From NCBI GenBank assembly GCA_964035575.1, contig OZ037851.1, forward strand, positions 496,001 to 560,000: a DNA stretch of 64,000 bases. Reading direction: 5' to 3'. How positions within the stretch are numbered: position 1 is the stretch's first letter; every line of letters starts with the position of its first letter. The notes beneath the pieces are model-generated. The model was not told the origin of the DNA, did no database searches, and saw only the letters and a program-made list of their open reading frames with translations. This DNA comes from Rhynchopus sp. YZ270_cl-10. Taxonomy: Eukaryota; Euglenozoa; Diplonemea; Diplonemida; Diplonemidae. The translations under genes were made by a program, and so were the position numbers. Below are positions 1 through 64,000 of this stretch, in pieces.

Positions 1-210
1 CTTGCAGGAGTCAACGAAATCCATTTTTTTGATTTTCTGTTCAGTTTTTTTTCCCCCTCCCTTTTTTTTCCGACTTTTTTTTTCTTTTTTTTTTCTTTTC
101 GTTTTATTGTCCCATCGCTTTTCATAACGATGGTGCGAAGAAAAAAAACACAAACACTCTTCCCCAGACACAGGACAATTTGGTTGTCAATGAAGGCACA
201 GCCAAAAGGT

Positions 211-241
211 AAGACGAACCTAAACATCGTTTAGCCATCTT
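211..241 (+). repeat. Stem-loop repeat, type A
   Basis: Outer arms AAGACG and CCATCTT surround an inner stem CTAAAC/TTTAG with a short ATCG loop. It is a diverged copy, but its 3' outer arm is CATCTT, not the usual CACCTT, so it pairs canonically with an AAGATG-type arm. Confidence 0.5.
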
Positions 242-339
242 GAAAAATATATACCAACAAAGCAGTCAATAAACATGTATGTAAGCGCGAAAAAAGAGAA
301 AAAAAAAAAAAGTTGCCAAAAAAAAAAAAAAAAACTTGT

Positions 340-369
340 CAGATGCATGCACCTCTCACACACATCTGA
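340..369 (+). repeat. Stem-loop repeat, type B
   Basis: CAGATG and CATCTG form the outer stem around a TGCA/CACA-type middle and a loop containing CCTCTC. It sits directly after an A run. Confidence 0.55.
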
Positions 370-564
370 CAAAAAAGGAACCGCAAACGTATCGATAATC
401 CGACACGATAAGATTTGAGAGGAAGAGAACGATTTCAACACATCTTCAACAAAGTGAAGTTGTTGGTTGCAGACATCGCAAAGGGGAGGAGGGTGTGTGT
501 GGGAGGGAAGATATGTATGCTGTATGCAATGCGGAACTGCAGAAAAATTTTTTTTTCTTTTTTT

Positions 565-604
565 TGACTTGAAATACAACAGCCCTCTCATGACAGTGTA
601 CCTT
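565..604 (+). repeat. Stem-loop repeat, type C
   Basis: Begins TGACTTGAAATACAA and ends TGACAGTGTACCTT around a CCCTCTCAT core. TACA and TGTA can form the outer stem. Close copies lie near 4009, 10647, 35541 and 45711. Confidence 0.55.
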
Positions 605-2660
605 CAAACAAAACGTTGAAAATGCAAAGCCTCTGTGACAGTGTTGACCAGAACCGGTGTACACATCCCGCAATCGTGCTTTTCGCATTGAAACCTTGTA
701 CAGTCCCGACAACCACGCCGAAAAGAAGAAGGGAAAAAAGACAAATTGAAAAAGGAGACGAAAGTGCGATCATACAAAACAAAGTGACACCTAGGCCAGA
801 CACATGGGGGGGTTTTTTTTTGTGTTGGCAAATCACTTTATGCCAACTTTGTTTTTTTTTTTCTGTTGTTCTACGATGTAATCCTCGCAACAAAAAAAAT
901 ACACAAATTCAAAATCGGGCTATTCCATACGGTTCCCTCTAGAATGAGTGCATCTATTTCTGGTCCAGTATTGTTGGTCATTTGATTGAACCCTGCCCTT
1001 TTTCCATGTATGTTTCCTGAATTTGCAAAAATTTTCAGAAATAAATCATTTTTCTTTGGATTTAAATCCAAAGAAAGTGGTGGCTCGAACCAAACTGTAA
1101 GTGGTTTTCCGGTGTACACATACCGTTGCAATGTCAAAAGAAACCCCTCTCTTGCATTGTCAAAAAAAAAGGGGGGGGAACAGCTCATTTGAAAAATGGG
1201 TTTGAAAGATGTAGTGGTGTGACACGAGAACACACGTTCGGCCTTGTCTGGTATTTTGTACCCAATGAAATCCATACAAAATTGCATGGTCAGGGAATTG
1301 TTATTCAGATGTCGCAAAAAAGGAAAAAAAAGAAAAACAAACCAACAAATAAAAGCACCAACGGTACTTGTACCCTGATGCAGAGTAAAAAAAAAGGCAC
1401 CAGCTCGGTTGGATCGCAAGACCCGGCTCGCCCACACAGAACATCGCGTGCCACCAGGGGCTAGTAACAAGCAAAAATAAAAGGGGTTTTTTGGTAAGCA
1501 GCCTCGTGTTTAGTCGCCATAAAAAGAGCTCAAAAGGGGGGGTGCAAAACCCGCAAAAACAAATGATGAGAAGAAATAGGAACCTCAACTTAGCGAGGGG
1601 GAGTGTGTGTGTGTGTGTTTCTTTGAAAAAAAAAAGCGCCGTGGGCCTAAAACTGCATCCGGGAGTCCTTTCGTGGTAGTTCCTCAAGAAACCTGTCATT
1701 GGCCTGAGGGTAAAAAAAAAGTGCTGGGATGGCTAACCCTGGGAAACGAAGGTGGTCGCACACCTGGAGGTACACACCCAATCCCTAATGAGTCACTACA
1801 CCTAGGTGCCATCCTATTACGTATTAGTAGGCAAGGGGGAAGTACAGACACACCACCGCAGGCCAGGACACCTCCCCGAGGCTCTTTACAATGAGAATAT
1901 TAACCACAACCCCACACCACGTATGACTCTCACTCACACCTCTGGCGGGCCCACTTCGGCATGGCCTGTAAGGGTCGCCCTGATTGATCTTCCCAGGAAC
2001 TAACGAATGCTGTCTGAGATTTTTTTTGAAAAAAAAGTAAAATAAAAAATGTGTAATTGCCTCTTTTGCTTCCATATCATACGATTCTCCACTTTTGTTT
2101 TCAATAAAAGTGTGTGGCAAAAAAAATTAAAAAGGTGGGTTCCCTCGAGTCCGTTTCAATAAGTAAGGAGGTACAACTGGAGTATACGCCAAGGTATAGG
2201 GGGGTATAAAGTTCATATTGAAGAATAACAAACAGAAAAAACCACGATCGCGCGATTTTGCCGTTTGCATTATAGTTTGCTGGAGAGGGATAAGGGGAAG
2301 GGTGAACTCTGTAGTGGGTGTCTAAGCCCGTAGAAGGAAGTAAGGGGGGGAAAAGAGAGAGAGAAAAAAAAACTGGGAGAACCTCACAAAAAATATAGGT
2401 GAGGAGGGGGGAAAACAATACACTTTCGGGTTCGAAAGTATGGCAAAAAAAACATGAGAGTCTCACGCACATCCTTTTTTCCTTTTTCCTTTGTGAAAAA
2501 AAAAGGAATGATTACGTGGAATCACCATCTGATAAACCACGCAGCCATTTTATATTTTTCTTGTATAGAATTACTACCCTAGTCTAGGCTAAAGGTGTAT
2601 TTTGTACCCAATGCCCCTTGAAGGTTCGAGATGTACAGACATTTTTTTCTTCTTTTTTTT

Positions 2661-2707
2661 TGAAAACTTGGTTGTATTGTGTGCCACCCTAGAGTGTGCT
2701 CCACTAT
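2661..2707 (+). repeat. Interspersed repeat, type F
   Basis: Starts GAAAACTTGGTTGTATT and ends AGAGTGTGCTCCACTAT. It is almost identical to the copy at 31572-31620 and lies right after a T run. There is no coding potential. Confidence 0.6.
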
Positions 2708-3218
2708 CTTTTTCTTTTGACGTATTTACCAAGTGATCCTTTCATTTGGTTTCTTTCTTTTTGGTCTCAACAAAAATTCTTCACACCGCTGTTTAATCCT
2801 CTCCAGGGTCCTCCTCCTGGGACTGAGTCCCATTCTTTTCTTTGCACCAAGGTGCATTTGATAAAAAAAAAAAGGGGGGGTTTTTTTTAATATTTCCCAA
2901 AACCCCTTCTGACACGTACGAAGCAAGAGGAAAAAAAGAGGTCTCTCCCACACTGGGGCAGGGAAGTGGGAGGGGGAAAAAAAAATTCAAAACAAGATAA
3001 CCAGCGATGTGTGTCGCCCCACCCCCACTCACCCACGCGCCCCTTACACCCCCCCGCTTATAAACACATTGCCAATATGAATTGGGGAAAAATAAAAAAA
3101 AGGCACAAATTTCAATGGGAGCCGGCTCCTCATTTTTCCTCCAAAAATGCATAAAAAAAAATACATTGGTGGAGAGTCCTGCGCAAAATATAAAATAAAA
3201 AAAAATGAAAAATTTATA

Positions 3219-3251
3219 AAGATGAACCTAAGCCTCGCAGTAGGTCACCTT
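3219..3251 (+). repeat. Stem-loop repeat, type A
   Basis: AAGATGA and TCACCTT outer arms, with CCTA/TAGG inner pairing around GCCTCGCAG. The inner stem is shorter than in the consensus. Confidence 0.6.
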
Positions 3252-3578
3252 TTCAATAAAATGGGCAGCGAGTTGTGTCTACGTCATCAATTATTCAAAA
3301 ATAAAAACAAAAAAAAAAACTTTGTAAAGAAGGATATCCCTTTCGCTGTGTACATCCATTCCAAAGTTTGATTTTTTATTTTTGCTGCATCGACAAAAGA
3401 TTCACCAAAAAGGTGTGTTAGGATTACAATGTATCCTATGAACCTATGGTGGGGGGGCTAATAAATTCTGCAGATGGCACACCTCGTCCCTTAAGGAGTG
3501 TGGCAGAGATGAGACGTGAAGAGCCTCTATTCTGACACCTCAACGGATGGACGCTCAATAAGAAAGCTTAATCAATGA

Positions 3579-3600
3579 AGATGCCCCTCGTGCACACACA
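3579..3600 (+). repeat. Partial stem-loop repeat, type B
   Basis: AAGATGCCCCTCGTGCACACA matches the 5' arm, loop and inner stem of the type B hairpin. The closing outer arm is lost. Confidence 0.4.
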
Positions 3601-3783
3601 AAATAAATAATTTTTTTTTATCGGCAAAACCACCTTGCACACTATAAAATAAGAACAAAAAAAATAAATAAAAATGGTGCGGTATCAACACCAAAAAGAT
3701 TAAAAGAACTGCGTGGCGCGAAATAGTGGCGAATAAAGAAAATTGGAACGCAAAAAAAAAGGGATAACAAAGAGAACAGTGTC

Positions 3784-3817
3784 AGATGAACCTAAGCCTC
3801 TCGTGCTTAGCCATCTT
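3784..3817 (+). repeat. Stem-loop repeat, type A, fully paired
   Basis: AGATG and CATCT form a perfect outer stem, CTAAGC/GCTTAG a perfect inner stem, and CTCTCGT the loop. This copy has CATCT where most have CACCT, a compensating change that supports the stem. Confidence 0.7.
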
Positions 3818-4008
3818 GAAATCGTGGAAATTCACACAGCAGCAAAGTTTTTCAAGAAATTATAGGGGGGGGAGTGAGAAAACTCATAAAAGTGAGCGGG
3901 CTGTGGGTGGTAGGGATGTATGTGGTGTCATAGCCGGAAAAGGGAAAAAAAAGAAACAATCGCGCAACGTTCACAATTGAAAATATGTGACAGGACGAAA
4001 AACAAATG

Positions 4009-4048
4009 TGACTTGAAATACAAAGTCCTCTCGTGACTGCGTATCATG
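4009..4048 (+). repeat. Stem-loop repeat, type C
   Basis: TGACTTGAAATACAAAG leads to GTC-CTCTCGT-GAC. This is the same 7-nt loop as types A and B, closed by a different stem. Confidence 0.6.
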
Positions 4049-4222
4049 ACCGGTGCACCGTGGATGGACCCCAACCACATAGTCCTACATCAAACAAAAC
4101 CCGCAAAATGGGGGGAAAAGGTTGGGTGCTGCGTGCAGTACTGCCACAGTTCTCCATTCAAACCACAAAAAAAAAACAAAAACCAAAAAAAAAAAAAAAA
4201 AACAAAAGGAAGAAAGGTTTGT

Positions 4223-4256
4223 AAGATGATCCTAAGCCTCGCGTGCATAGTTCTGA
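4223..4256 (+). repeat. Stem-loop repeat, type A (diverged)
   Basis: AAGATGATCCTAAGCCTCGCGTGCATAG keeps the 5' arm and most of the inner stem. The closing outer arm has decayed. Confidence 0.5.
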
Positions 4257-5075
4257 ATAATAATAATAAAATATTGTTTTGTGCTTCATTCCCACGAAAA
4301 TAAGCACACCATACGCGAAAAAAGAAAGTGGTATTTGATAGTGTCGAAGAAAAGCCCCTTCCACAAGCAGCTTGATTGACTTTTTGTGTGTTTCAGCGTA
4401 ATTTTTTTTTTTCTTTTCTTTTGTTTTCTTTTTTGCGAATAAGTTGGTGTTAGTGTGACGGGCACACCCTCCGCCCCTCTCTAACGTGTGGAGGCCGTGA
4501 CGATTGAGGGAGAATAGTATTATTTGTACGTCAAGGCCAGCGTTTTTTTCTTTTTTTTTTAGTAATTTTTTGTTTGCATTTTTGCACGGCGGATTTCGCC
4601 CTGATTTTTAGTTTTGCACAAGAATAGTATGACAGCAGAAATAAAGGAATATGTGGTATGTGGTTTGCGTGTATTTTTTTTTTTTTTTCTTTTTCCCCTT
4701 CAGTTTTTTGGATTCCCTCCGACTTGTATTCCCCCCGTCAGCTTCCTAGCAGGTTTGTCCTCTGTGTAGTTGACCTTACAACCGTGACCCTCTTTTACTT
4801 CTTCTAGTTTTCTAAGCAAAAAAGATTTTTTGTGTTTTCCTTGACAGCTCAAGGAAAGTGAGAAAAGAAAACATGTTGCAGAGAAAATAGCTGAAAAATC
4901 AGAGAGAACAGATGTAATGGAACGAGAGGTACGTCGTGTGGAACAAAAGAGAGAGAGCGAAAGAGAGGGAGAAAAAGAAACCCCCTGAAATGTGTGCGTT
5001 GTTTTTTTTTCCTTCTCTTTTCTTTTCCCGTTCGTTCTCGTGCACACACAGCACTTTCGAAATACTTAGTATAAT

Positions 5076-5949
5076 CAGTGGTCGCGCTAATTATGGGAAA
5101 AAATGGGGGAAAAATGGATTTCGGGTACGGAAAAACGTTCCTTGAAAAGGTTAGCTGGGGAGGCCCGGAAACCCCGTTTTGTGGCATTTCCGGGCCAATC
5201 CCGGCTTGTGGTGGGGTATATACGGAAAAATGGACAAAATTTTAGTGACTTAAATTTTCGCAAAATATGAACCCATACTCGTAAACAAGGGTCATTTTCA
5301 GGAAAATTCGGAAAATTCCGAGATTTGGAAGCAATTTTTCTCCTGAAAATCAGTGGGTTTTCAGCCTCAAAACATACCGCGATTGGAATTTCCGGAATCC
5401 GTCCGCGCTGTGGTGGGGTCACTTTGCCGAAATGGCCAATTTTTTGGTTTTGGTCAAAATCCATGTAGGGTAAAGAGGGCCAATGTAAATCCCACAACCA
5501 GATTTTCTCTCCCTGATCCTGACGTCTTGCAACATGAAAATGCGCGAAAACACCGGCATTTGCATTTCCGGAATTCGTCCGTTCTGTGGTGGGGTCAATT
5601 TGCCGAAATGGACAAGTTCTTGGTTTTGGTCAAAACCCGTAAGTGTAAGGTAAAGGGGGCAAGTGTTTGCCTGTAGAAACTGGAAGGGAACAGGCAGCGC
5701 CGCAGGCGCACGGTAACCAACTTTTTTTTTTTTTCCTTTTCTTTTTTCTCCTCTTTCTTTTGACTTTCCGAGCCAATTGCGTTCCACGGCGGGGTCACAT
5801 GTATATGCAAGTCCACTATGTGGTGGTCTTACTCAACAATATTAGAACTTCTGGTTTCTTAATGAAATCCCCGTACTGCAAAAAAAAAACGTTCCTACCA
5901 AAACCCCCAAAAATCCCGGGATGAGGGATGGACTTTAGCGCGAGTTCTG
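5076..5949. mobile_element. hAT-like non-autonomous DNA transposon
   Basis: The ends are CAGTGGTCGCGCTAA and TTAGCGCGAGTTCTG, an imperfect terminal inverted repeat with the CAG...CTG ends typical of hAT elements. Perfect 8-bp target duplications AGTATAAT flank it at 5068-5075 and 5950-5957. The 874-bp body carries two clear and one weaker tandem copies of a unit of about 190 bp (see 5376-5671). There is no transposase frame, so it would need one supplied in trans. The clean duplication suggests fairly recent insertion. Confidence 0.85.
5376..5671. repeat. Diverged tandem duplication inside the hAT-like element
   Basis: Two copies of a unit start near 5376 and 5560. Both carry a TTTCCGGAAT run, TGTGGTGGGGTCA, TTGCCGAAATGG and TTGGTTTTGGTCAAAA in the same order. 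A weaker third copy begins near 5180. The units differ at many positions, so the duplication is older than the insertion or evolves quickly. Confidence 0.7.
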
Positions 5950-6011
5950 AGTATAATATGGTCATTTTTTTTTTGGCGGGAGTGTATGGGATGACTGAAA
6001 AAAATGGTAGT

Positions 6012-6065
6012 TATTGATGCAGGTACCTCCGGTGACCCACAGTACGATGCCAGCCCCGGATGAAG
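6012..6065 (+). repeat. Interspersed repeat, type E
   Basis: Carries GATGCAGGTACCTCCGGTGAC and GATGCCAGCC-CCGGATGAAGC. Close copies lie at 34564 and 41424, with shorter ones at 38256 and 44968. Confidence 0.6.
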
Positions 6066-6177
6066 CAAAAAATACAACATCAAAAAAAGAAAAGAAAAAA
6101 AAATGCTAACTAACGAAGTGCTTTCATCCTTTGTGAGATCAAGCCAATCGTAGCTTTTTTTAAAAGAAAAGTTTATA

Positions 6178-6211
6178 AGATGAAACTCAAGCCTCTCGTG
6201 CTTAGTCACCT
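6178..6211 (+). repeat. Stem-loop repeat, type A
   Basis: Follows GAAAAGTTTAT. Outer arms are AAGATGA and TCACCT, the inner stem CAAGC/GCTTAG, and the loop CTCTCGT. Confidence 0.65.
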
Positions 6212-6272
6212 AACAAAAAGAAGGGAAAAAAAAACCGTTCGCAAAGAAGTTGTGCCGAAAAGAAAAGTTGGT

Positions 6273-6307
6273 AAGATGATCCTAAGCCTACAACTTAGTC
6301 AAACCTT
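6273..6307 (+). repeat. Stem-loop repeat, type A (diverged)
   Basis: AAGATGATCCTAAG pairs with CTTAG, but the loop is CCTACAA instead of CTCTCGT. The last arm retains ACCTT. Confidence 0.5.
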
Positions 6308-6879
6308 CGAGATGAATGTGTCCATACAACTCGTAAAAAGGGGCAGGGGAAAGCAAAGAAAATGTAAAGATGAAAGTACTTAATGTGCACAACATCTGAT
6401 GTTAGATGGATTCGCCCGAACAGGACACAATCCATCAAAAAAAGAAAAAGAAAAAATTAAAAAAAAAAGATAAAACCAGATTGTCCCCACCCAGAAATTG
6501 CATCTCCTTATTTGATGAAGAGAAATAGAAAACAAAATACAATCCCCCCTTTTTAGAACAAATACCCCCCCGATAGCACACACACAGAAGAACCCACCCG
6601 GAAATCCCTTTTTTACCGGAAAGCAAAGACCCAAGGCTGACCCGTATTTGTGCTTTATAATGGAACACAAGTTACGTTGTCAAACCGGGTAAGGATGAGA
6701 GGGGTAAGGGGAGAGAAAAAAGGCGAAGGGGGAAGAAGAAAAAAAGAAACAGAAGACATGGCAGAGAAAGGGTGTGTCAATTTTTGTAAAACTCATTATT
6801 GCACCCCCTCAGTACCTACATCTTGTTTTTGCTGAACTATTTCTTCGAGGGGAGGGAAAATAAAAAGGTAGAAAGGTAT

Positions 6880-6913
6880 AAGATGAACCCAAGCCCCAGT
6901 GCTTAGACACCTT
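6880..6913 (+). repeat. Stem-loop repeat, type A
   Basis: AAGATGAACCCAAGC pairs with GCTTAGACACCTT around a CCCAGT loop. It lies about 230 bp downstream of the LRR gene stop. Confidence 0.55.
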
Positions 6914-7142
6914 GAAAGAGGGGGGGAAAAATACAGATCAACACAAAAAAAGGGAATCCCATTCTGGCCCTCATTTGGGAAAGCGCGTTTGAGGGTCGGT
7001 TTTCCCACCCCTGTCCCCACCCCATGTTTTTTTGTTTTTGTTTTTGCTTTTTTTTGTATCGACAATCACCATGTGTTTTTTTGCTAAAAGACAATTCCCC
7101 CGGGTGATTGGGTGATTTGTTTGATGCGAATTAATGTTGCTC

Positions 7143-9830
7143 TCACCCACGGACAGGGGTGAAGTCGGGATGCCGTGCCTGTAGTTTGTTTATTTGTTGT
7201 AGTGATTTGATGAGAACAATGTTTGGTAACTTACATGCACATACCGAGAGTGTTATGCTATCGCTGAAGGACTTGCCGAGTTCTGGCATCGAGGCGTAGG
7301 ACATGTTGAGAACAGGCGACCCTGCGTCGTCCAGCTGGTCTGCCTTGTGGTGCGAGGACGACTGCGACGGCTGTGGGCCTGAGTGGTGGCCATGCCCACT
7401 GTGGGCCTGCTCGTGTTGCTTCAGCTGCTCCAGCAGCCTCTGGTGGAGGTCCATGGCGCTCACCGACTGCTGTGTGCGGTACTGTTGCTGCTGCTGCTGT
7501 TGCTGCTGGTGTTGTTGTTGCTGTTGTTGGTGTCGCTGTTGCTGGTGCTGCTGGTGCTGTTGCTGCTGCTGCCTGTGCATCTCAGCAAGTTGCTGCTGCT
7601 GTTGTTGCTGCTGCTGCTGCTGTTGCTGTTGCTGCTGCTGCATCTGCTGCATCATCTCTGCCTGCGACATCCCCTGCCTAGGGAACTGCTGCGGTACTGC
7701 GAAGGCGGGTGCCTGCGTCACTGAGATGGGGTAGCTCATCTGCGGCTGCATGGCGGGCTGGGAGTACTGCACGGGGATGCCCATGGGTGCAGGCGATACT
7801 GTGTACATGGGTGCGGCACGTGCTGCGGGTGGTGTCACACTGCGCACAGGTGGCGCACCTGCCGCACCTGGGGAGAGCGACGTTGTGTCGATCTCACTCG
7901 TGCTGCGCACGCTGTTGCTCCTTCCCGAGCGCCTGGGCGCGTACCCAATGTTGACCTCCGCGGCCGTGCTCGCGGGCCTAGGGATCTGCCCCTTCGGCTG
8001 CGGCAGTGTTGCAGACAACGAGTCTTGGCTGCTCACACTCAGCGAGAGCGGGTGCTGGTGTGGCGTGGAGTGCCCCGACCTAGGCGTCGATGCGCCAGAC
8101 CTGCTGCCGCGCTTTGGACTCACGTTGCCGCTGGAGAGGTGGTGCACCGACTCGGTGTCAATGGCGGGCAGGTTCGCGGCGCCTGTGTTCTTCCGCTGGT
8201 GGAGGTAGCGACGCAGGGGTGGCGAGTGGAAGTTTGCTGAGGGACCTTCTTTGTCTGATCCGTAGACGTGGACGGAGGTGAGTGTCTTGTTCTTCTTGAG
8301 GGCGTTGTAGAGGCGTGTGACGCCGGCCTCCTTCATGCTGTTGTCGGTGAGTGTCAGGCGCACGAGGGCGACGTTCCTCTCCACCACTGTGGCCCACTGT
8401 TCGCCTGCGACACCGGAGTTGTTCTTGGAGAAGTCGAGGTGGGTGATGCGCGACGACGGCAGCTGCAGGGCGACCGCGAGCGATGCTGAGCCCATCTCAC
8501 CTATGCTGCAGGTGTTGAAGTCGATGCTTTCGAGGGTGTGGTTCATGCGCGTCACCTCTCCCATGGCGGCCGCAACGTTGTCGCCAAGAACATTTGCACT
8601 CAGGTCAACTCCGGTCACTCTTTCATTGGTGCGCAGGGCCTCGCAAATCGCAAGCCCCCCTGCCTCCTGCGCACCTGTCGAGCGGAGACCAAGCGTCTTC
8701 AGCTCTGTGCCGTTCAGGTACCCGGCGATGGCGCGAAGACCTGAATCACCAAGTTTGTTGTCATTGAGGTTGAGCGAGGTGAGCTTTGTGCGGGTGTCGA
8801 TGATGGCGGACAGGAGTGCGTCGACACCGTCCTGGGTGATGCCTGTCTCACGCAGTTCTAGGGAGGTAAGCGACGCTGCGACTTTGCCTTCACCGTCGTT
8901 GAAGATGCTCCTCATGGCCTCGGCCAGATGCGCCACACCTCCGTTTCCAATGCAGTTCCCTCTGAGCTGCAGATCCTTCAGACTCGGCAGCTTCAACACC
9001 TGCGCCAGCGTCTTCATCCCCTCTGCGGTAATGTTGTTCTCACGCAACGACACAATCTCGAGGTGCGGTGTGCTTGCGAGCAGCGCACTGCACAGCTGCG
9101 GCGCCGCTTCGTCCGTCATCCCAACCTTGTTGAGATACAGCTCCGTCAGCGGACTGCCTCCGTACAGCGCCTTTGCGAGACGCGCCACCCCCATATCACC
9201 TAAGTTTGTGTTACCATTCAGCTTGAGGGTGTTCACATGGCAAAGTGCCTTGCCTAGGAGAAGATTGTTGGGAAGCCCTTCGTGGCTAAAGGCATTGTTA
9301 AAGAGCTCGACCTGCGTGAGGCCTGGGATCTCCGAGATGCATTGGAAGAGAAGGATTGCACTACGGTTGTCGAGGTTGCAGCAGTTCATTTCTAATGATT
9401 TGACGCCAGCATGCGCACGCAGTGCACCGGATATGGCAACAACCTGTTGATAGTCAAGCTTTTCATGCGCAAGGAAAAAGGCTAGCCCATCCATATGAAT
9501 GTGAGTGCGCATGTGAAACCAATTCTTCTCAGTGCGTTTCTTGCATCCAGTCTCCGTGCAGATGTGCACACTAGGGTGGTTCTGGAGGAATTGCTGCTTT
9601 TCATTTTGGTCTCCATTTGCTTCAACGTGAGATACATTGCAGTTCGGCATCGTGCACAGCAGATCGCTCGAATCCGCACGGAACGTCCCTTCCGGGATAC
9701 GGAACCTTGCCTGAACACTCTTCTTCGGCTCGATCCCCGACTGCTGGCACGCCTTTACATACGTGTTATGCCCCTTCCTCAGCTGCTCCAACTCCCTCCG
9801 CACCTCCTCGGCAGTGAGGTTCTGGCACAT
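7143..9830 (-). CDS. Leucine-rich-repeat protein with Cys/His N-terminus and polyglutamine tail
   Basis: Two exons: 7245-9830 and 7179-7244 as intron, then 7143-7178 (last 11 residues ARHPDFTPVRG and TGA). The start is the first ATG. The spliced protein is 873 aa. Residues about 60-110 hold Cys/His pairs (CTMPNC, HICTETGC, FHMRTH) that could bind zinc, but they fit no family I can name. About 140-520 are ribonuclease-inhibitor-type leucine-rich repeats (LxxLxLxxNxLGDxGxxxLA). About 540-700 are Ser/Pro-rich. About 715-785 are almost pure Gln with His, written in mixed CAG and CAA codons. Such repeats form protein-binding scaffolds; the partner is unknown. The 66-nt intron (GTATGT...CTACAG) is a multiple of three without stops, so its retention would add 22 residues in frame. 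Confidence 0.85.
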   Translation of the reverse strand: MCQNLTAEEVRRELEQLRKGHNTYVKACQQSGIEPKKSVQARFRIPEGTFRADSSDLLCTMPNCNVSHVEANGDQNEKQQFLQNHPSVHICTETGCKKRTEKNWFHMRTHIHMDGLAFFLAHEKLDYQQVVAISGALRAHAGVKSLEMNCCNLDNRSAILLFQCISEIPGLTQVELFNNAFSHEGLPNNLLLGKALCHVNTLKLNGNTNLGDMGVARLAKALYGGSPLTELYLNKVGMTDEAAPQLCSALLASTPHLEIVSLRENNITAEGMKTLAQVLKLPSLKDLQLRGNCIGNGGVAHLAEAMRSIFNDGEGKVAASLTSLELRETGITQDGVDALLSAIIDTRTKLTSLNLNDNKLGDSGLRAIAGYLNGTELKTLGLRSTGAQEAGGLAICEALRTNERVTGVDLSANVLGDNVAAAMGEVTRMNHTLESIDFNTCSIGEMGSASLAVALQLPSSRITHLDFSKNNSGVAGEQWATVVERNVALVRLTLTDNSMKEAGVTRLYNALKKNKTLTSVHVYGSDKEGPSANFHSPPLRRYLHQRKNTGAANLPAIDTESVHHLSSGNVSPKRGSRSGASTPRSGHSTPHQHPLSLSVSSQDSLSATLPQPKGQIPRPASTAAEVNIGYAPRRSGRSNSVRSTSEIDTTSLSPGAAGAPPVRSVTPPAARAAPMYTVSPAPMGIPVQYSQPAMQPQMSYPISVTQAPAFAVPQQFPRQGMSQAEMMQQMQQQQQQQQQQQQQQQQQLAEMHRQQQQQHQQHQQQRHQQQQQQHQQQQQQQQQYRTQQSVSAMDLHQRLLEQLKQHEQAHSGHGHHSGPQPSQSSSHHKADQLDDAGSPVLNMSYASMPELGKSFSDSITLSVCACKLPNIVLIKSLQQINKLQARHPDFTPVRG

Positions 9831-10567
9831 CGTAAAGAAAGAGAAAAAAAAAAAAGAGAGAAAAAAAGATGTGTTGAACCAAGTGGGGGAAAAAAAGAAA
9901 AAGGTTACCCCCTCAACAAAGGACGCGAAAAGCTAGGGGGTTATCCTGTGGGTGGTGTGTAGTGGTTTGATGCCTAGTGAGGGTAATTCTTTGCGCAGAA
10001 TATGGCCCCTTTTGGTGTGTTTTATGGAGGGCTCCTTGTAACGACATCTCTCGCGTCTCTGCACAAAGGCAAACCAAAGGCACTAAGGAGGAAGAGAATC
10101 TGGGCGAAAATATGTACTTCACATTAAGAAATTTTTTGTGGGTGAGTATTTGAGAAGACAGCGGTTGGCAAGGAGGGGGGAAAGGCCGTAGTACTTTTTT
10201 TCTTCCCTCTGGAGAACAACGAGAATCAGAAAAAACAGAAAAAGAGAGAAAAAAGCCTAAAGGAGAGTCGTAAAGGTGCTAAAATACGGGGGGGAAAAAT
10301 CACACTAAAGTTCAAAAGAGTGAGAGGGCAAGGCTGACGGAGGCATTGAGTCTATCCTTAATGGAGGGAAAATCAATGGCCACGATGTCTACGGTAGATC
10401 TACAGCTTTGAGATTTCAACTGAAAAACTTGCACAAAAAAAGAGGAAAAAAAAAGGGAGAGCCAATGGTATTTCATACATTTTTTCTCCACATAAGTCTC
10501 GTTAAACGTCACCCTGCGTACCTCCTTCACAGTCGTTTATTCTGTAGAAGAAGAAAGGACAACTGAG

Positions 10568-10598
10568 AAGATGAATGTGCCTCTCGTGCACACATCTT
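10568..10598 (+). repeat. Stem-loop repeat, type B, fully paired
   Basis: AAGATG/CATCTT outer stem, TGTGC/GCACA inner stem, CTCTCGT loop. The outer stem and loop are those of type A, while the inner stem is different but still perfectly paired. Confidence 0.7.
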
Positions 10599-10610
10599 TG
10601 CTGAGAAAAT

Positions 10611-10649
10611 AAAGTTGCCAGTGAAACTGACGAGACGCAGACACCTGAC
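10611..10649 (+). repeat. Interspersed repeat, type D (diverged)
   Basis: AAAGTTGCCAGTGAAACTGACGAGACGCAGACACCTGAC matches the 5' AGTTGxxAGTG and 3' GACGCAGxCACTGA parts of type D, which are closed by AGTG/CACT pairing. Confidence 0.4.
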
Positions 10650-10685
10650 TTGAAATACAAAGCCCTCACATGACCGTGCACCTTG
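10647..10685 (+). repeat. Stem-loop repeat, type C
   Basis: TGACTTGAAATACAAAGCCC...TGACCGTGCACCTT closely matches the copies at 565 and 4009. It adjoins the type D copy, so repeat cassettes cluster here. Confidence 0.6.
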
Positions 10686-11198
10686 GTGTGACCGTGACCC
10701 GAAGTCGTCCCTACATCCATTTCGAGGTTTACACCTGAGCCCTCAACCCGCTTCCGTTCACCAGTTAGATGAACAGGGATCATTGGTGACAGGTTAAATA
10801 GGTCTGTGCGATGTAGGTTCCGTCGAAGGAAATTTTCGAAGATTAACCTAAATCTCATTCACCTAACAGAGTTGAAGGTGCAAAACGTCCTCGACCGACG
10901 CAGTCACCAAAAAAGAAGATTTTTTGTTTTGTTTTTCAAAATTAGAAAAACCCTTCGTTACAACGTGCCCTGATGTGCCATCGGGCAAAGTGCGGGCTCA
11001 TCACTGACAATCATCGTGTGATATGCTGTAGGGAATATACAGGTATATCGTGTTTGGTAGTCAAAGAAGAGCATCGATGTGCACTGTGCCGTCAAAGAAA
11101 GGTCACATATTTTTACATAAACGGACATCCCTCATCCCTAAAGAGTGCGGCAGAGATCAGATGCCATGAACTGTTTTTCTTTCAAAAACAAAAACAAA

Positions 11199-11698
11199 TG
11201 AGGTGATCCAGTCTCACGCTTTTTCACACATTTTCACTTGGTTTCACACATTTTCACACATTTTCACATGGTTTCACACATTTTCACTTGGTTTCACACA
11301 TTTTCACATGGTTTCACGGTGTGAAAAAGTGTGTACGAAAGTGAAAAAAAAACTGCTTCACGCACTCTGAGTGGATTCCTCCAGAAAAAAAACTTGGTGT
11401 TTTCACATGGTTTCACACATTTTCACTTGGTTTCACTTGGTTTCACATGTTTTCACATGGTTTCACATGTTTTCACTTGGTTTCACATATTTTCACTTGG
11501 TTTCACACATTTTCACTTGGTTTCACATGTTTTCACATGGTTTCACATGTTTTCACTTGATTTCACATGTTTTCACATGGTTTCACATATTTTCACTTGG
11601 TTTCACACATTTTCACCTTGGTTTCACACGTTTTCACTTATTTTCACATATTTTCACGGTGTGAAAAAGTGTGGAAAAGTGTGCGCTGGATCACCTCA
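11199..11698. mobile_element. Inverted-repeat element filled with a TTTCAC minisatellite
   Basis: The ends are TGAGGTGATCCAG and CTGGATCACCTCA, a perfect 13-bp inverted repeat. The same 11 bases, ACAAAAACAAA, flank it on both sides. They could be a target duplication of Mutator length, but they are low-complexity. The body consists almost wholly of units such as GGTTTCACACATTTTCAC with CATG, CTTG, CACA and CATA variants, interrupted near 11318-11398. It is not coding; the apparent His/Phe/Thr/Trp frame is only the repeat read through. Confidence 0.75.
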
Positions 11699-12305
11699 AC
11701 AAAAACAAAAAACAAAAAAAAACACACAATTTTTTGAAATAGGAAGTGGCTTCAGGATTATGAAATCACGTCATTCCGCAAGCTGTTGTGCTTACTGAAG
11801 TATTGGTGATGTGAAAAGGGGTAACAAAGCACCACAGGGACACACCGTTTTTTGCCATTTCATTGTTCATTTCCTATTGCCAAGAATGTGATATTTGATT
11901 TAAAAAAAAAAAAAGGGTTTTTCAGTTCGTTTTTGCCAATCCTTTCCTGGTACCCTTTATTCAATGTGAAAAAGAAAATAGAAAAAAAAAAAAACGAAAC
12001 GTATCAAAAAAACGTCAGGAAAATCAGTATTGAACATGAGAACAGGGAGGGTCATACGGGATACGCAGACCTTCCTTTTTTTTGTTTCCTCTTTTGGTGT
12101 GGCGGACCAGACAATTAAACCCCTTTTGGGCCATTCTTGGGCCATTCCAAAACCGCAAAATCCACCACATCAGTTTTTTTTTATCTTTTTTTTGGTCCTT
12201 TCCGAAGGTTCCTCACCTCCGCAGTTTTGGGAAGTGGCGGCAGATGCTGGCCCCACCTTTGCGGGAGGTAGCCTGCATGCCCTCTTACTCGACCTAATTA
12301 CTGGA

Positions 12306-12541
12306 GGGGGTGAGGGGGGGGCAAATACAAGAGGGGTATACCTCTTATATTAGTCTTGAATGGTGCCCGGGAGGGGTCGATATTGACAGGTCGCTGACAC
12401 AGGGACTCTACACACACACCCCCTGATATTGACAGGTCGCCGACAGGTCGTTGACCGACTTTCGAAAGCACCATTGAAGAGAAAAATAGGAGGGTGTCTA
12501 ATACAAGAGGTACCTCTTGTATTCGTTTCCCCCCCTCCCTC
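12306..12541. repeat. Nested palindromic element
   Basis: The outer arms (12308-12353 and 12497-12541) are inverted copies rich in G or C, with AATACAAGAGG. Each arm is itself a near-palindrome (AATACAAGAGG/CCTCTTGTATT). Between them, 12359-12476 is bounded by AATGGTGC and GCACCATT and holds repeats of GATATTGACAGGTCGCTGACA. The layout reads as one palindromic element inserted into another. Confidence 0.6.
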
Positions 12542-12961
12542 AGTAATGTTGCTACGTTTTGGTTTAAATGTTGAGAGGGAGGAGGGGGGAAAAAGCAAGG
12601 TAAAACGGTAAAGCAAAAAAATAAAATAAAAGCGCAAAGCGCAAAGCGCCTAACCGGAGAGACATACGCAAAGGTACTGATAAAATGAAAGAAATAAATG
12701 TGCATCGTATCGGCGCAAATCATAATATTTCAAACAAAAGGACCCAAAAAAAGGCTCCAATGATATTAGCACACTCACGGCCCAAAGGCGCTGTACAAAA
12801 AAAAAAAGAAAAAAGAAAAAAGAAAAAGCGACACTGAGCACTGTCTTTATCGTCCGGTGTGACATCGTTATCATAATTACACAGTACTCTGTAAATCAGG
12901 GGGTGGTGAAATAACACAGACCAGCCCAATAAAAGGAGCAAAAATATTAAAAAAAAATGTT

Positions 12962-12991
12962 CAAATGAACCAAAGCTTCGCAGTGCTTAGC
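12962..12991 (+). repeat. Stem-loop repeat, type A (3' truncated)
   Basis: AAATGAACCAAAGCTTCGCAGTGCTTAGC keeps the 5' arm and the AAGC/GCTT inner stem. The closing arm is absent. Confidence 0.45.
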
Positions 12992-13453
12992 AAAAAAGCC
13001 TCCGCAAATTATGTTGACTGTACTAAATGTTGGATGCCAAAAAAGAAAACTGTTTCGGCCAGATTCCCAACATTAGCACGGTTTAACATTTCAATTTATG
13101 AATACGGCATTGAAAATAGGTGAGTCTTGGACACGGCCATTGGGGGAGGTTGAAAAAAAAGTGGTAAAAACGAAAAAAGTGGTTGGTTGGGGGGGCATTG
13201 GGGCAGACATCTCATAAAAGAAGATCTGTTCCGTTTATTCCTTGAGAGGTAAACCAAAAGGTACTAGGGTGTCAAGACTGCTTCAGGTCCAGAAGACATC
13301 CCTCCCTTTGGGGGGTATAGACGACGGTAAGTGCATGGCATCCAGTGTTATACTAACAGATGCACAAACCTGATCAACAGTTGGAAAAGAAAAAAAAAAT
13401 GTGTGGAGTTCACACATAGTCCACACGTTGTCAATTTTTCAAAAGAAAAAAAA

Positions 13454-13489
13454 GTGAAGTTGACAGTGCGAACGCCTGGGTGTACCCAA
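13454..13489 (+). repeat. Interspersed repeat, type D (diverged)
   Basis: GTGAAGTTGACAGTGCGAACGCCT matches the 5' half of type D copies near 47691 and 63095. The 3' half is unrelated. Confidence 0.4.
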
Positions 13490-14189
13490 ATAACAGCGGT
13501 CCCATTTTTTTGATGGAATTCGGGTGTTCTGTGTGCTCAGAAAGCACAAATATTGAAAAAAGAAAAAAAATAGAATCACAGAAAAAAGAGAGAGGAAAAA
13601 AATAGGGAGGATTTTCAGGGGGGCATTCTTTGAAAAATTGATTGTATTTCACGCAATGGAGCGAGGCCGAACAAGCTTCGCTAGGGCCTGATACAGGGGT
13701 GATGGTAAGTATTCGTACGACATAGATTTTCCAGACATGCCTATTTTCAGGCGTAGTCGGCCTCGCTGCATTGTATGATATTAGTGTAGACACACGAGAA
13801 AGTGTCACACCGTATACCACCAATATTACCGCCCCCTTTCTTATGCACACGGAACAAAAACAGAATGCAAAACTAAAAAGAAAAGAAAAGAAAAGAAAAA
13901 GGACACGCCGTCTGGTTCTACTCAGCGTTCAGAAACTGATGATTCGTTTTTTATATTCGACATTATGCGTTTACTCCTATGCGGGTAAGTTCACCCTTTT
14001 AAAATTTTTTGTGTTCTGTATTTTGTCCCAAACTATTCCTTTTCAAAAAGTATTTCAACAAAAAAAAAATGCTTCTCCATATTCCCCCCCCAAAACCCTC
14101 CCTGCCAACATCATTCCCGACTCAGTTTTGCTTTGCTTTTTCCTCAATTTACTGCTTTTTTTTCGGGGAATGTCCATGTTGTACGTTTC

Positions 14190-17100
14190 TTACAACTCAT
14201 ACGTCATCACATCATTCGAGGCCCACACCAACACAACCGGTCCGAGCCCTTCGGTGAGTTTCCTGATTAATATTTTTTTTTGAAGTATTGTAGCTATTCT
14301 TCCTCCCCACAACCTACTCTCAAATGAATGAACGTTAATAAGATGAACCTTAAGACACACAACGTCGCTTGGTGGCTAAATGAATTTCAAGGAGATGCAG
14401 ATTTTCTTAAAATTTCCCCATACCTGAGGGTGGCCATGTATTGCTCTCCGAGCTGCCCTGCTTGCGATCTTGGTGGCATTCCTGGCATGGGCATAAAGGT
14501 GACTGCGGTGTAGTGGTTCTTGTCCTTGACGAGGTCGTGCAGGATGTTGAGACGCTTGGCGGAGGGGAGGTGCGTGAGGAGTGTGTCCATGCCTCCTGCG
14601 TCGTTGCCGTGGCATGTCTCTGCGATGGGAGACGGGCTGACACAGTGCACCGAGAGACGCCGTGCCCCACCATGCGGCCCCTGCACCTCCACAGTCTCCA
14701 CCTCATCTTCCATCATGCACAACTCCAGAATCGAGACCACCGCGGCAATCGCAGATTCCTGCGCATGACGGTAGATCGCGAGCTGTTCTGCTTCTGTCTT
14801 CAAATTTTCATTCCATGTTCCAGGGTCGAGACCCCAGACCTGGATGGTGGCAGGGACACGCATCTTCCGGATGACCCTGCTGTGGAGGGAGGAATAGCGT
14901 GCCTTGGTGCGTTGCAGGGTGTCGTCGTCTTGCTCGACGAAGGAGCAGATCCTGATGTACGCCACCTTCTCCCAACGGTCCTGCCGCATAAGCATGTCAG
15001 CAAGCTGCACCGCAAGCGTAAAGTCCTCGGGGGCACCCCAAGGACACTCCCACACATCAATGCGCATCTTCTTGGCAAAGCGTTTGTCGCCCTTCGACGA
15101 CAGCAGCGCCTTGTGAAGTTCATGCTTCTCCATCACAGAGGAAATGTCCAGCTCGTCAAAGTTCGCCAACAACAAAAACGACATCTTCAGCTCATCCGCA
15201 TCCCCAAGAATCTCAAGCAGCTCCTTATCACTCCTCTTCGGCTTTTTGAATTCGGTGCCAAACGGCGACGTCGGGGGGAGCGGATCAACACTGTGCGGTG
15301 ACGGAACATCCTCCGTCGCAAAATAATTGTGCGGGTTCTCGAAGGGAACGTGGTGCCAATTTCCAGCGCTTTTAATGAACCGCCGTTTGCCGTTCTTTTT
15401 GTGCGGTGCTGCGGAGTTGCGCTTTGTGAAACCGTCTGCGTAGGAGTGCAGACGCCCCATTTTGGGGTCTTCATCATCAGAATCGGCGATTTCAAAGTCT
15501 ACCTCCGCTGTGTTAGTTCCATGGACTGGAGAGAGCGCGACACTGTTCACCGGTGCACGCACTTCATCAGCATCATTCGGGGTCAGTTCTGCGACCACGC
15601 AGTTTGGCCTCATCCCTCCAATCCCCGACTGTGTCAGCAAAGACCTCGCGGCAGCACGATGGGTCGCCGCATGAGAACAGTTTACAAACGCCTTCAGCTT
15701 CACCTCCTCAATAAATTCCTGCCACTTCGTCCGCCGCACCTCAACCTGCTGCAGCAACCCTTCCTTCACATCACACCCTTCCCTCTCATCGACAATCGGG
15801 TCACCAATGATCAACAACCCCCCTTTCTTCATATCATTCATAAATTCAAACATCTGAACCTTATTCTGTGGCGAATCCGCCAAAAGCAAGAACCTCGCCC
15901 TCCAAAACTTGATATGCTCAGTCTGACCAAGACGCAGCAGGTATTTGCGGACCTGATGGAAGATCAACGCCTGGGTCACATCACCCCATCCCTTCCCCTC
16001 TGTGTCCATCGCCTTACCAATGTAAAAGGTGAGAATACCGATCACACAGGTTGCAACGAGGGTGGCACTCCATTGGATGTAAAACATAATTGAAATGCAG
16101 ATGACGCCTCCAAACAGAGCGGTAAACCAGCTGAAAAAGCGGAAGCGCGGGCGGAAGTTTGGTGCCCCAGCGATTGTGTAGAGGAAGGTGGCGAAGTTTG
16201 TTGTGGCATATGTGATTAAGGTAAACATAGTCAGAATGGGCGCAAGAACGTCAAACGACCCAACACAGAGCAGAACGCTCGCTACGAAGACCGACACAAC
16301 GATGGCAAGCGCGGGCTCTCCTTTCCACATCTTCTTGAAAGGGTTGATAACCGGAATGAGATCGTCGTTGGCAACGGCTTGCAGAAGGCGGGACGCAGAT
16401 TGGATTGATGCCAACGCCGACGATGCTGACGAAGTGATCACACCAAATGTAATGACATTAGGAGCCCACGACGTGCGTGACAAAATGAAATAGTCGTTCT
16501 TCAGCGTGTCCCGCTCCACAGAACAGCCAAGCGAGAAGATCATCAAAACATACCCAAACAGCGCTGCCGTCAGTGCAGAAAGCGCGCCTCGTGGAATCGC
16601 AATATCAGGACGCTTCAGCACACCACTCATATTCGCTCCCGCCATGATTCCGGTCATTGCAGGGAATACGATACCGAAAACAATCGAAAACGACCCGTTT
16701 TCGTCAAAATCAGGCCAAAGATTGGAGTGAAATGTATCCCAGGTTGGTCCGGTGTAAACAAACGTCATATTGTCGAGCTTTGAGTCGATGGAGGATTTTT
16801 GCCCGGTCCATTCTTGAGGCTCGTGGAAGAGGAGACCAGCGTTGCCGAAAACCTGCGCTACAATCTGGACTAAGAGAAGGAGAAGGATGCACCTCGGGTA
16901 CAACGACGGCGAGAAGATGCAGATCAGCGACTCAAGGAACAGCATGCCGATACCCACCCCCGCCTTCGCCCAGTGGTTTTCCAGTGCATCGGAGTTCCAG
17001 TCTTCGATCTTCATTGTCAGGGTATCGGTGAACCCCTGCATATAGAACGAAATACCACAAATGTTCGCAGCGGTGAAGACCATCCCGATGGCACCTCCTA

Positions 17101-17710
17101 ACTCAGGCCCGACAGAGCGGGAAAGTAAATAGTACGCACCTCCTCCTGCAACACGTCCGTTGGTTGCCAGGGCGCTGACGGAAAGAATGGTAAGATATGC
17201 CATGAGACCTCCAATGGCAAACATAAGAAGGGTGCACATCATCCCAGCCTGCCCCACTGCCCAGCCGAGACGCAGGAACAACACGACTCCGATGATGGAG
17301 AGAAGGGAGGGCACGAAAACGCCCATCACAGTGCCGAAGCCGTTTTTGGTGATGCGGGGGCGCCAGTCTGTGGTGACCTTTCCTCCTTCGTGCGGAAGGA
17401 GTTGTCTGTGGAGGTCGTTGTCAGTTGGGCGGCGTGGCAGTGCTCTGTCCAAATAGCTTGTTGAATCATCATGAGTTGTGCGTGGTCCCATGATAAGAGA
17501 CATGGACGAAGCATGTGGCAGCTTGCGCCCCACACTGCTTGCACCGTCTTCGGACTGATCCGGCACAGCCCCATCTTCACCCCACACACCGTCCCACATA
17601 GTACCCGGGGAAATCTCCGGTGGCTCTTCCTGTACAAGTCGGATGCCACCTCCACCTCCCATAGACATGATACCCAGCTCATCTCCCTTCGATTCGGTCT
17701 CACCCCCCAT
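14190..17710 (-). CDS. Cation-chloride cotransporter (SLC12 family)
   Basis: Electroneutral cotransport of chloride with potassium and/or sodium across a membrane is the known role of this family. Exon 1 is 14424-17710 and exon 2 is 14190-14262; together they encode 1119 aa. Residues 1-115 are a Gly/Asp-rich cytosolic head. About 125-565 hold some twelve membrane segments, with the family's first-helix signature (GVVLFLRLGWAVGQAG) and GGGAYYLLSRSVGPELGGAIG. The rest is the cytosolic C-terminal domain. Exon 2 supplies the diagnostic end LTEGLGPVVLVWASNDVMTY. The junction (CTCAG, then GAAAC after AATCAG) keeps the frame exactly. The 161-nt intron 14263-14423 contains a type A stem-loop. Which cations are carried cannot be told from sequence alone. 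Confidence 0.92.
14337..14376 (+). repeat. Stem-loop repeat, type A, inside an intron
   Basis: ATAAGATGAACCTTAAGAC...GTCGCTTGGTGGC is a diverged copy lying wholly within the cotransporter intron. Here it would be transcribed as its complement and removed by splicing. Confidence 0.5.
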
Positions 17711-18148
17711 CGTGTAGTGGTCTTTCTGTTTGGGGAATTTCTGGAGTGAAAAGGGGTGCGGGGAGTAGAGGTAAGGGATGGTGGATTTGGGGTCTCGAAA
17801 AAATTTGGTGGGTTTTTTGGATTAGAACTGCATTTTTTAGTTTCCTTTACGTGGACCCCTATGCCCCTATGCCCCTCCTCCCTCCCCCACTTCCACCCAA
17901 ACCCGGTCCAGATTGAAAAAATAATACCGCAAAAGTAAAAAAAGATACCCCCATATACAAAACCTGCCGCAGGTTTACACCGTCAATGTTGCACTTTTGG
18001 GTTTGCGGGTACATGGTAAACACAGGTTAGAAACCACTAAGGTTGGTGGGTAAAAACGTTGGTGGGTTTGGGGTCTCGAAAAAATTTGGTGGGTTTTTAC
18101 CCCACCAACCTTTGTTGGATGACTGTAGCTTTCTGTTGGAAAATGGGT
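17711..18148. repeat. Intergenic stretch with a direct and an inverted repeat
   Basis: A 33-bp segment containing GGGGTCTCGAAAAAATTTGG and GTGGGTTTTT occurs at 17784-17817 and again at 18066-18099. Around the second copy, AAGGTTGGTGGGTAAAAAC (from 18039) and GTTTTTACCCCACCAACCTT (to 18111) form an inverted repeat. The right end GATGACTGTA resembles the end of the element at 47374-47472. There is no gene. Confidence 0.6.
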
Positions 18149-19243
18149 TCAAGACAAGTGTGAGTTGTCAATAATCTCAACACACTCATCCCAGACGTAC
18201 GCCACCACACCACCACAGCTGCTGATCGCAAGACCGCAAGCATCTTTGTCCTGCTCAAGATTTTCGCGGTGCAAGAGTTGTTCCCCTGTTGAAATATACC
18301 ACGAGCTCAACACACTTGGGGAGTAGGCAGCAACAATGTCGTTCGACACAGCAACATCAAGCCACTCGCTTTCTGAGACGTCTTCAAATACACATTCACC
18401 TGTTTCAATGTTCCAGACACGCACACAGTTGTCGCAACACGCTGCAATGAAACGCTGGTTTGGTGTCAGTGCCACATACACAACGTTCCAAGGGCATGTC
18501 AGAACAAGCACCTCCACCCCTGTCGTGTAATCCCAGATGGTAATCTTTTTGCTGCCCTCCCCACACATCGCCACCCTGTCGCCTGTCACAACCATGACGA
18601 ACTCGCTCTCCACAATGTGGCCCCATTCATGCACAACAACGCCTGTTGCAATGTCCCACACCTGCAAACCTTTGTTCTTGCAGCACGATAACAGCTTTGT
18701 TCCACAGGGTGACCATGCCGTGGTCCACCTCTCATCACCTTCATCTCCAAAGGAGTGCTTCAACGCACCTGTCTTCACGTCATGAACTTCAGCACACTGC
18801 GTGTCAGAGTTGACGCATGACACCCACTCACTGCACGGTGAGAATGCTGGGAAACAAACCAACTTTGCAGGGAAGCGACACAGACTCTCATGTGTTTCCG
18901 TGTCCAAGATGGACATCTCCCCATCATCCCACATCACTGCAAGGTAACTATCACACGGGGAGAGTGTAATCGCGAAAGCGCCACCCGGACCTTGTATCGA
19001 TCCAGGAGTGATGTTGGCACCAGTGTAGTACAGCTCAACGGCACATCCCTCATCCATCTCGGTGTCGCAGATGCGCAAGTCGTCGTCGCCGATGTCGCCA
19101 CCGTCTTTCATCCGCACACCAACATGCCGAGCACGTGGCACGCCGAGCTCCGCAAGAAGCTTTCCCTTCATCTGTCCAAGTGTGTCGCTCCCGCCCACTT
19201 CTATCACACAGCTTGCAGACTCGAAGTGTCCTGTGATGTCCAT
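18149..19243 (-). CDS. WD40 protein with possible ubiquitin-like N-terminus
   Basis: A single-exon gene of 364 aa starting at the first ATG. Residues 1-75 look like a beta-grasp (ubiquitin-like) fold: an opening strand pair, a helix LGQMKGKLLAELGVP, then VGVRMKDGGDIGDDDLRI and CAVELYYTG. This assignment is inference from pattern. Residues 80-360 hold about six WD40 blades, seen as FSPCSEWVSCV, WSPCGTKLLSCCKNKGLQVWD, ITIWDYTTG, LTPNQRFIAACCDNCVRVWN and related strings. WD40 propellers are binding platforms; the partner is unknown. There is no signal peptide or membrane segment, so the protein is probably cytosolic. The next WD40 gene (21667-23025) is of a different architecture. Confidence 0.82.
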   Translation of the reverse strand: MDITGHFESASCVIEVGGSDTLGQMKGKLLAELGVPRARHVGVRMKDGGDIGDDDLRICDTEMDEGCAVELYYTGANITPGSIQGPGGAFAITLSPCDSYLAVMWDDGEMSILDTETHESLCRFPAKLVCFPAFSPCSEWVSCVNSDTQCAEVHDVKTGALKHSFGDEGDERWTTAWSPCGTKLLSCCKNKGLQVWDIATGVVVHEWGHIVESEFVMVVTGDRVAMCGEGSKKITIWDYTTGVEVLVLTCPWNVVYVALTPNQRFIAACCDNCVRVWNIETGECVFEDVSESEWLDVAVSNDIVAAYSPSVLSSWYISTGEQLLHRENLEQDKDACGLAISSCGGVVAYVWDECVEIIDNSHLS

Positions 19244-19293
19244 GTTCAGGGTAGCTCTGTTCTATCGGGACAGGTGTGTGGGAAGGCAGGTTG

Positions 19294-19515
19294 GGGACTG
19301 GTCAAGGCAAAGTACTGGCAATGGCCAGTACAAAAACTGACTAGACTTACTGGTCAATGGCCAGTACGCACTAAGTTTTTGTGTTTCCACGCATGCAGAA
19401 CCTGAGTAAGTATTTACTTACTGGTCATGACCACTACATTTTCCCAGGTTGACCGGTCAAACTGACCGATCAACCTAAAAACGGTCAAAGTGCTGGTCAT
19501 GACCATGACCAGTCC
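19294..19515. repeat. Cluster of ACTGGTCA palindromes with inverted ends
   Basis: The stretch is bounded by GGACTGGTCA and TGACCAGTCC. Inside lie repeated palindromes: TACTGGCAATGGCCAGTA, TTGACCGGTCAA and TGGTCATGACCA. It sits 50-270 bp upstream of the WD40 gene start at 19243. It is either a small inverted-repeat element or a dense array of binding sites for a dimeric protein; the shared outer ends favour an element. Confidence 0.6.
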
Positions 19516-19652
19516 ACCGTGCAATGAATTGCAGAGAGGAGGAGGGGAGGAGGATGGGGACGATGGAAAAGTAGGAAAAAATCCTGTGTGTAGGAAATCT
19601 ATCTAAATAGGGTACATGAGATGGGAATAGAGGGGTGTCGTGAGAGGGCTGG

Positions 19653-21431
19653 TCAAGCGTGCTCGCTCAGCCTGCCGTGCCATGTGCGCAGTGCGTCTCC
19701 CGCTGCCTTGCGTGCGCTGTCCTGCGCTTCGCTCTGTTCGCGGCGGAGCTGTCGGCGCGACACATTATCGAATTTGATGATTTTCTCCTCACGCTTGCGC
19801 TCCGTTTTATATGGCACCACTGCAGCTGTGAGGGATAGGTGTTCACATGGTCCTCAAAACAACGCTGATAAAAAGGTAAAAACGCAACACTAAAATCTTA
19901 ACGTACACTCTCTGTTGATTCTAAAAACGGATAAAATATTACCCAATATCACAAGCGACATCCCCAGAAAACAAAAACACTCCGACATACCTCTCGGACT
20001 ATGCGTTGCGCCTCGACTCCGACTGCCACTCCGGCTTCTGCTCCTCTGCACTGCCTGCGGGGACTCCACTAAGAGATCCTGCAGGCTGATACGGTGACGC
20101 ACCACCTTCACAGGGGCCGAGGCTGATGCGAGCGGCGGAGGGGGGAAGACGGGGGCGGGCGAGAGCGGGCTGTACACACCACCACCACCACCACCACTGC
20201 TCCCTACCACTAAGGGCGACGGCGGTGCGAGCGCTGATGTTGGCGTACGTTGCTGTTGTTGTTTGCCTTGCCCCTGCGACACCTTGATGTCATAGTGCGC
20301 CAGGTGCAGTCTCTCCGCCACACGCCGCATATGCTCTTCCTGTTCACGCAGTGCTAGCACCGCCGCCTCACGCATCATAATGACCTGCAGAGACGCAAGC
20401 TGCTCCTTCTGTCTGTTCAACACCCGCCCCCGCCCCTCCCTCTCAGATGCATAGAGGTGCCGTCTCTCTCGCCGGCAATGCAGCTTCTCGCCGTTGAAGA
20501 TGACGTCGAACATATGATCGCGCATCCGGCGTGCCTCCAACACCGCCAGGTCTTCGGCTGCTATCGCATCTGTTACGGTCTCGCTTTCGGTGTTCAGCGC
20601 AGACAGCGTGGCGTTCAGTTCTCGGATCTCCTTTTCCAATGAAGAAACCTCTTCCCAGACGGGGTTTTCTCTTAAGGAGGCGAGCTGGTTGCCTAAGGGT
20701 GGTTTGGTAGGGGTGACGTCGTCGTCGCTGTCGGATGCTGGGATCGGGGAGGCTGGGGCGAGGGCAACAAAGGTGGGGTCCTCGCAGGAGCTGCACCGCT
20801 GTAGCTGGGAGAGCAGCGCGGAGATGAGTTGTGTTTCTGCGGATATGGTTTCGGTAGTGGCTGCGGCCGCGGCAGCGTCGTGCACTTTAGCAGAAAGGGC
20901 CTCCATGTCTTTGCGGTTGACCTTCAGACGTGCCGTTTCCTCTCGTATAGCAGCAAGAAGACGACGTCTTTCCTCCAGCAACGCGAGATCGCATATTGCC
21001 ACCATTGACGGAAGGGGTTGGTACACTTCGTCCTCGAAGAAGCGGCGGAGCTTGGAGTGGAGATGAAATCGTCGTCCTGCTTCTTCGGAACAGCGTAGTT
21101 TGAAAGGATGCGATGCGGTGTTGAGATCTGTGACCATGACAGTGCGCCCATCAGGGTCCCATACGACACGCTCGATGTTGCGGAGCTGGATGCTGTGCAC
21201 AACACGCCATCGAGGGTCCGCCTGCGGCGTGTCTTCAAAGCAGTACATTGCAAAGTGCGTCAACGCAAGTGCTACAGCGCTTTCATTTATCCCTTCACCC
21301 GAAGTAATACTAAATCCAACCGCATCACTAAACTCAATACAATGCTCTCCAAGATCATACAGTATAGAAACAACCTGTTGGTCAGAGGCAAGACGTAAAT
21401 GGTCGCTTTTGGATTGTTCAAACTGCGTCAT
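19653..21431 (-). CDS. Coiled-coil protein, possible PH-like N-terminus
   Basis: Exon 1 is 19991-21431 and exon 2 is 19653-19825, giving 537 aa. The intron 19826-19990 begins GTATGTCGG and ends CCCTCACAG, and the split codon is restored exactly. Residues 1-140 alternate strands and end in a helix (WRVVHSIQLRNIERVVWDP, then FHLHSKLRRFFEDEV), which could be a PH-like fold; this is only a suggestion. About 150-190 and 255-395 are charged coiled coils. About 400-480 are Gln/Pro/Gly-rich with an SRSRSGSRSRG stretch. Exon 2 adds a basic helix (KTERKREEKIIKFDNVSRRQ) and ends in LSEHA. The function is unknown; a cytoskeletal or scaffold role would fit. Confidence 0.8.
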
Positions 21432-21449
21432 GGTTGAGGGGAGGAAGTT

Positions 21450-21472
21450 TATGAGATGAACCTAGCGATTAG
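21450..21472 (+). repeat. Truncated type A stem-loop
   Basis: GTTTATGAGATGAACCTAGCGATTAG matches the 5' arm and part of the inner stem. It lies in the first 45 bases upstream of the coiled-coil gene start. Confidence 0.4.
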
Positions 21473-21666
21473 ATCAGAAAAATATGTGTATCTTGGAGTG
21501 TTGTGTATCTCCATTTACTTCTGTTTTTGTAAAAAAAAGGGGAGTGAAAAGGGAGGAGGGGATCAATGGGAGTTTGAAATAAAATATCGTTTAGAATTTA
21601 CGTTGAGTGCGTAGATTGAATCATTTTAAAAAAATCCAAAACAAAAATCTCCGACGGAAAAAAAAA

Positions 21667-23025
21667 TCATTCGCACGATGCTGCGGAGAGTGGGTTAAGC
21701 GTCGCGCTGGTTGTCTCGAGACAGTTTCCTGTCAAGGTCAGTTCTGCCTCTTCTAGCCCCCCTTCTTCTTCGCCCCCATCTGCACAACTGACACTCACAC
21801 AACTCGCCTTTGGCTCCCTCCCACACACCCTTAAACAAAGGACAATCACCACCCCACCTGCAATCACACTGAGAAGCACACAAATGATTGTCACTGCATT
21901 CCCTTCTGCCGGCACAAAACCCTCTGTGTTTTTGTACTCCGTGGGCACTGCCGTTGGGGGCGGTGCCGTTACGGCTGGCGCCTGCGATTCATAGAGCCGC
22001 CACAGCACACAGACACCGTCGTTGCTGCAGGACACGAGGTGTTCCTTTGTGAACACCAACTCCTGCACTGGGTTGCTTGCGGCTGGGTTGTGTCCAGAGA
22101 ATTGTTGTAGTGGAGTGCCTGAAGCAGCGTCCCAGAGGTTGATGCCACCTTTATGAGCGCCGGTGGCAAGAAAACGTCCGTTGTCGCTGATGGCCATCCC
22201 AAAGTAGTTGTCGATTGGATCAGCGTCTTCCGGTACTGCCTTGATGGTTAGTGAAGGCACCGTGATCTGGCAGGAATCAAAGACCCTAACGGTCCCGTCG
22301 TACAACGCCACCGCATACTTCTCGCTGTTCGGGAAGAACGCAACGTGATGCCCCCCCTTCCGGTAGAAAATGCTGGTCAGTTTCCTCCAGGTCTCCCCAT
22401 TGCGTTGCCAGGTGCTTATCGTATGACTCTGAACACTTCCATTTGCAGCCTCCATCGCCCCTGTGGTCACAACAATCCGGTCATGCGAATCTGAAATGGC
22501 AAAGGTCATATCCGAAGCACCCAGCACAGCGATCAGTTGTCTCGAGTCAGGACCAACCTGGTGCACCCCTTTGCTAAACATACACAGCGCTGTGGTGTCT
22601 GCTGTGAACAGACAGCGCCCGAGAGGGGGCATGGAAAGGCTGGGGGTGCCCATGAACAACGTATCCTTGTAGACAGCGCTCGAATTGATGGAGTACAGCC
22701 AAAGGGCGTCGCTTTCTGCGTAGCCGAGAAGCTTTCCTGTCGGTGAAAAAGCTGGCGCTCCGTGCTGGAGGTGTGGTACGGTAGTGTATTTTCCTGTAGA
22801 GAGGTCCCATAAAAGGGTTTCCGAAGTGAGGCTGTTCCCAAGTGCTACAGTGCTGCTCTCATCAGAATAGATCAAGCCCTGCTTCACCACAGCAAAGTTT
22901 GCACCCAAAGAAATCCCCTTTTCGCATCCCTCTAACGTCGTGCAGGATTGACGAAACGAAGAAGTCGGGTTCGTCCACAGAAACTGCGACAAAATGGCGG
23001 ATGACACTGCGAGGGAAAGAAACAT
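21667..23025 (-). CDS. Membrane-anchored WD40 protein
   Basis: A single-exon gene of 452 aa; the ATG is at 23023-23025. Residues 1-20 (FLSLAVSSAILSQFLW) look like a signal peptide or anchor. Residues about 35-355 are a WD40-type propeller, clearest at LLWDLSTGKY, FSPTGKLLGYAESDALWLYS, ISDNGRFLATGAHKGGINLWD and VSCSNDGVCVLW. Residues about 378-400 (AVTIICVLLSVIAGGVVIVL) form a membrane helix. They are followed by a Cys- and Glu-rich tail of some 50 aa. The expected topology is propeller outside the cytosol, short tail inside. That is uncommon, as most WD40 domains are cytosolic. The ligand is unknown. Confidence 0.82.
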   Translation of the reverse strand: MFLSLAVSSAILSQFLWTNPTSSFRQSCTTLEGCEKGISLGANFAVVKQGLIYSDESSTVALGNSLTSETLLWDLSTGKYTTVPHLQHGAPAFSPTGKLLGYAESDALWLYSINSSAVYKDTLFMGTPSLSMPPLGRCLFTADTTALCMFSKGVHQVGPDSRQLIAVLGASDMTFAISDSHDRIVVTTGAMEAANGSVQSHTISTWQRNGETWRKLTSIFYRKGGHHVAFFPNSEKYAVALYDGTVRVFDSCQITVPSLTIKAVPEDADPIDNYFGMAISDNGRFLATGAHKGGINLWDAASGTPLQQFSGHNPAASNPVQELVFTKEHLVSCSNDGVCVLWRLYESQAPAVTAPPPTAVPTEYKNTEGFVPAEGNAVTIICVLLSVIAGGVVIVLCLRVCGREPKASCVSVSCADGGEEEGGLEEAELTLTGNCLETTSATLNPLSAASCE

Positions 23026-23159
23026 CAAAAAATCTGTCTCAAATTTCCAACAAAAACGTCATCCACAAGACGCAACAAAAAAAAAAAAATGTGCTCACTT
23101 CCTGTAGGGGTGTGTTTGGAAGGGGGGAAGTGTATAAAAAAGTGAAGTTAATTAAACTA

Positions 23160-23188
23160 CACTCCTCGGGTTATTGAACCCCGGAGTG
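23160..23188 (+). repeat. Interspersed hairpin, type G
   Basis: CACTCC, CGGGTT, ATTG, AACCCC and GGAGTG form one long stem with a four-base loop. Related copies at 49098 and 60063 carry GGGTTATCGAAC and a following CTTCATTGG. It resembles a tRNA T-arm, but no tRNA body is present. Confidence 0.55.
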
Positions 23189-23299
23189 TTGCAGTTAGGA
23201 GAAAAGAGGATGACTTTTTTTTATCATTGTCAAATATCTGAAAAAGACTAACAGCGATGTTGGCTTAAAAATAATCATAAAAAAAGAGAAAAGTTTGGT

Positions 23300-23336
23300 C
23301 AAGATGGTACTAAGACTTCTCATGCTTAGCCACCTA
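23300..23336 (+). repeat. Stem-loop repeat, type A
   Basis: AAGATGGTACTAAGAC pairs with GCTTAGCCACCT around a TTCTCAT loop. It is preceded by GAAAAGTTTGGTC. Confidence 0.5.
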
Positions 23337-23770
23337 AAAAGGGTTGGAAAAAAAATCAGTTATACCTCGCAGTGGCTATCCTTATAAAACACAACGGTCT
23401 TGAGATGCGACAATGAGGACGTGCAAGGTCTTCATGTTGTTTCACACTCAGGCGGAAGGCGGCAGGAAGGCACATGAGAGAGACGGAAATCAAAAAAAAA
23501 AGAAAAAAGAAATGCGAAGACACACACACAGATAAATCTGCGGAACTAGAAAAAAAAATCACACAGGGCACGTATCAGTGCAAGACACCCGAGGATGCGT
23601 TCACAATGCTACATTTTTCTTTAGGGATGTACAATGGGACCAAAAATCAGCACAAAAATTGTGTATATGACGGCTTGTCATGACATGACTAACACACGCA
23701 ACAAACACAATACAAACACACAACAATTGACAAGCTTTTGACCGTGTTTACTCATAAAAGAAAAGTTTAT

Positions 23771-23803
23771 AAGATGAACCTAAGCTCTCTCGTGCTTAGT
23801 CTG
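23771..23803 (+). repeat. Stem-loop repeat, type A
   Basis: AAGTTTATAAGATGAACCTAAGC, a loop with CTCTCGT, and GCTTAGTC. The last arm is degraded to TGATT. A half copy (CTCTCGTGATTAGTCACCTT) follows at 23855-23874. Confidence 0.6.
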
Positions 23804-24591
23804 ATTAGATTACTTAATGTTTTGAACATTGGTTATTCATCAATCTTTTTTGTTCTCTCGTGATTAGTCACCTTAAAATGACTGAAAGTGCTTGTTAAAT
23901 GACAAGCATAGACCCATGTCAAAAACATGACATGCATACCTGCTTATCAAATGTGTTTGTCATTATCATGCAAATGTCATCGTACATGCTGTTTTTAGGG
24001 GTTAGGGGAGGGGGGGGGAAAGGGGGTGATCTGGAGACGAGACCTGAGCTGATACCTGGGCTTCACTCTCCAAAAAATGGGGTTCAAAAAAAGATGAAAA
24101 CAATACAGAGGAAAGAAAAACTGTATGCAGACACACAGCTGCTACCTATGAGGGGGTATGCGACGGCCTAAACAAAAAAAAAAAAAGCAGATTTTTTTTT
24201 CTTCTCTGTCGGTTGATATTCTTGGTTTTCCGGCTGGCTCAGCAGGACACACCAAATAAATAAACCTAAAAAAGGGTGCTAAGAAACGCTCCCGAATGAC
24301 TCCACGGCCGGGTGGACACTTTAGGATAGGTACAGAACCAGTTCATCCGTGTCGACGCAACTGTGAGTCCCTAGGGGATAGATTCGCACCTTGACAAGGG
24401 GGGTTTTAAAAGAGGGGAAGGGGGTAATTTTTGATGCTCTTTTTTAAAATATGCTGGATGAGAACCAACGCATGATATTTCGGTAACTAATTTCCAAAAA
24501 AAACAAAAAATGATTATTGCTGAACCCAAGCCTAGATATCATCTTGGGGGGAAGGGGGAGGTTGAAAAATACAAAAAAAAGAAAAGTTTAT

Positions 24592-24626
24592 AAGATGAAC
24601 CTAAGCCTCTAATGCTTAGTAACCTT
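24592..24626 (+). repeat. Stem-loop repeat, type A
   Basis: AAGTTTATAAGATGAACCTAAGC, loop CTCTAAT, GCTTAGTAACCTT. Outer and inner stems are intact. A type C copy follows within 10 bp. Confidence 0.6.
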
Positions 24627-24633
24627 AAAAAAA

Positions 24634-24661
24634 TACAAAGCCTCTCTCGTGGCAGTGTACC
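24634..24661 (+). repeat. Stem-loop repeat, type C
   Basis: AAATACAAAGCCTCTCTCGTGGCAGTGTACC keeps the loop and the TACA/TGTA outer stem. It abuts a type A copy. Confidence 0.5.
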
Positions 24662-25428
24662 AAAAAAAAAAAGAAGAAAACGCGAAAAGTTTATTTTTCT
24701 TTTTCAATGCGCTTCTACACACACATTAAAAAAAAAGGGGGGGGAGAACATTTGAGTAATCGACGAAATGGGTACGGCGAAATTAAAACGGATAGGGGTG
24801 AATAACATAATAGTTGTGCAATCTCCACTTTCTTTTTTCCTTTTATTTTTTTATTTTGAGGGAGTTTCTGCATTTGGGCCCCTTGAAATAGCTATTTACA
24901 GATGGATCATTTTGAGAGTGGTTGAGACACTACCCTCTGCACGTGACGTGTACTGACTCGTATAAAAAGCTTCTTACATCGACCCGTACAGAAATGTCTT
25001 GTACCAGCACCTTTGGAAAAGTGCTTATGAGATAAAGGGAGTTGTCCGAAGGGAAAGTTCGGTATATTTCTCAAAAAGGGGGTAGATACGAAAACAAAAC
25101 AATTTTTTTTTGTACACTGATTCTAAGGGATTTGCCCATTTTTTTATGATAAACATGAAACAATTCCTCAAACGTTGAAAGCTCTGGTCCTAATCTTTGA
25201 TTGATTTATTATGAAAAGAAAAATACCCAAAAAACCGAGCAGATTCGTTGTTCCAAAAAAAAGTGTTCACCAAATCCCCCAAAAACCGTAGGGTATCCCT
25301 TACAGTTTTCATCTTGTAAATTCTTCAGGGTCCTTCAGGAAGACTACTTTTCTGGGAAAACGTGGGTAGTGACTTACCATCACCTAAAGAAACGGGTTTC
25401 CAATGGAATCAGTGTTAGAAAAGTTTGT

Positions 25429-25462
25429 GAGATGCTTTCAAGACTCTGTTTGTCACCTTTTA
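25429..25462 (+). repeat. Stem-loop repeat, type A (diverged)
   Basis: GTTTGTGAGATGC...CAAGACTCTGTTTGTCACCTTTT keeps both outer arms (GAGATG and CACCTT) but has lost the inner stem. Confidence 0.4.
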
Positions 25463-25550
25463 AAAACAAAAAAAAATAATAATAAAAAACATACGGAAGC
25501 GAGGAAAGCTGAATGTGGAAAAAGATAGGAAAAAAAAATAATCATAAAAC

Positions 25551-25582
25551 GATGGATATGTCTCTCGTGCATATTCATCTTT
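25551..25582 (+). repeat. Stem-loop repeat, type B
   Basis: GATG/CATC outer stem, ATATG/CATAT inner stem, TCTCTCGT loop. The inner stem differs from both type A and other type B copies, yet pairs. Confidence 0.65.
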
Positions 25583-25743
25583 GAAAAAGCGAGAATTTGG
25601 GACCACAAAAAAAAAAAATGCTACTGAAGCAGATTTCTCTGAATGATACTGCATCAAAGAAATACAAAGTTACACACGAATTTCACAAAAAAAAAAAATT
25701 AATTTTTTTTTACGGTGAAAATGACACGGTGTGGTAAAACAGC

Positions 25744-25819
25744 TTTCACGATGTGGAATTTTAACATTGGTTTAACATTGGTTTCACTCAAAAAAATATA
25801 CGTTTACCACATCGTGAAA
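25744..25819. repeat. Short foldback element
   Basis: TTTCACGATGTGG and CCACATCGTGAAA form a perfect 13-bp inverted repeat separated by about 50 bp containing two TTTAACATTGG words. Confidence 0.6.
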
Positions 25820-26001
25820 TGAAGACACAAAAACAGGAAAATGCATAAATTAAACGGAAGTGCACACAGTTGTCATTTCTTTGTATCATTGCGTAAAGGC
25901 TTGTGTTGTGGATAGAATACACATGGCAGCAACAAAAAAGCAAAAGAAAACTTATGAACGCCTCGCGGGACATAGTTACTTTGAGGAAAAAGAAATGATG
26001 A

Positions 26002-26030
26002 CAGATGAATGCCTCGCGTGCATACAAATC
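26002..26030 (+). repeat. Stem-loop repeat, type B
   Basis: AGATGAATGC-CTCGC-GTGCATACAAATC: the inner stem ATGC/GCAT is kept and the outer arm is weak. Confidence 0.45.
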
Positions 26031-26251
26031 CGTAAAAATAGTTTCATATACTAACTATTCTACTGAATAGAAGGTATAATAGGGTGCACCAAATCCGTAA
26101 AAATAGAAAATGACAACATGATTTATAATAGATCGGAGTCCGCCAAAACCAAGAGGGTGGTACTATAGCGACTCGGATGGAACGCTTCGTGATAGAATCC
26201 TAGCGGGTTTCGGCAGTACCTCCCCCAGTGTACTGCCAACATTATGTCACT

Positions 26252-26370
26252 ATGGTGAAGTAAATAAACGTCACCGTGGTTTTTCCTTGTGGTTTCGATC
26301 GATGCGATCGCTGTAAGCCAACAGTGACGCCACAACTAAAAAACCGCAAGTCAAGTCGTTCACTTCACCA
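26252..26370. repeat. Imperfect foldback
   Basis: GGTGAAGT...GGTTTTTCCTTGTGG on the left faces CCACAACTAAAAAACC...ACTTCACC on the right. The two arms match with several gaps around a CGATCGATGCGATCG centre. Confidence 0.4.
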
Positions 26371-26445
26371 CCGTGAATACACTCCGCTATCACTGCTCCA
26401 ATGATAAAAATTACTGAAAAAATAAAAAATAAAAAATAAAAAAAA

Positions 26446-26513
26446 TGGTACTCCGGGAGGGGGTCGATATTGACAGGTCGTTGACAGGTCGTTGACCAAT
26501 TTCCGAAAGCACC
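26446..26513 (+). repeat. GACAGGTCG repeat element, type I
   Basis: Begins GGTACTCCGGGAGGGGGTCG and ends TTTCCGAAAGCACC. In between, ATATTGACAGGTCGTTGACAGGTCGTTGACC. The same element is found at 12361-12475 and, inverted and diverged, at 48699-48827. Confidence 0.6.
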
Positions 26514-26532
26514 AAAAAAAGAAAACTTTTGT

Positions 26533-26560
26533 AAGATGAACCTAAGTCTCAAGAGTTGCC
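26533..26560 (+). repeat. Stem-loop repeat, type A (3' degraded)
   Basis: TTTGTAAGATGAACCTAAGTCTCAAGAG matches the 5' half. It directly follows the type I element. Confidence 0.4.
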
Positions 26561-26739
26561 GCCACCCCTTAAAAAAGAGTGCAGAATAACTCAAGCAGTG
26601 GTGCTACCCACAGAAGGACAAATAAAAAAAAGGGGCCCTCAATTTGGTTCTTTCATTTTTATGAAGAAAACTTCAATGATGACGTGACACACAACATCAA
26701 CACATTTTTTTTATTTTTTATTTTTTAATTTTTTTTTGA

Positions 26740-26766
26740 AAGATGAATGTTCCTCTGATCACATCC
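26740..26766 (+). repeat. Stem-loop repeat, type B
   Basis: AAGATGAATGTTCCTCTGATCACATCC keeps the GATG/CATC outer stem and part of the loop. It follows a run of T. Confidence 0.45.
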
Positions 26767-27454
26767 AAATATGGAGCATTGAGTTTGTCTGTGCACAGTA
26801 CACGCGCCAGACACACTTCAATCGAGCTGGGGAGGGAGGGAGGGAGGGAGTAACAGCTTGCCTTCATTTTTGTGTTTTCACCTTTTGATAAAAGATTCAA
26901 TCTGATTCGCGCTTTTGCCCTATGAGGCCCCTCTGCTTACCACCTCCTTGTCTTCAACCAGAGATGCACTGTATACTCTATCTCTCTATCATGCCACCAA
27001 AATGCAGCTATTTTGAAGTATTTTGATAAAAAAAAGAGAGAAAAAATACAACAGAAAACACAACTCTGATCCACCAGGTAGTTTAGTTCTCCCACTCTTC
27101 ACGAGAGGGCCTCTTAAGAGCAAAGCACTTTTGCAATGAGCTATCAGATAAATTGAAGCAGCCGTTTAATTTTTCTTTTTCCTTTTTTTGGGGGGAAGGG
27201 GATTTGGGAAGATGATGTTTAGTTACTAAAAAAAGCAAAAAACAAAAAAACAAAACAAAAAAAACGGAGATGAATGAGCTACACAGAGCAATCCTTTTTT
27301 TTCAATAATATTATTGCATATCGATAAATGGCCCGATTTGGTATACAGTCGACTGGTATAAACATTACAGGTGTAACATGGTCAATAACTTAAGGCGGAT
27401 TTTTCATTGACTATTTTCTGAAATGCTCAGGAGGGTTTTCCCCCGTTATATGGC

Positions 27455-27503
27455 ATAAACCCCCCCCACCTAAAAGTTTACCTTTTAGGTGGGGGGGTTT
27501 TAT
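27455..27503. repeat. Long perfect hairpin
   Basis: ATAAACCCCCCC-CACCTAAAAG faces CTTTTAGGTG-GGGGGGTTTTAT with a loop of only five bases. ATATGGCA and TGCCATAT flank it as an outer inverted repeat. It could be a very small palindromic element or a transcript-stalling structure. Confidence 0.65.
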
Positions 27504-27758
27504 GGACCGTGCCATATTGCCGCGACTAAAGAGATAAAAATACACACAAACACTGCCCGTTCTCTTTCATTCAAAGGCCGTACAGTTTGTGGAAATAAAC
27601 GCCAACGGAGGAACATCACTGCTGCTTAAGTTCAGCGCATAGATCTGCGAAAAAAAAACAAACCAAAAAACAAAAAAAGGGCGAAATGGCGGGTCCCACC
27701 CTTTCCACACGCTTAGAAGTAAACAAAAAAAAAAAAAAATGCAAAAAAAAAAGTTTGT

Positions 27759-27794
27759 AAGATGAACCAAAGCTTCTCGAGCAGAGCCACCTTG
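27759..27794 (+). repeat. Stem-loop repeat, type A
   Basis: GTTTGTAAGATGAACCAAAGCTTCTCGAGCAGAGCCACCTT has intact outer arms. It lies about 250 bp downstream of the metacaspase stop. Confidence 0.55.
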
Positions 27795-28039
27795 ATCTCA
27801 TGTAACGGAGGGGGCTCGCTCTGTAGTCAGAGTTACCCCCTCCCTGCAACCCAGATCTAAGCTTTGTATTAACTGCGCAGCAGCGCAAAAAAAACCGCTT
27901 TTGCAATCCAGGGTTAAGACACGTTTTTTTATTCTTTTCTTTTCTTTTCAAATTCTTTTTTGAATACAAACTGTCTCTACTATTTAAAAAACACCTTTCC
28001 TTTACCTTATTTCCCTTTTTTTTCTCAAAACGGATTATC

Positions 28040-30877
28040 TTAGATACACCCTTCAGAGAACTCTGTCATATCGACTGGCTGCTGCGTACCGAAGGAGGGA
28101 CTGGTGTTTCCGGTGTATTGTTTGGGACTTCCGTCCATCAGTAGAGAGCTAGCGTTGGTAGTGGGGCTTGCGTACGGGTTGGCTGGGGCTGCCCCTGCTG
28201 TCGGACTGGCCACGTTGCTGTTATCTGCTGCTGCTGTGGCATAGGGGTTTGCTGGGGCTGCGCCAACGTTTCCGTCACCTGCTGCGGGAGGCATGGGAGG
28301 TGGGACGTACCCCGACCCTTGGGGTGAGGCTGGCGCTGCGTATGGGTTTGCTTGGGCCGCTCCTGCTGATGGGCCAAACCAATCAGCACCACCACGACCA
28401 GCAGCACCACCAGCACCAAGCGGGTTGCTCACACCCTGTGGAGACATCGGGTTGGCAATAGGGCTAGCCATCGGGGGCGCACCCATCCCCATCATCGGCG
28501 GGTACGGACTACCATTCTGTGGCGACCCAAGAGGCGATGATGACATCGCCTCGTTCCCAGCAGCAGTCAATGTGACGGAGGGCTTCGAAGGTCCGTTCGG
28601 CTGCCCCGAGAAGTTGCCAAGCTGCTCCGGGAACAGATCGAAATACGTTGTCTTCATGTCATAAGGCTTTGACGCAGAAATCTGAGGAACCTGGTCGAAG
28701 TTGCGCACCATCAACTCTTTTCTGATTCCCAACAGAATTCCTTCAAGGGTAACGTTAGGCTCACGTTGTACGATGGTCAAGAACGCCGCGGTGAGAGCAC
28801 CACCAGCGCCTTTGTCTGCAAGCGCCATGAAGCTTTCTCCAACAGCACCGACATCCATGCTGCACTGCGCGTCTTCGCATCCGCTGATCATAATCGCATC
28901 GCAGTCCACACGGTTGTTGCGAGAGTGTCTGTCACCAACCATATCAACGCATTTGTCGTTCATATCCTTCTTAGGTACTGCGTAGTACGGCAGATCCAAC
29001 ACCGTTCCACTGTGGCAGCAATCCATAATCGCAAGAACACGGTTTCCTACGGGAACCTTCCGCAAAAAGTCGTCCTGCAATTCATCATCGGTGATCATCC
29101 CCGCGCTTTTGAAGTCGCACGGTACGATGGTCTCATCCAAGCCGTCCTCTTCATCACCGTCAAGATCCTCAACCTGCGAACCGTGTCCTGAAAAGTGGAA
29201 GTAGAGTGTTACGCCATCGTTTGCTTGGACGCCTTGAAGCATCCAGGCGATGCCGTTCATGATGCCTTGGCGGGTGGGTCTTTTGTAGGGATCGCTCTGG
29301 TCGTCCGTGAGGAGCTTGATTTGGTAGTCGTGGTGCATTCTTTGTGCGGTTCTGCGCACATCGGGGATGCATCCGTTCAGTTTGTTGTCAGGAGAGTCCA
29401 GGTAGTTGACCCCCACCAGCAGCGCCTTTCTGTTACGCGGTCCAAAGGTAGAAGGAGGAGGAACCGGAGCAGGAGTGAACGTCTCGACCTTGTTGTTGTT
29501 GTAACGCATACGCGGTGAGCCTTCCTGCATAGCCTGAAGGAGAAGCGCCAGAATAACCTCATCCCGCCCGATAAGAGGCTGATGCCCTGAGTGTGGCCGT
29601 TGGTCTCTCGCCACCTGACTCGGAGTCATCCAAGACATCCCATCGTACATACTCAGCATGTACGCCGCAATCATCGCAAAGAATACATACGACCCCCACT
29701 TCATTCCAAAAGAGTCCTTAAAGGTGTACTCAGGGTATCCCAAATCCTCGTTATCACCTTGGAGCCAGCCTCCGGGGGCGCAGGTTGATTTGAAATAGAT
29801 CACCAAAATGAGGGCATCCACGGCAATAATGCACATAAAGAGAAAAAATCGGATCCACGACATCATGGTTTGAGGCAGCTTCGGGTCGATCAGGACATCC
29901 CTGCAGTAGAAGAGCAAAATCAAGAAGTTGAGAGCAGCGAGAATGCGGATAGCAAGCACGATATGCTGGAGCGCCGTGTACACAGAGCTAACGGCGCTGT
30001 CCTGACAGGGGGTCGACTCTGAAGGGGTTGGCCTGCGGCTCAGATATGCAGTAGGGGGGGACCACTCGTCAAGAAATTTGAAGATCTTCTCTTGAACATC
30101 TTCTCCGTCTGTTGTTTTGTAGACACCCAATCCGAAGGGAAACATATTGGTGTAGTACACTTCCGAGAAGTTCTTCGCAAGCGGTGCAGGGGTGGTGTCA
30201 TAGTATCCAGGAATAGGGAAACGGAAGGAAGTGGGAATAGGGGTCGGGTCGTCGCAGCTCCATTCAATGGTGAAGTAGTCGTACACCCCACGGTGCGGCG
30301 TAGCGTATATGCCGGGCAACGCATCGGGAACCCATTTGATAACAACTGCGTCGTCGCGCATGCTGTAGCTCGAAGGGGCAAACACAAACTTCCGCACCCC
30401 TTCCCCCCAGCGGTCGTACGTCTCCTGAAATTTCGTCTGGTTTGTCGCGGGGTCAATAAAATACATAGTGTTGTTGTTGCCGAACCCGGCCCTGTTTTGC
30501 AACGCCAGCTCGACATTGACGGTCAGCATTTCCTCGCTTTTGCATTGTAAGAGAAGGCAGACCGGGCGCTGCACGCCAGCGCTCAATTCTTTTGTGTATG
30601 TAGAGCCTGATGAAGTGGGGGACACAACATCGGTTTGCCTATGCGAACAAATGAAGTCGTTCGCGGTAGTGTCCGAAAATGCATCCCGCTGAAGTGGCGA
30701 AGGTGTACGTACGGGTGTCGGACCTGCAGAGGATGAGGAAGAATCTGTGCTCTCGACAGATGATCTTGTCTTGAAGAGATTCGGCGCTGCAATTATGACC
30801 ATGATTTCGATCAGAACCAACCCCAGCATCGCGCGGAGGTTGAACTTTGATCGGTTGTTCCAACCGCATACGCCCAT
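28040..30877 (-). CDS. Metacaspase (type I-like) with multi-pass membrane N-terminus
   Basis: A Cys-dependent peptidase of clan CD that cuts after Arg or Lys; such enzymes act in stress and cell-death pathways. It is one exon of 945 aa. The p20-like domain starts at KALLVGVNYLDSP (about residue 485). The catalytic dyad is in FHFSGHGSQ (His about 565) and MDCCHSG (second Cys, about 621). DGDEEDGLDETIVPCDF, with acidic residues that may bind calcium, lies between them. Before the domain are a membrane helix at about 15-32, a large loop, and helices at about 296-324, 339-360 and 392-411. After it come about 180 residues rich in Pro, Ala, Asn and Gly. A four-helix membrane anchor is not usual for the family. 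The gene ends cleanly in TAA. Confidence 0.92.
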   Translation of the reverse strand: MGVCGWNNRSKFNLRAMLGLVLIEIMVIIAAPNLFKTRSSVESTDSSSSSAGPTPVRTPSPLQRDAFSDTTANDFICSHRQTDVVSPTSSGSTYTKELSAGVQRPVCLLLQCKSEEMLTVNVELALQNRAGFGNNNTMYFIDPATNQTKFQETYDRWGEGVRKFVFAPSSYSMRDDAVVIKWVPDALPGIYATPHRGVYDYFTIEWSCDDPTPIPTSFRFPIPGYYDTTPAPLAKNFSEVYYTNMFPFGLGVYKTTDGEDVQEKIFKFLDEWSPPTAYLSRRPTPSESTPCQDSAVSSVYTALQHIVLAIRILAALNFLILLFYCRDVLIDPKLPQTMMSWIRFFLFMCIIAVDALILVIYFKSTCAPGGWLQGDNEDLGYPEYTFKDSFGMKWGSYVFFAMIAAYMLSMYDGMSWMTPSQVARDQRPHSGHQPLIGRDEVILALLLQAMQEGSPRMRYNNNKVETFTPAPVPPPSTFGPRNRKALLVGVNYLDSPDNKLNGCIPDVRRTAQRMHHDYQIKLLTDDQSDPYKRPTRQGIMNGIAWMLQGVQANDGVTLYFHFSGHGSQVEDLDGDEEDGLDETIVPCDFKSAGMITDDELQDDFLRKVPVGNRVLAIMDCCHSGTVLDLPYYAVPKKDMNDKCVDMVGDRHSRNNRVDCDAIMISGCEDAQCSMDVGAVGESFMALADKGAGGALTAAFLTIVQREPNVTLEGILLGIRKELMVRNFDQVPQISASKPYDMKTTYFDLFPEQLGNFSGQPNGPSKPSVTLTAAGNEAMSSSPLGSPQNGSPYPPMMGMGAPPMASPIANPMSPQGVSNPLGAGGAAGRGGADWFGPSAGAAQANPYAAPASPQGSGYVPPPMPPAAGDGNVGAAPANPYATAAADNSNVASPTAGAAPANPYASPTTNASSLLMDGSPKQYTGNTSPSFGTQQPVDMTEFSEGCI

Positions 30878-31571
30878 TGTGTTGCTTTTTCCTTTTTTTT
30901 GTCAATAATGATCTGTAATTTAACGATAGAAAGTGGAGTAAAATGTGTGAGAGATATATTCCAGAGAGGTTAGTACCCGGGAGAGGGGGGGGATGAAAAA
31001 GCACGATGAAAAACCTGAAGTCTGTCGTGGATTTTTTGTCACCTTGAAGAAGATATCGTATGGCAGCTGCGTGGAATTCCAACGGCGTCAGGAATGATAT
31101 TTCAGCCGAGATATGGGTGGGGAAAATGATCGAAAAAAAAAATCCTTTATTTTTAATGCTTGACAATAAAACTGAATCTTCTTCTGCTGGGGAGCAAAGG
31201 GAGGAACGTGGAAGAGATAGGGGGGGAGACCAGGGGGGAGGCGAGGGCGCTGTGCTTTTGTAAAAGAAAAGATATTTACAAGTTGGGTAACTGCCCGTTT
31301 CCCTCCCCTTTTTTGATACCGCTACCCAGTGAGGGTTTTCTATTGGGTAAAAGATGGCGTCGTTGTGGCAAATATATTTTTTTTGTGGCGTCACAAATAC
31401 ACAAAAAAAAGAGTAAAGCTGGTCAGACTCAAAAAAAAAACCATCCATTTTAAAAAATCCGCCCCCTTTCCCTTGAAGTAAGAGGAAAAGGCCAGGGGGA
31501 GGAAAAAAAAATACGCCAGAAAAACTGTTGAAAACAATGTGTTGTAGGAACTAAATTATTTTTTTTTTTTT

Positions 31572-31620
31572 GAAAACTTGGTTGTATTACTAGTAGCCAC
31601 CCTAGAGTGTGCTCCACTAT
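31572..31620 (+). repeat. Interspersed repeat, type F, left part
   Basis: GAAAACTTGGTTGTATTAC...AGAGTGTGCTCCACTAT is nearly the same as 2661-2707 and related to 41848-41895. It follows a T run. Confidence 0.65.
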
Positions 31621-31623
31621 GTT

Positions 31624-31691
31624 TTGATAAATTGTTGGAGTAGTGTAGTTGCCTCGGTTGTGTTGCCACAGTTTGTGCAATCTCCACTGTC
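31624..31691 (+). repeat. Interspersed repeat, type F, right part
   Basis: A segment of about 67 bp from TTTGATAAATTGTTGGAG to GCAATCTCCACTGT recurs at 63335-63401 with a single one-base length difference. It is the most similar repeat pair in the window apart from homopolymers. Confidence 0.75.
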
Positions 31692-32191
31692 AATTTTTTT
31701 TTCTCTTCTGCACTATGGTGTGTGGCCAAACGGAAAAGAAAAAAAAAAGGTCACAAAAAAATACCTACCCTACATAACACTGATATCAATGGACCACACT
31801 ACACCATGCTTTTTCGTTGGCACATCTCCCATACATATGTGATACTTTCTTTCATGAATAAAAAAAAGCAAGAAATGGTGTTTTGTGACTACCTACTTTC
31901 AAAGGGGAGAAAATGTGAAGGGAAAGGGAAAATGCGTGGGGCTGAAATGGGTTGATGGGGCACACATTTTTCTTTTTCTTTTTTAGAAAAAAAATGATAA
32001 ACGCGTTTTGTTATTTCGCTTTTATCGTGTGCTCTCCATGCAAAGTTTTATCCACAACAAATATATGGCATAAATATTCGTATTTTTAAAAATAAAAATC
32101 TGAATATTCCTACTGTCAATGGAATAACAAAGCGGTGTCATTTTTGGTCAACTTTTTGGAGCTCAAAAAAAAAAAAAAGAAAAAGCTTGAA

Positions 32192-32221
32192 AAGATGAAC
32201 CTGAGCCTCCCGTGCACTTAA
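32192..32221 (+). repeat. Stem-loop repeat, type A
   Basis: AAGATGAACCTGAGCCTCCCGTGCACTTAAAA: the 5' arm is intact and the loop is CTCCCGT. The closing arms are eroded. Confidence 0.5.
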
Positions 32222-32535
32222 AATAGCAGTAGTCAAGAAAGATATCCACTCATAGAACATAGGAAATGGGTACTATTTACATATAACTACGGTACGTAAA
32301 CAGCACCCATTTGAGCAGAACTAAATCGAAAACTGAAATCCAAAGACACTCAGGCTGCGCATAATCTTTGTATATTCATTCATTGTTCACTCTGATAAAC
32401 TCAACTGAAAAAGAGAAAGATATGTTGTGAACAGGCCAAGAAGGGCCTCAATTTTAAAAAAATAAACAAAATAGAAAGCTGGACGATGCAGGGAAGGGCT
32501 ACGGGGGGGAAAAAAACAAAAAAAAAAAAGTTTGT

Positions 32536-32568
32536 AAGATGAAAGCTTCTCGTACTCAGTCACCTTGA
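32536..32568 (+). repeat. Stem-loop repeat, type A (internal deletion)
   Basis: GTTTGTAAGATGAAAGCTTCTCGTACTCAGTCACCTT keeps both outer arms and a TTCTCGT loop but lacks the CCTA bases of the inner stem. Confidence 0.55.
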
Positions 32569-32951
32569 AAGATCTAAACGACGGTGCGATAATTCCATTC
32601 TGGCTCTCGTGCAATGAAGACAGGGAAGATGAGACAACCAAAAAAGGGGAGGGGAAAAAAGGTGAGTTCCCTCACCTCTCAAAATCTTCTTTTTCTGGCA
32701 AGATCTATTTGCTTTTTTATTTTCAAAAATGGGCGTCCTTTTTGCGAACAGTGTGTTCAAAGAACCCAGGGACAGCCACTGTGATGTAGCTTCTCGTTCT
32801 CTCTTACTCTGTTCCGTTTTTTCTCTCTTCTCTTTTCTTTTTCTGGGGACTTTAAAATCCCAGCCTTGTACTTGATAGAACTGACGCTAGACGTTAGATT
32901 GTGTGTTCCGTTTTGGAGCTAAAAAACAAAAAACAAAAACAAAAAAACTTG

Positions 32952-32983
32952 AAATCTGAATGTGACTCTCGTGTACACAGATA
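32952..32983 (+). repeat. Stem-loop repeat, type B
   Basis: GAAATCTGAATGTGA-CTCTCGT-GTACACAGATATTCC: the outer stem here is ATCTG/CAGAT instead of AAGATG/CATCTT, and it still pairs. Confidence 0.6.
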
Positions 32984-33042
32984 TTCCACTATGCAAAACT
33001 ATAATACATTTTTGTTGTTGTATCGACAATCACCTACCGAGG

Positions 33043-33118
33043 TAGGATCTGTACACAATGTCGCCCGGAAGGCTTTGTACTTAATCGGCATGGACGGAGG
33101 CCATCCTCAACCCGAGAA
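33043..33118 (+). repeat. Interspersed repeat, type H
   Basis: GGATCTGTACACAATG, then GGCTTTGTACTTAATC, then GGAGGCCATCCTCAACCCGAGAAAG. The same order of words occurs at 41945-42010 and, inverted, at 44165-44215. Confidence 0.5.
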
Positions 33119-34008
33119 AGTAGCTTTTATTTGTTGATTTGCATTCAAAGTGCTTTTTTATTATCGCTGTTTTGCTGAGCATTTTTTTCTTCTTGGGGGG
33201 GTTTATGTTTGAAGACGGATCGTTGATTTATTTTTTTGGGGGGGTGAGGGTGTTCCTTGCTTTCTTATGTTTTTTTTTTTTTGCCTCCCTTTTTCTTTTT
33301 TCTTTTTTCTTTATTTTTTTTTTGTAATCATCACATCCAAAAAAAGACAGGTTTTTTTTTGTACATAAAAATGGATTGCCACTTTTAGTGGCAGGATGCT
33401 TGGTTTTTTTTTTCAATTTTGCAGGCCTTTTCTTCTGCAGTGGTACACCATGAGTGCTTACCAGGTGATGTTCTCAAAGGGATGAGGGAGGGAGAGGGTG
33501 GGTGGGGGTTTTTCGTGCTTACATTGTTGGAATAGCGAAATTGTCACCACCGCCTGAGCTCCAGTTTTTTTGTTTTCTCTCAACTCAATCGTTTACAAAA
33601 AAAAAAGAAAAGAAAAATGGATTCTGTGCTCCCCAGGACTTCCTAATAGCCTGGCAACTCCTTACAGATGTATCTCCATCTTTTTTTTTCCTTTTTTGAC
33701 GATGCTTCCCACTAGAGAGAGATGTTATCAACAAAAAAACACATTTGGGCTTAGTGCGAAGGGCGACTCAACGTCTGAACAGACGTTGTGAATTAAGGGG
33801 GAAAAACCTGAAGAAGAAAATGCACAATAAATAGGGTGGGGTCTTATTTCCTTGGGGAGGTTCCATACAAAAAAGTCCTTGCACTATTTCCTCCTTCATT
33901 TTATGAGGTGACAAATAAAAAGATTTCCTTTTGATTTTAGACCTACTATCACGGGATAGCAGAATTTTTCTTCACAGGATCCTGAAAAGAAAAAGAAGAG
34001 TCTGGTGC

Positions 34009-34223
34009 TATACGGGGCGGGTTTCACAACTTTTTCACAACTTTTCATACCCACATTAGTCAAGCAAAGTGTGAAAATTTGTGAAAATTTGTGAATATGA
34101 TTGAAATTTTTGCGAATTAGGGGTTTCACAAAATTTTTAGTCCTATTCACGGATTTTCACAATTTTTTTCACACTTTGCTTGACTTATGTGGGTTTGAAA
34201 AGTTGAAACCCGCCCCCCGTATA
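34009..34223. mobile_element. Foldback element with TA ends
   Basis: TATACGGGGCGGGTTTCA on the left and TGAAACCCGCCCCCCGTATA on the right continue inward as inverted copies for some 65 bp each (TCAAGCAAAGTGTGAAAA against TTTTCACACTTTGCTTGA in shifted register). Only about 60 bp of unpaired centre remains. TA at the ends and no coding frame suggest a Tc1/mariner-type miniature element. Confidence 0.7.
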
Positions 34224-34563
34224 TCACCAAGAGTACCTTTCTTATAGCTGAAAGCGCGCCTCTCATTACAGTGTACAAAGAGACAAAAAGGGCGAAAAAA
34301 ATGAAAACAGGATACCATCGAGAAAATGAAACATATTTTTTTTTTTGATAAATTGACAACATGTAGCCGCCTCTCTCTTTTTTTCGTGTGATCTTCACGC
34401 TTTTTCTCGGTTTGGCTGATTTTTTCGGGAATATTGTATTCAGGGTCTTTTTTCTTGCCGAGGCAAAAAGAGTGTGAATACAAAGGCCCCGAGTAAATCA
34501 TTTGATTGTGAGAATGCTCGCAACGAGAATTGTGCATTTTCAAGAAAGAAAAAAAAAAGGGAC

Positions 34564-34621
34564 AGTTGATGCAGGCACCTCCGACTGACCTACATCCGAT
34601 GCCAGCCATCCGGATGAAAGC
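34564..34621 (+). repeat. Interspersed repeat, type E
   Basis: GATGCAGGCACCTCCGACTGACC...CGATGCCAGCCATCCGGATGAAAGC. It is the same as 41424-41482 apart from a few bases. Confidence 0.65.
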
Positions 34622-34768
34622 AAAAAAAGGGGGGACGGGAAGGGGGAGATGAGGATAAAGGAGATTGAGAAAGTTTTGAAAAGTTGGGGATGAGGAGGTG
34701 ACGAAGATTGGATTCGTTTTTTTATTTGTTGAATTTCGCAAGAAAAAAGAAAAAGGAAAAAGCTTCCA

Positions 34769-34799
34769 AGATGAACGTGCCTCTCGTGCACACATCTTT
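34769..34799 (+). repeat. Stem-loop repeat, type B, fully paired
   Basis: AAGATG/CATCTT, CGTGC/GCACA and loop CTCTCGT. It differs from 10568-10598 by one inner-stem base. Confidence 0.7.
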
Positions 34800-35540
34800 A
34801 AAGGAAAAAAAGAAACAAAGAAAAAGAAGAAAAAAAACCTCGAAAGATCGAATGTAATTCACAGAAAAACAAAGCATCCTTCCTAAAGGTGGGAGTGTTT
34901 GGAAAAAGCCCCTTTTTTTCCGGGTCCGACTTTTTGATTGATTTTCATTCTAAAAAAAAAAAAAACTTGGTTGAATTTAGTGCAGAAATCCAGTGTGGAC
35001 TCAAGCACGTGTTCCCTTTGCTGATTGTTCCCCCCATAGAATATGGGGAGTGGGGAGTGGGGAGGGAGGTGGGAGAGGGGGTGAGGGAAGTGTCGGCAAG
35101 CGCGAACAATTCCTGAGTATTTTTCTTTCTGATTTTATTTGTTTTTTTTCCGATTACCTAACGAGTAGGCGGTTGAACGTTATTGGCACAGTGTGCCTAC
35201 AACGCCTTCCTTGTTGCTGCCGCGTACTGTGGTTACTTGTTGATCTACGCAGCCATGGGGGACAGCAACCATGTATCTTTGACACGAGGGGATTACAGAC
35301 AGCACATATCTCCCCTTTATTTTATAACCTACTTTATTTTTGTGATTTGTACTCCAAACTCTGGGAGGAACGTCACTATTTCTCCAGTGATCACGTTGAT
35401 AACAATACCATTTTGGTTGGGGGGGTTTTTTTTGTTGTATCGACCATCTGTCTAAGTACGTCAAATCGTGGGTAATTAGGGTCTGTACCCAATGTTGGTT
35501 GGAGCCGTTCTATGGAAGTGATGTGGACTGGAAAATAAGT

Positions 35541-35573
35541 TGACTTGAAATAAGCCCTCTTAACTGTGTACCT
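35541..35573 (+). repeat. Stem-loop repeat, type C (shortened)
   Basis: TGACTTGAAATAAGCCCTCTTAACTGTGTACCTG: same ends as other type C copies, with several bases deleted at the loop. Confidence 0.5.
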
Positions 35574-36078
35574 GAAACCTGAAAGAGAAAAAAAAAAACA
35601 GTGGAAAGTGTTGACGCCTCCGAACACCAGGCGGACGGCAGATTACTACTAAAAGAAAACCTCACATACACGCATGTCATCGAGAAAAAAAAATCATACA
35701 CTGGAGTGAGAATTGCAACATCTGCAATCCAATTGCAGTCGCAACTCCCTTGGTAAAAAAAAATGAGCTGTGTTGTGTATTCTTTTGTAAAATTTCAAAA
35801 AAAAAAAATTCAAAAAAAAAAGCAAGCTGGTTACGAAGCTAGTGATGAGTAGAAGCGAACTTTGAAAAAGGCGCAAACGCGAGCTACCAGAAAAAAAGAT
35901 GATTACATAAAGATAGCTATACATTTGTATTGCTCACTTTTCTTGTAATCAAGAACGGAAAGACAGAAAACAGAGAGGCCTTGCAGAACATCTGCGCAAA
36001 AAGAAAAAAGAAAGAAAAAAAGAAAAACACAAACATATCATCACAGGGCCGTACACGCAATATAATCAAAAAAAAAGG

Positions 36079-36120
36079 GTTGAGAGTGCAAACACGCCAC
36101 TGAGACGCAGACACTGACTA
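36079..36120 (+). repeat. Interspersed repeat, type D
   Basis: GGTTGAGAGTGCAAACACGCC...GAGACGCAGACACTGAC: the AGTG and CACT ends can pair. Confidence 0.5.
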
Positions 36121-36366
36121 CAAAGTAAGAGGGGGGAAAGGAAAAAAAAAACACACATAGAACACAGAAAGGACGAAAAAAGGTGTTTTTTTGGTTAAAG
36201 TCTCTTATGGACGTGGATGGACGTACCGTGGTGAGAAGTTTGACAAAAAAATAAAGGGGGGAAGGGGAATGTTGGCAAGATGAGTCACTGAAGAAAACGT
36301 CTCCTCGAACAGTGCACATAGCATTGCCAGCAAAAAAAGAACACAATAAAACGCCTACAAAGTTGC

Positions 36367-36400
36367 AAGATGAACGAAGCCACGCTGTGGACGTTCACCT
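36367..36400 (+). repeat. Stem-loop repeat, type A (diverged)
   Basis: CAAGATGAACGAAGCCACGCTGTGGACGTTCACCT has an inner stem CCAC/GTGG and outer AAGATGAAC/GTTCACCT. These are different bases from the consensus with pairing kept. Confidence 0.5.
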
Positions 36401-36422
36401 AGAACACAGGGGAGACAATAAA

Positions 36423-37190
36423 TACCGTAGTCGGAAAAATGTTGTAACGGAATAATGTTGTAACGCTGGAAAAAATGGCCCAGCGTTACAACATTATTCC
36501 GTTACAACATTTTTTTGGGGTTTATTTGTCTTAGGGATTTTTGCTGGTGCGGGGGTGGTTTTTGAAAAGAAAAATCTTGTGCCTCTGACGGTGGTGAAAA
36601 AAGGGCGGGGGGCGGGGGGATGATGTTTTTTTTTTTTTTTTTTTTTTTTGGTGTTGTTCAACTTAGCCGTAGGCTCGACTTTTTTTGTTCCACATCAAAC
36701 TGGACAGGGCAAGGGGGGTACGTTTACTATGCACATGAAAAGCACTTGGTCCGAGCGAAGCAGGGGCCAGACGTCTTACAATCTGTACAGTGCCGGTTAG
36801 TTAGCCCCACTGCGCTTGCGGCGCTACCAGCAAGGAACGCCAGGTTGGGGGCATCTCCTCCTTCCGAAACAGGCTCGTGGGGATTGCGGCGCTTGCAGAA
36901 TTGGGCTAATCCCATTTGTTTCATTTTTTATTTGGGTGAGGGGTGGGGGAGGACGTCGAAAAACCTGAAACACTAATTATCGGCTTGAAATTGGGGTGTG
37001 GTGTGTGAGGTTGGGGATTATGCCGACTGTTCCAAAAAAAATCCCTAAGACAAAGTTCACCCCAGTCATAAAAATGTTGTAACGGAATAAAGTTACAACT
37101 TCCCGCGATCCGCAGCGTTACAACATTATTCCGTTACAACATTTTTCCGTTCCAACATTTTTACGTTGCAACATTTTTCCGACTACGGTA
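36423..37190. mobile_element. TA-ended inverted-repeat element with hairpin arms
   Basis: The ends are TACCGTAGTCGGAAAAATG and its exact complement. Just inside, 36435-36513 is itself a large hairpin (ATGTTGTAACGGAATAATG facing CATTATTCCGTTACAACAT), and 37069-37147 repeats it. Further in, TTTGTCTTAGGGATTTTT (36525-36542) and its exact complement (37037-37054) form a second pair of ends around about 490 bp of non-coding DNA. This suggests one element inserted in another. The end sequence is related to that at 59343-59429. Confidence 0.75.
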
Positions 37191-37280
37191 AAAACAAAAA
37201 ATAGAATCTGACTTCAGGATATGACAAAGTGAATAAAAACGAATGCAAGGGGGGGGGAAAAAAAAACAACTTTTTTTCAT

Positions 37281-37540
37281 TTACTGGGGGGGGCCGAATA
37301 GTAGATCCCCCCTTTGAATAGTAGATCCCCCCCTAAATTTTAGACTCCAATTTTTTTGACCCTATTTTAGGTGCTCGAAAGTGGAGTCTGACCCCCATGT
37401 CCAGGTCACAAAAATGCCCGATGAGTCCAATAAAGCAACAGATTTCATGTTTTGAGTAGTTGTGGTAATATGTGGAAAAAAAATTATACAGGGGGGATCT
37501 ACTATTTAGGGGGGATCCACTATTCGGCCCCCCCCAGTAA
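37281..37540. mobile_element. TA-ended foldback element
   Basis: TTACTGGGGGGGGCCGAATAG and CTATTCGGCCCCCCCCAGTAA are perfect inverted ends. Both arms continue with AGTAGATCCCCCC-type repeats. The 260-bp element has no coding potential; the TA at each end suggests Tc1/mariner-type mobilisation. Confidence 0.75.
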
Positions 37541-37972
37541 TCGCCCTGCAAATTTGTTGTGTTTTTTTTCGCTGCATTTGAGTGTGATGCTTTCAGGTGT
37601 GGGTTATCCCTGGCATTCAGAATATGGAGGAATAGCTCATTATGAGCGTGGTGGTAAAACAAATACTGGATGGAAAAAAAAAAAAAACAATTTGCAGGCA
37701 CGCGCACCTTCCGTCGATTCTATTTCCTCTTTGCCAATGCTTGGTATATTTTAAAAAAAAAATGATATTGGACAACTACATTACTCGCAAGGAGCAGATT
37801 TCCTGTGGGGCGTTTTTAAACAAACCTGGAGTCGTTACAAAAAAGGGCTCCCCCCTTGGCACAAAATGGTTCTTGGAAAGAGGCTTTTTTCAAAAAAAAA
37901 AATGTGGTTGCTGATAAATTTACTACTAAAAGGGGAGGTTGCAACATAAAAAGGATGGGAAAATAGTTGGCC

Positions 37973-38007
37973 AAGATGAACCTAAGTTTCACTCTTAGGT
38001 CACCTTT
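37973..38007 (+). repeat. Stem-loop repeat, type A
   Basis: AAGATGAACCTAAG-TTTCACT-CTTAGGTCACCTT: both stems are perfect or wobble-paired but the loop has changed. This shows that the fold can outlive the loop. Confidence 0.6.
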
Positions 38008-38032
38008 AAAAAAAAAGAAAAAAAAAACGTGA

Positions 38033-38069
38033 AAGATGCGTGGGACCACTTTGGATGCACATATCTTTA
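38033..38069 (+). repeat. Stem-loop repeat, type B (diverged)
   Basis: GAAAGATGCGTGGGACCACTTTGGATGCACATATCTTT: outer AAGAT/ATCTT pairs, with a larger loop. It lies 25 bp after the type A copy. Confidence 0.45.
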
Positions 38070-38255
38070 AAGCGAGTTTTGCATGGGAGGGGCATTTTTT
38101 TTTTTTTTTTTTTGTGCAAATGACAGTGTCAAATGCAGTAAACACCTCTCCACTAGGCTCAGACACGTCAAAAGCATAACTACAGCTACTACTATATTAC
38201 ATTCCTTTGCTTTCCAATAAAGAGAACGGGGGGAAGAAAAAAAAATCATGGTGAA

Positions 38256-38300
38256 GTCATTGATACACCTCCGACTGAAACCAATGATGACAGTCATGGC
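38256..38300 (+). repeat. Interspersed repeat, type E (short)
   Basis: TTGATACACCTCCGACTGAAACCAATGATGACAGTCATGG shares CACCTCCGACTGA and a GATG-CAG block with the full copies. Confidence 0.4.
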
Positions 38301-38792
38301 TGAAAAAAAAGCACAGCATAATATCAAAAAAGGGGGCGCTTTTTTGCCGATACCGCTATGGAAAAAAAAGTTAGCTTTAACGCCTACATTCTACTGAAAA
38401 GAAAACAGAATAAAATAAAAAAGAATTTTTTGGACAAGAAGGTACCGACAATTTCATTGGCACACTCTTTAAAAGTACCGATAATATTTAAGGGGGGGAC
38501 ATTGGGAGCTGTGGAGGGCCAGCTTCCTAGGAGAGAAGGGAGGAAGAATGCTACACTCAGGGAAAGGGGTCATGGTGAGATGCAGAGAAGAAGAAAAAAA
38601 AGAAAAAGCGATTTGGCGAGAAATCCAAAATCACTCAACCTGTACACCTCCGACACAAAACCAAAAAAAACCTCCCCTCATCCTGAACGAATTTTTCGTC
38701 CCTTTTTAAAATAAGAAAAACAAATTCGCGCAAGAGACTTGATGGACTGTACATTAGGTACCTTTTGCTCCAAGCTCTCACTCAAAAAAAAA

Positions 38793-38832
38793 GGTAAAGT
38801 TGATAGTGCAAAACCCCCCCTGGTACTCATGG
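38793..38832 (+). repeat. Interspersed repeat, type D (diverged)
   Basis: AAAGTTGATAGTGCAAAACCCCCCCTGG matches the type D 5' half. Confidence 0.35.
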
Positions 38833-38921
38833 TACTCGAACGTTCCTCATATGGGGTCTCGAACCCTGAGAAGTAATGCACTTTGAGAAAAAACAAAACA
38901 AAAAAAAAAAGAGGAAACTCC

Positions 38922-38955
38922 AAAGGTGAGTGTGCCTCGTGCACACACAGCTTTT
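38922..38955 (+). repeat. Stem-loop repeat, type B
   Basis: AAAGGTGAGTGTGCCTCGTGCACACACAGCTTTTG: inner stem TGTGC/GCACA intact, loop shortened to CTCGT. Confidence 0.6.
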
Positions 38956-39079
38956 GATAGTTTACCTAATCAATGCTACACATACTTCAGAAAAAAAAAA
39001 ATGCTTCTCCGGAATAGACAGTGATGACTGCAGAGCAGCTACAAATTATTTAAAAAAAAAAAACAAAACAAAAATTGGT

Positions 39080-39112
39080 AAGATAAACCAGGTCTCGAAT
39101 GCCTGGCACCTT
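39080..39112 (+). repeat. Stem-loop repeat, type A with a replaced inner stem
   Basis: AAGATAAACCAGG-TCTCGAAT-GCCTGGCACCTT: the inner stem is CCAGG/CCTGG instead of CTAAGC/GCTTAG, a full compensating replacement. Confidence 0.65.
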
Positions 39113-39653
39113 CCACACAAAAAGTCAGATGACCTGCGACCCTAAGCCTCACGTACTTTATTTATCTTTCAAAAGGAAGAAAATAATGAAAAAAAGAATA
39201 ACACCAATCACTTCACCGCCTTTGACAAAGAAAAAAAAGGACTCCATAGAAAATTGTTGTCTCTTTTTCTGGCAACACAGCTTGGCGATTGGGGGATCCG
39301 TAACAGAGGACAACATCTGAACTACAACTAAGGACTGTTTTGTGGGGTTTGGTACGAGAGCCATCCCCAGAGATAAGCCAGTGTGAAAAAAGAAAAACTT
39401 GAAAGATGAAATATCATATATTTTACGGTAAATGTATTGAATCTCCAATTGGGACGCAAAAACATAAACACAAAATAGAAAAAAAAAAGCCTTTTGAAAA
39501 TCATAAAAAAACAGAATCATATTTATTTAGTTGTGACAGACGATGCCGGTTTGCACAACAATAAAAAATGAAATCTGTCAAATCCGGTTATAAAGCGACC
39601 GTTTTTTTTTTTATTCATAATTTCCTAAAAAATGTTCCCTTAAAAAAATTCAT

Positions 39654-40310
39654 TTAATTTTCATATTCAGCCTCTGTGAGGCCAGTCTGCGCTGGGGTGA
39701 GGTGTGCATCGAACTCCTTTTCATATCTGGAGAATTCTTTTGCGGAGACATGGAGTTTGAATTTCATGTCCTTGATTGCGTTTACTTCTAACACCTTCAG
39801 GTCTGCCGCGGTTACCCCTCCTACCGCTGAGTAATATTTGTTTGAGTGTGGCTTATCCGAACACCACTTTGCTGCCACCACCAGACACGCCAGCAACACA
39901 TTGTGCACATTCTGCCCCGTCACCAACAGCTTCGTCTTGGTGCAGATCCTATCAAAATAGACCAGCGCGATAATCAGCATCGCGTTTTCCGCATGCGCGT
40001 ATTGCTGCCATCTTTGGAGGTAGGTGGTAATGCTGATCCCTTTCCTTTTGAAATGATCGTAAGGTGAAGAACGTCCTTTTGTCTTAACTGCATCATCAGG
40101 CGATCCGATAGGTGACGCAGGTCCAGGAGTAAAGCTAGACGCTGTTGTAGTTTGTCCTGCAGTTAACCCCTGTTCAGACGAGGCTTGACGTTGCCCTAAG
40201 GCTAAGTCAGGACGCGAGTACTCTGGCATACTATCCTCCGCCTCAGGTGCCACAATGCTCTCCACAACAGACGCAATAATATCGGCCATCTGCATTCTAG
40301 GAGTCTCCAT
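39654..40310 (-). CDS. PHO80-like (P/U-type) cyclin
   Basis: Cyclins of this type bind and activate a cyclin-dependent kinase, often in nutrient or cell-cycle signalling. It is a single exon of 218 aa. Residues 1-85 are a Ser/Thr/Pro-rich head. Residues about 90-205 form the cyclin box, in family order: GISITTYLQRWQQYA, AMLIIALVYFDRI, LLVTGQNVHNVLLACLVVAAKW, NKYYSAVGGVTAADLKVLEVNAI and FKLHVSAKEFSRYEKEF. The box is complete and the length is normal. The kinase partner is not in the window. The start at 40310 is the first ATG; a second in-frame Met (MQMADI) lies six codons on. Confidence 0.92.
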   Translation of the reverse strand: METPRMQMADIIASVVESIVAPEAEDSMPEYSRPDLALGQRQASSEQGLTAGQTTTASSFTPGPASPIGSPDDAVKTKGRSSPYDHFKRKGISITTYLQRWQQYAHAENAMLIIALVYFDRICTKTKLLVTGQNVHNVLLACLVVAAKWCSDKPHSNKYYSAVGGVTAADLKVLEVNAIKDMKFKLHVSAKEFSRYEKEFDAHLTPAQTGLTEAEYEN

Positions 40311-41017
40311 ATGGAAAAAAGAAAAGAAAAAAAAAGAAAAAGAAAAGAGAAAAAAAAGGGGGGGGAAGAGAGGAAGGGAAAAGTGGTCAAAAAAAAAAAA
40401 TAACCTTTTTTTTGCACCAAAAAAAAGGGGGGAGAGGGGTGCGTGGGGTTTTGTTGTGTATGTTTCTGAGATTTTTTTTTTTGGTGAAAAGAAAGAAGGG
40501 GGATAATATGGAGATAGGTTTACTAAGTCTGTGTGTGATGTATGGTCCGGTTCATCATGCGTTCAGCCAATCCTCGCTGGACTTGAACCCCTGGTCTGTA
40601 CATAGCATTTGGCTAGATTTTGTTAGGCCTTTGGACAGTATTCTCGAAGTTGTCCATGACCAAAGGGAAGACTCCATGGGGACCAGTTTGTTCCAAATTG
40701 CCCAGCTCAATCGCATCAACGTTGCATACGACGACAAGCTACAGTTCCTGCGTATGTGAAGGCTTTCCCCTCAGGAGTGCCCTGGTGGTGTCGGTACCCG
40801 TGTTTGAACCCACTGCAGGAGGGCCTCTTGTACTTAGTCAGCTTTAAAAAAGTATTTCCAATTTTTTTCTTCTCGTTTCTCTGTGAGAGGCACATCGCGA
40901 AAAAAGGGGAGTGCCAAAGGGGTTTTGATGGATATTGGCTTACAGAGAATATAAAAAAAGTCAGTTGTAAGACGGACATGCTTCCCATACATCTTTGAAA
41001 GAGAGAAAGTTTTGGGT

Positions 41018-41049
41018 ACAATCCTAAGCCCTCTCTGCGCAGTCACCCC
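41018..41049 (+). repeat. Stem-loop repeat, type A (diverged)
   Basis: CAATCCTAAGCCCTCTCTGCGCAGTCACCCC retains the CCTAAGC and GTCACC parts only. Confidence 0.4.
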
Positions 41050-41058
41050 AAAAAAAGA

Positions 41059-41090
41059 GAAGTTGAAACATGAACAACGCCTCACCGGAA
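41059..41090 (+). repeat. Interspersed repeat, type D (5' half)
   Basis: GAAGTTGAAACATGAACAACGCCTCACCGG matches the 5' half of the copies at 45637, 47691 and 60011. Confidence 0.45.
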
Positions 41091-41423
41091 GAATGGTTTA
41101 ACGCAACTGATGTCTCGCCACCAAAAAAAGAGTAGTCAAAACGTGCTAAAACGCAGCTCATGCAAAAATAACTCAATTCAGAGTAAAAACCCTAAATGTA
41201 AATCCAAAGGACCCCCTATTTTGTTATGCGGATTATCACCGAAGTGCCAACCGTGGGTAACTTAATCTATGCGACATGCCGGGCAATTTTTTCTTCCTTT
41301 TTGACATGCAATGATACGGGTGGAGACCCCAACCATGCAGTCTCCCATTTCGTGGTTTATATCTAAAAAAAAGATAGAGGCTCTGTCCAGGATGATCTCA
41401 CAGTGGGAGTGATAAAACTGTAG

Positions 41424-41482
41424 TTGTTAATGCAGGCACCTCCGACTGACCCACGCACGATGCCAGCCATCCGGATGAAAGC
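41424..41482 (+). repeat. Interspersed repeat, type E
   Basis: AATGCAGGCACCTCCGACTGACC...CGATGCCAGCCATCCGGATGAAAGCAC, close to the copy at 34564. Confidence 0.65.
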
Positions 41483-41703
41483 ACAATAAAAAGGTCTCCT
41501 CATCTCCCTTTCATGTGGAATGCTGAGGAGAAGAGGGACAGTGCAAAATATTTTTTTTCGTTCATTTTTCTGTCATTTTTTTTTTAAAGCCTCCCAAAAT
41601 GACCCACCTCCCACCCCCCAACAGAACAGAGGAACAGAAAGGACAAGCCGTGCTCATTTTTTTGAAAAATGTTTGTTTGCGCTGTATCTTTGCCCTTTTT
41701 TTT

Positions 41704-43908
41704 TTACCCCTCGACAGCGAGAAATCTAAAGCCGCCTTGTCTGGTGATGAAGACCACCGATGCAGCGTCACTCCTAGTAGCGGGGCTTCCGACAGTCTGC
41801 AGAGGTTGTGTGTGTGTTTCTTTTGTTTTTTTTTTTTTTTTTTTTTTGAAAACTTGGTTGTATTAGTGTAGACACCGAGGATGAACTCCACTATACTTTT
41901 TTGTTGTATCGCCAATCACTTTACACCTACTGGTATAAATATCTGTACTCAATAAATGTAGGCCGAAGCCTCTGTACTACGGAAGGTATAGAACGCAGAC
42001 CGTCCTCAACTCAAATTCTTGGCAAAGAACATAGAAAAATGCTGATACCTTTTCCCCTTCGCCTAACCCCTCGAACACTGGTTGAGACACTGCCTCGTCC
42101 GCACTGCTTTGCATGCTGAATACCTTGGCGTCGCATTCCCTCCCCATGCTTGCCTCTGACGCATAGCAGCCTAAAACGATGTCTGCCCTTTGTTCGATTC
42201 TGTCTAATACTGTTGTTGGCCTGTTTTCGGTGGTGTTTTTGACTGATTTGATGGCAAAAAATTCGTCGGCGGAGCGGCTAACATAGATGCGTTTGTTAAT
42301 GAGGCATGTGGTAGGGAGGTGGCTCAGGCATTCTATCAGAAGAGAGAACAGCTCCGCCCCTGCCGACATCTTCTCCACACATTCTCCGTACAGACCGCCG
42401 AAGATTTTACGTTGCCGGTCACTCCAAGCAGAGGGGTCGCTGTCGTCCTTCAGCACCTCCAAAAACCCTTCGTAATCAATTTCCGCAGAACGCAGCAACG
42501 TCACTGCAGAATCCTTTTGGATTTTCAAAGCAACAACCGTGAGAAGCCATTCCAATCGGTTGCATTGTCTCCGCCCTGTATGGTTAATTTGCGGTCGCGG
42601 TGCGGTGCTCGAAGGCGAAGAAGGGAAGGTCTCATGCGGCAATGGCGAGCACGGTTCCACAAAGTCAACCGTTTCCTCCGCATCTTCAGGTCGTCCTCCC
42701 AGGAACGAATCCTCCGCAAAGAAGACTAGCCGAGAAGGGCTGAGGGTTACGTCATTAAACGTCAAAAGCCGTTTTCTCAGAAAATTGAGTGACCCATACG
42801 TCGCAGAGCGAGAGTCGTTTACAACACAGACATCGCTGTCATTCAGAGAGGTAGGCACAATGGAGACCGGCCGTCCAGAGAAGGATGTGCTTTGCTCATC
42901 GTTGTACTCTTCTGCGTCGTCGCTGTCATCCGCATTCGCTTCATTCCGTTTATCCTGTATCACCCTCTTTTTTAATGTCGCAAGCAAATCCTTTAACATA
43001 GCGAAATGAGAGTTAAGTGGATATCTCCCTCCCTGTGGAGAATGTTTCTTAACGGGAGAAACGGACATCGGAGAAGCCTCGGGAAGGATAGGGATTGGGG
43101 AGAGTGACAAAACGGTTTCATCTTCGGTTCGTTCACAGAGGTCCAGCTCGCTCATACTGTGGTCTTCTTTGGGTTCGTCGGGGCGGCGAAATGATTTCAA
43201 TGTTTGAAACGAAAACACATCTCTGTCTTCATCATATCCTAGACGCATCACGGATAACACCTTTTTTGCGATGTTCAGTGATTCGGTTCCTAATGGTGTG
43301 AGAAGATGGGGTTTGTCCAATGTCCGAAACGACCCTGGAGTGATAACCGCATCGTGCGTGAAAAAAGAGTGCAAACCACCCCCAGATGACCCAGATGAGG
43401 TACCTCCAAGGGAGCCACCCCGCATCATTTTAATATGCGGTCGATCCACCGGGCCCAACGCTGGAGTGTCCGGATCTGCTGCAGTAATAGCATCTGAAGA
43501 TCCATATTTCAAAACATCTCTCATAGAGAGCAGGCTCACCTCCATGTTTTCCCCTCGAACCTCATAAATCATGGACGGTGCTTTGAAAGTCTTCGATTTT
43601 GTTGGAGAAGATGCCTGCAAAGGAAGGCCAAGATGCGGATTAGGTAACTGCAATTTCGGTCGTTTATGAGTCTGCCGTTCTCCGGTGGAGGACAAAAAAT
43701 GTTCCATTCCTTCATCCTCCGAACTGCTTTCTCCCTCATCATAAAAATCGCGTTCCTTTCGTTTGCATATTTTTGGACCTCCTTCGACAACCTCAGGACC
43801 TTCCAGCATAAAATTGTCAAGATCGTCATCAACGTCCTCTGAACTGCTTTGTCTTACCCCGTCTGCATCAATCAAAACTACATCAGATCCATGAGTGTTC
43901 ACATCCAT
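41704..43908 (-). CDS. Unknown acidic protein, probably nuclear
   Basis: Exon 1 is 42049-43908 and exon 2 is 41704-41796, giving 650 aa. The donor is AAG|GTATCAGC and the acceptor CTCTGCAG|ACTGTC. Phase is kept and exon 2 ends TRQGGFRFLAVEG then TAA. The intron call rests on splice motifs plus frame. Residues 1-90 are acidic and Ser-rich with basic patches (KICKRKERD, KRPKLQ) that could be nuclear localisation signals. About 110-380 are of low complexity with Ser/Pro. About 440-600 look globular and helical (LEWLLTVVALKIQKDSAVTLL, LYGECVEKMSAGAELFSLLI). I recognise no family. The 252-nt intron holds a type F and a type H repeat. Confidence 0.72.
41848..41895 (+). repeat. Interspersed repeat, type F, inside an intron
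   Basis: GAAAACTTGGTTGTATTAGTGTAGACACC...ATGAACTCCACTATA lies in the intron of the unknown gene, directly after a long T run (on the gene strand, an A run). Confidence 0.6.
41945..42010 (+). repeat. Interspersed repeat, type H, inside an intron
   Basis: ATCTGTACTCAATAAATGTAGGCCGAAGCCTCTGTACT, then CAGACCGTCCTCAACTC. It is the best match to 33043-33118 and, inverted, to 44165-44215. Confidence 0.5.
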
Positions 43909-44164
43909 AAGAGATTAAAGAGGGGTTAAAAGGGGGGGTTTATTTCAACGAAGCAGAAATTTTGGTAAGGATCTCCACCAAAAAAAAAAGATGAAGGTTA
44001 AAGGGGGAGTTTTAAAGTAGATGACAGGGAGATGTGAAGAGGGAGGTCAAAAAACAAAGGGAAGAGAAGCTCCAGGGAGCTGATGGAGGAGACGTAAAAA
44101 AAGGGGGGGTAAGGGGTGGGAGAATGCGCTGTGAGGGGGGTGGATGGGTGTACAAAAATAAAGA

Positions 44165-44215
44165 TGTCTACCCGACTCAGTACCAAGGCTTCGGCCAACA
44201 TTGAGTACAGACCCT
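44165..44215 (-). repeat. Interspersed repeat, type H (opposite orientation)
   Basis: AGTACCAAGGCTTCGGCCAACATTGAGTACAGACCC is the complement of the type H core. It is one of the few repeats in the window that is not in the common orientation. Confidence 0.5.
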
Positions 44216-44518
44216 ATTAGCCCCAAGTTGGGGTGGATGTGAGGATGGTTATGTCAAATGTCAAAATACATTTCGTGGTGTTGGTATCAAAATGAACCCT
44301 GCAATTTGGAACATTAGAAGGTAGGATGGCGTGGCGGCAAGGGGGGTGATACGCACTTTTTCAGACCCCCTATGCAGTTACCATAGGAGGAGTTTTTTTA
44401 GTCAGAGATAGAGAAATAAAACTAGGCAAGTGCTTCAATGATTCCTTCAGGAGAGAGTGAAAAAATAGAGAGCTTTTTTTTTTTTTTGGGGGGGGGGGGG
44501 GGGCAGCTTCAAAAGGAA

Positions 44519-44541
44519 TTTAAGCATCTCTTATGCTTAGC
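44519..44541 (+). repeat. Stem-loop repeat, type A (inner stem only)
   Basis: TTTAAGCATCTCTTATGCTTAG keeps the AAGC/GCTT inner pairing. Confidence 0.35.
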
Positions 44542-44967
44542 AAAAGAAAGAAAAAAACGAAAGAAGAGGCCAGGGCAGGCATGCACCGTGACGAGGAAAA
44601 AAAATTTCCGGCTGGTGACGAGTTTTTCCCCCCCGTTTTTTCTTGCGGTTTTTGTGTGGTATTAGGAGTTTATCGTGGGTTTGCTCCCGAAAACCCTTTC
44701 TTTTGCACAAACGAATTCATTGTGACGCGAAATATTTTTTTTTCTCGGGTTGAGACCGAGCCTACCAATGCAGTGAAGAAAACGGGGAGGAAAAAATCTT
44801 CCCGGCCAAAATCTGGTGACGGGGACGACATTTAGAGAAAGGCCTGGGCGAGGGTGCCAATAACAAATAACGAAAACTAAACAATCACCCACCAAGAAAG
44901 GTGGGTTCTGTACTCTTCTGTGATTTTTTTTTTAAAAAAAGGGAGGAAACGCCGCAAAAGATAAATA

Positions 44968-45008
44968 ATTATTGCGCAGGTACCTCCGACTGACCTACGT
45001 CTGAGATC
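44968..45008 (+). repeat. Interspersed repeat, type E (short)
   Basis: TATTGCGCAGGTACCTCCGACTGACCTACGTCTGAGATC shares the 5' two thirds with the full copies. Confidence 0.5.
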
Positions 45009-45214
45009 AACAACAAAAAAAAAGAAACTCGTACACGCAATGCCCCCACCACCACCATCCTTCCCCCCTCTCCCCTGCACCATTGTCAAATAAAAAAAGA
45101 CATGATTTTGTGCGCAGCAACAGCCGGACAAGCTAGGTAGTGTCTTTGCAGAATTGTAACCGTTACCTTTCTTCAGAGAAACGTGGAGATGACATTGCTA
45201 CCCATGTTATTGAA

Positions 45215-45336
45215 TACAGTAGGACAAGTAATATTGGCGACCAAAAAAGTCGCCAATTGCAAGAAAACCCCCAAAATCCGCCAATATTATTTGGTCGCCA
45301 ATTTTTTTGGGTCGCCAAGTTTCTTGTCCTACTGTA
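45215..45336. mobile_element. Tc1/mariner-like miniature element
   Basis: TACAGTAGGACAAG and CTTGTCCTACTGTA are perfect 14-bp ends. The body (ATTGGCGACC and GGTCGCCAAT words) also folds on itself. At 122 bp, with TA ends and the CAGT start common in this superfamily, it is a typical miniature inverted-repeat element. Confidence 0.85.
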
Positions 45337-45636
45337 CAACCAATCACAAATAAAAAAAGAAGGGAAAAATTTGTTTTCAACAGAATCCATCCTAACCAAA
45401 CTAAACTAGTGAAGCAAAAACAAAACAAAGCAAAAAGCATGCTACAGCGGTTAAAGACCGTTCCACCTAAAGAAGCTGCCCGCCTCAAGTAAATTCCAAT
45501 ATCGCTTTCAATCCCGCCGCTTTTCCTTTCAGGCGTAACATTCCTTTAACCACTGTATTTATTCTGAAGGCATTTCCCAAGCCTTTCGCCTTTCCTTATA
45601 AAGATAAAACACCCTGGTAGAATACAAATAAAAAGA

Positions 45637-45681
45637 GAAGTTCAAACGCCTCACCGTACACCAGCAGACGCAAGGCTCTGA
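45637..45681 (+). repeat. Interspersed repeat, type D
   Basis: GAAGTTCAAACGCCTCACCGTACACCAGCAGACGCAAGGCTCTGA closely follows the copies at 47691 and 60011. Confidence 0.6.
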
Positions 45682-45710
45682 AATATTTAAGAGAATGGAA
45701 AAAAAAAAAT

Positions 45711-45744
45711 TGACTTGAAATACAAGGCCTCTCGTGACATTGCA
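45711..45744 (+). repeat. Stem-loop repeat, type C
   Basis: TGACTTGAAATACAAGGC-CTCTCGT-GACATTGCA: consensus start and loop. Confidence 0.6.
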
Positions 45745-46083
45745 ACGAGAGAAAAAAAAAAGGGGGGGAAAGGAAAACCACTGATCTAACCTTTTCCTTT
45801 ATGATCGCATTGGACTGGCGCTGCAAACCCTTGGGGATCTGTTTGCAATTTAACAATGCACAATGCACAAAAAAAAAAATCTTGCGATGAATGTGTCGAC
45901 GCATCTACACATAAAAAGGAAGCCAAAACACTCACATGGGTACGCTACCTATTTTCCGCGCTAAAAAAGAGACAGAGAGAGAGAGAGGTTGAGAAGCCCT
46001 AATCATTTTATCAAATCATTGATCATGTAATCATTCTCCTAGACCTCCCAAGACGCAGCAAAGCTGCTTAACTAGCTACTAAA

Positions 46084-46123
<40 letters not shown>

Positions 46124-46863
46124 TGAGAAAAAACTAAACACTCCCACCCAACCGAGCATGCCATTCCTCAGGGGGGAAAAAGGAATAAAGTTCTTTCAAT
46201 TCAATGCAGGGGGGTTTTATGCAGGAAAAAAAACAGAATTCAGGGGTAACTGCATTTTTTCTCTCAAAAAAAAAAATCATGTCAATTGGCTCTCGTGTTC
46301 AGCTTTTTTAGGGAAAAGAAAATGTTTAGTGAAGATGATATCAAGTCGAGTTTGGTCACCTGAAGACAACCCCCTCCTCCTAGCAAGCGAATGTGGAAGG
46401 AGGTGTTGTAAAAAAAAAAGAAGGGGAAAAAAAAAACGGTCTCTTTTGTTTCTCCGACAATGTTCTGTTTTGTTTTTGTTGAGCTTATTTTTTTCCCCTT
46501 TTTATTCACTATAATTATTATAGTAAACCCGGTTACTAAACCGTGCACAAAATGTATACTGAGACGCACTAATGTAGGGAATTTGACCCCAATTATTTGG
46601 CATTCCCCCCCTATTTGCACACACGGCAATTTGGAGACACAATTACGATACTCAACTGTGCAGCAAGCACCAAGGCACACTACACTCCTTGTATTCACCG
46701 AATCAAGTCACTACAGCCTGCGCGTGAAGACAGGGAAAGAATCACTTTGCGGCCAGGATTTGTACAATACAATAAACACACACAAAATAATTGTTTGAAT
46801 AAGTGAAGTTTGAAGTGCGCAGCACGGCAAAAAAACCTAAAAACTGTCGGGGTGAAATATAAA

Positions 46864-47109
46864 TATGGGGGTAAGGACATTCTGTATCCCCAAGTGTGAC
46901 TTTTGGACAATTCAAACCCACAAGGTTTCGATAAAGACAATTCAGACCACAAGGTTCACAAGGTTTGAATTTTGGACACTTCAGACCCACAAGGTCTGAA
47001 CTGTCCAAAATGCAAACCTTGTGGGTCTGAAGTGTCTTTATCGTAAATCTTGTGGGTTTGAATTGTCCAAAAGTCACACTTGGGGGTACCAGAATGTCCT
47101 TACCCCATA
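46864..47109. mobile_element. Foldback element with TA ends
   Basis: TATGGGGGTAAGGACATTCTG faces CAGAATGTCCTTACCCCATA after a one-base shift. The arms extend through AAGTGTGACTTTTGGACA to near the centre, with repeated ACCCACAAGGT words. Nearly the whole 246 bp can pair. Confidence 0.75.
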
Positions 47110-47150
47110 AATATGGGTTGGGTAGATCGATGCGAATAGGGAAGTTTGTA

Positions 47151-47186
47151 ATGATGAACCTAGGCCTCGCACAGTGCTGGGCCACC
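47151..47186 (+). repeat. Stem-loop repeat, type A
   Basis: ATGATGAACCTAGGCCTCGCACAGTGCTGGGCCACC: inner stem CCTAGGC/GCTGGG partly paired. It is preceded by GAAGTTTGTA. Confidence 0.45.
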
Positions 47187-47234
47187 ATGGATCACAAAAA
47201 AACAAAAAACAAAACTTATTGCATTTTGGTTCTT

Positions 47235-47291
47235 TGAAAACTGTATAGCGTGTATAGTAGTGTAGACAACCCAGAGGATGAGCTACCACTA
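47235..47291 (+). repeat. Interspersed repeat, type F (diverged)
   Basis: GAAAACTGTATAGCG...TAGTGTAGACAACCCAGAGGATGAGCTACCACTA follows the plan of 41848-41895. Confidence 0.5.
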
Positions 47292-47373
47292 AAACAATAT
47301 TGTATTTTAGGTTCTTTCTTTATAGCGGGGTTCAGAAAACTTCGAAAAAAAACATGTCGTTTCCACATTACTT

Positions 47374-47472
47374 TACAGTCACACAGCAAACACCAGTGGT
47401 AAGAACCTTCCTTAAGAAAAATACCAAAATACATCTTAGTTTTTACCCCACCGGTGTTTGTGCATGACTGTA
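47374..47472. mobile_element. Tc1/mariner-like miniature element
   Basis: TACAGTCACACAGCAAACACC and GGTGTTTGTGCATGACTGTA are imperfect inverted ends (with small gaps), continuing as AGTGGTAAGAAC facing GTTTTTACCCCACC. It is 99 bp with TA ends. The right end resembles 18092-18126. Confidence 0.7.
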
Positions 47473-47690
47473 TATCCCAAAGGAGACACGCACCTTGGGC
47501 TTACCTACAGCAGGAAGTGCTGGAGCATCCTTGCACGGATGGAGTAGGAATACAATTGCCGCGCCAATACCGGACCATGATACTAGCACAATCCTTTTTT
47601 CTGACGGGAAAAAAAATGGACAGCAAAATACCACCCGAAGGCTGGTTTTTTTTTTTTTTTTTGATATTTTGTTGTGTAAAATTTCCAAGA

Positions 47691-47742
47691 GAAGTTGAAA
47701 GAGTGCAAACGCCTCATCGTTCATCGGCGGACGCAGGCATTT
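47691..47742 (+). repeat. Interspersed repeat, type D
   Basis: GAAGTTGAAAGAGTGCAAACGCC, then CATCGGCGGACGCAGGCATTT. GTGC/GCAC-like ends and an inner GCC/GGC can pair. It is the best-preserved copy together with 60011. Confidence 0.6.
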
Positions 47743-47928
47743 AAAACATACAAAATCGTCGGGTTAAATCATAGACAGGCTTTGTGATAGTAAGTGCAGG
47801 TCCTGTGAGTGTACGGAACACCCGGAGGGAAGGGAAACCAAAGAAAGAGAGACTAATGTGTGAAAGATGAAATCGCTCCCACACGGGGGCGCAAAAATAA
47901 AATAAAAAAATATACAACTGGTGTTACC

Positions 47929-48682
47929 CAGGGCTCTCAAGATCCTCCACGAAAAAAGCAGAATTTTCGAAATGAGGAGGATTCGTTTTTGCAAAAAAAA
48001 CCCCCCAAAAAAAAATTTTTCCCCCGCAACAAGCGGTCGTCGCGCGCTTCGCGCGCGCCTCCCTGACAGCCACAGAGCGGAGAGGCGGGTCAATTTTGCG
48101 AGATAACAAAAAACGGAAATCTAATCCTTTCTCTTGCACCGTACGCTCCACGAACCGTACAAAACCAATACGTCTTCCAGAAGCAGGGGCTGATGCAACG
48201 GCGGGTAATTTTTTTTAAATGGCAAAAATTTTGCAGCTTTGGTCACGTTGCATTTTTTGGCTGCAAAATACAAGGGTATCCAAAGACATTGCCAACTATT
48301 TTTTTGCGGAGCAAAAAAATAATATAAATGGCGCCGCAGGCGAAAAAAAATTGGGGTACGGTGTAAAAATGCTTCCTTTTACACTACAGAATCGCTCAAC
48401 GAACCCTTTTTTTGAGTAGCAAAAAATGAAAATGGCGCCGCAAGCAAATTTTTTTTAAGGTGCAGCCCTGGACGGTGCATACAGGCTCGGGAAAATATTG
48501 GCTCCCTCGGGGGAGACAAAGTGACCCCCCACTATAAAACCCCTAGGAGGATAATCCTCCACCCGAGCCCGCCAAAAAAAAAAAAAAAGTGGAGGAAATC
48601 CTCCACCAAAAAAGCCTGAAAAAAAAAAAAAAAGCCCCTGGAGGAAATATCCTCCCCTACGTGGAGGATCTTGAGAGCACTG
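47929..48682. mobile_element. hAT-like non-autonomous DNA transposon
   Basis: The ends are CAGGGCTCTCAAGATCC and GGATCTTGAGAGCACTG, a 22-bp inverted repeat with one mismatch. Perfect 8-bp duplications GTGTTACC flank it at 47921-47928 and 48683-48690. The body holds a GCGCGC-TTC-GCGCGC palindrome and a module running from GGCGCCGCAGGCG through GGGTACGGTGTAAAAAT. The module is shared with 49729-50475 and 60324-60433. There is no transposase. Confidence 0.88.
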
Positions 48683-48698
48683 GTGTTACCGATCTGCT

Positions 48699-48827
48699 GT
48701 CGGGGACATGTCAACGACATGTCAAGGACATGTCAATATAGGGGGGGTGTGTCATTTTCCCCTGTAAACCTTGTGTCAAGGACATGTCAAGGACCTGTCA
48801 ATATGGGCCCTTTCGGGAACACCAACA
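48699..48827 (-). repeat. GACAGGTCG repeat element, type I (inverted, diverged)
   Basis: GACATGTCAACGACATGTCAAGGACATGTCAATAT occurs twice, ending GGGCCCTTTCGGGAACACC. It is the complement of the plan at 12361 and 26446, enlarged by an internal duplication. Confidence 0.5.
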
Positions 48828-49097
48828 ACCCTCATTTTAATTTTGCAAAATTTCCGGGTGTTCAGTTTGTTTGTGTGCAAACTCGGCAAGAAACTTTTTT
48901 ATTTGTCCATGCGAACTGAAGGCAGGTGGTGTGGCTTCAATACTTCCTAAACAAATATATTACGTAGATTCGTTCTCTTTTGCCCAATCAGCGCGCTGCC
49001 CACCTTCTTTGCAATGACGCAAATCAGTTTAAAAATAATAACACCTTTAAAGGGTGCCTAAATCTACACATCTTTTAAAAAAGGTGACTTTGGGCTA

Positions 49098-49135
49098 CCT
49101 CAGCGGGTTATCGAACTGCGGAGGGACTTCATTGG
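49098..49135 (+). repeat. Interspersed hairpin, type G
   Basis: CCTCAGCGGGTTATCGAACTGCGGAGG, then GACTTCATTGG, shared with 60063-60103. Confidence 0.5.
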
Positions 49136-49205
49136 ACACAACGAGGATGGATGCTGCAGGGTACACAGTCACCATCCCTCTAGAGCGGGGGGTAAATATC
49201 ATAAC

Positions 49206-49502
49206 CAGGCACTCCGCTAGGTACTAAAGTTCTGTTGATTGTCAACAGAACTTTTTGAAAATGGGGAAAAAAAAAAAAAAAAAAAAGTTCTGCTGAGTGG
49301 TTCAGACCCGTTCTACTTGTCAAAAAAGCTCAGGAGAAGAAGATATGGAGAGGTGAGTGCTCAAACGTCCCAAAAAAGTCAAAATCGGGCGTTGAAAAAA
49401 AAAAAAAGTTGCGTACCGTGCGCCTGCGGCGCAAGCATGTACCCCACCACGTGGACCATCAACAGAACATTTTCAAAATCGGAAATCCTAGCGGAGAGCC
49501 TG
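49206..49502. mobile_element. hAT-like miniature element
   Basis: CAGGCACTCCGCTAGG and CCTAGCGGAGAGCCTG are inverted ends with one mismatch. Perfect 8-bp duplications ATCATAAC flank it at 49198-49205 and 49503-49510. An AAAGTTCTGTTGA/TCAACAGAACTTT hairpin follows the left end, and ATCAACAGAAC recurs near the right end. It is 297 bp and non-coding. Confidence 0.88.
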
Positions 49503-49610
49503 ATCATAACACTTTAAAAAAAAACAAAACGGGAGCTTTGCACAAGGGTGGCTATACGTAAACGGTTCTAGTAATTTTCATATTCGAAAAAGAGGGGGGT
49601 GAAGAAAGAA

Positions 49611-49642
49611 AAGATCCTGAGCACCACATGCTCAGTCATTTG
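49611..49642 (+). repeat. Stem-loop repeat, type A with a changed inner stem
   Basis: AAAGATCCTGAGCACCACATGCTCAGTCATTT: the inner stem is CTGAGC/GCTCAG, one base pair changed on both sides from CTAAGC/GCTTAG. Confidence 0.6.
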
Positions 49643-49728
49643 AAAAAAAATTGCAAATCACTTCTCCGTGTACGCAGAGTTGTGGATTGCGTGACGAAGT
49701 AACTCAACACGAAAATTTGAAAAAAGAA

Positions 49729-50475
49729 CAGTGTTTCCCACGGTGAGATTTTGGGGTGAGAAATCTCACAAAAAAAAAAAAAAAAAAAAAAGTGAGGTGA
49801 GAAATCTCACCTGCGGGGAAAAAAAAAAAAAAAAAAAATCATGGTTGAACCACGGGAGTACCATGGAACTGGGTTGCTGACCGCACCATCCAGGCTGTAC
49901 CTCAATTTTTTTTTGCCTGCGGCGCCATTTTCCCTTTTTTGCTCCGCAAAAAAGGGTTGGGTGTGTGACTATGTGCTGTAAAAAGATAGATTTTTACACT
50001 GTACCCTAATTTTTTTTCGCCTGCGGCGCCATTTGTTTGATTTTTTTTTTTGCTCCGCAAAAATCCCTATGTTCCCAATGTCCCTGGTCAGCAGTGCTGA
50101 AAAAATTTTGGGCACAAAAACAAGCTGACCCCTCAATCTTCCAACGACAGTGACATTTATGTCAACAATTTTTAGAAATGTCGCGTACCGTGGCTTCGCT
50201 TGGGTGCCATGCCTGCCATGACTGCCGTTTATTTTTAATTTTGTAAATGTACTGAGTTTACTGATAATTCGTATACCACGTGTGCCTGGTGCAAATATCA
50301 ATGAAGTGCCGAACTCCGAGAAATTCTCACATTCCGCCGGAGGCCCCCAACTTGAGCTAAGGTGGGGACCCGGGCGCGCGAAGCGCGCCCGGGCTCGCCA
50401 CACCTATGCAAAAACCCGCAAAACCGCAAAATCTCACCTATTTTCAGAGTTAGGTGAGATGCTGGGAAACACTGG
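49729..50475. mobile_element. hAT-like non-autonomous DNA transposon
   Basis: The ends are CAGTGTTTCCCA and TGGGAAACACTG (right end CTGGGAAACACTGG). AAAAAGAA lies on both sides (49721-49728, 50476-50483) but is low-complexity, and the right junction is uncertain by one base. The body carries the GGCGCC/TTTTTACAC module in the opposite orientation to 47929-48682. It also carries a CCCGGGCGCGC-GAA-GCGCGCCCGGG palindrome, two A runs with a GTGAGAAATCTCAC palindrome, and no transposase. Confidence 0.8.
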
Positions 50476-50483
50476 AAAAAGAA

Positions 50484-51052
50484 AAAAAAAAAAAGAAAAA
50501 GAAAGAAGAACAAAAAGATGAATGAGTCTCTTGCGCACATCTCAAGAAAGGAAAGCGGTAAAGCAACAAAAACCCCCCCACCCTCAACCGATTTCAAAAA
50601 AGTTGTATTTTTTTTGAGGGTTTATGGACAGAGCCATATGGAGATTTTCACCTTTGCGCAAAATAAATTCAGTGCGGGGAAAATAATCGCAAAAATATTC
50701 GTACCCTTTTTTTACCTATACACCCCAAGCGCCCCTTTACCGGTTGGAGAGCCCCAAAACCAGAACTCTAAAGTGGCTTGAAAATATGGCTTGGGGTGAA
50801 TACGGTTAAAAAACCCCCCCCTCTTTCTCTTGATACCCTAAGGAAAGAGCGGTCTTTCAGTTCTTTTTTGGGATGAGAAACACATGATGTGATTTTCCAA
50901 AAATTGGGATTAGGTGTAAAAAAAAAAAGGTCCTTCTCGGGTCCTTCTAGGGTATACCCCAAACCCCCCACTACAAATCACATCACAACACAAAAACCCC
51001 CCCCTCCTCACCCCCCTCCTCCCCATTTCCCCGCTTTTCTCGCTTTTATTTT
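50484..51052. other. Intergenic region downstream of the receptor gene
   Basis: A type B stem-loop (50516) is present. A 60-bp segment (50727-50790, ACCGGTTGGAGAGCCCCAAAA) is the complement of 60735-60778 inside the TTAA element. It is bracketed by CACCCCAAGC and GCTTGGGGTG. There is no gene. Confidence 0.55.
50516..50544 (+). repeat. Stem-loop repeat, type B
   Basis: AGATGAATGAGTCTCTTGCGCACATCT: outer AGATG/CATCT paired, loop TCTCTTG. Confidence 0.5.
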
Positions 51053-54000
51053 TCAATCAATTTCATCGAAAGTCCCTCTCTCTTTTACCAGCTGCATCAA
51101 TCGAGAAACGTGCACATTAACAGGAATATTCGGTGCGTTTAGAAGCTCATCTGCCAGCTCCCATTCCCCTTCCACTACTGCCGTGAAGGCCTCCGCATGC
51201 AGACGCGCACCTTCACCATCACAATCCCCCGAGCCTTGACTCTCCAACGGATCGTCACGAGAAACAATCTCATATATCGCAGTAGGGTGTCTACGTGAAA
51301 ACTTCTTGTAAAATATAAGAGAAACTGGTCTGAAGAGAAGCGGGAGTTCTAAAGAACCGGATTTAACTCTATCTACGACCCACGCATCCACTAGGGTTGA
51401 TGTTGTGAGGTCTTTGTTGTAACGTTCCAAGGCAGCAGCTTTGTTGACGGGGTGTCCAAATACGTTCATGACAGAGCACGGTCGCGAATCGCTTTCTTGA
51501 CAAAGAGAAAAATTTCCCCATATCACCCTGCCTCCGCTAATCCCTATGCGGACCTTCGAAGGCATCTGTCTATGCTGTCTGTTCTGTCTCCGGTCAGTGT
51601 TAACCGCAGCTTGGATTAACGCAGCAGCGTCGCAGGCCCTCGCAATTTTATCAGATTTCCACATCGAGATCATCCGATCCCCCGCAATACTTATCGTCAC
51701 CCCTTTACACTGCGTCACCGTTGTCAACGCTGCGCTGAACACATCATAAAACTCCTTTATCATAACATCCTTTCCTCGCCTCCAGAGAGCATAGAAACCT
51801 ACCATATTGAGCGCCATCACTGCAGAGTCTATCGTCTGCAGACGGTGTGCGCTTAGCCCCATTTCAAATCGAACCGCTTTTTTGGAGGTCTTGGAGTGCT
51901 CTTTATCGGGAGATGCGGTGCCAGCCTGAACCTTTACTTCAGCTGGTGGTTCGCTTCTCGCTAATGCGGAGCTGATGTTGTTTGCGCGATCCTCCGTTTT
52001 GAAGTTGCTTTTCCTCATCGGAAGGGCGACCGGAGAGAGAGGCCCAGTAGTGTCCTCGGTTGCTTGATACGTTGATGTGATATGAGGTACCCCCGGAACC
52101 GAGAGCGTTGCAGCGCTCCCTTGAGGTGTCAGGTCAAAGGATTGACTGCGTTGTGGAGGAAGTCTTGTTGAAGGTACGCTCCCATTATGTGAACAAGAAG
52201 ACGTCTGGCGGTCAGTGTTGGCCCCGCCAGAATCGCTGGTGATGCTCGCTCTTCGCGATGTTTGTAACAGATGAAACGGAGTTCGGTGAACATTCTTCGG
52301 TGTTTTGGGAGAGGCAGGATTGTCCCCCGGTACACCTAGCTTCTCTTGTGAAACGTTCGAAGAGGTTTTGAGAAATGGTGGCTGGAATTTCCGCTGCTTT
52401 TCAGGCCTCTCCGGGTTCGACCCAACAGAGAGCGGGGTTTGCACAATGTCCCTCTGGTTGCTGTTCCCACTGTTTGCGCCCCCGCTTTCTGCCAGCACCG
52501 CGCTGTTTGAACCTCCAGAGCTTTGGTTAGAAAGGACCAGAGGAGAGGGTTTTTGGGGGCGAGCTTTTTTAGGAGCTTCGAGGGTAAGTTGTGGAGAGAT
52601 GGGTGCCGTGGTAGGGGTGGACAGTGCGGAGGTGAGGTGCACGGCACGGCCAGGGTGTTGCTGGAGTTTTGAAGTCTGCCGGGAGCAAGCTGGCGACGAC
52701 ACAGCGGAGCTCACCGTCAAATTGCTGTCACGCCCACGCTGCAACGTTGCGCTGACAGAAGATGCTGCCTCCATCCCCGACCACGGCGATCCGGTACACG
52801 GCGACCCATCGAGATTAATACTCTCCCCACAAGAAGACATCTGTTCGTGCGCACCCTGCGGCAATCTGATGGACTCTCCATTCAATGGCAGATCCTGTGA
52901 GGGTTTGAGTCACATAAATCAGGAAGAAAGCAGGCACATGCCCAAATCTTGTTGAAAGTGCAGAGGAGGAGGAATGAGGGGGTCGGGGAAATCATACTAT
53001 CCAGGCTTCGCCGAACTCTTCCTCGTGGTTGCCGGTCAGGAGGTCGATAGCGCCGGGTGGGACCAGTTGGCGGGCACCTAGCACAGCCTGGACGAGGCAG
53101 GAGGTGGAGAGCTTGATGCTGTCCAACTCAGGGGCAAAGTAGGAGGGGAGGTCGAATTCGTCGAGGGGAATGTCTCCCGTGGAAAACTGTTTTTGGATGA
53201 GGTTTTGAATACTTCCTCACTTTTGATCTTGGTTAGTCTTTTTTTGCCGATTTCACTAAGTTTTGCAGCCCTATCCACCCTATGTTGCAACTCAAATATT
53301 AACATACCTTCCGCATCGCCTCTGCCATCTTCGACAGGGGGCGCAACACAACGTAGAGCAGTACCGATATTGCTGTCATCACTGCCGCAAACGCGATCCA
53401 CACGAATGCCAACGCTGCCGTCTTTTCGCTGTAGTTCTCAAGCGTTGCTGCACTGCGTAGGTACAGGCAGGTCACATCATTTGCACCAGCACTTTCTACA
53501 GTCAACGCAACAGCTGCACCATCGCTGTCGTCTCCAGACAAGCTTTCCACCACATCAACAGGGCTGACTGCAGAGGACACATTCTTCGTTAATCTAAAGA
53601 AGCTATGCCCGAGACGGTACAGCGCACGCTTCTTTGCAGGCTCAATGCGTGTTGGAAGCAGCTCCAACAGCGACGCTGTCGTAACCGCACGCACCTGCAG
53701 GAACACAACCAACCCCACCATCTGTTCGCACACCGACACAACAACGTCGGACCCGCTGAGCTCTGTGTCGTCAAGCATATTTACGTTCTCGGAAACCACA
53801 AAGACGGTCGCGTTCCCTTCGCACGCTGCAAAAGCGTATCCAGGGTGCCCCTTTGCACGCCTCTTGAGAATTGCATACAACACTGAGCTATCTGCGAGAC
53901 GAAGTGCATTGTCGACTTCTAGCGCCTCGCTTGGCATGACCCCAGAACTCACCTCAGCAACGCAGGAGGCGTTGAAGGCAGTACGCCATGCAGGGTCGCC

Positions 54001-55083
54001 TCTCATATCCGCCCCTCCGTCTATTTGACAGGAGGGTTGGTAGTAAAGGTTGGTGTGCGAGATCTCCCGCCTGATGAATATCGCACGCTTCTCAAATGTC
54101 GCGAAGAGCGCAGAAATTTGCCCTCTCTTCTCAAACATCGGCGCCGCAGAGAGGTAGGACTGCATTGTGTGGGTGCTGATGACATTGTCTTTGTATACAT
54201 ATTCAGAGAGTGCGTCGATGCTTTGCTCACGGTTTTCATCGAGGGTAAGGTGCACCGCGTATGTTACCACCCCTCCTGCACAGAGCAACATGACGACCAC
54301 CCCTACAATGCTCAACACTGCGAGGGACACCCCTCGAGACACCTCCTCCTCCTCAGCTTGCTCTTCGGTGTCGTCATCACTGCAGGAGCCCTCCTCGCAG
54401 ATTCCTCTGATAAATTCATTTAGCATTTGAGATGAAGTTACTACCTTCCCCCCCAAATACAAACACGCCACGCACACCGCACCGAAACACCCAAACACCA
54501 CGCAATACGCCTTGAAGCACAACAACACCACATCCGACCATTTGGTTGCAGCATACACCCCATCTTCACAGAGCACCTCTCTAGAGAACACATCTCTCGG
54601 GTACACTTCCTTATACACTCCAAGAAGTAAGATGAACACCATAATAAACGCAGCACCACATTTCACTCCATCAGAAGACCTCGTTGCCATAGCAACAAAA
54701 GGTGACGGCAAGCTCAACAGATAGACCGGAACTGCGCCGCCAACGGTGATAACCAAAGAAAGGGAGGCGATAAGAGGTGCTGTCACGGTGCCTGCAATGA
54801 GAAGCTTCGCATTGCGTGTACACAGATAGTGCAACAACCCATATACAATAACACCAAGACCTAAACCATGTGAAGCGGAAACCCATTGGGCTTGATCCAT
54901 ATTGTCGCCGATATCTGGTATCAAAGGAAGAACCACCCCTGCCAGCAAAACCACTGCTTCATAAAAAAGCAGTGACGTCGCGCTCACCTTGCACATCCGA
55001 TCCTCCGCGGCCTCCCCTATAGTGAACCCAAACGCCAGCAGGTACTGATACCTCCTTGGAAGCCATGGTGTAAACTCTTCCAT
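51053..55083 (-). CDS. Multi-pass membrane receptor with degenerate class III cyclase domain
   Basis: Three exons, 53308-55083, 52998-53186 and 51053-52894, encode 1268 aa. Introns run 53187-53307 (GTATGTT...AAACAG, with a CTAAC branch-like site) and 52895-52997 (GTATGAT...CTCACAG). Both keep frame. About seven helices occupy residues 25-285, followed by an outer region of about 270 aa and a helix at 558-580 leading to LRPLSKMAEAMRK, as before a HAMP-like linker. Exon 2 is a short conserved-looking piece. A Ser/Pro-rich linker follows, then a cyclase homology domain at about 1000-1185: ALNMVGFYAL, ISIAGDRMISMW, VRIGISGGRVIWGN, VFGHPVNKAAALER. The first metal Asp (usually FxDIxGF) is Asn, and GDxVN reads GHPVN. 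Catalysis is doubtful; it may be a regulatory pseudo-cyclase. Confidence 0.85.
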
Positions 55084-55623
55084 TTAAAAATAAAGAAAAA
55101 AAAATCCCCCCCCAAAAAAAAGAGAAAAATCGGTGTAAATAAAAGGGGTATTATCGAAACATTAAGATCCAAGAAGAGAAAGAGAGGAAAGAAAGGATGG
55201 TGTGTGCTGACAGGGCTGGAGGGGGTGATTTGAGTATAAAAAAAAATGTGAAAAAAAAAAGTGAAATTGCGGATAGGGTTAAAAGGTAGGGGTATACAGA
55301 GCGAGAACTTCCTTTTATGATTTCTTTTGAAAAACCGGAAAAAAAAAAGTACATAAAGCCACATCTTAATGAAAACTGTACAAAGAGAGAAGTTGTGTCA
55401 AAATAAAAGAACCGAAACCCTTCCGAGGGACACACTGAGTCGCATCTTCTTGTGTTTTGAGCGTTTTGAGCACAACCCCTCTGCCACACCCTTCTGTATC
55501 CTACACGTGTATAAAATCACATTCGACGATCCCCTCCCCCAGAAAAACCCCCCCCATTTCCCCCATTTTGAGAAATACCCTGAAAACATTGTTTTTAGAG
55601 TACCAGATGCCACACACCCCTCT
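55084..55623. other. Spacer between the receptor and START genes
   Basis: 540 bp without a gene or a clear repeat. The 100 bp upstream of the receptor start is A/G-rich on the plus strand, so pyrimidine-rich on the gene strand. Confidence 0.5.
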
Positions 55624-56977
55624 TCAGCTGCTCTGTAAATGCCCGCGGACCTTGCAAAGGAAAAGTGCTGTCTTTTCTTTGAACATGTTCAGCACGGAGT
55701 GAGGGATGCTGCCCTGTGGAGTTGATGGTGGATGTACTTCTATTAGGGGGGTTTGGGGGTTTCGGAAAAGAGAAAACGACGAATGTGTCTCTTGTGCACA
55801 TCTTTATCACTGTATTTATCACGCTGGGTACGGTGGGTTTGGAATTTTTGTTGTCTCTGTCGGAGTAGAGAGGGTTGCTCGGGATGGACTTAAAAGATGA
55901 ATGTGTCTTGTGTAAATGAAAAATAACCAAAATAGTAACATACCTTCGGATCGAAGCTGGTGCAAAACTCGACAAAGCAGGTGTCGTTCCTCGCTATTTT
56001 CGAAATGCGATAAAACGTTCGTGATGAGGCCCGCACAACACCACTCTTCTCCGGAACAGACGGATGTTCAATCTGAAACAATATTTATTTACCAAAAACA
56101 CGGGGGGTTTACATACATCAGAAATCGAAATATACGTGAGGTCGTCTGTTGGTGAGTGCAGCTCTAGTTTGCAAACGCAATCCCGCGCCCAGAGGGGCCA
56201 AGGCAGGCTGAGATGCGTATACGATACGGAGGTGCCCTCCACGCCACTGTCGATGCACCGCAGCTCTGCTATGCTTGGGTCGAAGCTTTGCTTGACGAGG
56301 TATGCCTCTGGGGTGGTGCTGGTGAGGAAGTCTATCACCTTCTTCGCAGAACACTCAAACGTACTCTTCACACACACGAAGGGAATGCTGGAGGTAGCAT
56401 CATTAAACATCTGGGCCCTTTGGTTATCCGGGTCTGTGAAAGGGAAGGCCTCCCATACATCACTCTCCAACGTATTTACCCATGCACTAAACACTTCCGA
56501 CTCCTCCGGAAGTAAAGTCTGTGAAGGCGCCGGAGAGGCCATGCCAAAGCTGGAGGAGCTCACCACATCGCTTTGCACCGCCGATGCTGCTTCACTGCGG
56601 TCTTTTTCACGTAAATTCATGATGCTGTTACGAATGACCCTCGACACCCCAGCTCCCGGTATAATATGCCGCTTTGTGAGCTTGCGAACTCTGGTTAATT
56701 CTTTGGAGTTTTTGTTCAGCGAATCAATGTCTTTTTGGATCATCAAACACACACTCACCACCAACAACACAAAGGCGCCCTGCAACGCCAGATCCTGCAG
56801 ATGGAAGAGCAGCAGTCCTACAACAGGGTGCGTCAAGACATGGTATCCGGCAACAGCCACCGCAGCCCACACGACAACTTCTACAACCAAGACAAGGCGT
56901 TTGAAAGAGGTGCACACCTTCCCAAAGGCGCCAATCAAAGTATGCAGCTCCCTTTCAGTGAGGGTCGCTTCGGGCAT
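55624..56977 (-). CDS. Membrane protein with a START lipid-binding domain
   Basis: START domains bind and move lipids or sterols. Three exons, 56117-56977, 55944-56072 and 55624-55713, encode 359 aa. Intron 1 is 44 nt and intron 2 is 230 nt; both are GTATGT...CAG and in phase. Two membrane helices lie at about 27-47 and 52-80. A Ser-rich linker follows, then the START fold from about 195: a cleft strand around FECSAKKVIDFLTS, SFDPSIAELRCIDSGVEGTS, and THLSLPWPLWARDCVCKL (family motif PWPLxxRD). The domain continues across exon 2 (RTFYRISKIARNDTCFVEF) and closes with the usual C-terminal helix in exon 3 (GSIPHSVLNMFKEKTALFL). Exon 3 completes the family fold, which strongly supports the splicing. 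Intron 2 holds a type B stem-loop. Confidence 0.88.
55778..55804 (+). repeat. Stem-loop repeat, type B, inside an intron
   Basis: CGACGAATGTGTCTCTTGTGCACATCTT: inner TGTG/CACA pairing, loop TCTCTTG. It lies in intron 2 of the START gene. A degraded copy (AGATGAATGTGTCTTGTGTAAATG) follows at 55895-55918 in the same intron. Confidence 0.55.
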
Positions 56978-57598
56978 CGTGTAAAGCTCTTCTTTGACAC
57001 CAATTCCTAAGAATGAAGCGGGGTGAAAATATTAAAAAGAAAGGGTTTTGTAAGAAGAAAGAAAAAAAAGAAGAACCTTTTTTATGTCGTTTTTTTTGTG
57101 CGGGATCTCGGCAAGATTTTCGCACTTTTTTTGAAATCAAAAAACTCCCCCCCTTTGTGCCTTTTTATTGCGTGCATTTTTCGTAGCTACGGTATCGACA
57201 AATATAAAAAAAAATGATCACCAATTTGTCGAAACACAGCTTTTTTTGTGAACAGCCTAACGCCATCACCCTACAAAAACGATGCACAACATATACTAAG
57301 CACCTTTTCTTTTCCCTCCCACACCCTAAAAACCTTAAAACCTTGTTACCTTTTTTTTTACAAAAACACGATAAACTTCACCCGAGAATAGGTTTCCCCC
57401 CCTCTTCCTATTCCTTTCCCTTTCCTGTACGTTTTTCTTCTTCTTCTTCTTCTTCTCCTTCTTCTTCTTCTTCTTCTTCTTCTTCTTCTTCTTCTTCTTC
57501 TTCTTCTTCTTCTTCTTCTTCTTCTTCTTCTTCTTCTTCTTCTTCTTCTTCTTCTTCTCCTTCTTCCCCCCCATATTTTTTTTGAAAAAAAAAATATA
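56978..57598. other. Spacer between START and Arg/Asp-rich genes
   Basis: No gene. The right-hand part is the (TTC)n tract described separately. The left-hand part is A/T-rich with no clear repeat. Confidence 0.5.
57428..57567. repeat. (TTC)n microsatellite
   Basis: About 45 trinucleotide units, read CTT on the plus strand and GAA on the gene strand, with two CTCCTT interruptions. It begins about 30 bp past the stop of the Arg/Asp-rich gene. Long GAA tracts are known to form triplexes and slow transcription; any such effect here is inference. Confidence 0.9.
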
Positions 57599-59622
57599 TT
57601 AACGGCGGTCGCGGCGGTCCCTTTCACGTCGTTCAGTTCTGTCGTTTCTACGGTCTCGTCTGTCTTCGGTGCGATCAGGTTTTCTATCACGGTTTTCACG
57701 GTCGGTTTCACGACGGCGGGGCTTATCACTGTGTTTGGGTCGGTTGTCTCGGGGTGGGGTGAGGTCTTCTGCTCCGCCACGCCGTCTGCGCCTACTGCGT
57801 TCGCCTCCTTCGGAACGCTCTGTGTCATCGCTTTTACGTCTCCTCCTCCGGCTCTGGTCGCGGTCACGCTGTTCCCTTTTTTCCTCCCTCTGCTCTCTTC
57901 TCGACAGACGGTCTCTACTGTCACGACTCTCCCTGCTAGCACTCCTTGCCCGTCTCTCTCTTTCTGCAGCGCTTCGCCGTCGCGTTGAACCCTCCTCCTT
58001 CTTGCCGCTCACCGGAGGCGGAAGAGGGCCTTCTACCACTGCCGATGGAGTCGGCAGGTTTGGAACTTCCGCAGGAGGTGGGGGGGTTGCCTCGGGTGCA
58101 TTCGGGGGTTTCGCTTCTGTGCGGAATGGAACGCAAAAGACCTCTTCTTCTTCATCCTCGGAGTCGGCTTTTTGGGGTTCGGAGCTTGTTGTATAAGATG
58201 ACATAGATGAACTACGTGAATGGGATGAGAGCGGAGGAGGTGGTGGTGGAGGCGTAGCGCCACGACGATGTGGGTCCCCTTCAAGAGCGCGTCTCCGGAG
58301 TGTGGCAACATCGGCAGTGCGGATGTACAGCATATCCCCTTCCACCGCTCGTTCCGCATTGGTCGCAACAAGCTTTACTGTATACAAAACTGCGCGCGCA
58401 GAGCCAGAAAACCGTTTTGCCTCCACAACCCTCGCATACGCCGGCGTGCTTTCCTCATCCATGCAATACCACGCACAGTCCCCGGGAAGCAGACTCAAAT
58501 CTTGTGAAGATACGTTCAGAAGCTCTGCCTTAGGAGGTGCGTGCTGCGGCTGCAGGGGAAGCGCGACGGGTGTCGTGAGTTGCGGTGGAGGGACGGCGGG
58601 GAGTGGGGGCTGGGTGGGCGTGGTGGGGTTGTGGGGTTGGAGGAGGGAGGGTGGGAGGGCCATGCGGCGGCCTTCTGGGACACCACCTCCACCACCACCC
58701 CCACCTCCAGTCTGCATAGGGCGAACGTCAGAAGGGCGAGACGCATACGCATTAGCATTTGCCACTGCAACAGCACCCTTGACGCGTTCAAGCGCTGTGA
58801 GCGTGTCAGGTGCAGGAGACCCACTCTGCTGCATCTTCAGCTTTTGAATTGAAGCCAGCAAAGCATTCCCTTCAAGCCCTGGTGACGGAGGCGGTGGTGG
58901 TGACGCAGGAAACCGTTCTGCGCTTGTCATCTCGCCGCCAAGGCTGTCGAGGGCGCGGGTCACCTCGGCGATGGATTCGTTGACGCTCTGCATAATATTC
59001 AAAAGCTCAAGCTGATGTGTTATCATCGACGTCGAAGGGTTGTCCAGCACCCGCTGCACCATCTTCTCGACAGTGCTTTTGTAGTTCAGCAGCGTCGGCT
59101 TGAGCGCACCGTACATCACGCGTTTGGCTCGTATCCGGAGGTCCACTTCCTGGACAAGAGGGCTAGTATCGCGTACCATGGCTGAAACCTGCTCACAGAG
59201 TTCCGTGACAAACGCGGGGGTTAGCTGCTTTTGGCGGACATAAGACTCTGTTGCTCGCTGTAGGTGGAAAGGGGAGTGACAGAGCGTCAAAGTATTAATT
59301 TATAAACCTTTCTCAAAAAAAGGCGTGAAAAGGCATACATAATACCGTAATCGTAAAAAATGTGGACGTAAAAATGTTCCAGTTTGCCAAAAAACCCCAA
59401 AAAGTTCCAGAATTTTTACGATTACGGTAGATATTATTTCATATACTTTCTATTGAAGAGAAGATGGAAAAAAGAAAAATAAAAACGCACACATACCTCA
59501 ACCTCAATCGTTACAACCTCCGGTCGTCTAAAAGACGACTGCCACGCATTCTGCTGCGGAACTGTATCTCTGTACCCAATCCGTTCAATGAGACGCGCCA
59601 GATTCTTCCCACTGCCATTCAT
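57599..59622 (-). CDS. Protein with helical N-terminus and Arg/Asp/Glu-rich tail
   Basis: Exons 59497-59622 (ATG to GTTGAG) and 57599-59257 encode 594 aa. The donor is GAG|GTATGTGTG and the acceptor CCACCTACAG|CGAGCA; the join is in phase. Residues 1-150 are helical and continuous across the junction (RPEVVTIEVE then RATESYVRQKQLTP). About 150-290 are Pro/Gly-rich with poly-Pro and poly-Gly. About 290-370 look like a small beta domain (LLPGDCAWYCMDEES, AYARVVEAKRF, VLYTVKLVA, EGDMLYIRTADVATL), possibly Tudor-like. The last 150 residues are RD/RE/RS repeats like those of splicing-related proteins. The function is not known; nuclear RNA work is plausible. The intron contains the element 59343-59429. 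Confidence 0.8.
59343..59429. mobile_element. Miniature TA-ended element in an intron
   Basis: TACCGTAATCGTAAAAA and TTTTTACGATTACGGTA are perfect 17-bp ends, with further inward pairing (TTCCAG facing CTGGAA across short gaps). It is 87 bp and lies inside the intron of the Arg/Asp-rich gene. The ends are close to those at 36423-37190. Confidence 0.85.
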
Positions 59623-60010
59623 GTTGTTTTCTGTGCAAAAATATCAATTTATCAAAAATCCCCGTGGGATTTTTGTGGGTTTTGTGGGCCCGCAACCGGG
59701 TGGGGTTTTTTTCTTTTTCCTTTTTTCTATGAACCGCCACCCACTGCCCTCCCCTCCTGATACAAATGTGGATATATTTTTTTTTGGGGAGGAAAAGAAG
59801 AGGGAGTAAAAGGGGAGGGGGAATCTGAAGTTTTTCGGTTAACAACCCTGTCCCGACAAGGCAATATTCCATCCTCGGATCTACTCACAAAACTGCTTTT
59901 TCAAAATACACCACAACTCTCTCTAGGGGATCCTCCGCTCGAAGGACCCTGCACCTTTTCTTTCAAACATCACCCTTCCTCTTTCTCCGACCAAAATACA
60001 ACACAAAGAG

Positions 60011-60062
60011 AAGTTGAAAAGTACAAACACCTCACCGTTCATCGGCAGACGCAAGCACTGAT
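60011..60062 (+). repeat. Interspersed repeat, type D
   Basis: AAGTTGAAAAGTACAAACACCTCACC...CATCGGCAGACGCAAGCACTGA, the closest match to 47691. Confidence 0.6.
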
Positions 60063-60103
60063 TCTCCGCGGGGTTATCGAACCCCAGAAGAGCACTTCAT
60101 TGG
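60063..60103 (+). repeat. Interspersed hairpin, type G
   Basis: TCTCCGCGGGGTTATCGAACCCC, then AGAGCACTTCATTGG. GGGGTT/AACCCC forms the stem around ATCG. Confidence 0.55.
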
Positions 60104-60323
60104 TATACACACAATTCATTCTACCAAAAACCCCGAGTTAGGTGTACTGGGTGATTCAGATTGTTGTTATAGTAACCTGGGGGTGTCTCCGAAAAAAGCA
60201 AATTTTATTTTTTAGTAACAAACAGTTTTCCGGTTTTGTTACCTGGTATCTTCTTCCTCCGGATTTTTATATTTTTTATTTTTACAAATAACAGTAACAG
60301 TTACCTGGACCTTCTTATAAAAT

Positions 60324-60433
60324 GGCGCCGCAGGCGAAAAAAAAATCAGGGTACGGTGTAAAAATCTAGCTTTCACACTACCGAGTCACTCAACGAACGC
60401 GGAGCAAAAATGAAAAATGGCGCCGCAGGCAAA
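60324..60433 (+). repeat. Shared GGCGCC module
   Basis: From GGCGCCGCAGGCG through GGGTACGGTGTAAAAAT and TCACTCAACGAACG to a second GGCGCCGCAGGC. The same order is found at 48329-48445. Parts in the opposite direction are at 49880-49925 and 49980-50032. Confidence 0.7.
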
Positions 60434-61319
60434 GGATTTTATGGTGCGATCAGTTACCCAGGGCCCTCCCGTGGTTCAACTACGGTTCTACCAGGAACTT
60501 TTTTTGACCCTCACCACCATCACCACATGTCAGGCGAGAGGTGATGTTTTTTTTTCCAATTTTTATTTTACAGTTATCCGGGTTTGTTACCTGGGCCAGA
60601 TACATTTTTATTTTAATTTTACAAAAGAATTATGTTGTTACCAAATGGTTGTTACCTGGGGGAAATTTTTGGGGGTAAAATAATTATTTAGTTTTATTTT
60701 AACCCTATAAGAGCCAAGCCATATTTTCAAGCCACTTTTGAGTTTTGGTTTTTGGGGCTCTCCAACCGGTAAAGGGACCCCAGATGCAAATTTTTGATCG
60801 TACCTGGCCGCAATTGAAAGATTTTGAACACGGCTTTCAATTCCATATTTTTAAGTTTTTTTTCGAAAAAAAATGTTATCCCCAAAATGAGGTGAGCATA
60901 AAATCCACTTTTTGGTTTTTTACTCATTCGGCCGGCCGAGGAAAAACACGTAAATTATTTCTGTCCGAAAATGGCGTTATTTGAAAGATTGTTCACAAAA
61001 TCTTTTCAAAGAAAAAAAAATCGAGCAAAAAGTCCTAGTAGAACCCAACTTATATGAGTGCAGCTCTGTTAGCAGCCATGTCTAAAACTGATTTCCTGAA
61101 CGATTTACACTGAAACATGTCTAAAAACGTAAAAAATGGGCGATTTTTCACAATTTGGGCATCTCCTGAGGTCGAAAGCCCCCAGAATGGGTCGGAACGA
61201 CCCTGTGACCCGAAAATCCATGAAAAAAGCACCCCGAAATACGAAAAAACAGTGAAAATTCGGCTTACTGTGTGCTCTGCATAGGTCGTGTGTGTGGGGT
61301 GTTTTCGTGGTTTTGGTGG

Positions 61320-62790
61320 CAACTCGCCCCAGCATCCAAATGGCAAACAGATGCACAAAGGTTTTCGATTTTTGCTTATTTTAAAAGATTTGAGTCAAAT
61401 AGTTTCCCCATAAACCAAAGGATTTTTACGAAAATAAGCAGAACCATTGTCAGATCATGATGACCCTTAGCCATAACCATGTCCTTCGGGTCAAAAGGGT
61501 GCCTCTTGGGTGGGTAGCAGTCCACAGATCCAAAGTGCAATCGGATGCGTAAAAGTTTTCGATTTTTGTTTCTTTTGAAAGATTCGTGTCAAAATCTTTG
61601 AAATATATAAAAATATTTTCACGAAAACGAGTAGAACCTCATACAGAGCATGGGGTGTCATTGAGGAACCAGAATAGGGGGTGCTCGTCCAAAGGGCTTT
61701 GAAAAGTGGCACGACTCCCCCCAGCATCGAAAGTATTATCCGATGCATAAAAGTTTTCGATTCTTGCTTCTTTTGAAAGATCGGTGCAAATTCTTTCCAC
61801 ATAAAAAAAATGTTTTTACGAAAATGAGTAGACCCTATGTCAGAGCACGTTGTCCTACAGATTTTAGAATGTGGGGGGGTCACAGGGGTGCCCACACCCC
61901 CACCCCGCCTCCCCCCAGCATCGAAAGTAATATCCGATGCATAAAAGTTTTCGATTCTTGCTTCTTTTGAAAGATCGGCGAAAAATCTTTCGAAATATAT
62001 AAAAATATGTGTTCACAAAAATGGGTAGAACCCGACTAAGGGCTTGTAGGCATTGGGTATCGCGAAAGGTACATACACGGGTCGGGAAAGATCTTTTTTT
62101 TTTTTTTTTTTTTCGAGAAAAAAAATCCTCTTCTCCCGAAAAAAAAAAAAAAAAAAAGATTTTTGGGAGAAAAAAAAAAAGAGAAAAGATTTGAAAATCC
62201 TGGGAAAATCCTGAAAAAATCCTGAAAAATCCTGGAAAAATCCATGAAATTTCATGAAAAATCTCGAGATCTTGAGAAATCTTTGAAAAAAAAAAAAAAG
62301 ATTTTCAAAATCTTTTTTTTTTTTTTTCCCAAAAAGATTTTTCAAAATCCCAAAAATCTTTTTTATCTTTTTTTTGAGAAAAAAAAGATTTTCAAGATCT
62401 TTTTCATCTTTTTTTCTCTTTTTTTCCTTTTTTTTTCAGGATTTTTCAAAGATCTCAAAGATCTCGAGAGATCCTGAAAAAAAAAGACAAAAATCCTGAA
62501 AATCTTGATTTTTTTTTTTTTTCTCCCGAGATTCTCGAAAAAAGACAAAAAAAGACAAAAGATCTTTCCCGACCCGTGTACATATTTGGGGTGTGGGTGA
62601 AAAAACGTCACTTTTGGTGAAAGTAGCACCATGGCCCCCAGCACCGAAACTAATATCAGATGCACAAAAGTTTTCGACTCTTGCTTCTTTTGAAAGATCG
62701 GTGCAAATTATTTCCACATAAAAAAAATGTTTTTACGAAAATGAGTTGAACCTGTCTAAAATCATGGCGTCATTTCGAAAGCCATTAAAG
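61320..62790. repeat. Tandem array of units of about 195 bp
   Basis: Five units carry GATGCATAAAAGTTTTCGAT, CTTCTTTTGAAAGAT and TTTTTACGAAAATGAGTAGA in order. Anchor positions are near 61351, 61544, 61742, 61935 and 62658. The last gap is long because a 503-bp element interrupts it. Units differ by about 10-20 percent by eye. Confidence 0.8.
62076..62578. mobile_element. Inverted-repeat element (inner level of a nest)
   Basis: CACGGGTCGGGAAAGATC and GATCTTTCCCGACCCGTG are perfect 18-bp ends. TACATA is present on both sides (62070-62075 and 62579-62584) as a likely 6-bp target duplication; a TA duplication cannot be excluded. The inside is low-complexity: T runs, A runs and words such as AAATCCTGAAAAATC. 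It splits the tandem array, so it arrived last. Confidence 0.8.
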
Positions 62791-63094
62791 TGGCTCTTGG
62801 CTCTTATAGGGTTAACAACTTTATAAATCACCCAGTACATCTTTTTTCAAAAAAAAAAAAAAAAAAAAAAAAAAAGGTGATAAATATAACTATCAGAAAA
62901 GACGGGGGATTGAAAGAAGGGTTTTTTTTCGTTGAAATATGAAAGTCATCGTGAAGGGGGGTTTGAAAGTATGTTTGTTTTTGTTTTTATTCTTGCTACT
63001 CTGTTTGTTTTGTATTATATTTCACTGTAACTTTGTAAGTTAAAGTCGTCGTGAAGGGGGGGGACACAAAAGGGACAAAAAAGCCCTTTTAAAA

Positions 63095-63140
63095 AGTGAA
63101 ATTGACAGTGCAAACGCCTCTGGGAGGACGCGGGTACTGG
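63095..63140 (+). repeat. Interspersed repeat, type D
   Basis: AAGTGAAATTGACAGTGCAAACGCC, then GAGGACGCGGGTACTGG. It matches the 5' half well and the 3' half loosely. Confidence 0.5.
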
Positions 63141-63200
63141 AAAAAAAAAAGGGCGCGCGGAATATCGCCCGGGAGGGAGGAAAAAATGAAGAAAAGTTGA

Positions 63201-63229
63201 AAGATGCAATATGCCTCGTGCACATCTGT
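63201..63229 (+). repeat. Stem-loop repeat, type B
   Basis: AAGATGCAATATGCCTCGTGCACATCTGT: outer AGATG/CATCT paired, loop CCTCG. Confidence 0.55.
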
Positions 63230-63334
63230 CAACTTACCCAAAAAAAAAAATAAAAAAATGTAGTACGATATAGTCCAAAGCTTTCCGTTACCAATAAAGA
63301 ATACGGGTAGGTGTGTGTCTGGTTTTCTTATTTC

Positions 63335-63401
63335 TTTGATAAATTGTTGGAGTAGTGTAGTTGCCTCGGTTGTGTTGCCACAGTTGTGCAATCTCCACTG
63401 T
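63335..63401 (+). repeat. Interspersed repeat, type F, right part
   Basis: Matches 31624-31691 over about 67 bp with a single one-base length difference. It is followed by TTGAAAAC, the word that opens the left part of type F. Confidence 0.75.
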
Positions 63402-63780
63402 TTGAAAACCTTTTTACCATTCCTTTTTAGGGAACGGAGCATGTACGGTCCTGGAAGCTCCAAGAAAATGAAGTCGGCGGGCTTAATAGGAAGTTGCCTT
63501 TCCTAAACGTGCACACACAACTGGCAAAAAGGGGGGAGGTGTCGTCACTCACCTATATCATCATTGAAATACCATTGCTTACCAATGGTACATTCTGATA
63601 TTGTTGCCCCCCTTTTTTTCAGTCCTTTTTATTGAGCTTGCTCACCAGCTGGACCTCTTGAGTGTATTAGAGCAGACCCCAAATAAGGCGATAAGAGCAA
63701 AATACTCGAAAAAAAGAGGCATTTTTTTAGTGCGGTCAGAATGTCACGGCACTCACTACAAATAAGGGAAAACTTGAAAG

Positions 63781-63806
63781 AAGATGAATACCTGGTGCAC
63801 ACATAG
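63781..63806 (+). repeat. Stem-loop repeat, type B (diverged)
   Basis: AAGATGAATACCTGGTGCACACATAG keeps the 5' arm and the GTGCACACAT 3' part. The loop is reduced. Confidence 0.4.
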
Positions 63807-64000
63807 TAAAAAAAAAACGAAAAGTTTCGGTAATGTTGACCTGCTCCTGAGTATTTTTAGTGATTTCGTCACCGATAAAATTACCAATTAGTGTTGTGTC
63901 TGCTAAGATGATAAAAAAGACAAATTCTTTTTGAAAGGAACGACAGTGCAATCTGCGTTGTTCTGTTTATTTTTTTGATTATCTGTTGGTTTGGTGGACC

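Follow-up and report, generated by a model that had tools for sequence, protein, structure and literature searches.

Hairpins between the genes of a diplonemid very probably derive from the 3' tails of LINE retrotransposons

The window considered here is a stretch of 64,000 nucleotides from Rhynchopus sp. YZ270_cl-10 (contig OZ037851.1, positions 496,001 to 560,000 of the forward strand), 37% of which is taken up by open reading frames (ORFs). It contains 30 copies of a short hairpin scoring at least 12 bits, all on one strand and 29 of them not wholly within ORFs (Table 1). The copies were located using two sequence-only profiles run over the window and 20 further loci, 264 kb in total, with reversed DNA as the control. 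Lowering the threshold from 12 to 10 and 8 bits raises the count in the window from 30 to 33 and 41, and that in the 264 kb as a whole from 67 to 73 and 90; the reversed DNA gives 0, 1 and 1. Genome-wide, the pattern AGATGA-N6..9-CTCTCGT-N5..9-CATCTT has 364 matches and its reversed form none, while a pattern made of the flank and loop of one form of the hairpin, form A, has 1,173 exact matches with a control of 0. In the window the loop word CTCTCGT has 14 occurrences on the plus strand and 4 on the minus strand, 18 in all where 3.8 are expected.

Table 1. Hairpin copies at 12 bits or more, and short tail copies of a second LINE family, in the window
Feature	Positions	Strand	Profile scan score, or identity
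LINE-tail hairpin, form B	331..367	-	14.6 bits
LINE-tail hairpin, form A	3207..3250	-	21.9 bits
Form B hairpin	3562..3598	-	18.4 bits
Form A hairpin (initially annotated at 3784)	3781..3817	-	41.8 bits
Form A hairpin, match from model position 7	4212..4251	-	38.2 bits
Form A hairpin	6166..6211	-	46.7 bits
Form A hairpin, 3' part only (model 19-46)	6262..6289	-	24.4 bits
Form A hairpin	6877..6913	-	23.8 bits
Form B hairpin (initially annotated at 10568)	10561..10598	-	44.3 bits
Form A 3' fragment	21445..21464	-	12.7 bits
Form A hairpin	23288..23335	-	24.0 bits
Form A hairpin	23760..23801	-	44.9 bits
Form A 5' half	23855..23874	-	13.1 bits
Form A hairpin, mutated loop	24581..24626	-	44.5 bits
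Form B hairpin, altered stem (initially annotated at 25551)	25549..25580	-	19.2 bits
Form B hairpin	26000..26026	-	15.7 bits
Form A 3' fragment	26528..26550	-	18.7 bits
Form B 3' fragment	26736..26756	-	16.2 bits
Form A hairpin, broken stem	27749..27793	-	36.8 bits
Form A hairpin, match from model position 12	32181..32215	-	24.8 bits
Form A hairpin, 3' arm partly missing	32526..32566	-	33.1 bits
Form B hairpin (initially annotated at 32952)	32944..32979	-	28.6 bits
Form B hairpin	34759..34798	-	46.9 bits
Form B hairpin	38915..38947	-	22.6 bits
Form A hairpin	47142..47186	-	19.1 bits
Form B hairpin	50514..50542	-	17.5 bits
Form B hairpin	55778..55803	-	18.0 bits
Form B 3' fragment	55888..55908	-	15.4 bits
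Form B hairpin	63191..63224	-	20.5 bits
Form B hairpin	63768..63804	-	14.9 bits
Second LINE family, short tail copy	2646..2707	-	94% over 64 nt to L036
Second LINE family, short tail copy	31512..31620	-	80% over 111 nt
Second LINE family, short tail copy	41832..41897	-	90% over 67 nt

The family of hairpins described in the initial annotation is therefore real, with 30 window copies against none in the control, and it comes in two principal forms, A and B, which have the loop in common and differ in the inner stem; the stems are mostly of two sequences, CTAAGC/GCTTAG and TGTGC/GCACA. Four of the sites quoted as examples (3784, 10568, 25551 and 32952) are members, but 211, 4009, 39080 and 49611 lie outside the 12-bit census: inspected by eye, 39080 and 49611 have other loops (TCTCGAATG and ACCACAT, respectively), 4009 is without the outer stem and the loop at 211 measures 3 nt. 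A covariance model from the MAFFT alignment A1 was set aside because forms A and B are misaligned with each other there along their 3' arms, and sequence profiles and patterns were used in its place. The first loop-centred hairpin scan returned too many chance hairpins. Rfam 15 gave no matches in the window at the gathering score, and a protein search with one window protein recovered only itself and one weak match.

A LINE family that includes copies with an open ORF2 terminates at its 3' end exactly in form A, in all 21 copies examined. In this family 10 nt separate the ORF2 stop from AAGGTGACTAAGC-ACGAGAG-GCTTAGGATCATCTT-ATAAACTTTTC, past which the flanks differ between copies and are mostly T-rich; between its subfamilies the hairpin differs by one A/G. 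ORF2 carries Exo_endo_phos (PF03372) and RVT_1 (PF00078) domains, i.e. an APE-type endonuclease plus a reverse transcriptase. There are at least 33 ORF2 matches among those listed, at least 18 of them full length at 95-100%, and at least 12 of the listed copies are cut at varied 5' points and all reach the last residue, as in 5'-truncated LINEs. Folding energies of the form A master hairpin are -13.3 kcal/mol for the LINE-sense strand and -7.8 for the opposite one, and on the LINE-sense strand the two masters have fold z values of -3.3 (form A) and -3.7.

Form B probably belongs to the tail end of a different element, one that has diverged further. Upstream sequence is common to two of the five copies examined (score 74, reached by 0 of 500 shuffles), and a search with the shared stretch found nine places, five on one contig, the second copy's place being absent from them; no coding sequence was found adjoining a form B copy. 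A second LINE family (RVT ORF of 1747 aa) has its own, different stem-loop at the end in 4 of 4 copies, and its tail ends in CAAGTTTTC followed by an A run. Neither the form A tail nor that of the second family was seen in the other 12 of 14 LINE families (2.7-3.0 kb each), for several of which the 3' ends were not located.

Most form A copies are hairpin-only, since 240 have at least 5 nt of LINE body compared to an estimated 1,175 or so with an intact loop; this places roughly 80% of intact copies below 5 nt of body, a rough estimate as it mixes slightly different anchors. Among 39 local copies beginning at the hairpin base for which 40 nt of upstream sequence are available, 15 of them in loci L001-L008, chosen by a form A query, LINE body is found upstream in two, one of them marginal. 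The estimated share of extended copies varies with a diagnostic base N: it is 28% where N is T, as in the LINE itself, 18% for C and 7% for A (T versus A, Fisher P 0.003 on the listed rows), and a recount by eye of all 100 listed of the 240 extended copies gave 74 with T, 19 with C and 7 with A. Among 100 listed copies altered loops occur in 11 of 28 with base A versus 5 of 48 with base T, and base-A copies therefore look older. Target-site duplications have weak support: they were scored in 28 copies, a set that includes L001-L008 and lies in T-rich DNA, with a mean of 5.04 versus 4.35 in 300 re-paired-flank shuffles (P 0.017).

SINEs have a head of other origin (tRNA, 5S or 7SL) with an internal promoter, whereas the local copies examined here by eye show the tail only: no head is shared between their 5' flanks, and the Rfam search of the window was empty. 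‘Dead on arrival’ LINE copies, which have an intact 3' end and a variable 5' end and undergo no later selection, are matched by the longer 5'-truncated copies of the form A LINE, but differ in that the copies described here pile up at a cut at the hairpin base, to our knowledge more sharply than elsewhere. The cut within 5 nt of this base, seen in roughly 80% of intact form A copies, is sharper than ordinary 5' truncation would be expected to give, and the tail-only copies are the unusual part of an otherwise known kind of element; no earlier reports of such hairpins were recognised in the literature searched, a single collection.

The placement of the copies follows a strand rule. Of the 21 loci scanned, 14 contain copies, in every case on the gene strand, and among listed copies the strand switches in 8 of 93 neighbouring pairs (P 1e-17). 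Copy flanks are 45-49% T (35 and 32 flanks), compared to 32% in the non-ORF DNA of the window. A trans-splicing or polyadenylation signal was judged unlikely because locus L004 has six copies clustered within 2 kb and no copy at 12 bits lies in two of the window's short gene junctions (17821-18152 and 19261-19893). Descent from a tRNA anticodon arm, the loop of which the 7-nt hairpin loop resembles, was likewise set aside.

The proposal that the loop is fixed as CTCTCGT fails, as a pattern holding the stems and leaving the loop free has 1,487 copies, and 21 of the first 100 listed have an altered loop. In form A the loop is no less diverged than the stem: change per site among listed copies, whose loop and base letters were copied by hand, is 4.7% in the loop versus 2.3% in the stems, and in a second test divergence is 0.174 in the loop, 0.151 in the stem and 0.254 at other positions, where profile selection or diagnostic sites could explain the lower values of stem and loop. 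With regard to the stems, both arms of the inner stem have indeed changed at 211, 25551 and 49611 and still pair, but mutations in form A are uncompensated. None of 18 changed pairs is restored in the first 100 listed copies, less eight rows with indels and six carrying the G-U variant seen in a LINE subfamily, and in a second test 8 double changes still pair versus 6.5 in shuffles. Form B retains a weak surplus of restored pairs. Over 49 of 100 rows at fixed spacing, taken with a pattern that counts too few of the copies having an extra CA, 6 double changes are restored versus 1.8 in shuffles (P 0.007). The second test gives 6 versus 3.4, with 107 of 1000 shuffles reaching 6, and 48 broken pairs versus 57 in shuffles. 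Shared descent could give such an excess.

Considering these results together, the hairpins are very probably the 3'-terminal stem-loops of non-LTR retrotransposons (LINEs), left between genes as copies of approximately 46 nt that are decaying. The weak target-site duplications, the sharp cut at the hairpin base, the paired changes of form B and the lack of coding sequence adjoining its copies speak against this reading. The LINE protein may recognise the stem-loop at the 3' end of its RNA, nick T-rich intergenic tracts and insert a copy of the RNA there through target-primed reverse transcription. Complete 3' ends with 5' truncation, seen both in the ORF2 copies and the hairpin-only copies, are a hallmark of such priming. 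Most insertions would end at the hairpin base, presumably where the enzyme stops, and the resulting copy would then accumulate mutations, with no sign of selection on its pairing. T tracts may point the same way throughout directional gene arrays, which may be why copies lie on the gene strand. The masters of forms A and B have different inner stems and both keep pairing, as one would predict should the LINE protein recognise the hairpin, so that a selected, protein-bound RNA is plausible for the parent elements, given also their folds. The assertion that this is not a decaying transposon is not supported, as form A ends a LINE and its copies mutate without compensation.

Nor is the pattern undescribed, because the tails of stringent-type LINEs (UnaL2, ZfL2-1 and ZfL2-2) show loop-specific recognition with a stem that can be exchanged if pairing is kept, according to Hayashi et al. 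2014 (PMC4176376). The elements are alike in having a 3'-tail stem-loop on an element with endonuclease and reverse transcriptase, and forms A and B likewise share the loop and differ in inner stems; the features seen here comprise the two enzyme domains, the 3'-terminal stem-loop in 21 of 21 copies and short copies with the same tail. They are unlike in that the LINEs of that paper are of the zebrafish L2 clade and ours come from a euglenozoan-type genome, where recognition is presumed and most copies are tail-only. The same paper describes LINE/SINE pairs sharing a 3' tail, which resemble the present case in that the short elements have the last tens of nucleotides in common with the LINE.

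Other readings can be set against this one. It is possible though doubtful that the hairpin represents a minimal SINE in its own right, with a 46-nt RNA, perhaps a protected piece of intergenic transcripts, serving as the template that the LINE protein retroposes in trans. The excess of hairpin-only copies, the two of 39 local copies with LINE body and the dependence of the extended share on base N would all fit; however, extended copies exist for T, C and A alike, so that older LINE subfamilies could have supplied the hairpin-only copies, base-A copies carry more altered loops, and no head is shared by the 5' flanks. It is also rather unlikely that the 46-nt stem-loop is a headless, promoterless retroposon, made up of nothing but the stretch recognised by the LINE protein, arising from polycistronic transcripts that contain older copies and re-inserted at T tracts on the gene strand. 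If a retroposon, it would be among the smallest we know of, and it would be self-seeding if each copy is transcribed with the host gene array.

A host cis-regulatory RNA in UTRs, bound by a host protein and kept by selection with covarying stems, was rejected given the lack of compensation in form A, and we regard it as improbable even when taken jointly with later domestication of LINE tails. The gene-strand rule, the position of copies outside ORFs and the restored changes in form B speak for it, and PMC2323293 provides a precedent in the short retroposons recruited in Leishmania 3'UTRs. Those SIDERs, found via a 79-bp signature common to trypanosomatid retroposons, are similarly short and numerous retroposons located away from coding sequence in directional gene arrays, but are defined by that signature where ours are 46-nt copies of a 3' end. 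Against regulation, the loop is no more conserved than the stem, the window holds partial copies and broken stems, the identical sequence ends a LINE, and the strand bias may stem from T-tract polarity. Chance hairpins in A/T-rich intergenic DNA might be suspected, as the loop word alone is short and sites 4009, 39080 and 49611 miss the whole plan. With 67 copies versus 0 in reversed DNA, and 1,173 and 364 pattern matches versus none, chance is refuted for the family and has practically no likelihood, but single weak sites may be due to it.

Reading the hairpins as LINE tails removes a candidate new RNA family and puts a concrete parent element in its place, and serves as a caution that hairpins with a fixed loop and varying stems, when recognised by reading sequence, may turn out to be the tails of retrotransposons. 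The genome, with its directional gene arrays, harbours a LINE lineage whose insertions are mostly hairpin-only and on one strand, numbering tens of thousands by an extrapolation that is rough because its 200 kb sample was drawn at round positions from eight contigs already known to contain copies. These insertions provide a natural data set on the choice of tail by a reverse transcriptase and on what makes the enzyme stop.

Two main forms of the hairpin of about 46 nt can be distinguished, which on the strand used by the initial annotation (the complement of LINE sense) read GTTTATAAGATGA-N-CCTAAGC-CTCTCGT-GCTTAG-T/C-CACCTT (form A, where N is T, C or A) and ACTTGAAAGATGAATGTGC-CTCTCGT-GCACA(CA)-CATCTT (form B). 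Using one sequence-only profile for each form and a threshold of at least 12 bits, 30 copies were found in the window and 67 in the 264 kb scanned, against none in the same 264 kb of reversed DNA, so the hairpin plan proposed in that annotation is real, although the sites quoted for it at 4009, 39080, 49611 and 211 fit badly. Outside the window the density at this threshold is 37 copies per 200 kb, and extrapolation from 200 kb on eight contigs gives roughly 28,000 copies for the 152-Mb assembly (126 contigs). Genome-wide, the form A pattern that combines flank, loop and 3' end gives 1,173 exact matches, and the control gives none; form B looks rarer and more diverged, because the version without the extra CA gives 104 matches even when up to three mismatches are allowed. 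With the inner stem unconstrained there are 364 matches and, among 100 of these listed, 70 are closer to form B and 30 to form A.

Form A is the tail of a LINE. Fourteen LINE families, separated by match and frame length, were sampled over the 2.7-3.0 kb that lie 3' of the reverse transcriptase. In one of them, whose ORF2 of 1462 residues carries Exo_endo_phos and RVT_1 domains, CGAATATGAT comes after the stop codon and leads into the sense-strand form A hairpin. The terminus AAGGTGACT[A/G]AGCACGAGAGGCTTAGGATCATCTTATAAACTTTTC is present in all 21 copies of this element that were examined (20 of them fetched additionally), beyond which lies varied, mainly T-rich DNA. Among the matches listed in a protein search of the genome, 18 ORF2 copies are full-length, 12 are cut at the 5' side yet reach the last residue and three are other pieces; the reverse transcriptase has 95 relatives, many of them Diplonema papillatum proteins at 35-49% identity, which makes a euglenozoan host probable. 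At the N-terminus of a LINE ORF2 in two loci (L064:1142-1250, and also L063), the frame starts in frame past the stop of the upstream ORF and bears ...CLLSDGDIHPHPGPKK close to its start, which we take to resemble a 2A ribosome-skipping motif, but with HPHPGP replacing the usual ExNPGP.

All 30 window copies lie on the minus strand in LINE sense, the strand that also holds all 14 window open frames of at least 200 codons (longest-first, non-overlapping choice). In the commonest form A, AAGATG opposite CACCTT leaves an A-C mismatch on the strand of the initial annotation and a G-U pair on the other, and the predicted fold is -13.3 kcal/mol (z -3.3) in LINE sense and -7.8 (z -1.7) on the opposite strand. 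Form B folds well on both strands (z -3.7 and -3.9) and is therefore uninformative on the RNA strand.

A fixed loop on covarying stems, as had been proposed for the family, holds only in part. When the loop was left free in the form A search it was kept in 79 of 100 listed matches and altered in 21, with a change per site of 4.7% in the loop against 2.3% in the stem. With the inner stem left free, 92 of 100 listed matches were without indel and served for the stem count: the stem was kept in 69, six show the variant, G-U paired in LINE-sense RNA, that a second LINE subfamily carries, and the other 17 contain 18 altered pairs, none restored to Watson-Crick pairing, three being G-U on the LINE-sense strand and three on the other. 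In a local set of 54 A and 36 B copies, picked by sequence profile at 8 bits or more, pairing double changes numbered 8 in form A against 6.5 in shuffles and 6 in form B against 3.4, while one-sided broken pairs in form B numbered 48 against 57 (10 of 1000 shuffles were as low). Divergence in this set, for A and B respectively, was 0.174 and 0.183 in the loop, 0.151 and 0.154 in the stem, and 0.254 and 0.192 elsewhere, diagnostic sites and tail included. Among the matches listed for the inner-stem-free pattern, form B has six restored pairs against 1.8 in shuffles (P 0.007); these pairs come from five copies, which could have inherited their stems. These counts argue that the fixed loop is at least partly a product of the loop having served as search handle, and that stems covary between lineages but not among form A copies.

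The origin of form B appears to differ. Among five B copies fetched with at least 150 nt (L065-L069), L065 and L069 share upstream sequence (score 74, reached by 0 of 500 shuffles), no other pair being clearly outstanding in this comparison. The L065 upstream stretch has nine genome matches, five on a single contig and none at the place of L069, and extended form B matches at just three places, each of them on that same contig. Given this shared sequence and these few matches, form B probably represents the tail of a different, older element, no coding part of which turned up beside form B copies. A second LINE family (ORF of 1747 aa) ends in a different hairpin, AGTGGAGCACACTCTAGGGTGGCTACACTAATACAACCAAGTTTTC, in all four copies viewed, and three short copies of this tail occur in the window on the strand of the hairpin copies. 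The remaining 12 sampled families had neither tail within the fetched 2.7-3.0 kb, the 3' end being missed for several of them. About a dozen more groups of reverse-transcriptase frames, of up to 3,394 codons and some near contig ends, were separated by eye via frame length, with 150 of 739 candidates scored.

Other features of the window are collected in the table. The 79-89% repeat also lies on the 5' side of a LINE copy on contig C73 (L063), with a further occurrence next to a different LINE (L032), and the 89-nt direct repeats adjoin short inverted repeats. Of 7,999 candidates scored in a protein search with the caspase-domain protein, one weak match came up besides the query itself. Elsewhere, about the last 140 nt of locus L040 (C48:700800-703735, sense end) hold the start of a gene for an EF-1-alpha-type GTPase that resembles the EFL variant.

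Further features of the window (G000:C19:496001-560000), in its own coordinates
Feature	Position	Strand	Remarks
Repeat copies	48283-48478, 49842-50132, 60317-60448		79-89%
Inverted pair within this repeat	48313-48467 and 49893-50047		155 nt
Direct repeat, five copies	61334-62771		89 nt; four at 194-198 nt spacing, one 723 nt further
Long near-perfect inverted repeats	36423-37190, 34038-34205, 46884-47089		arms 35-45 nt, 91-100% complementary; possibly inverted-repeat transposons
Caspase-domain protein	28040-30877	-	945 residues

The hairpins follow a strand rule. In all 14 loci with copies (21 scanned), every copy runs in the direction of the longest open frame, and among 100 listed of the 1,487 form A matches there are 8 strand switches in 93 neighbouring pairs on seven contigs (P 1e-17). 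On the sense strand the copy flanks contain 45-49% T, against 32% in window non-ORF DNA, and one of the 30 window copies lies wholly within open frames, which make up 37% of the window. If T tracts serve as the insertion target, as we infer, a uniform polarity of such tracts within directional gene arrays would produce this rule.

Most insertions consist of the tail alone. About 1,175 form A copies have intact stems and loop (1,487 matches, scaled by the 79 among 100 listed matches whose loop is intact), of which 240 (~20%) carry a LINE extension of at least 5 nt; a longer 18-nt extension has 271 matches with at most three mismatches overall. LINE body lies upstream in two of 39 local A copies starting at the hairpin base, one of them marginal. 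By the base at N, the estimated extended share is 28% for T (the LINE's own base), 18% for C and 7% for A, and target-site duplications are weakly indicated among hairpin copies. For zebrafish LINEs of the stringent type, PMC4176376 describes a required 3' stem-loop, whose loop is specifically recognised and whose stem is exchangeable while pairing persists. By analogy, the Rhynchopus family looks as expected for stringent-type tails, the unusual difference being the predominance of the tail alone. These hairpin-only insertions may come from LINE RNA whose copying was aborted, or from a separate 46-nt template.
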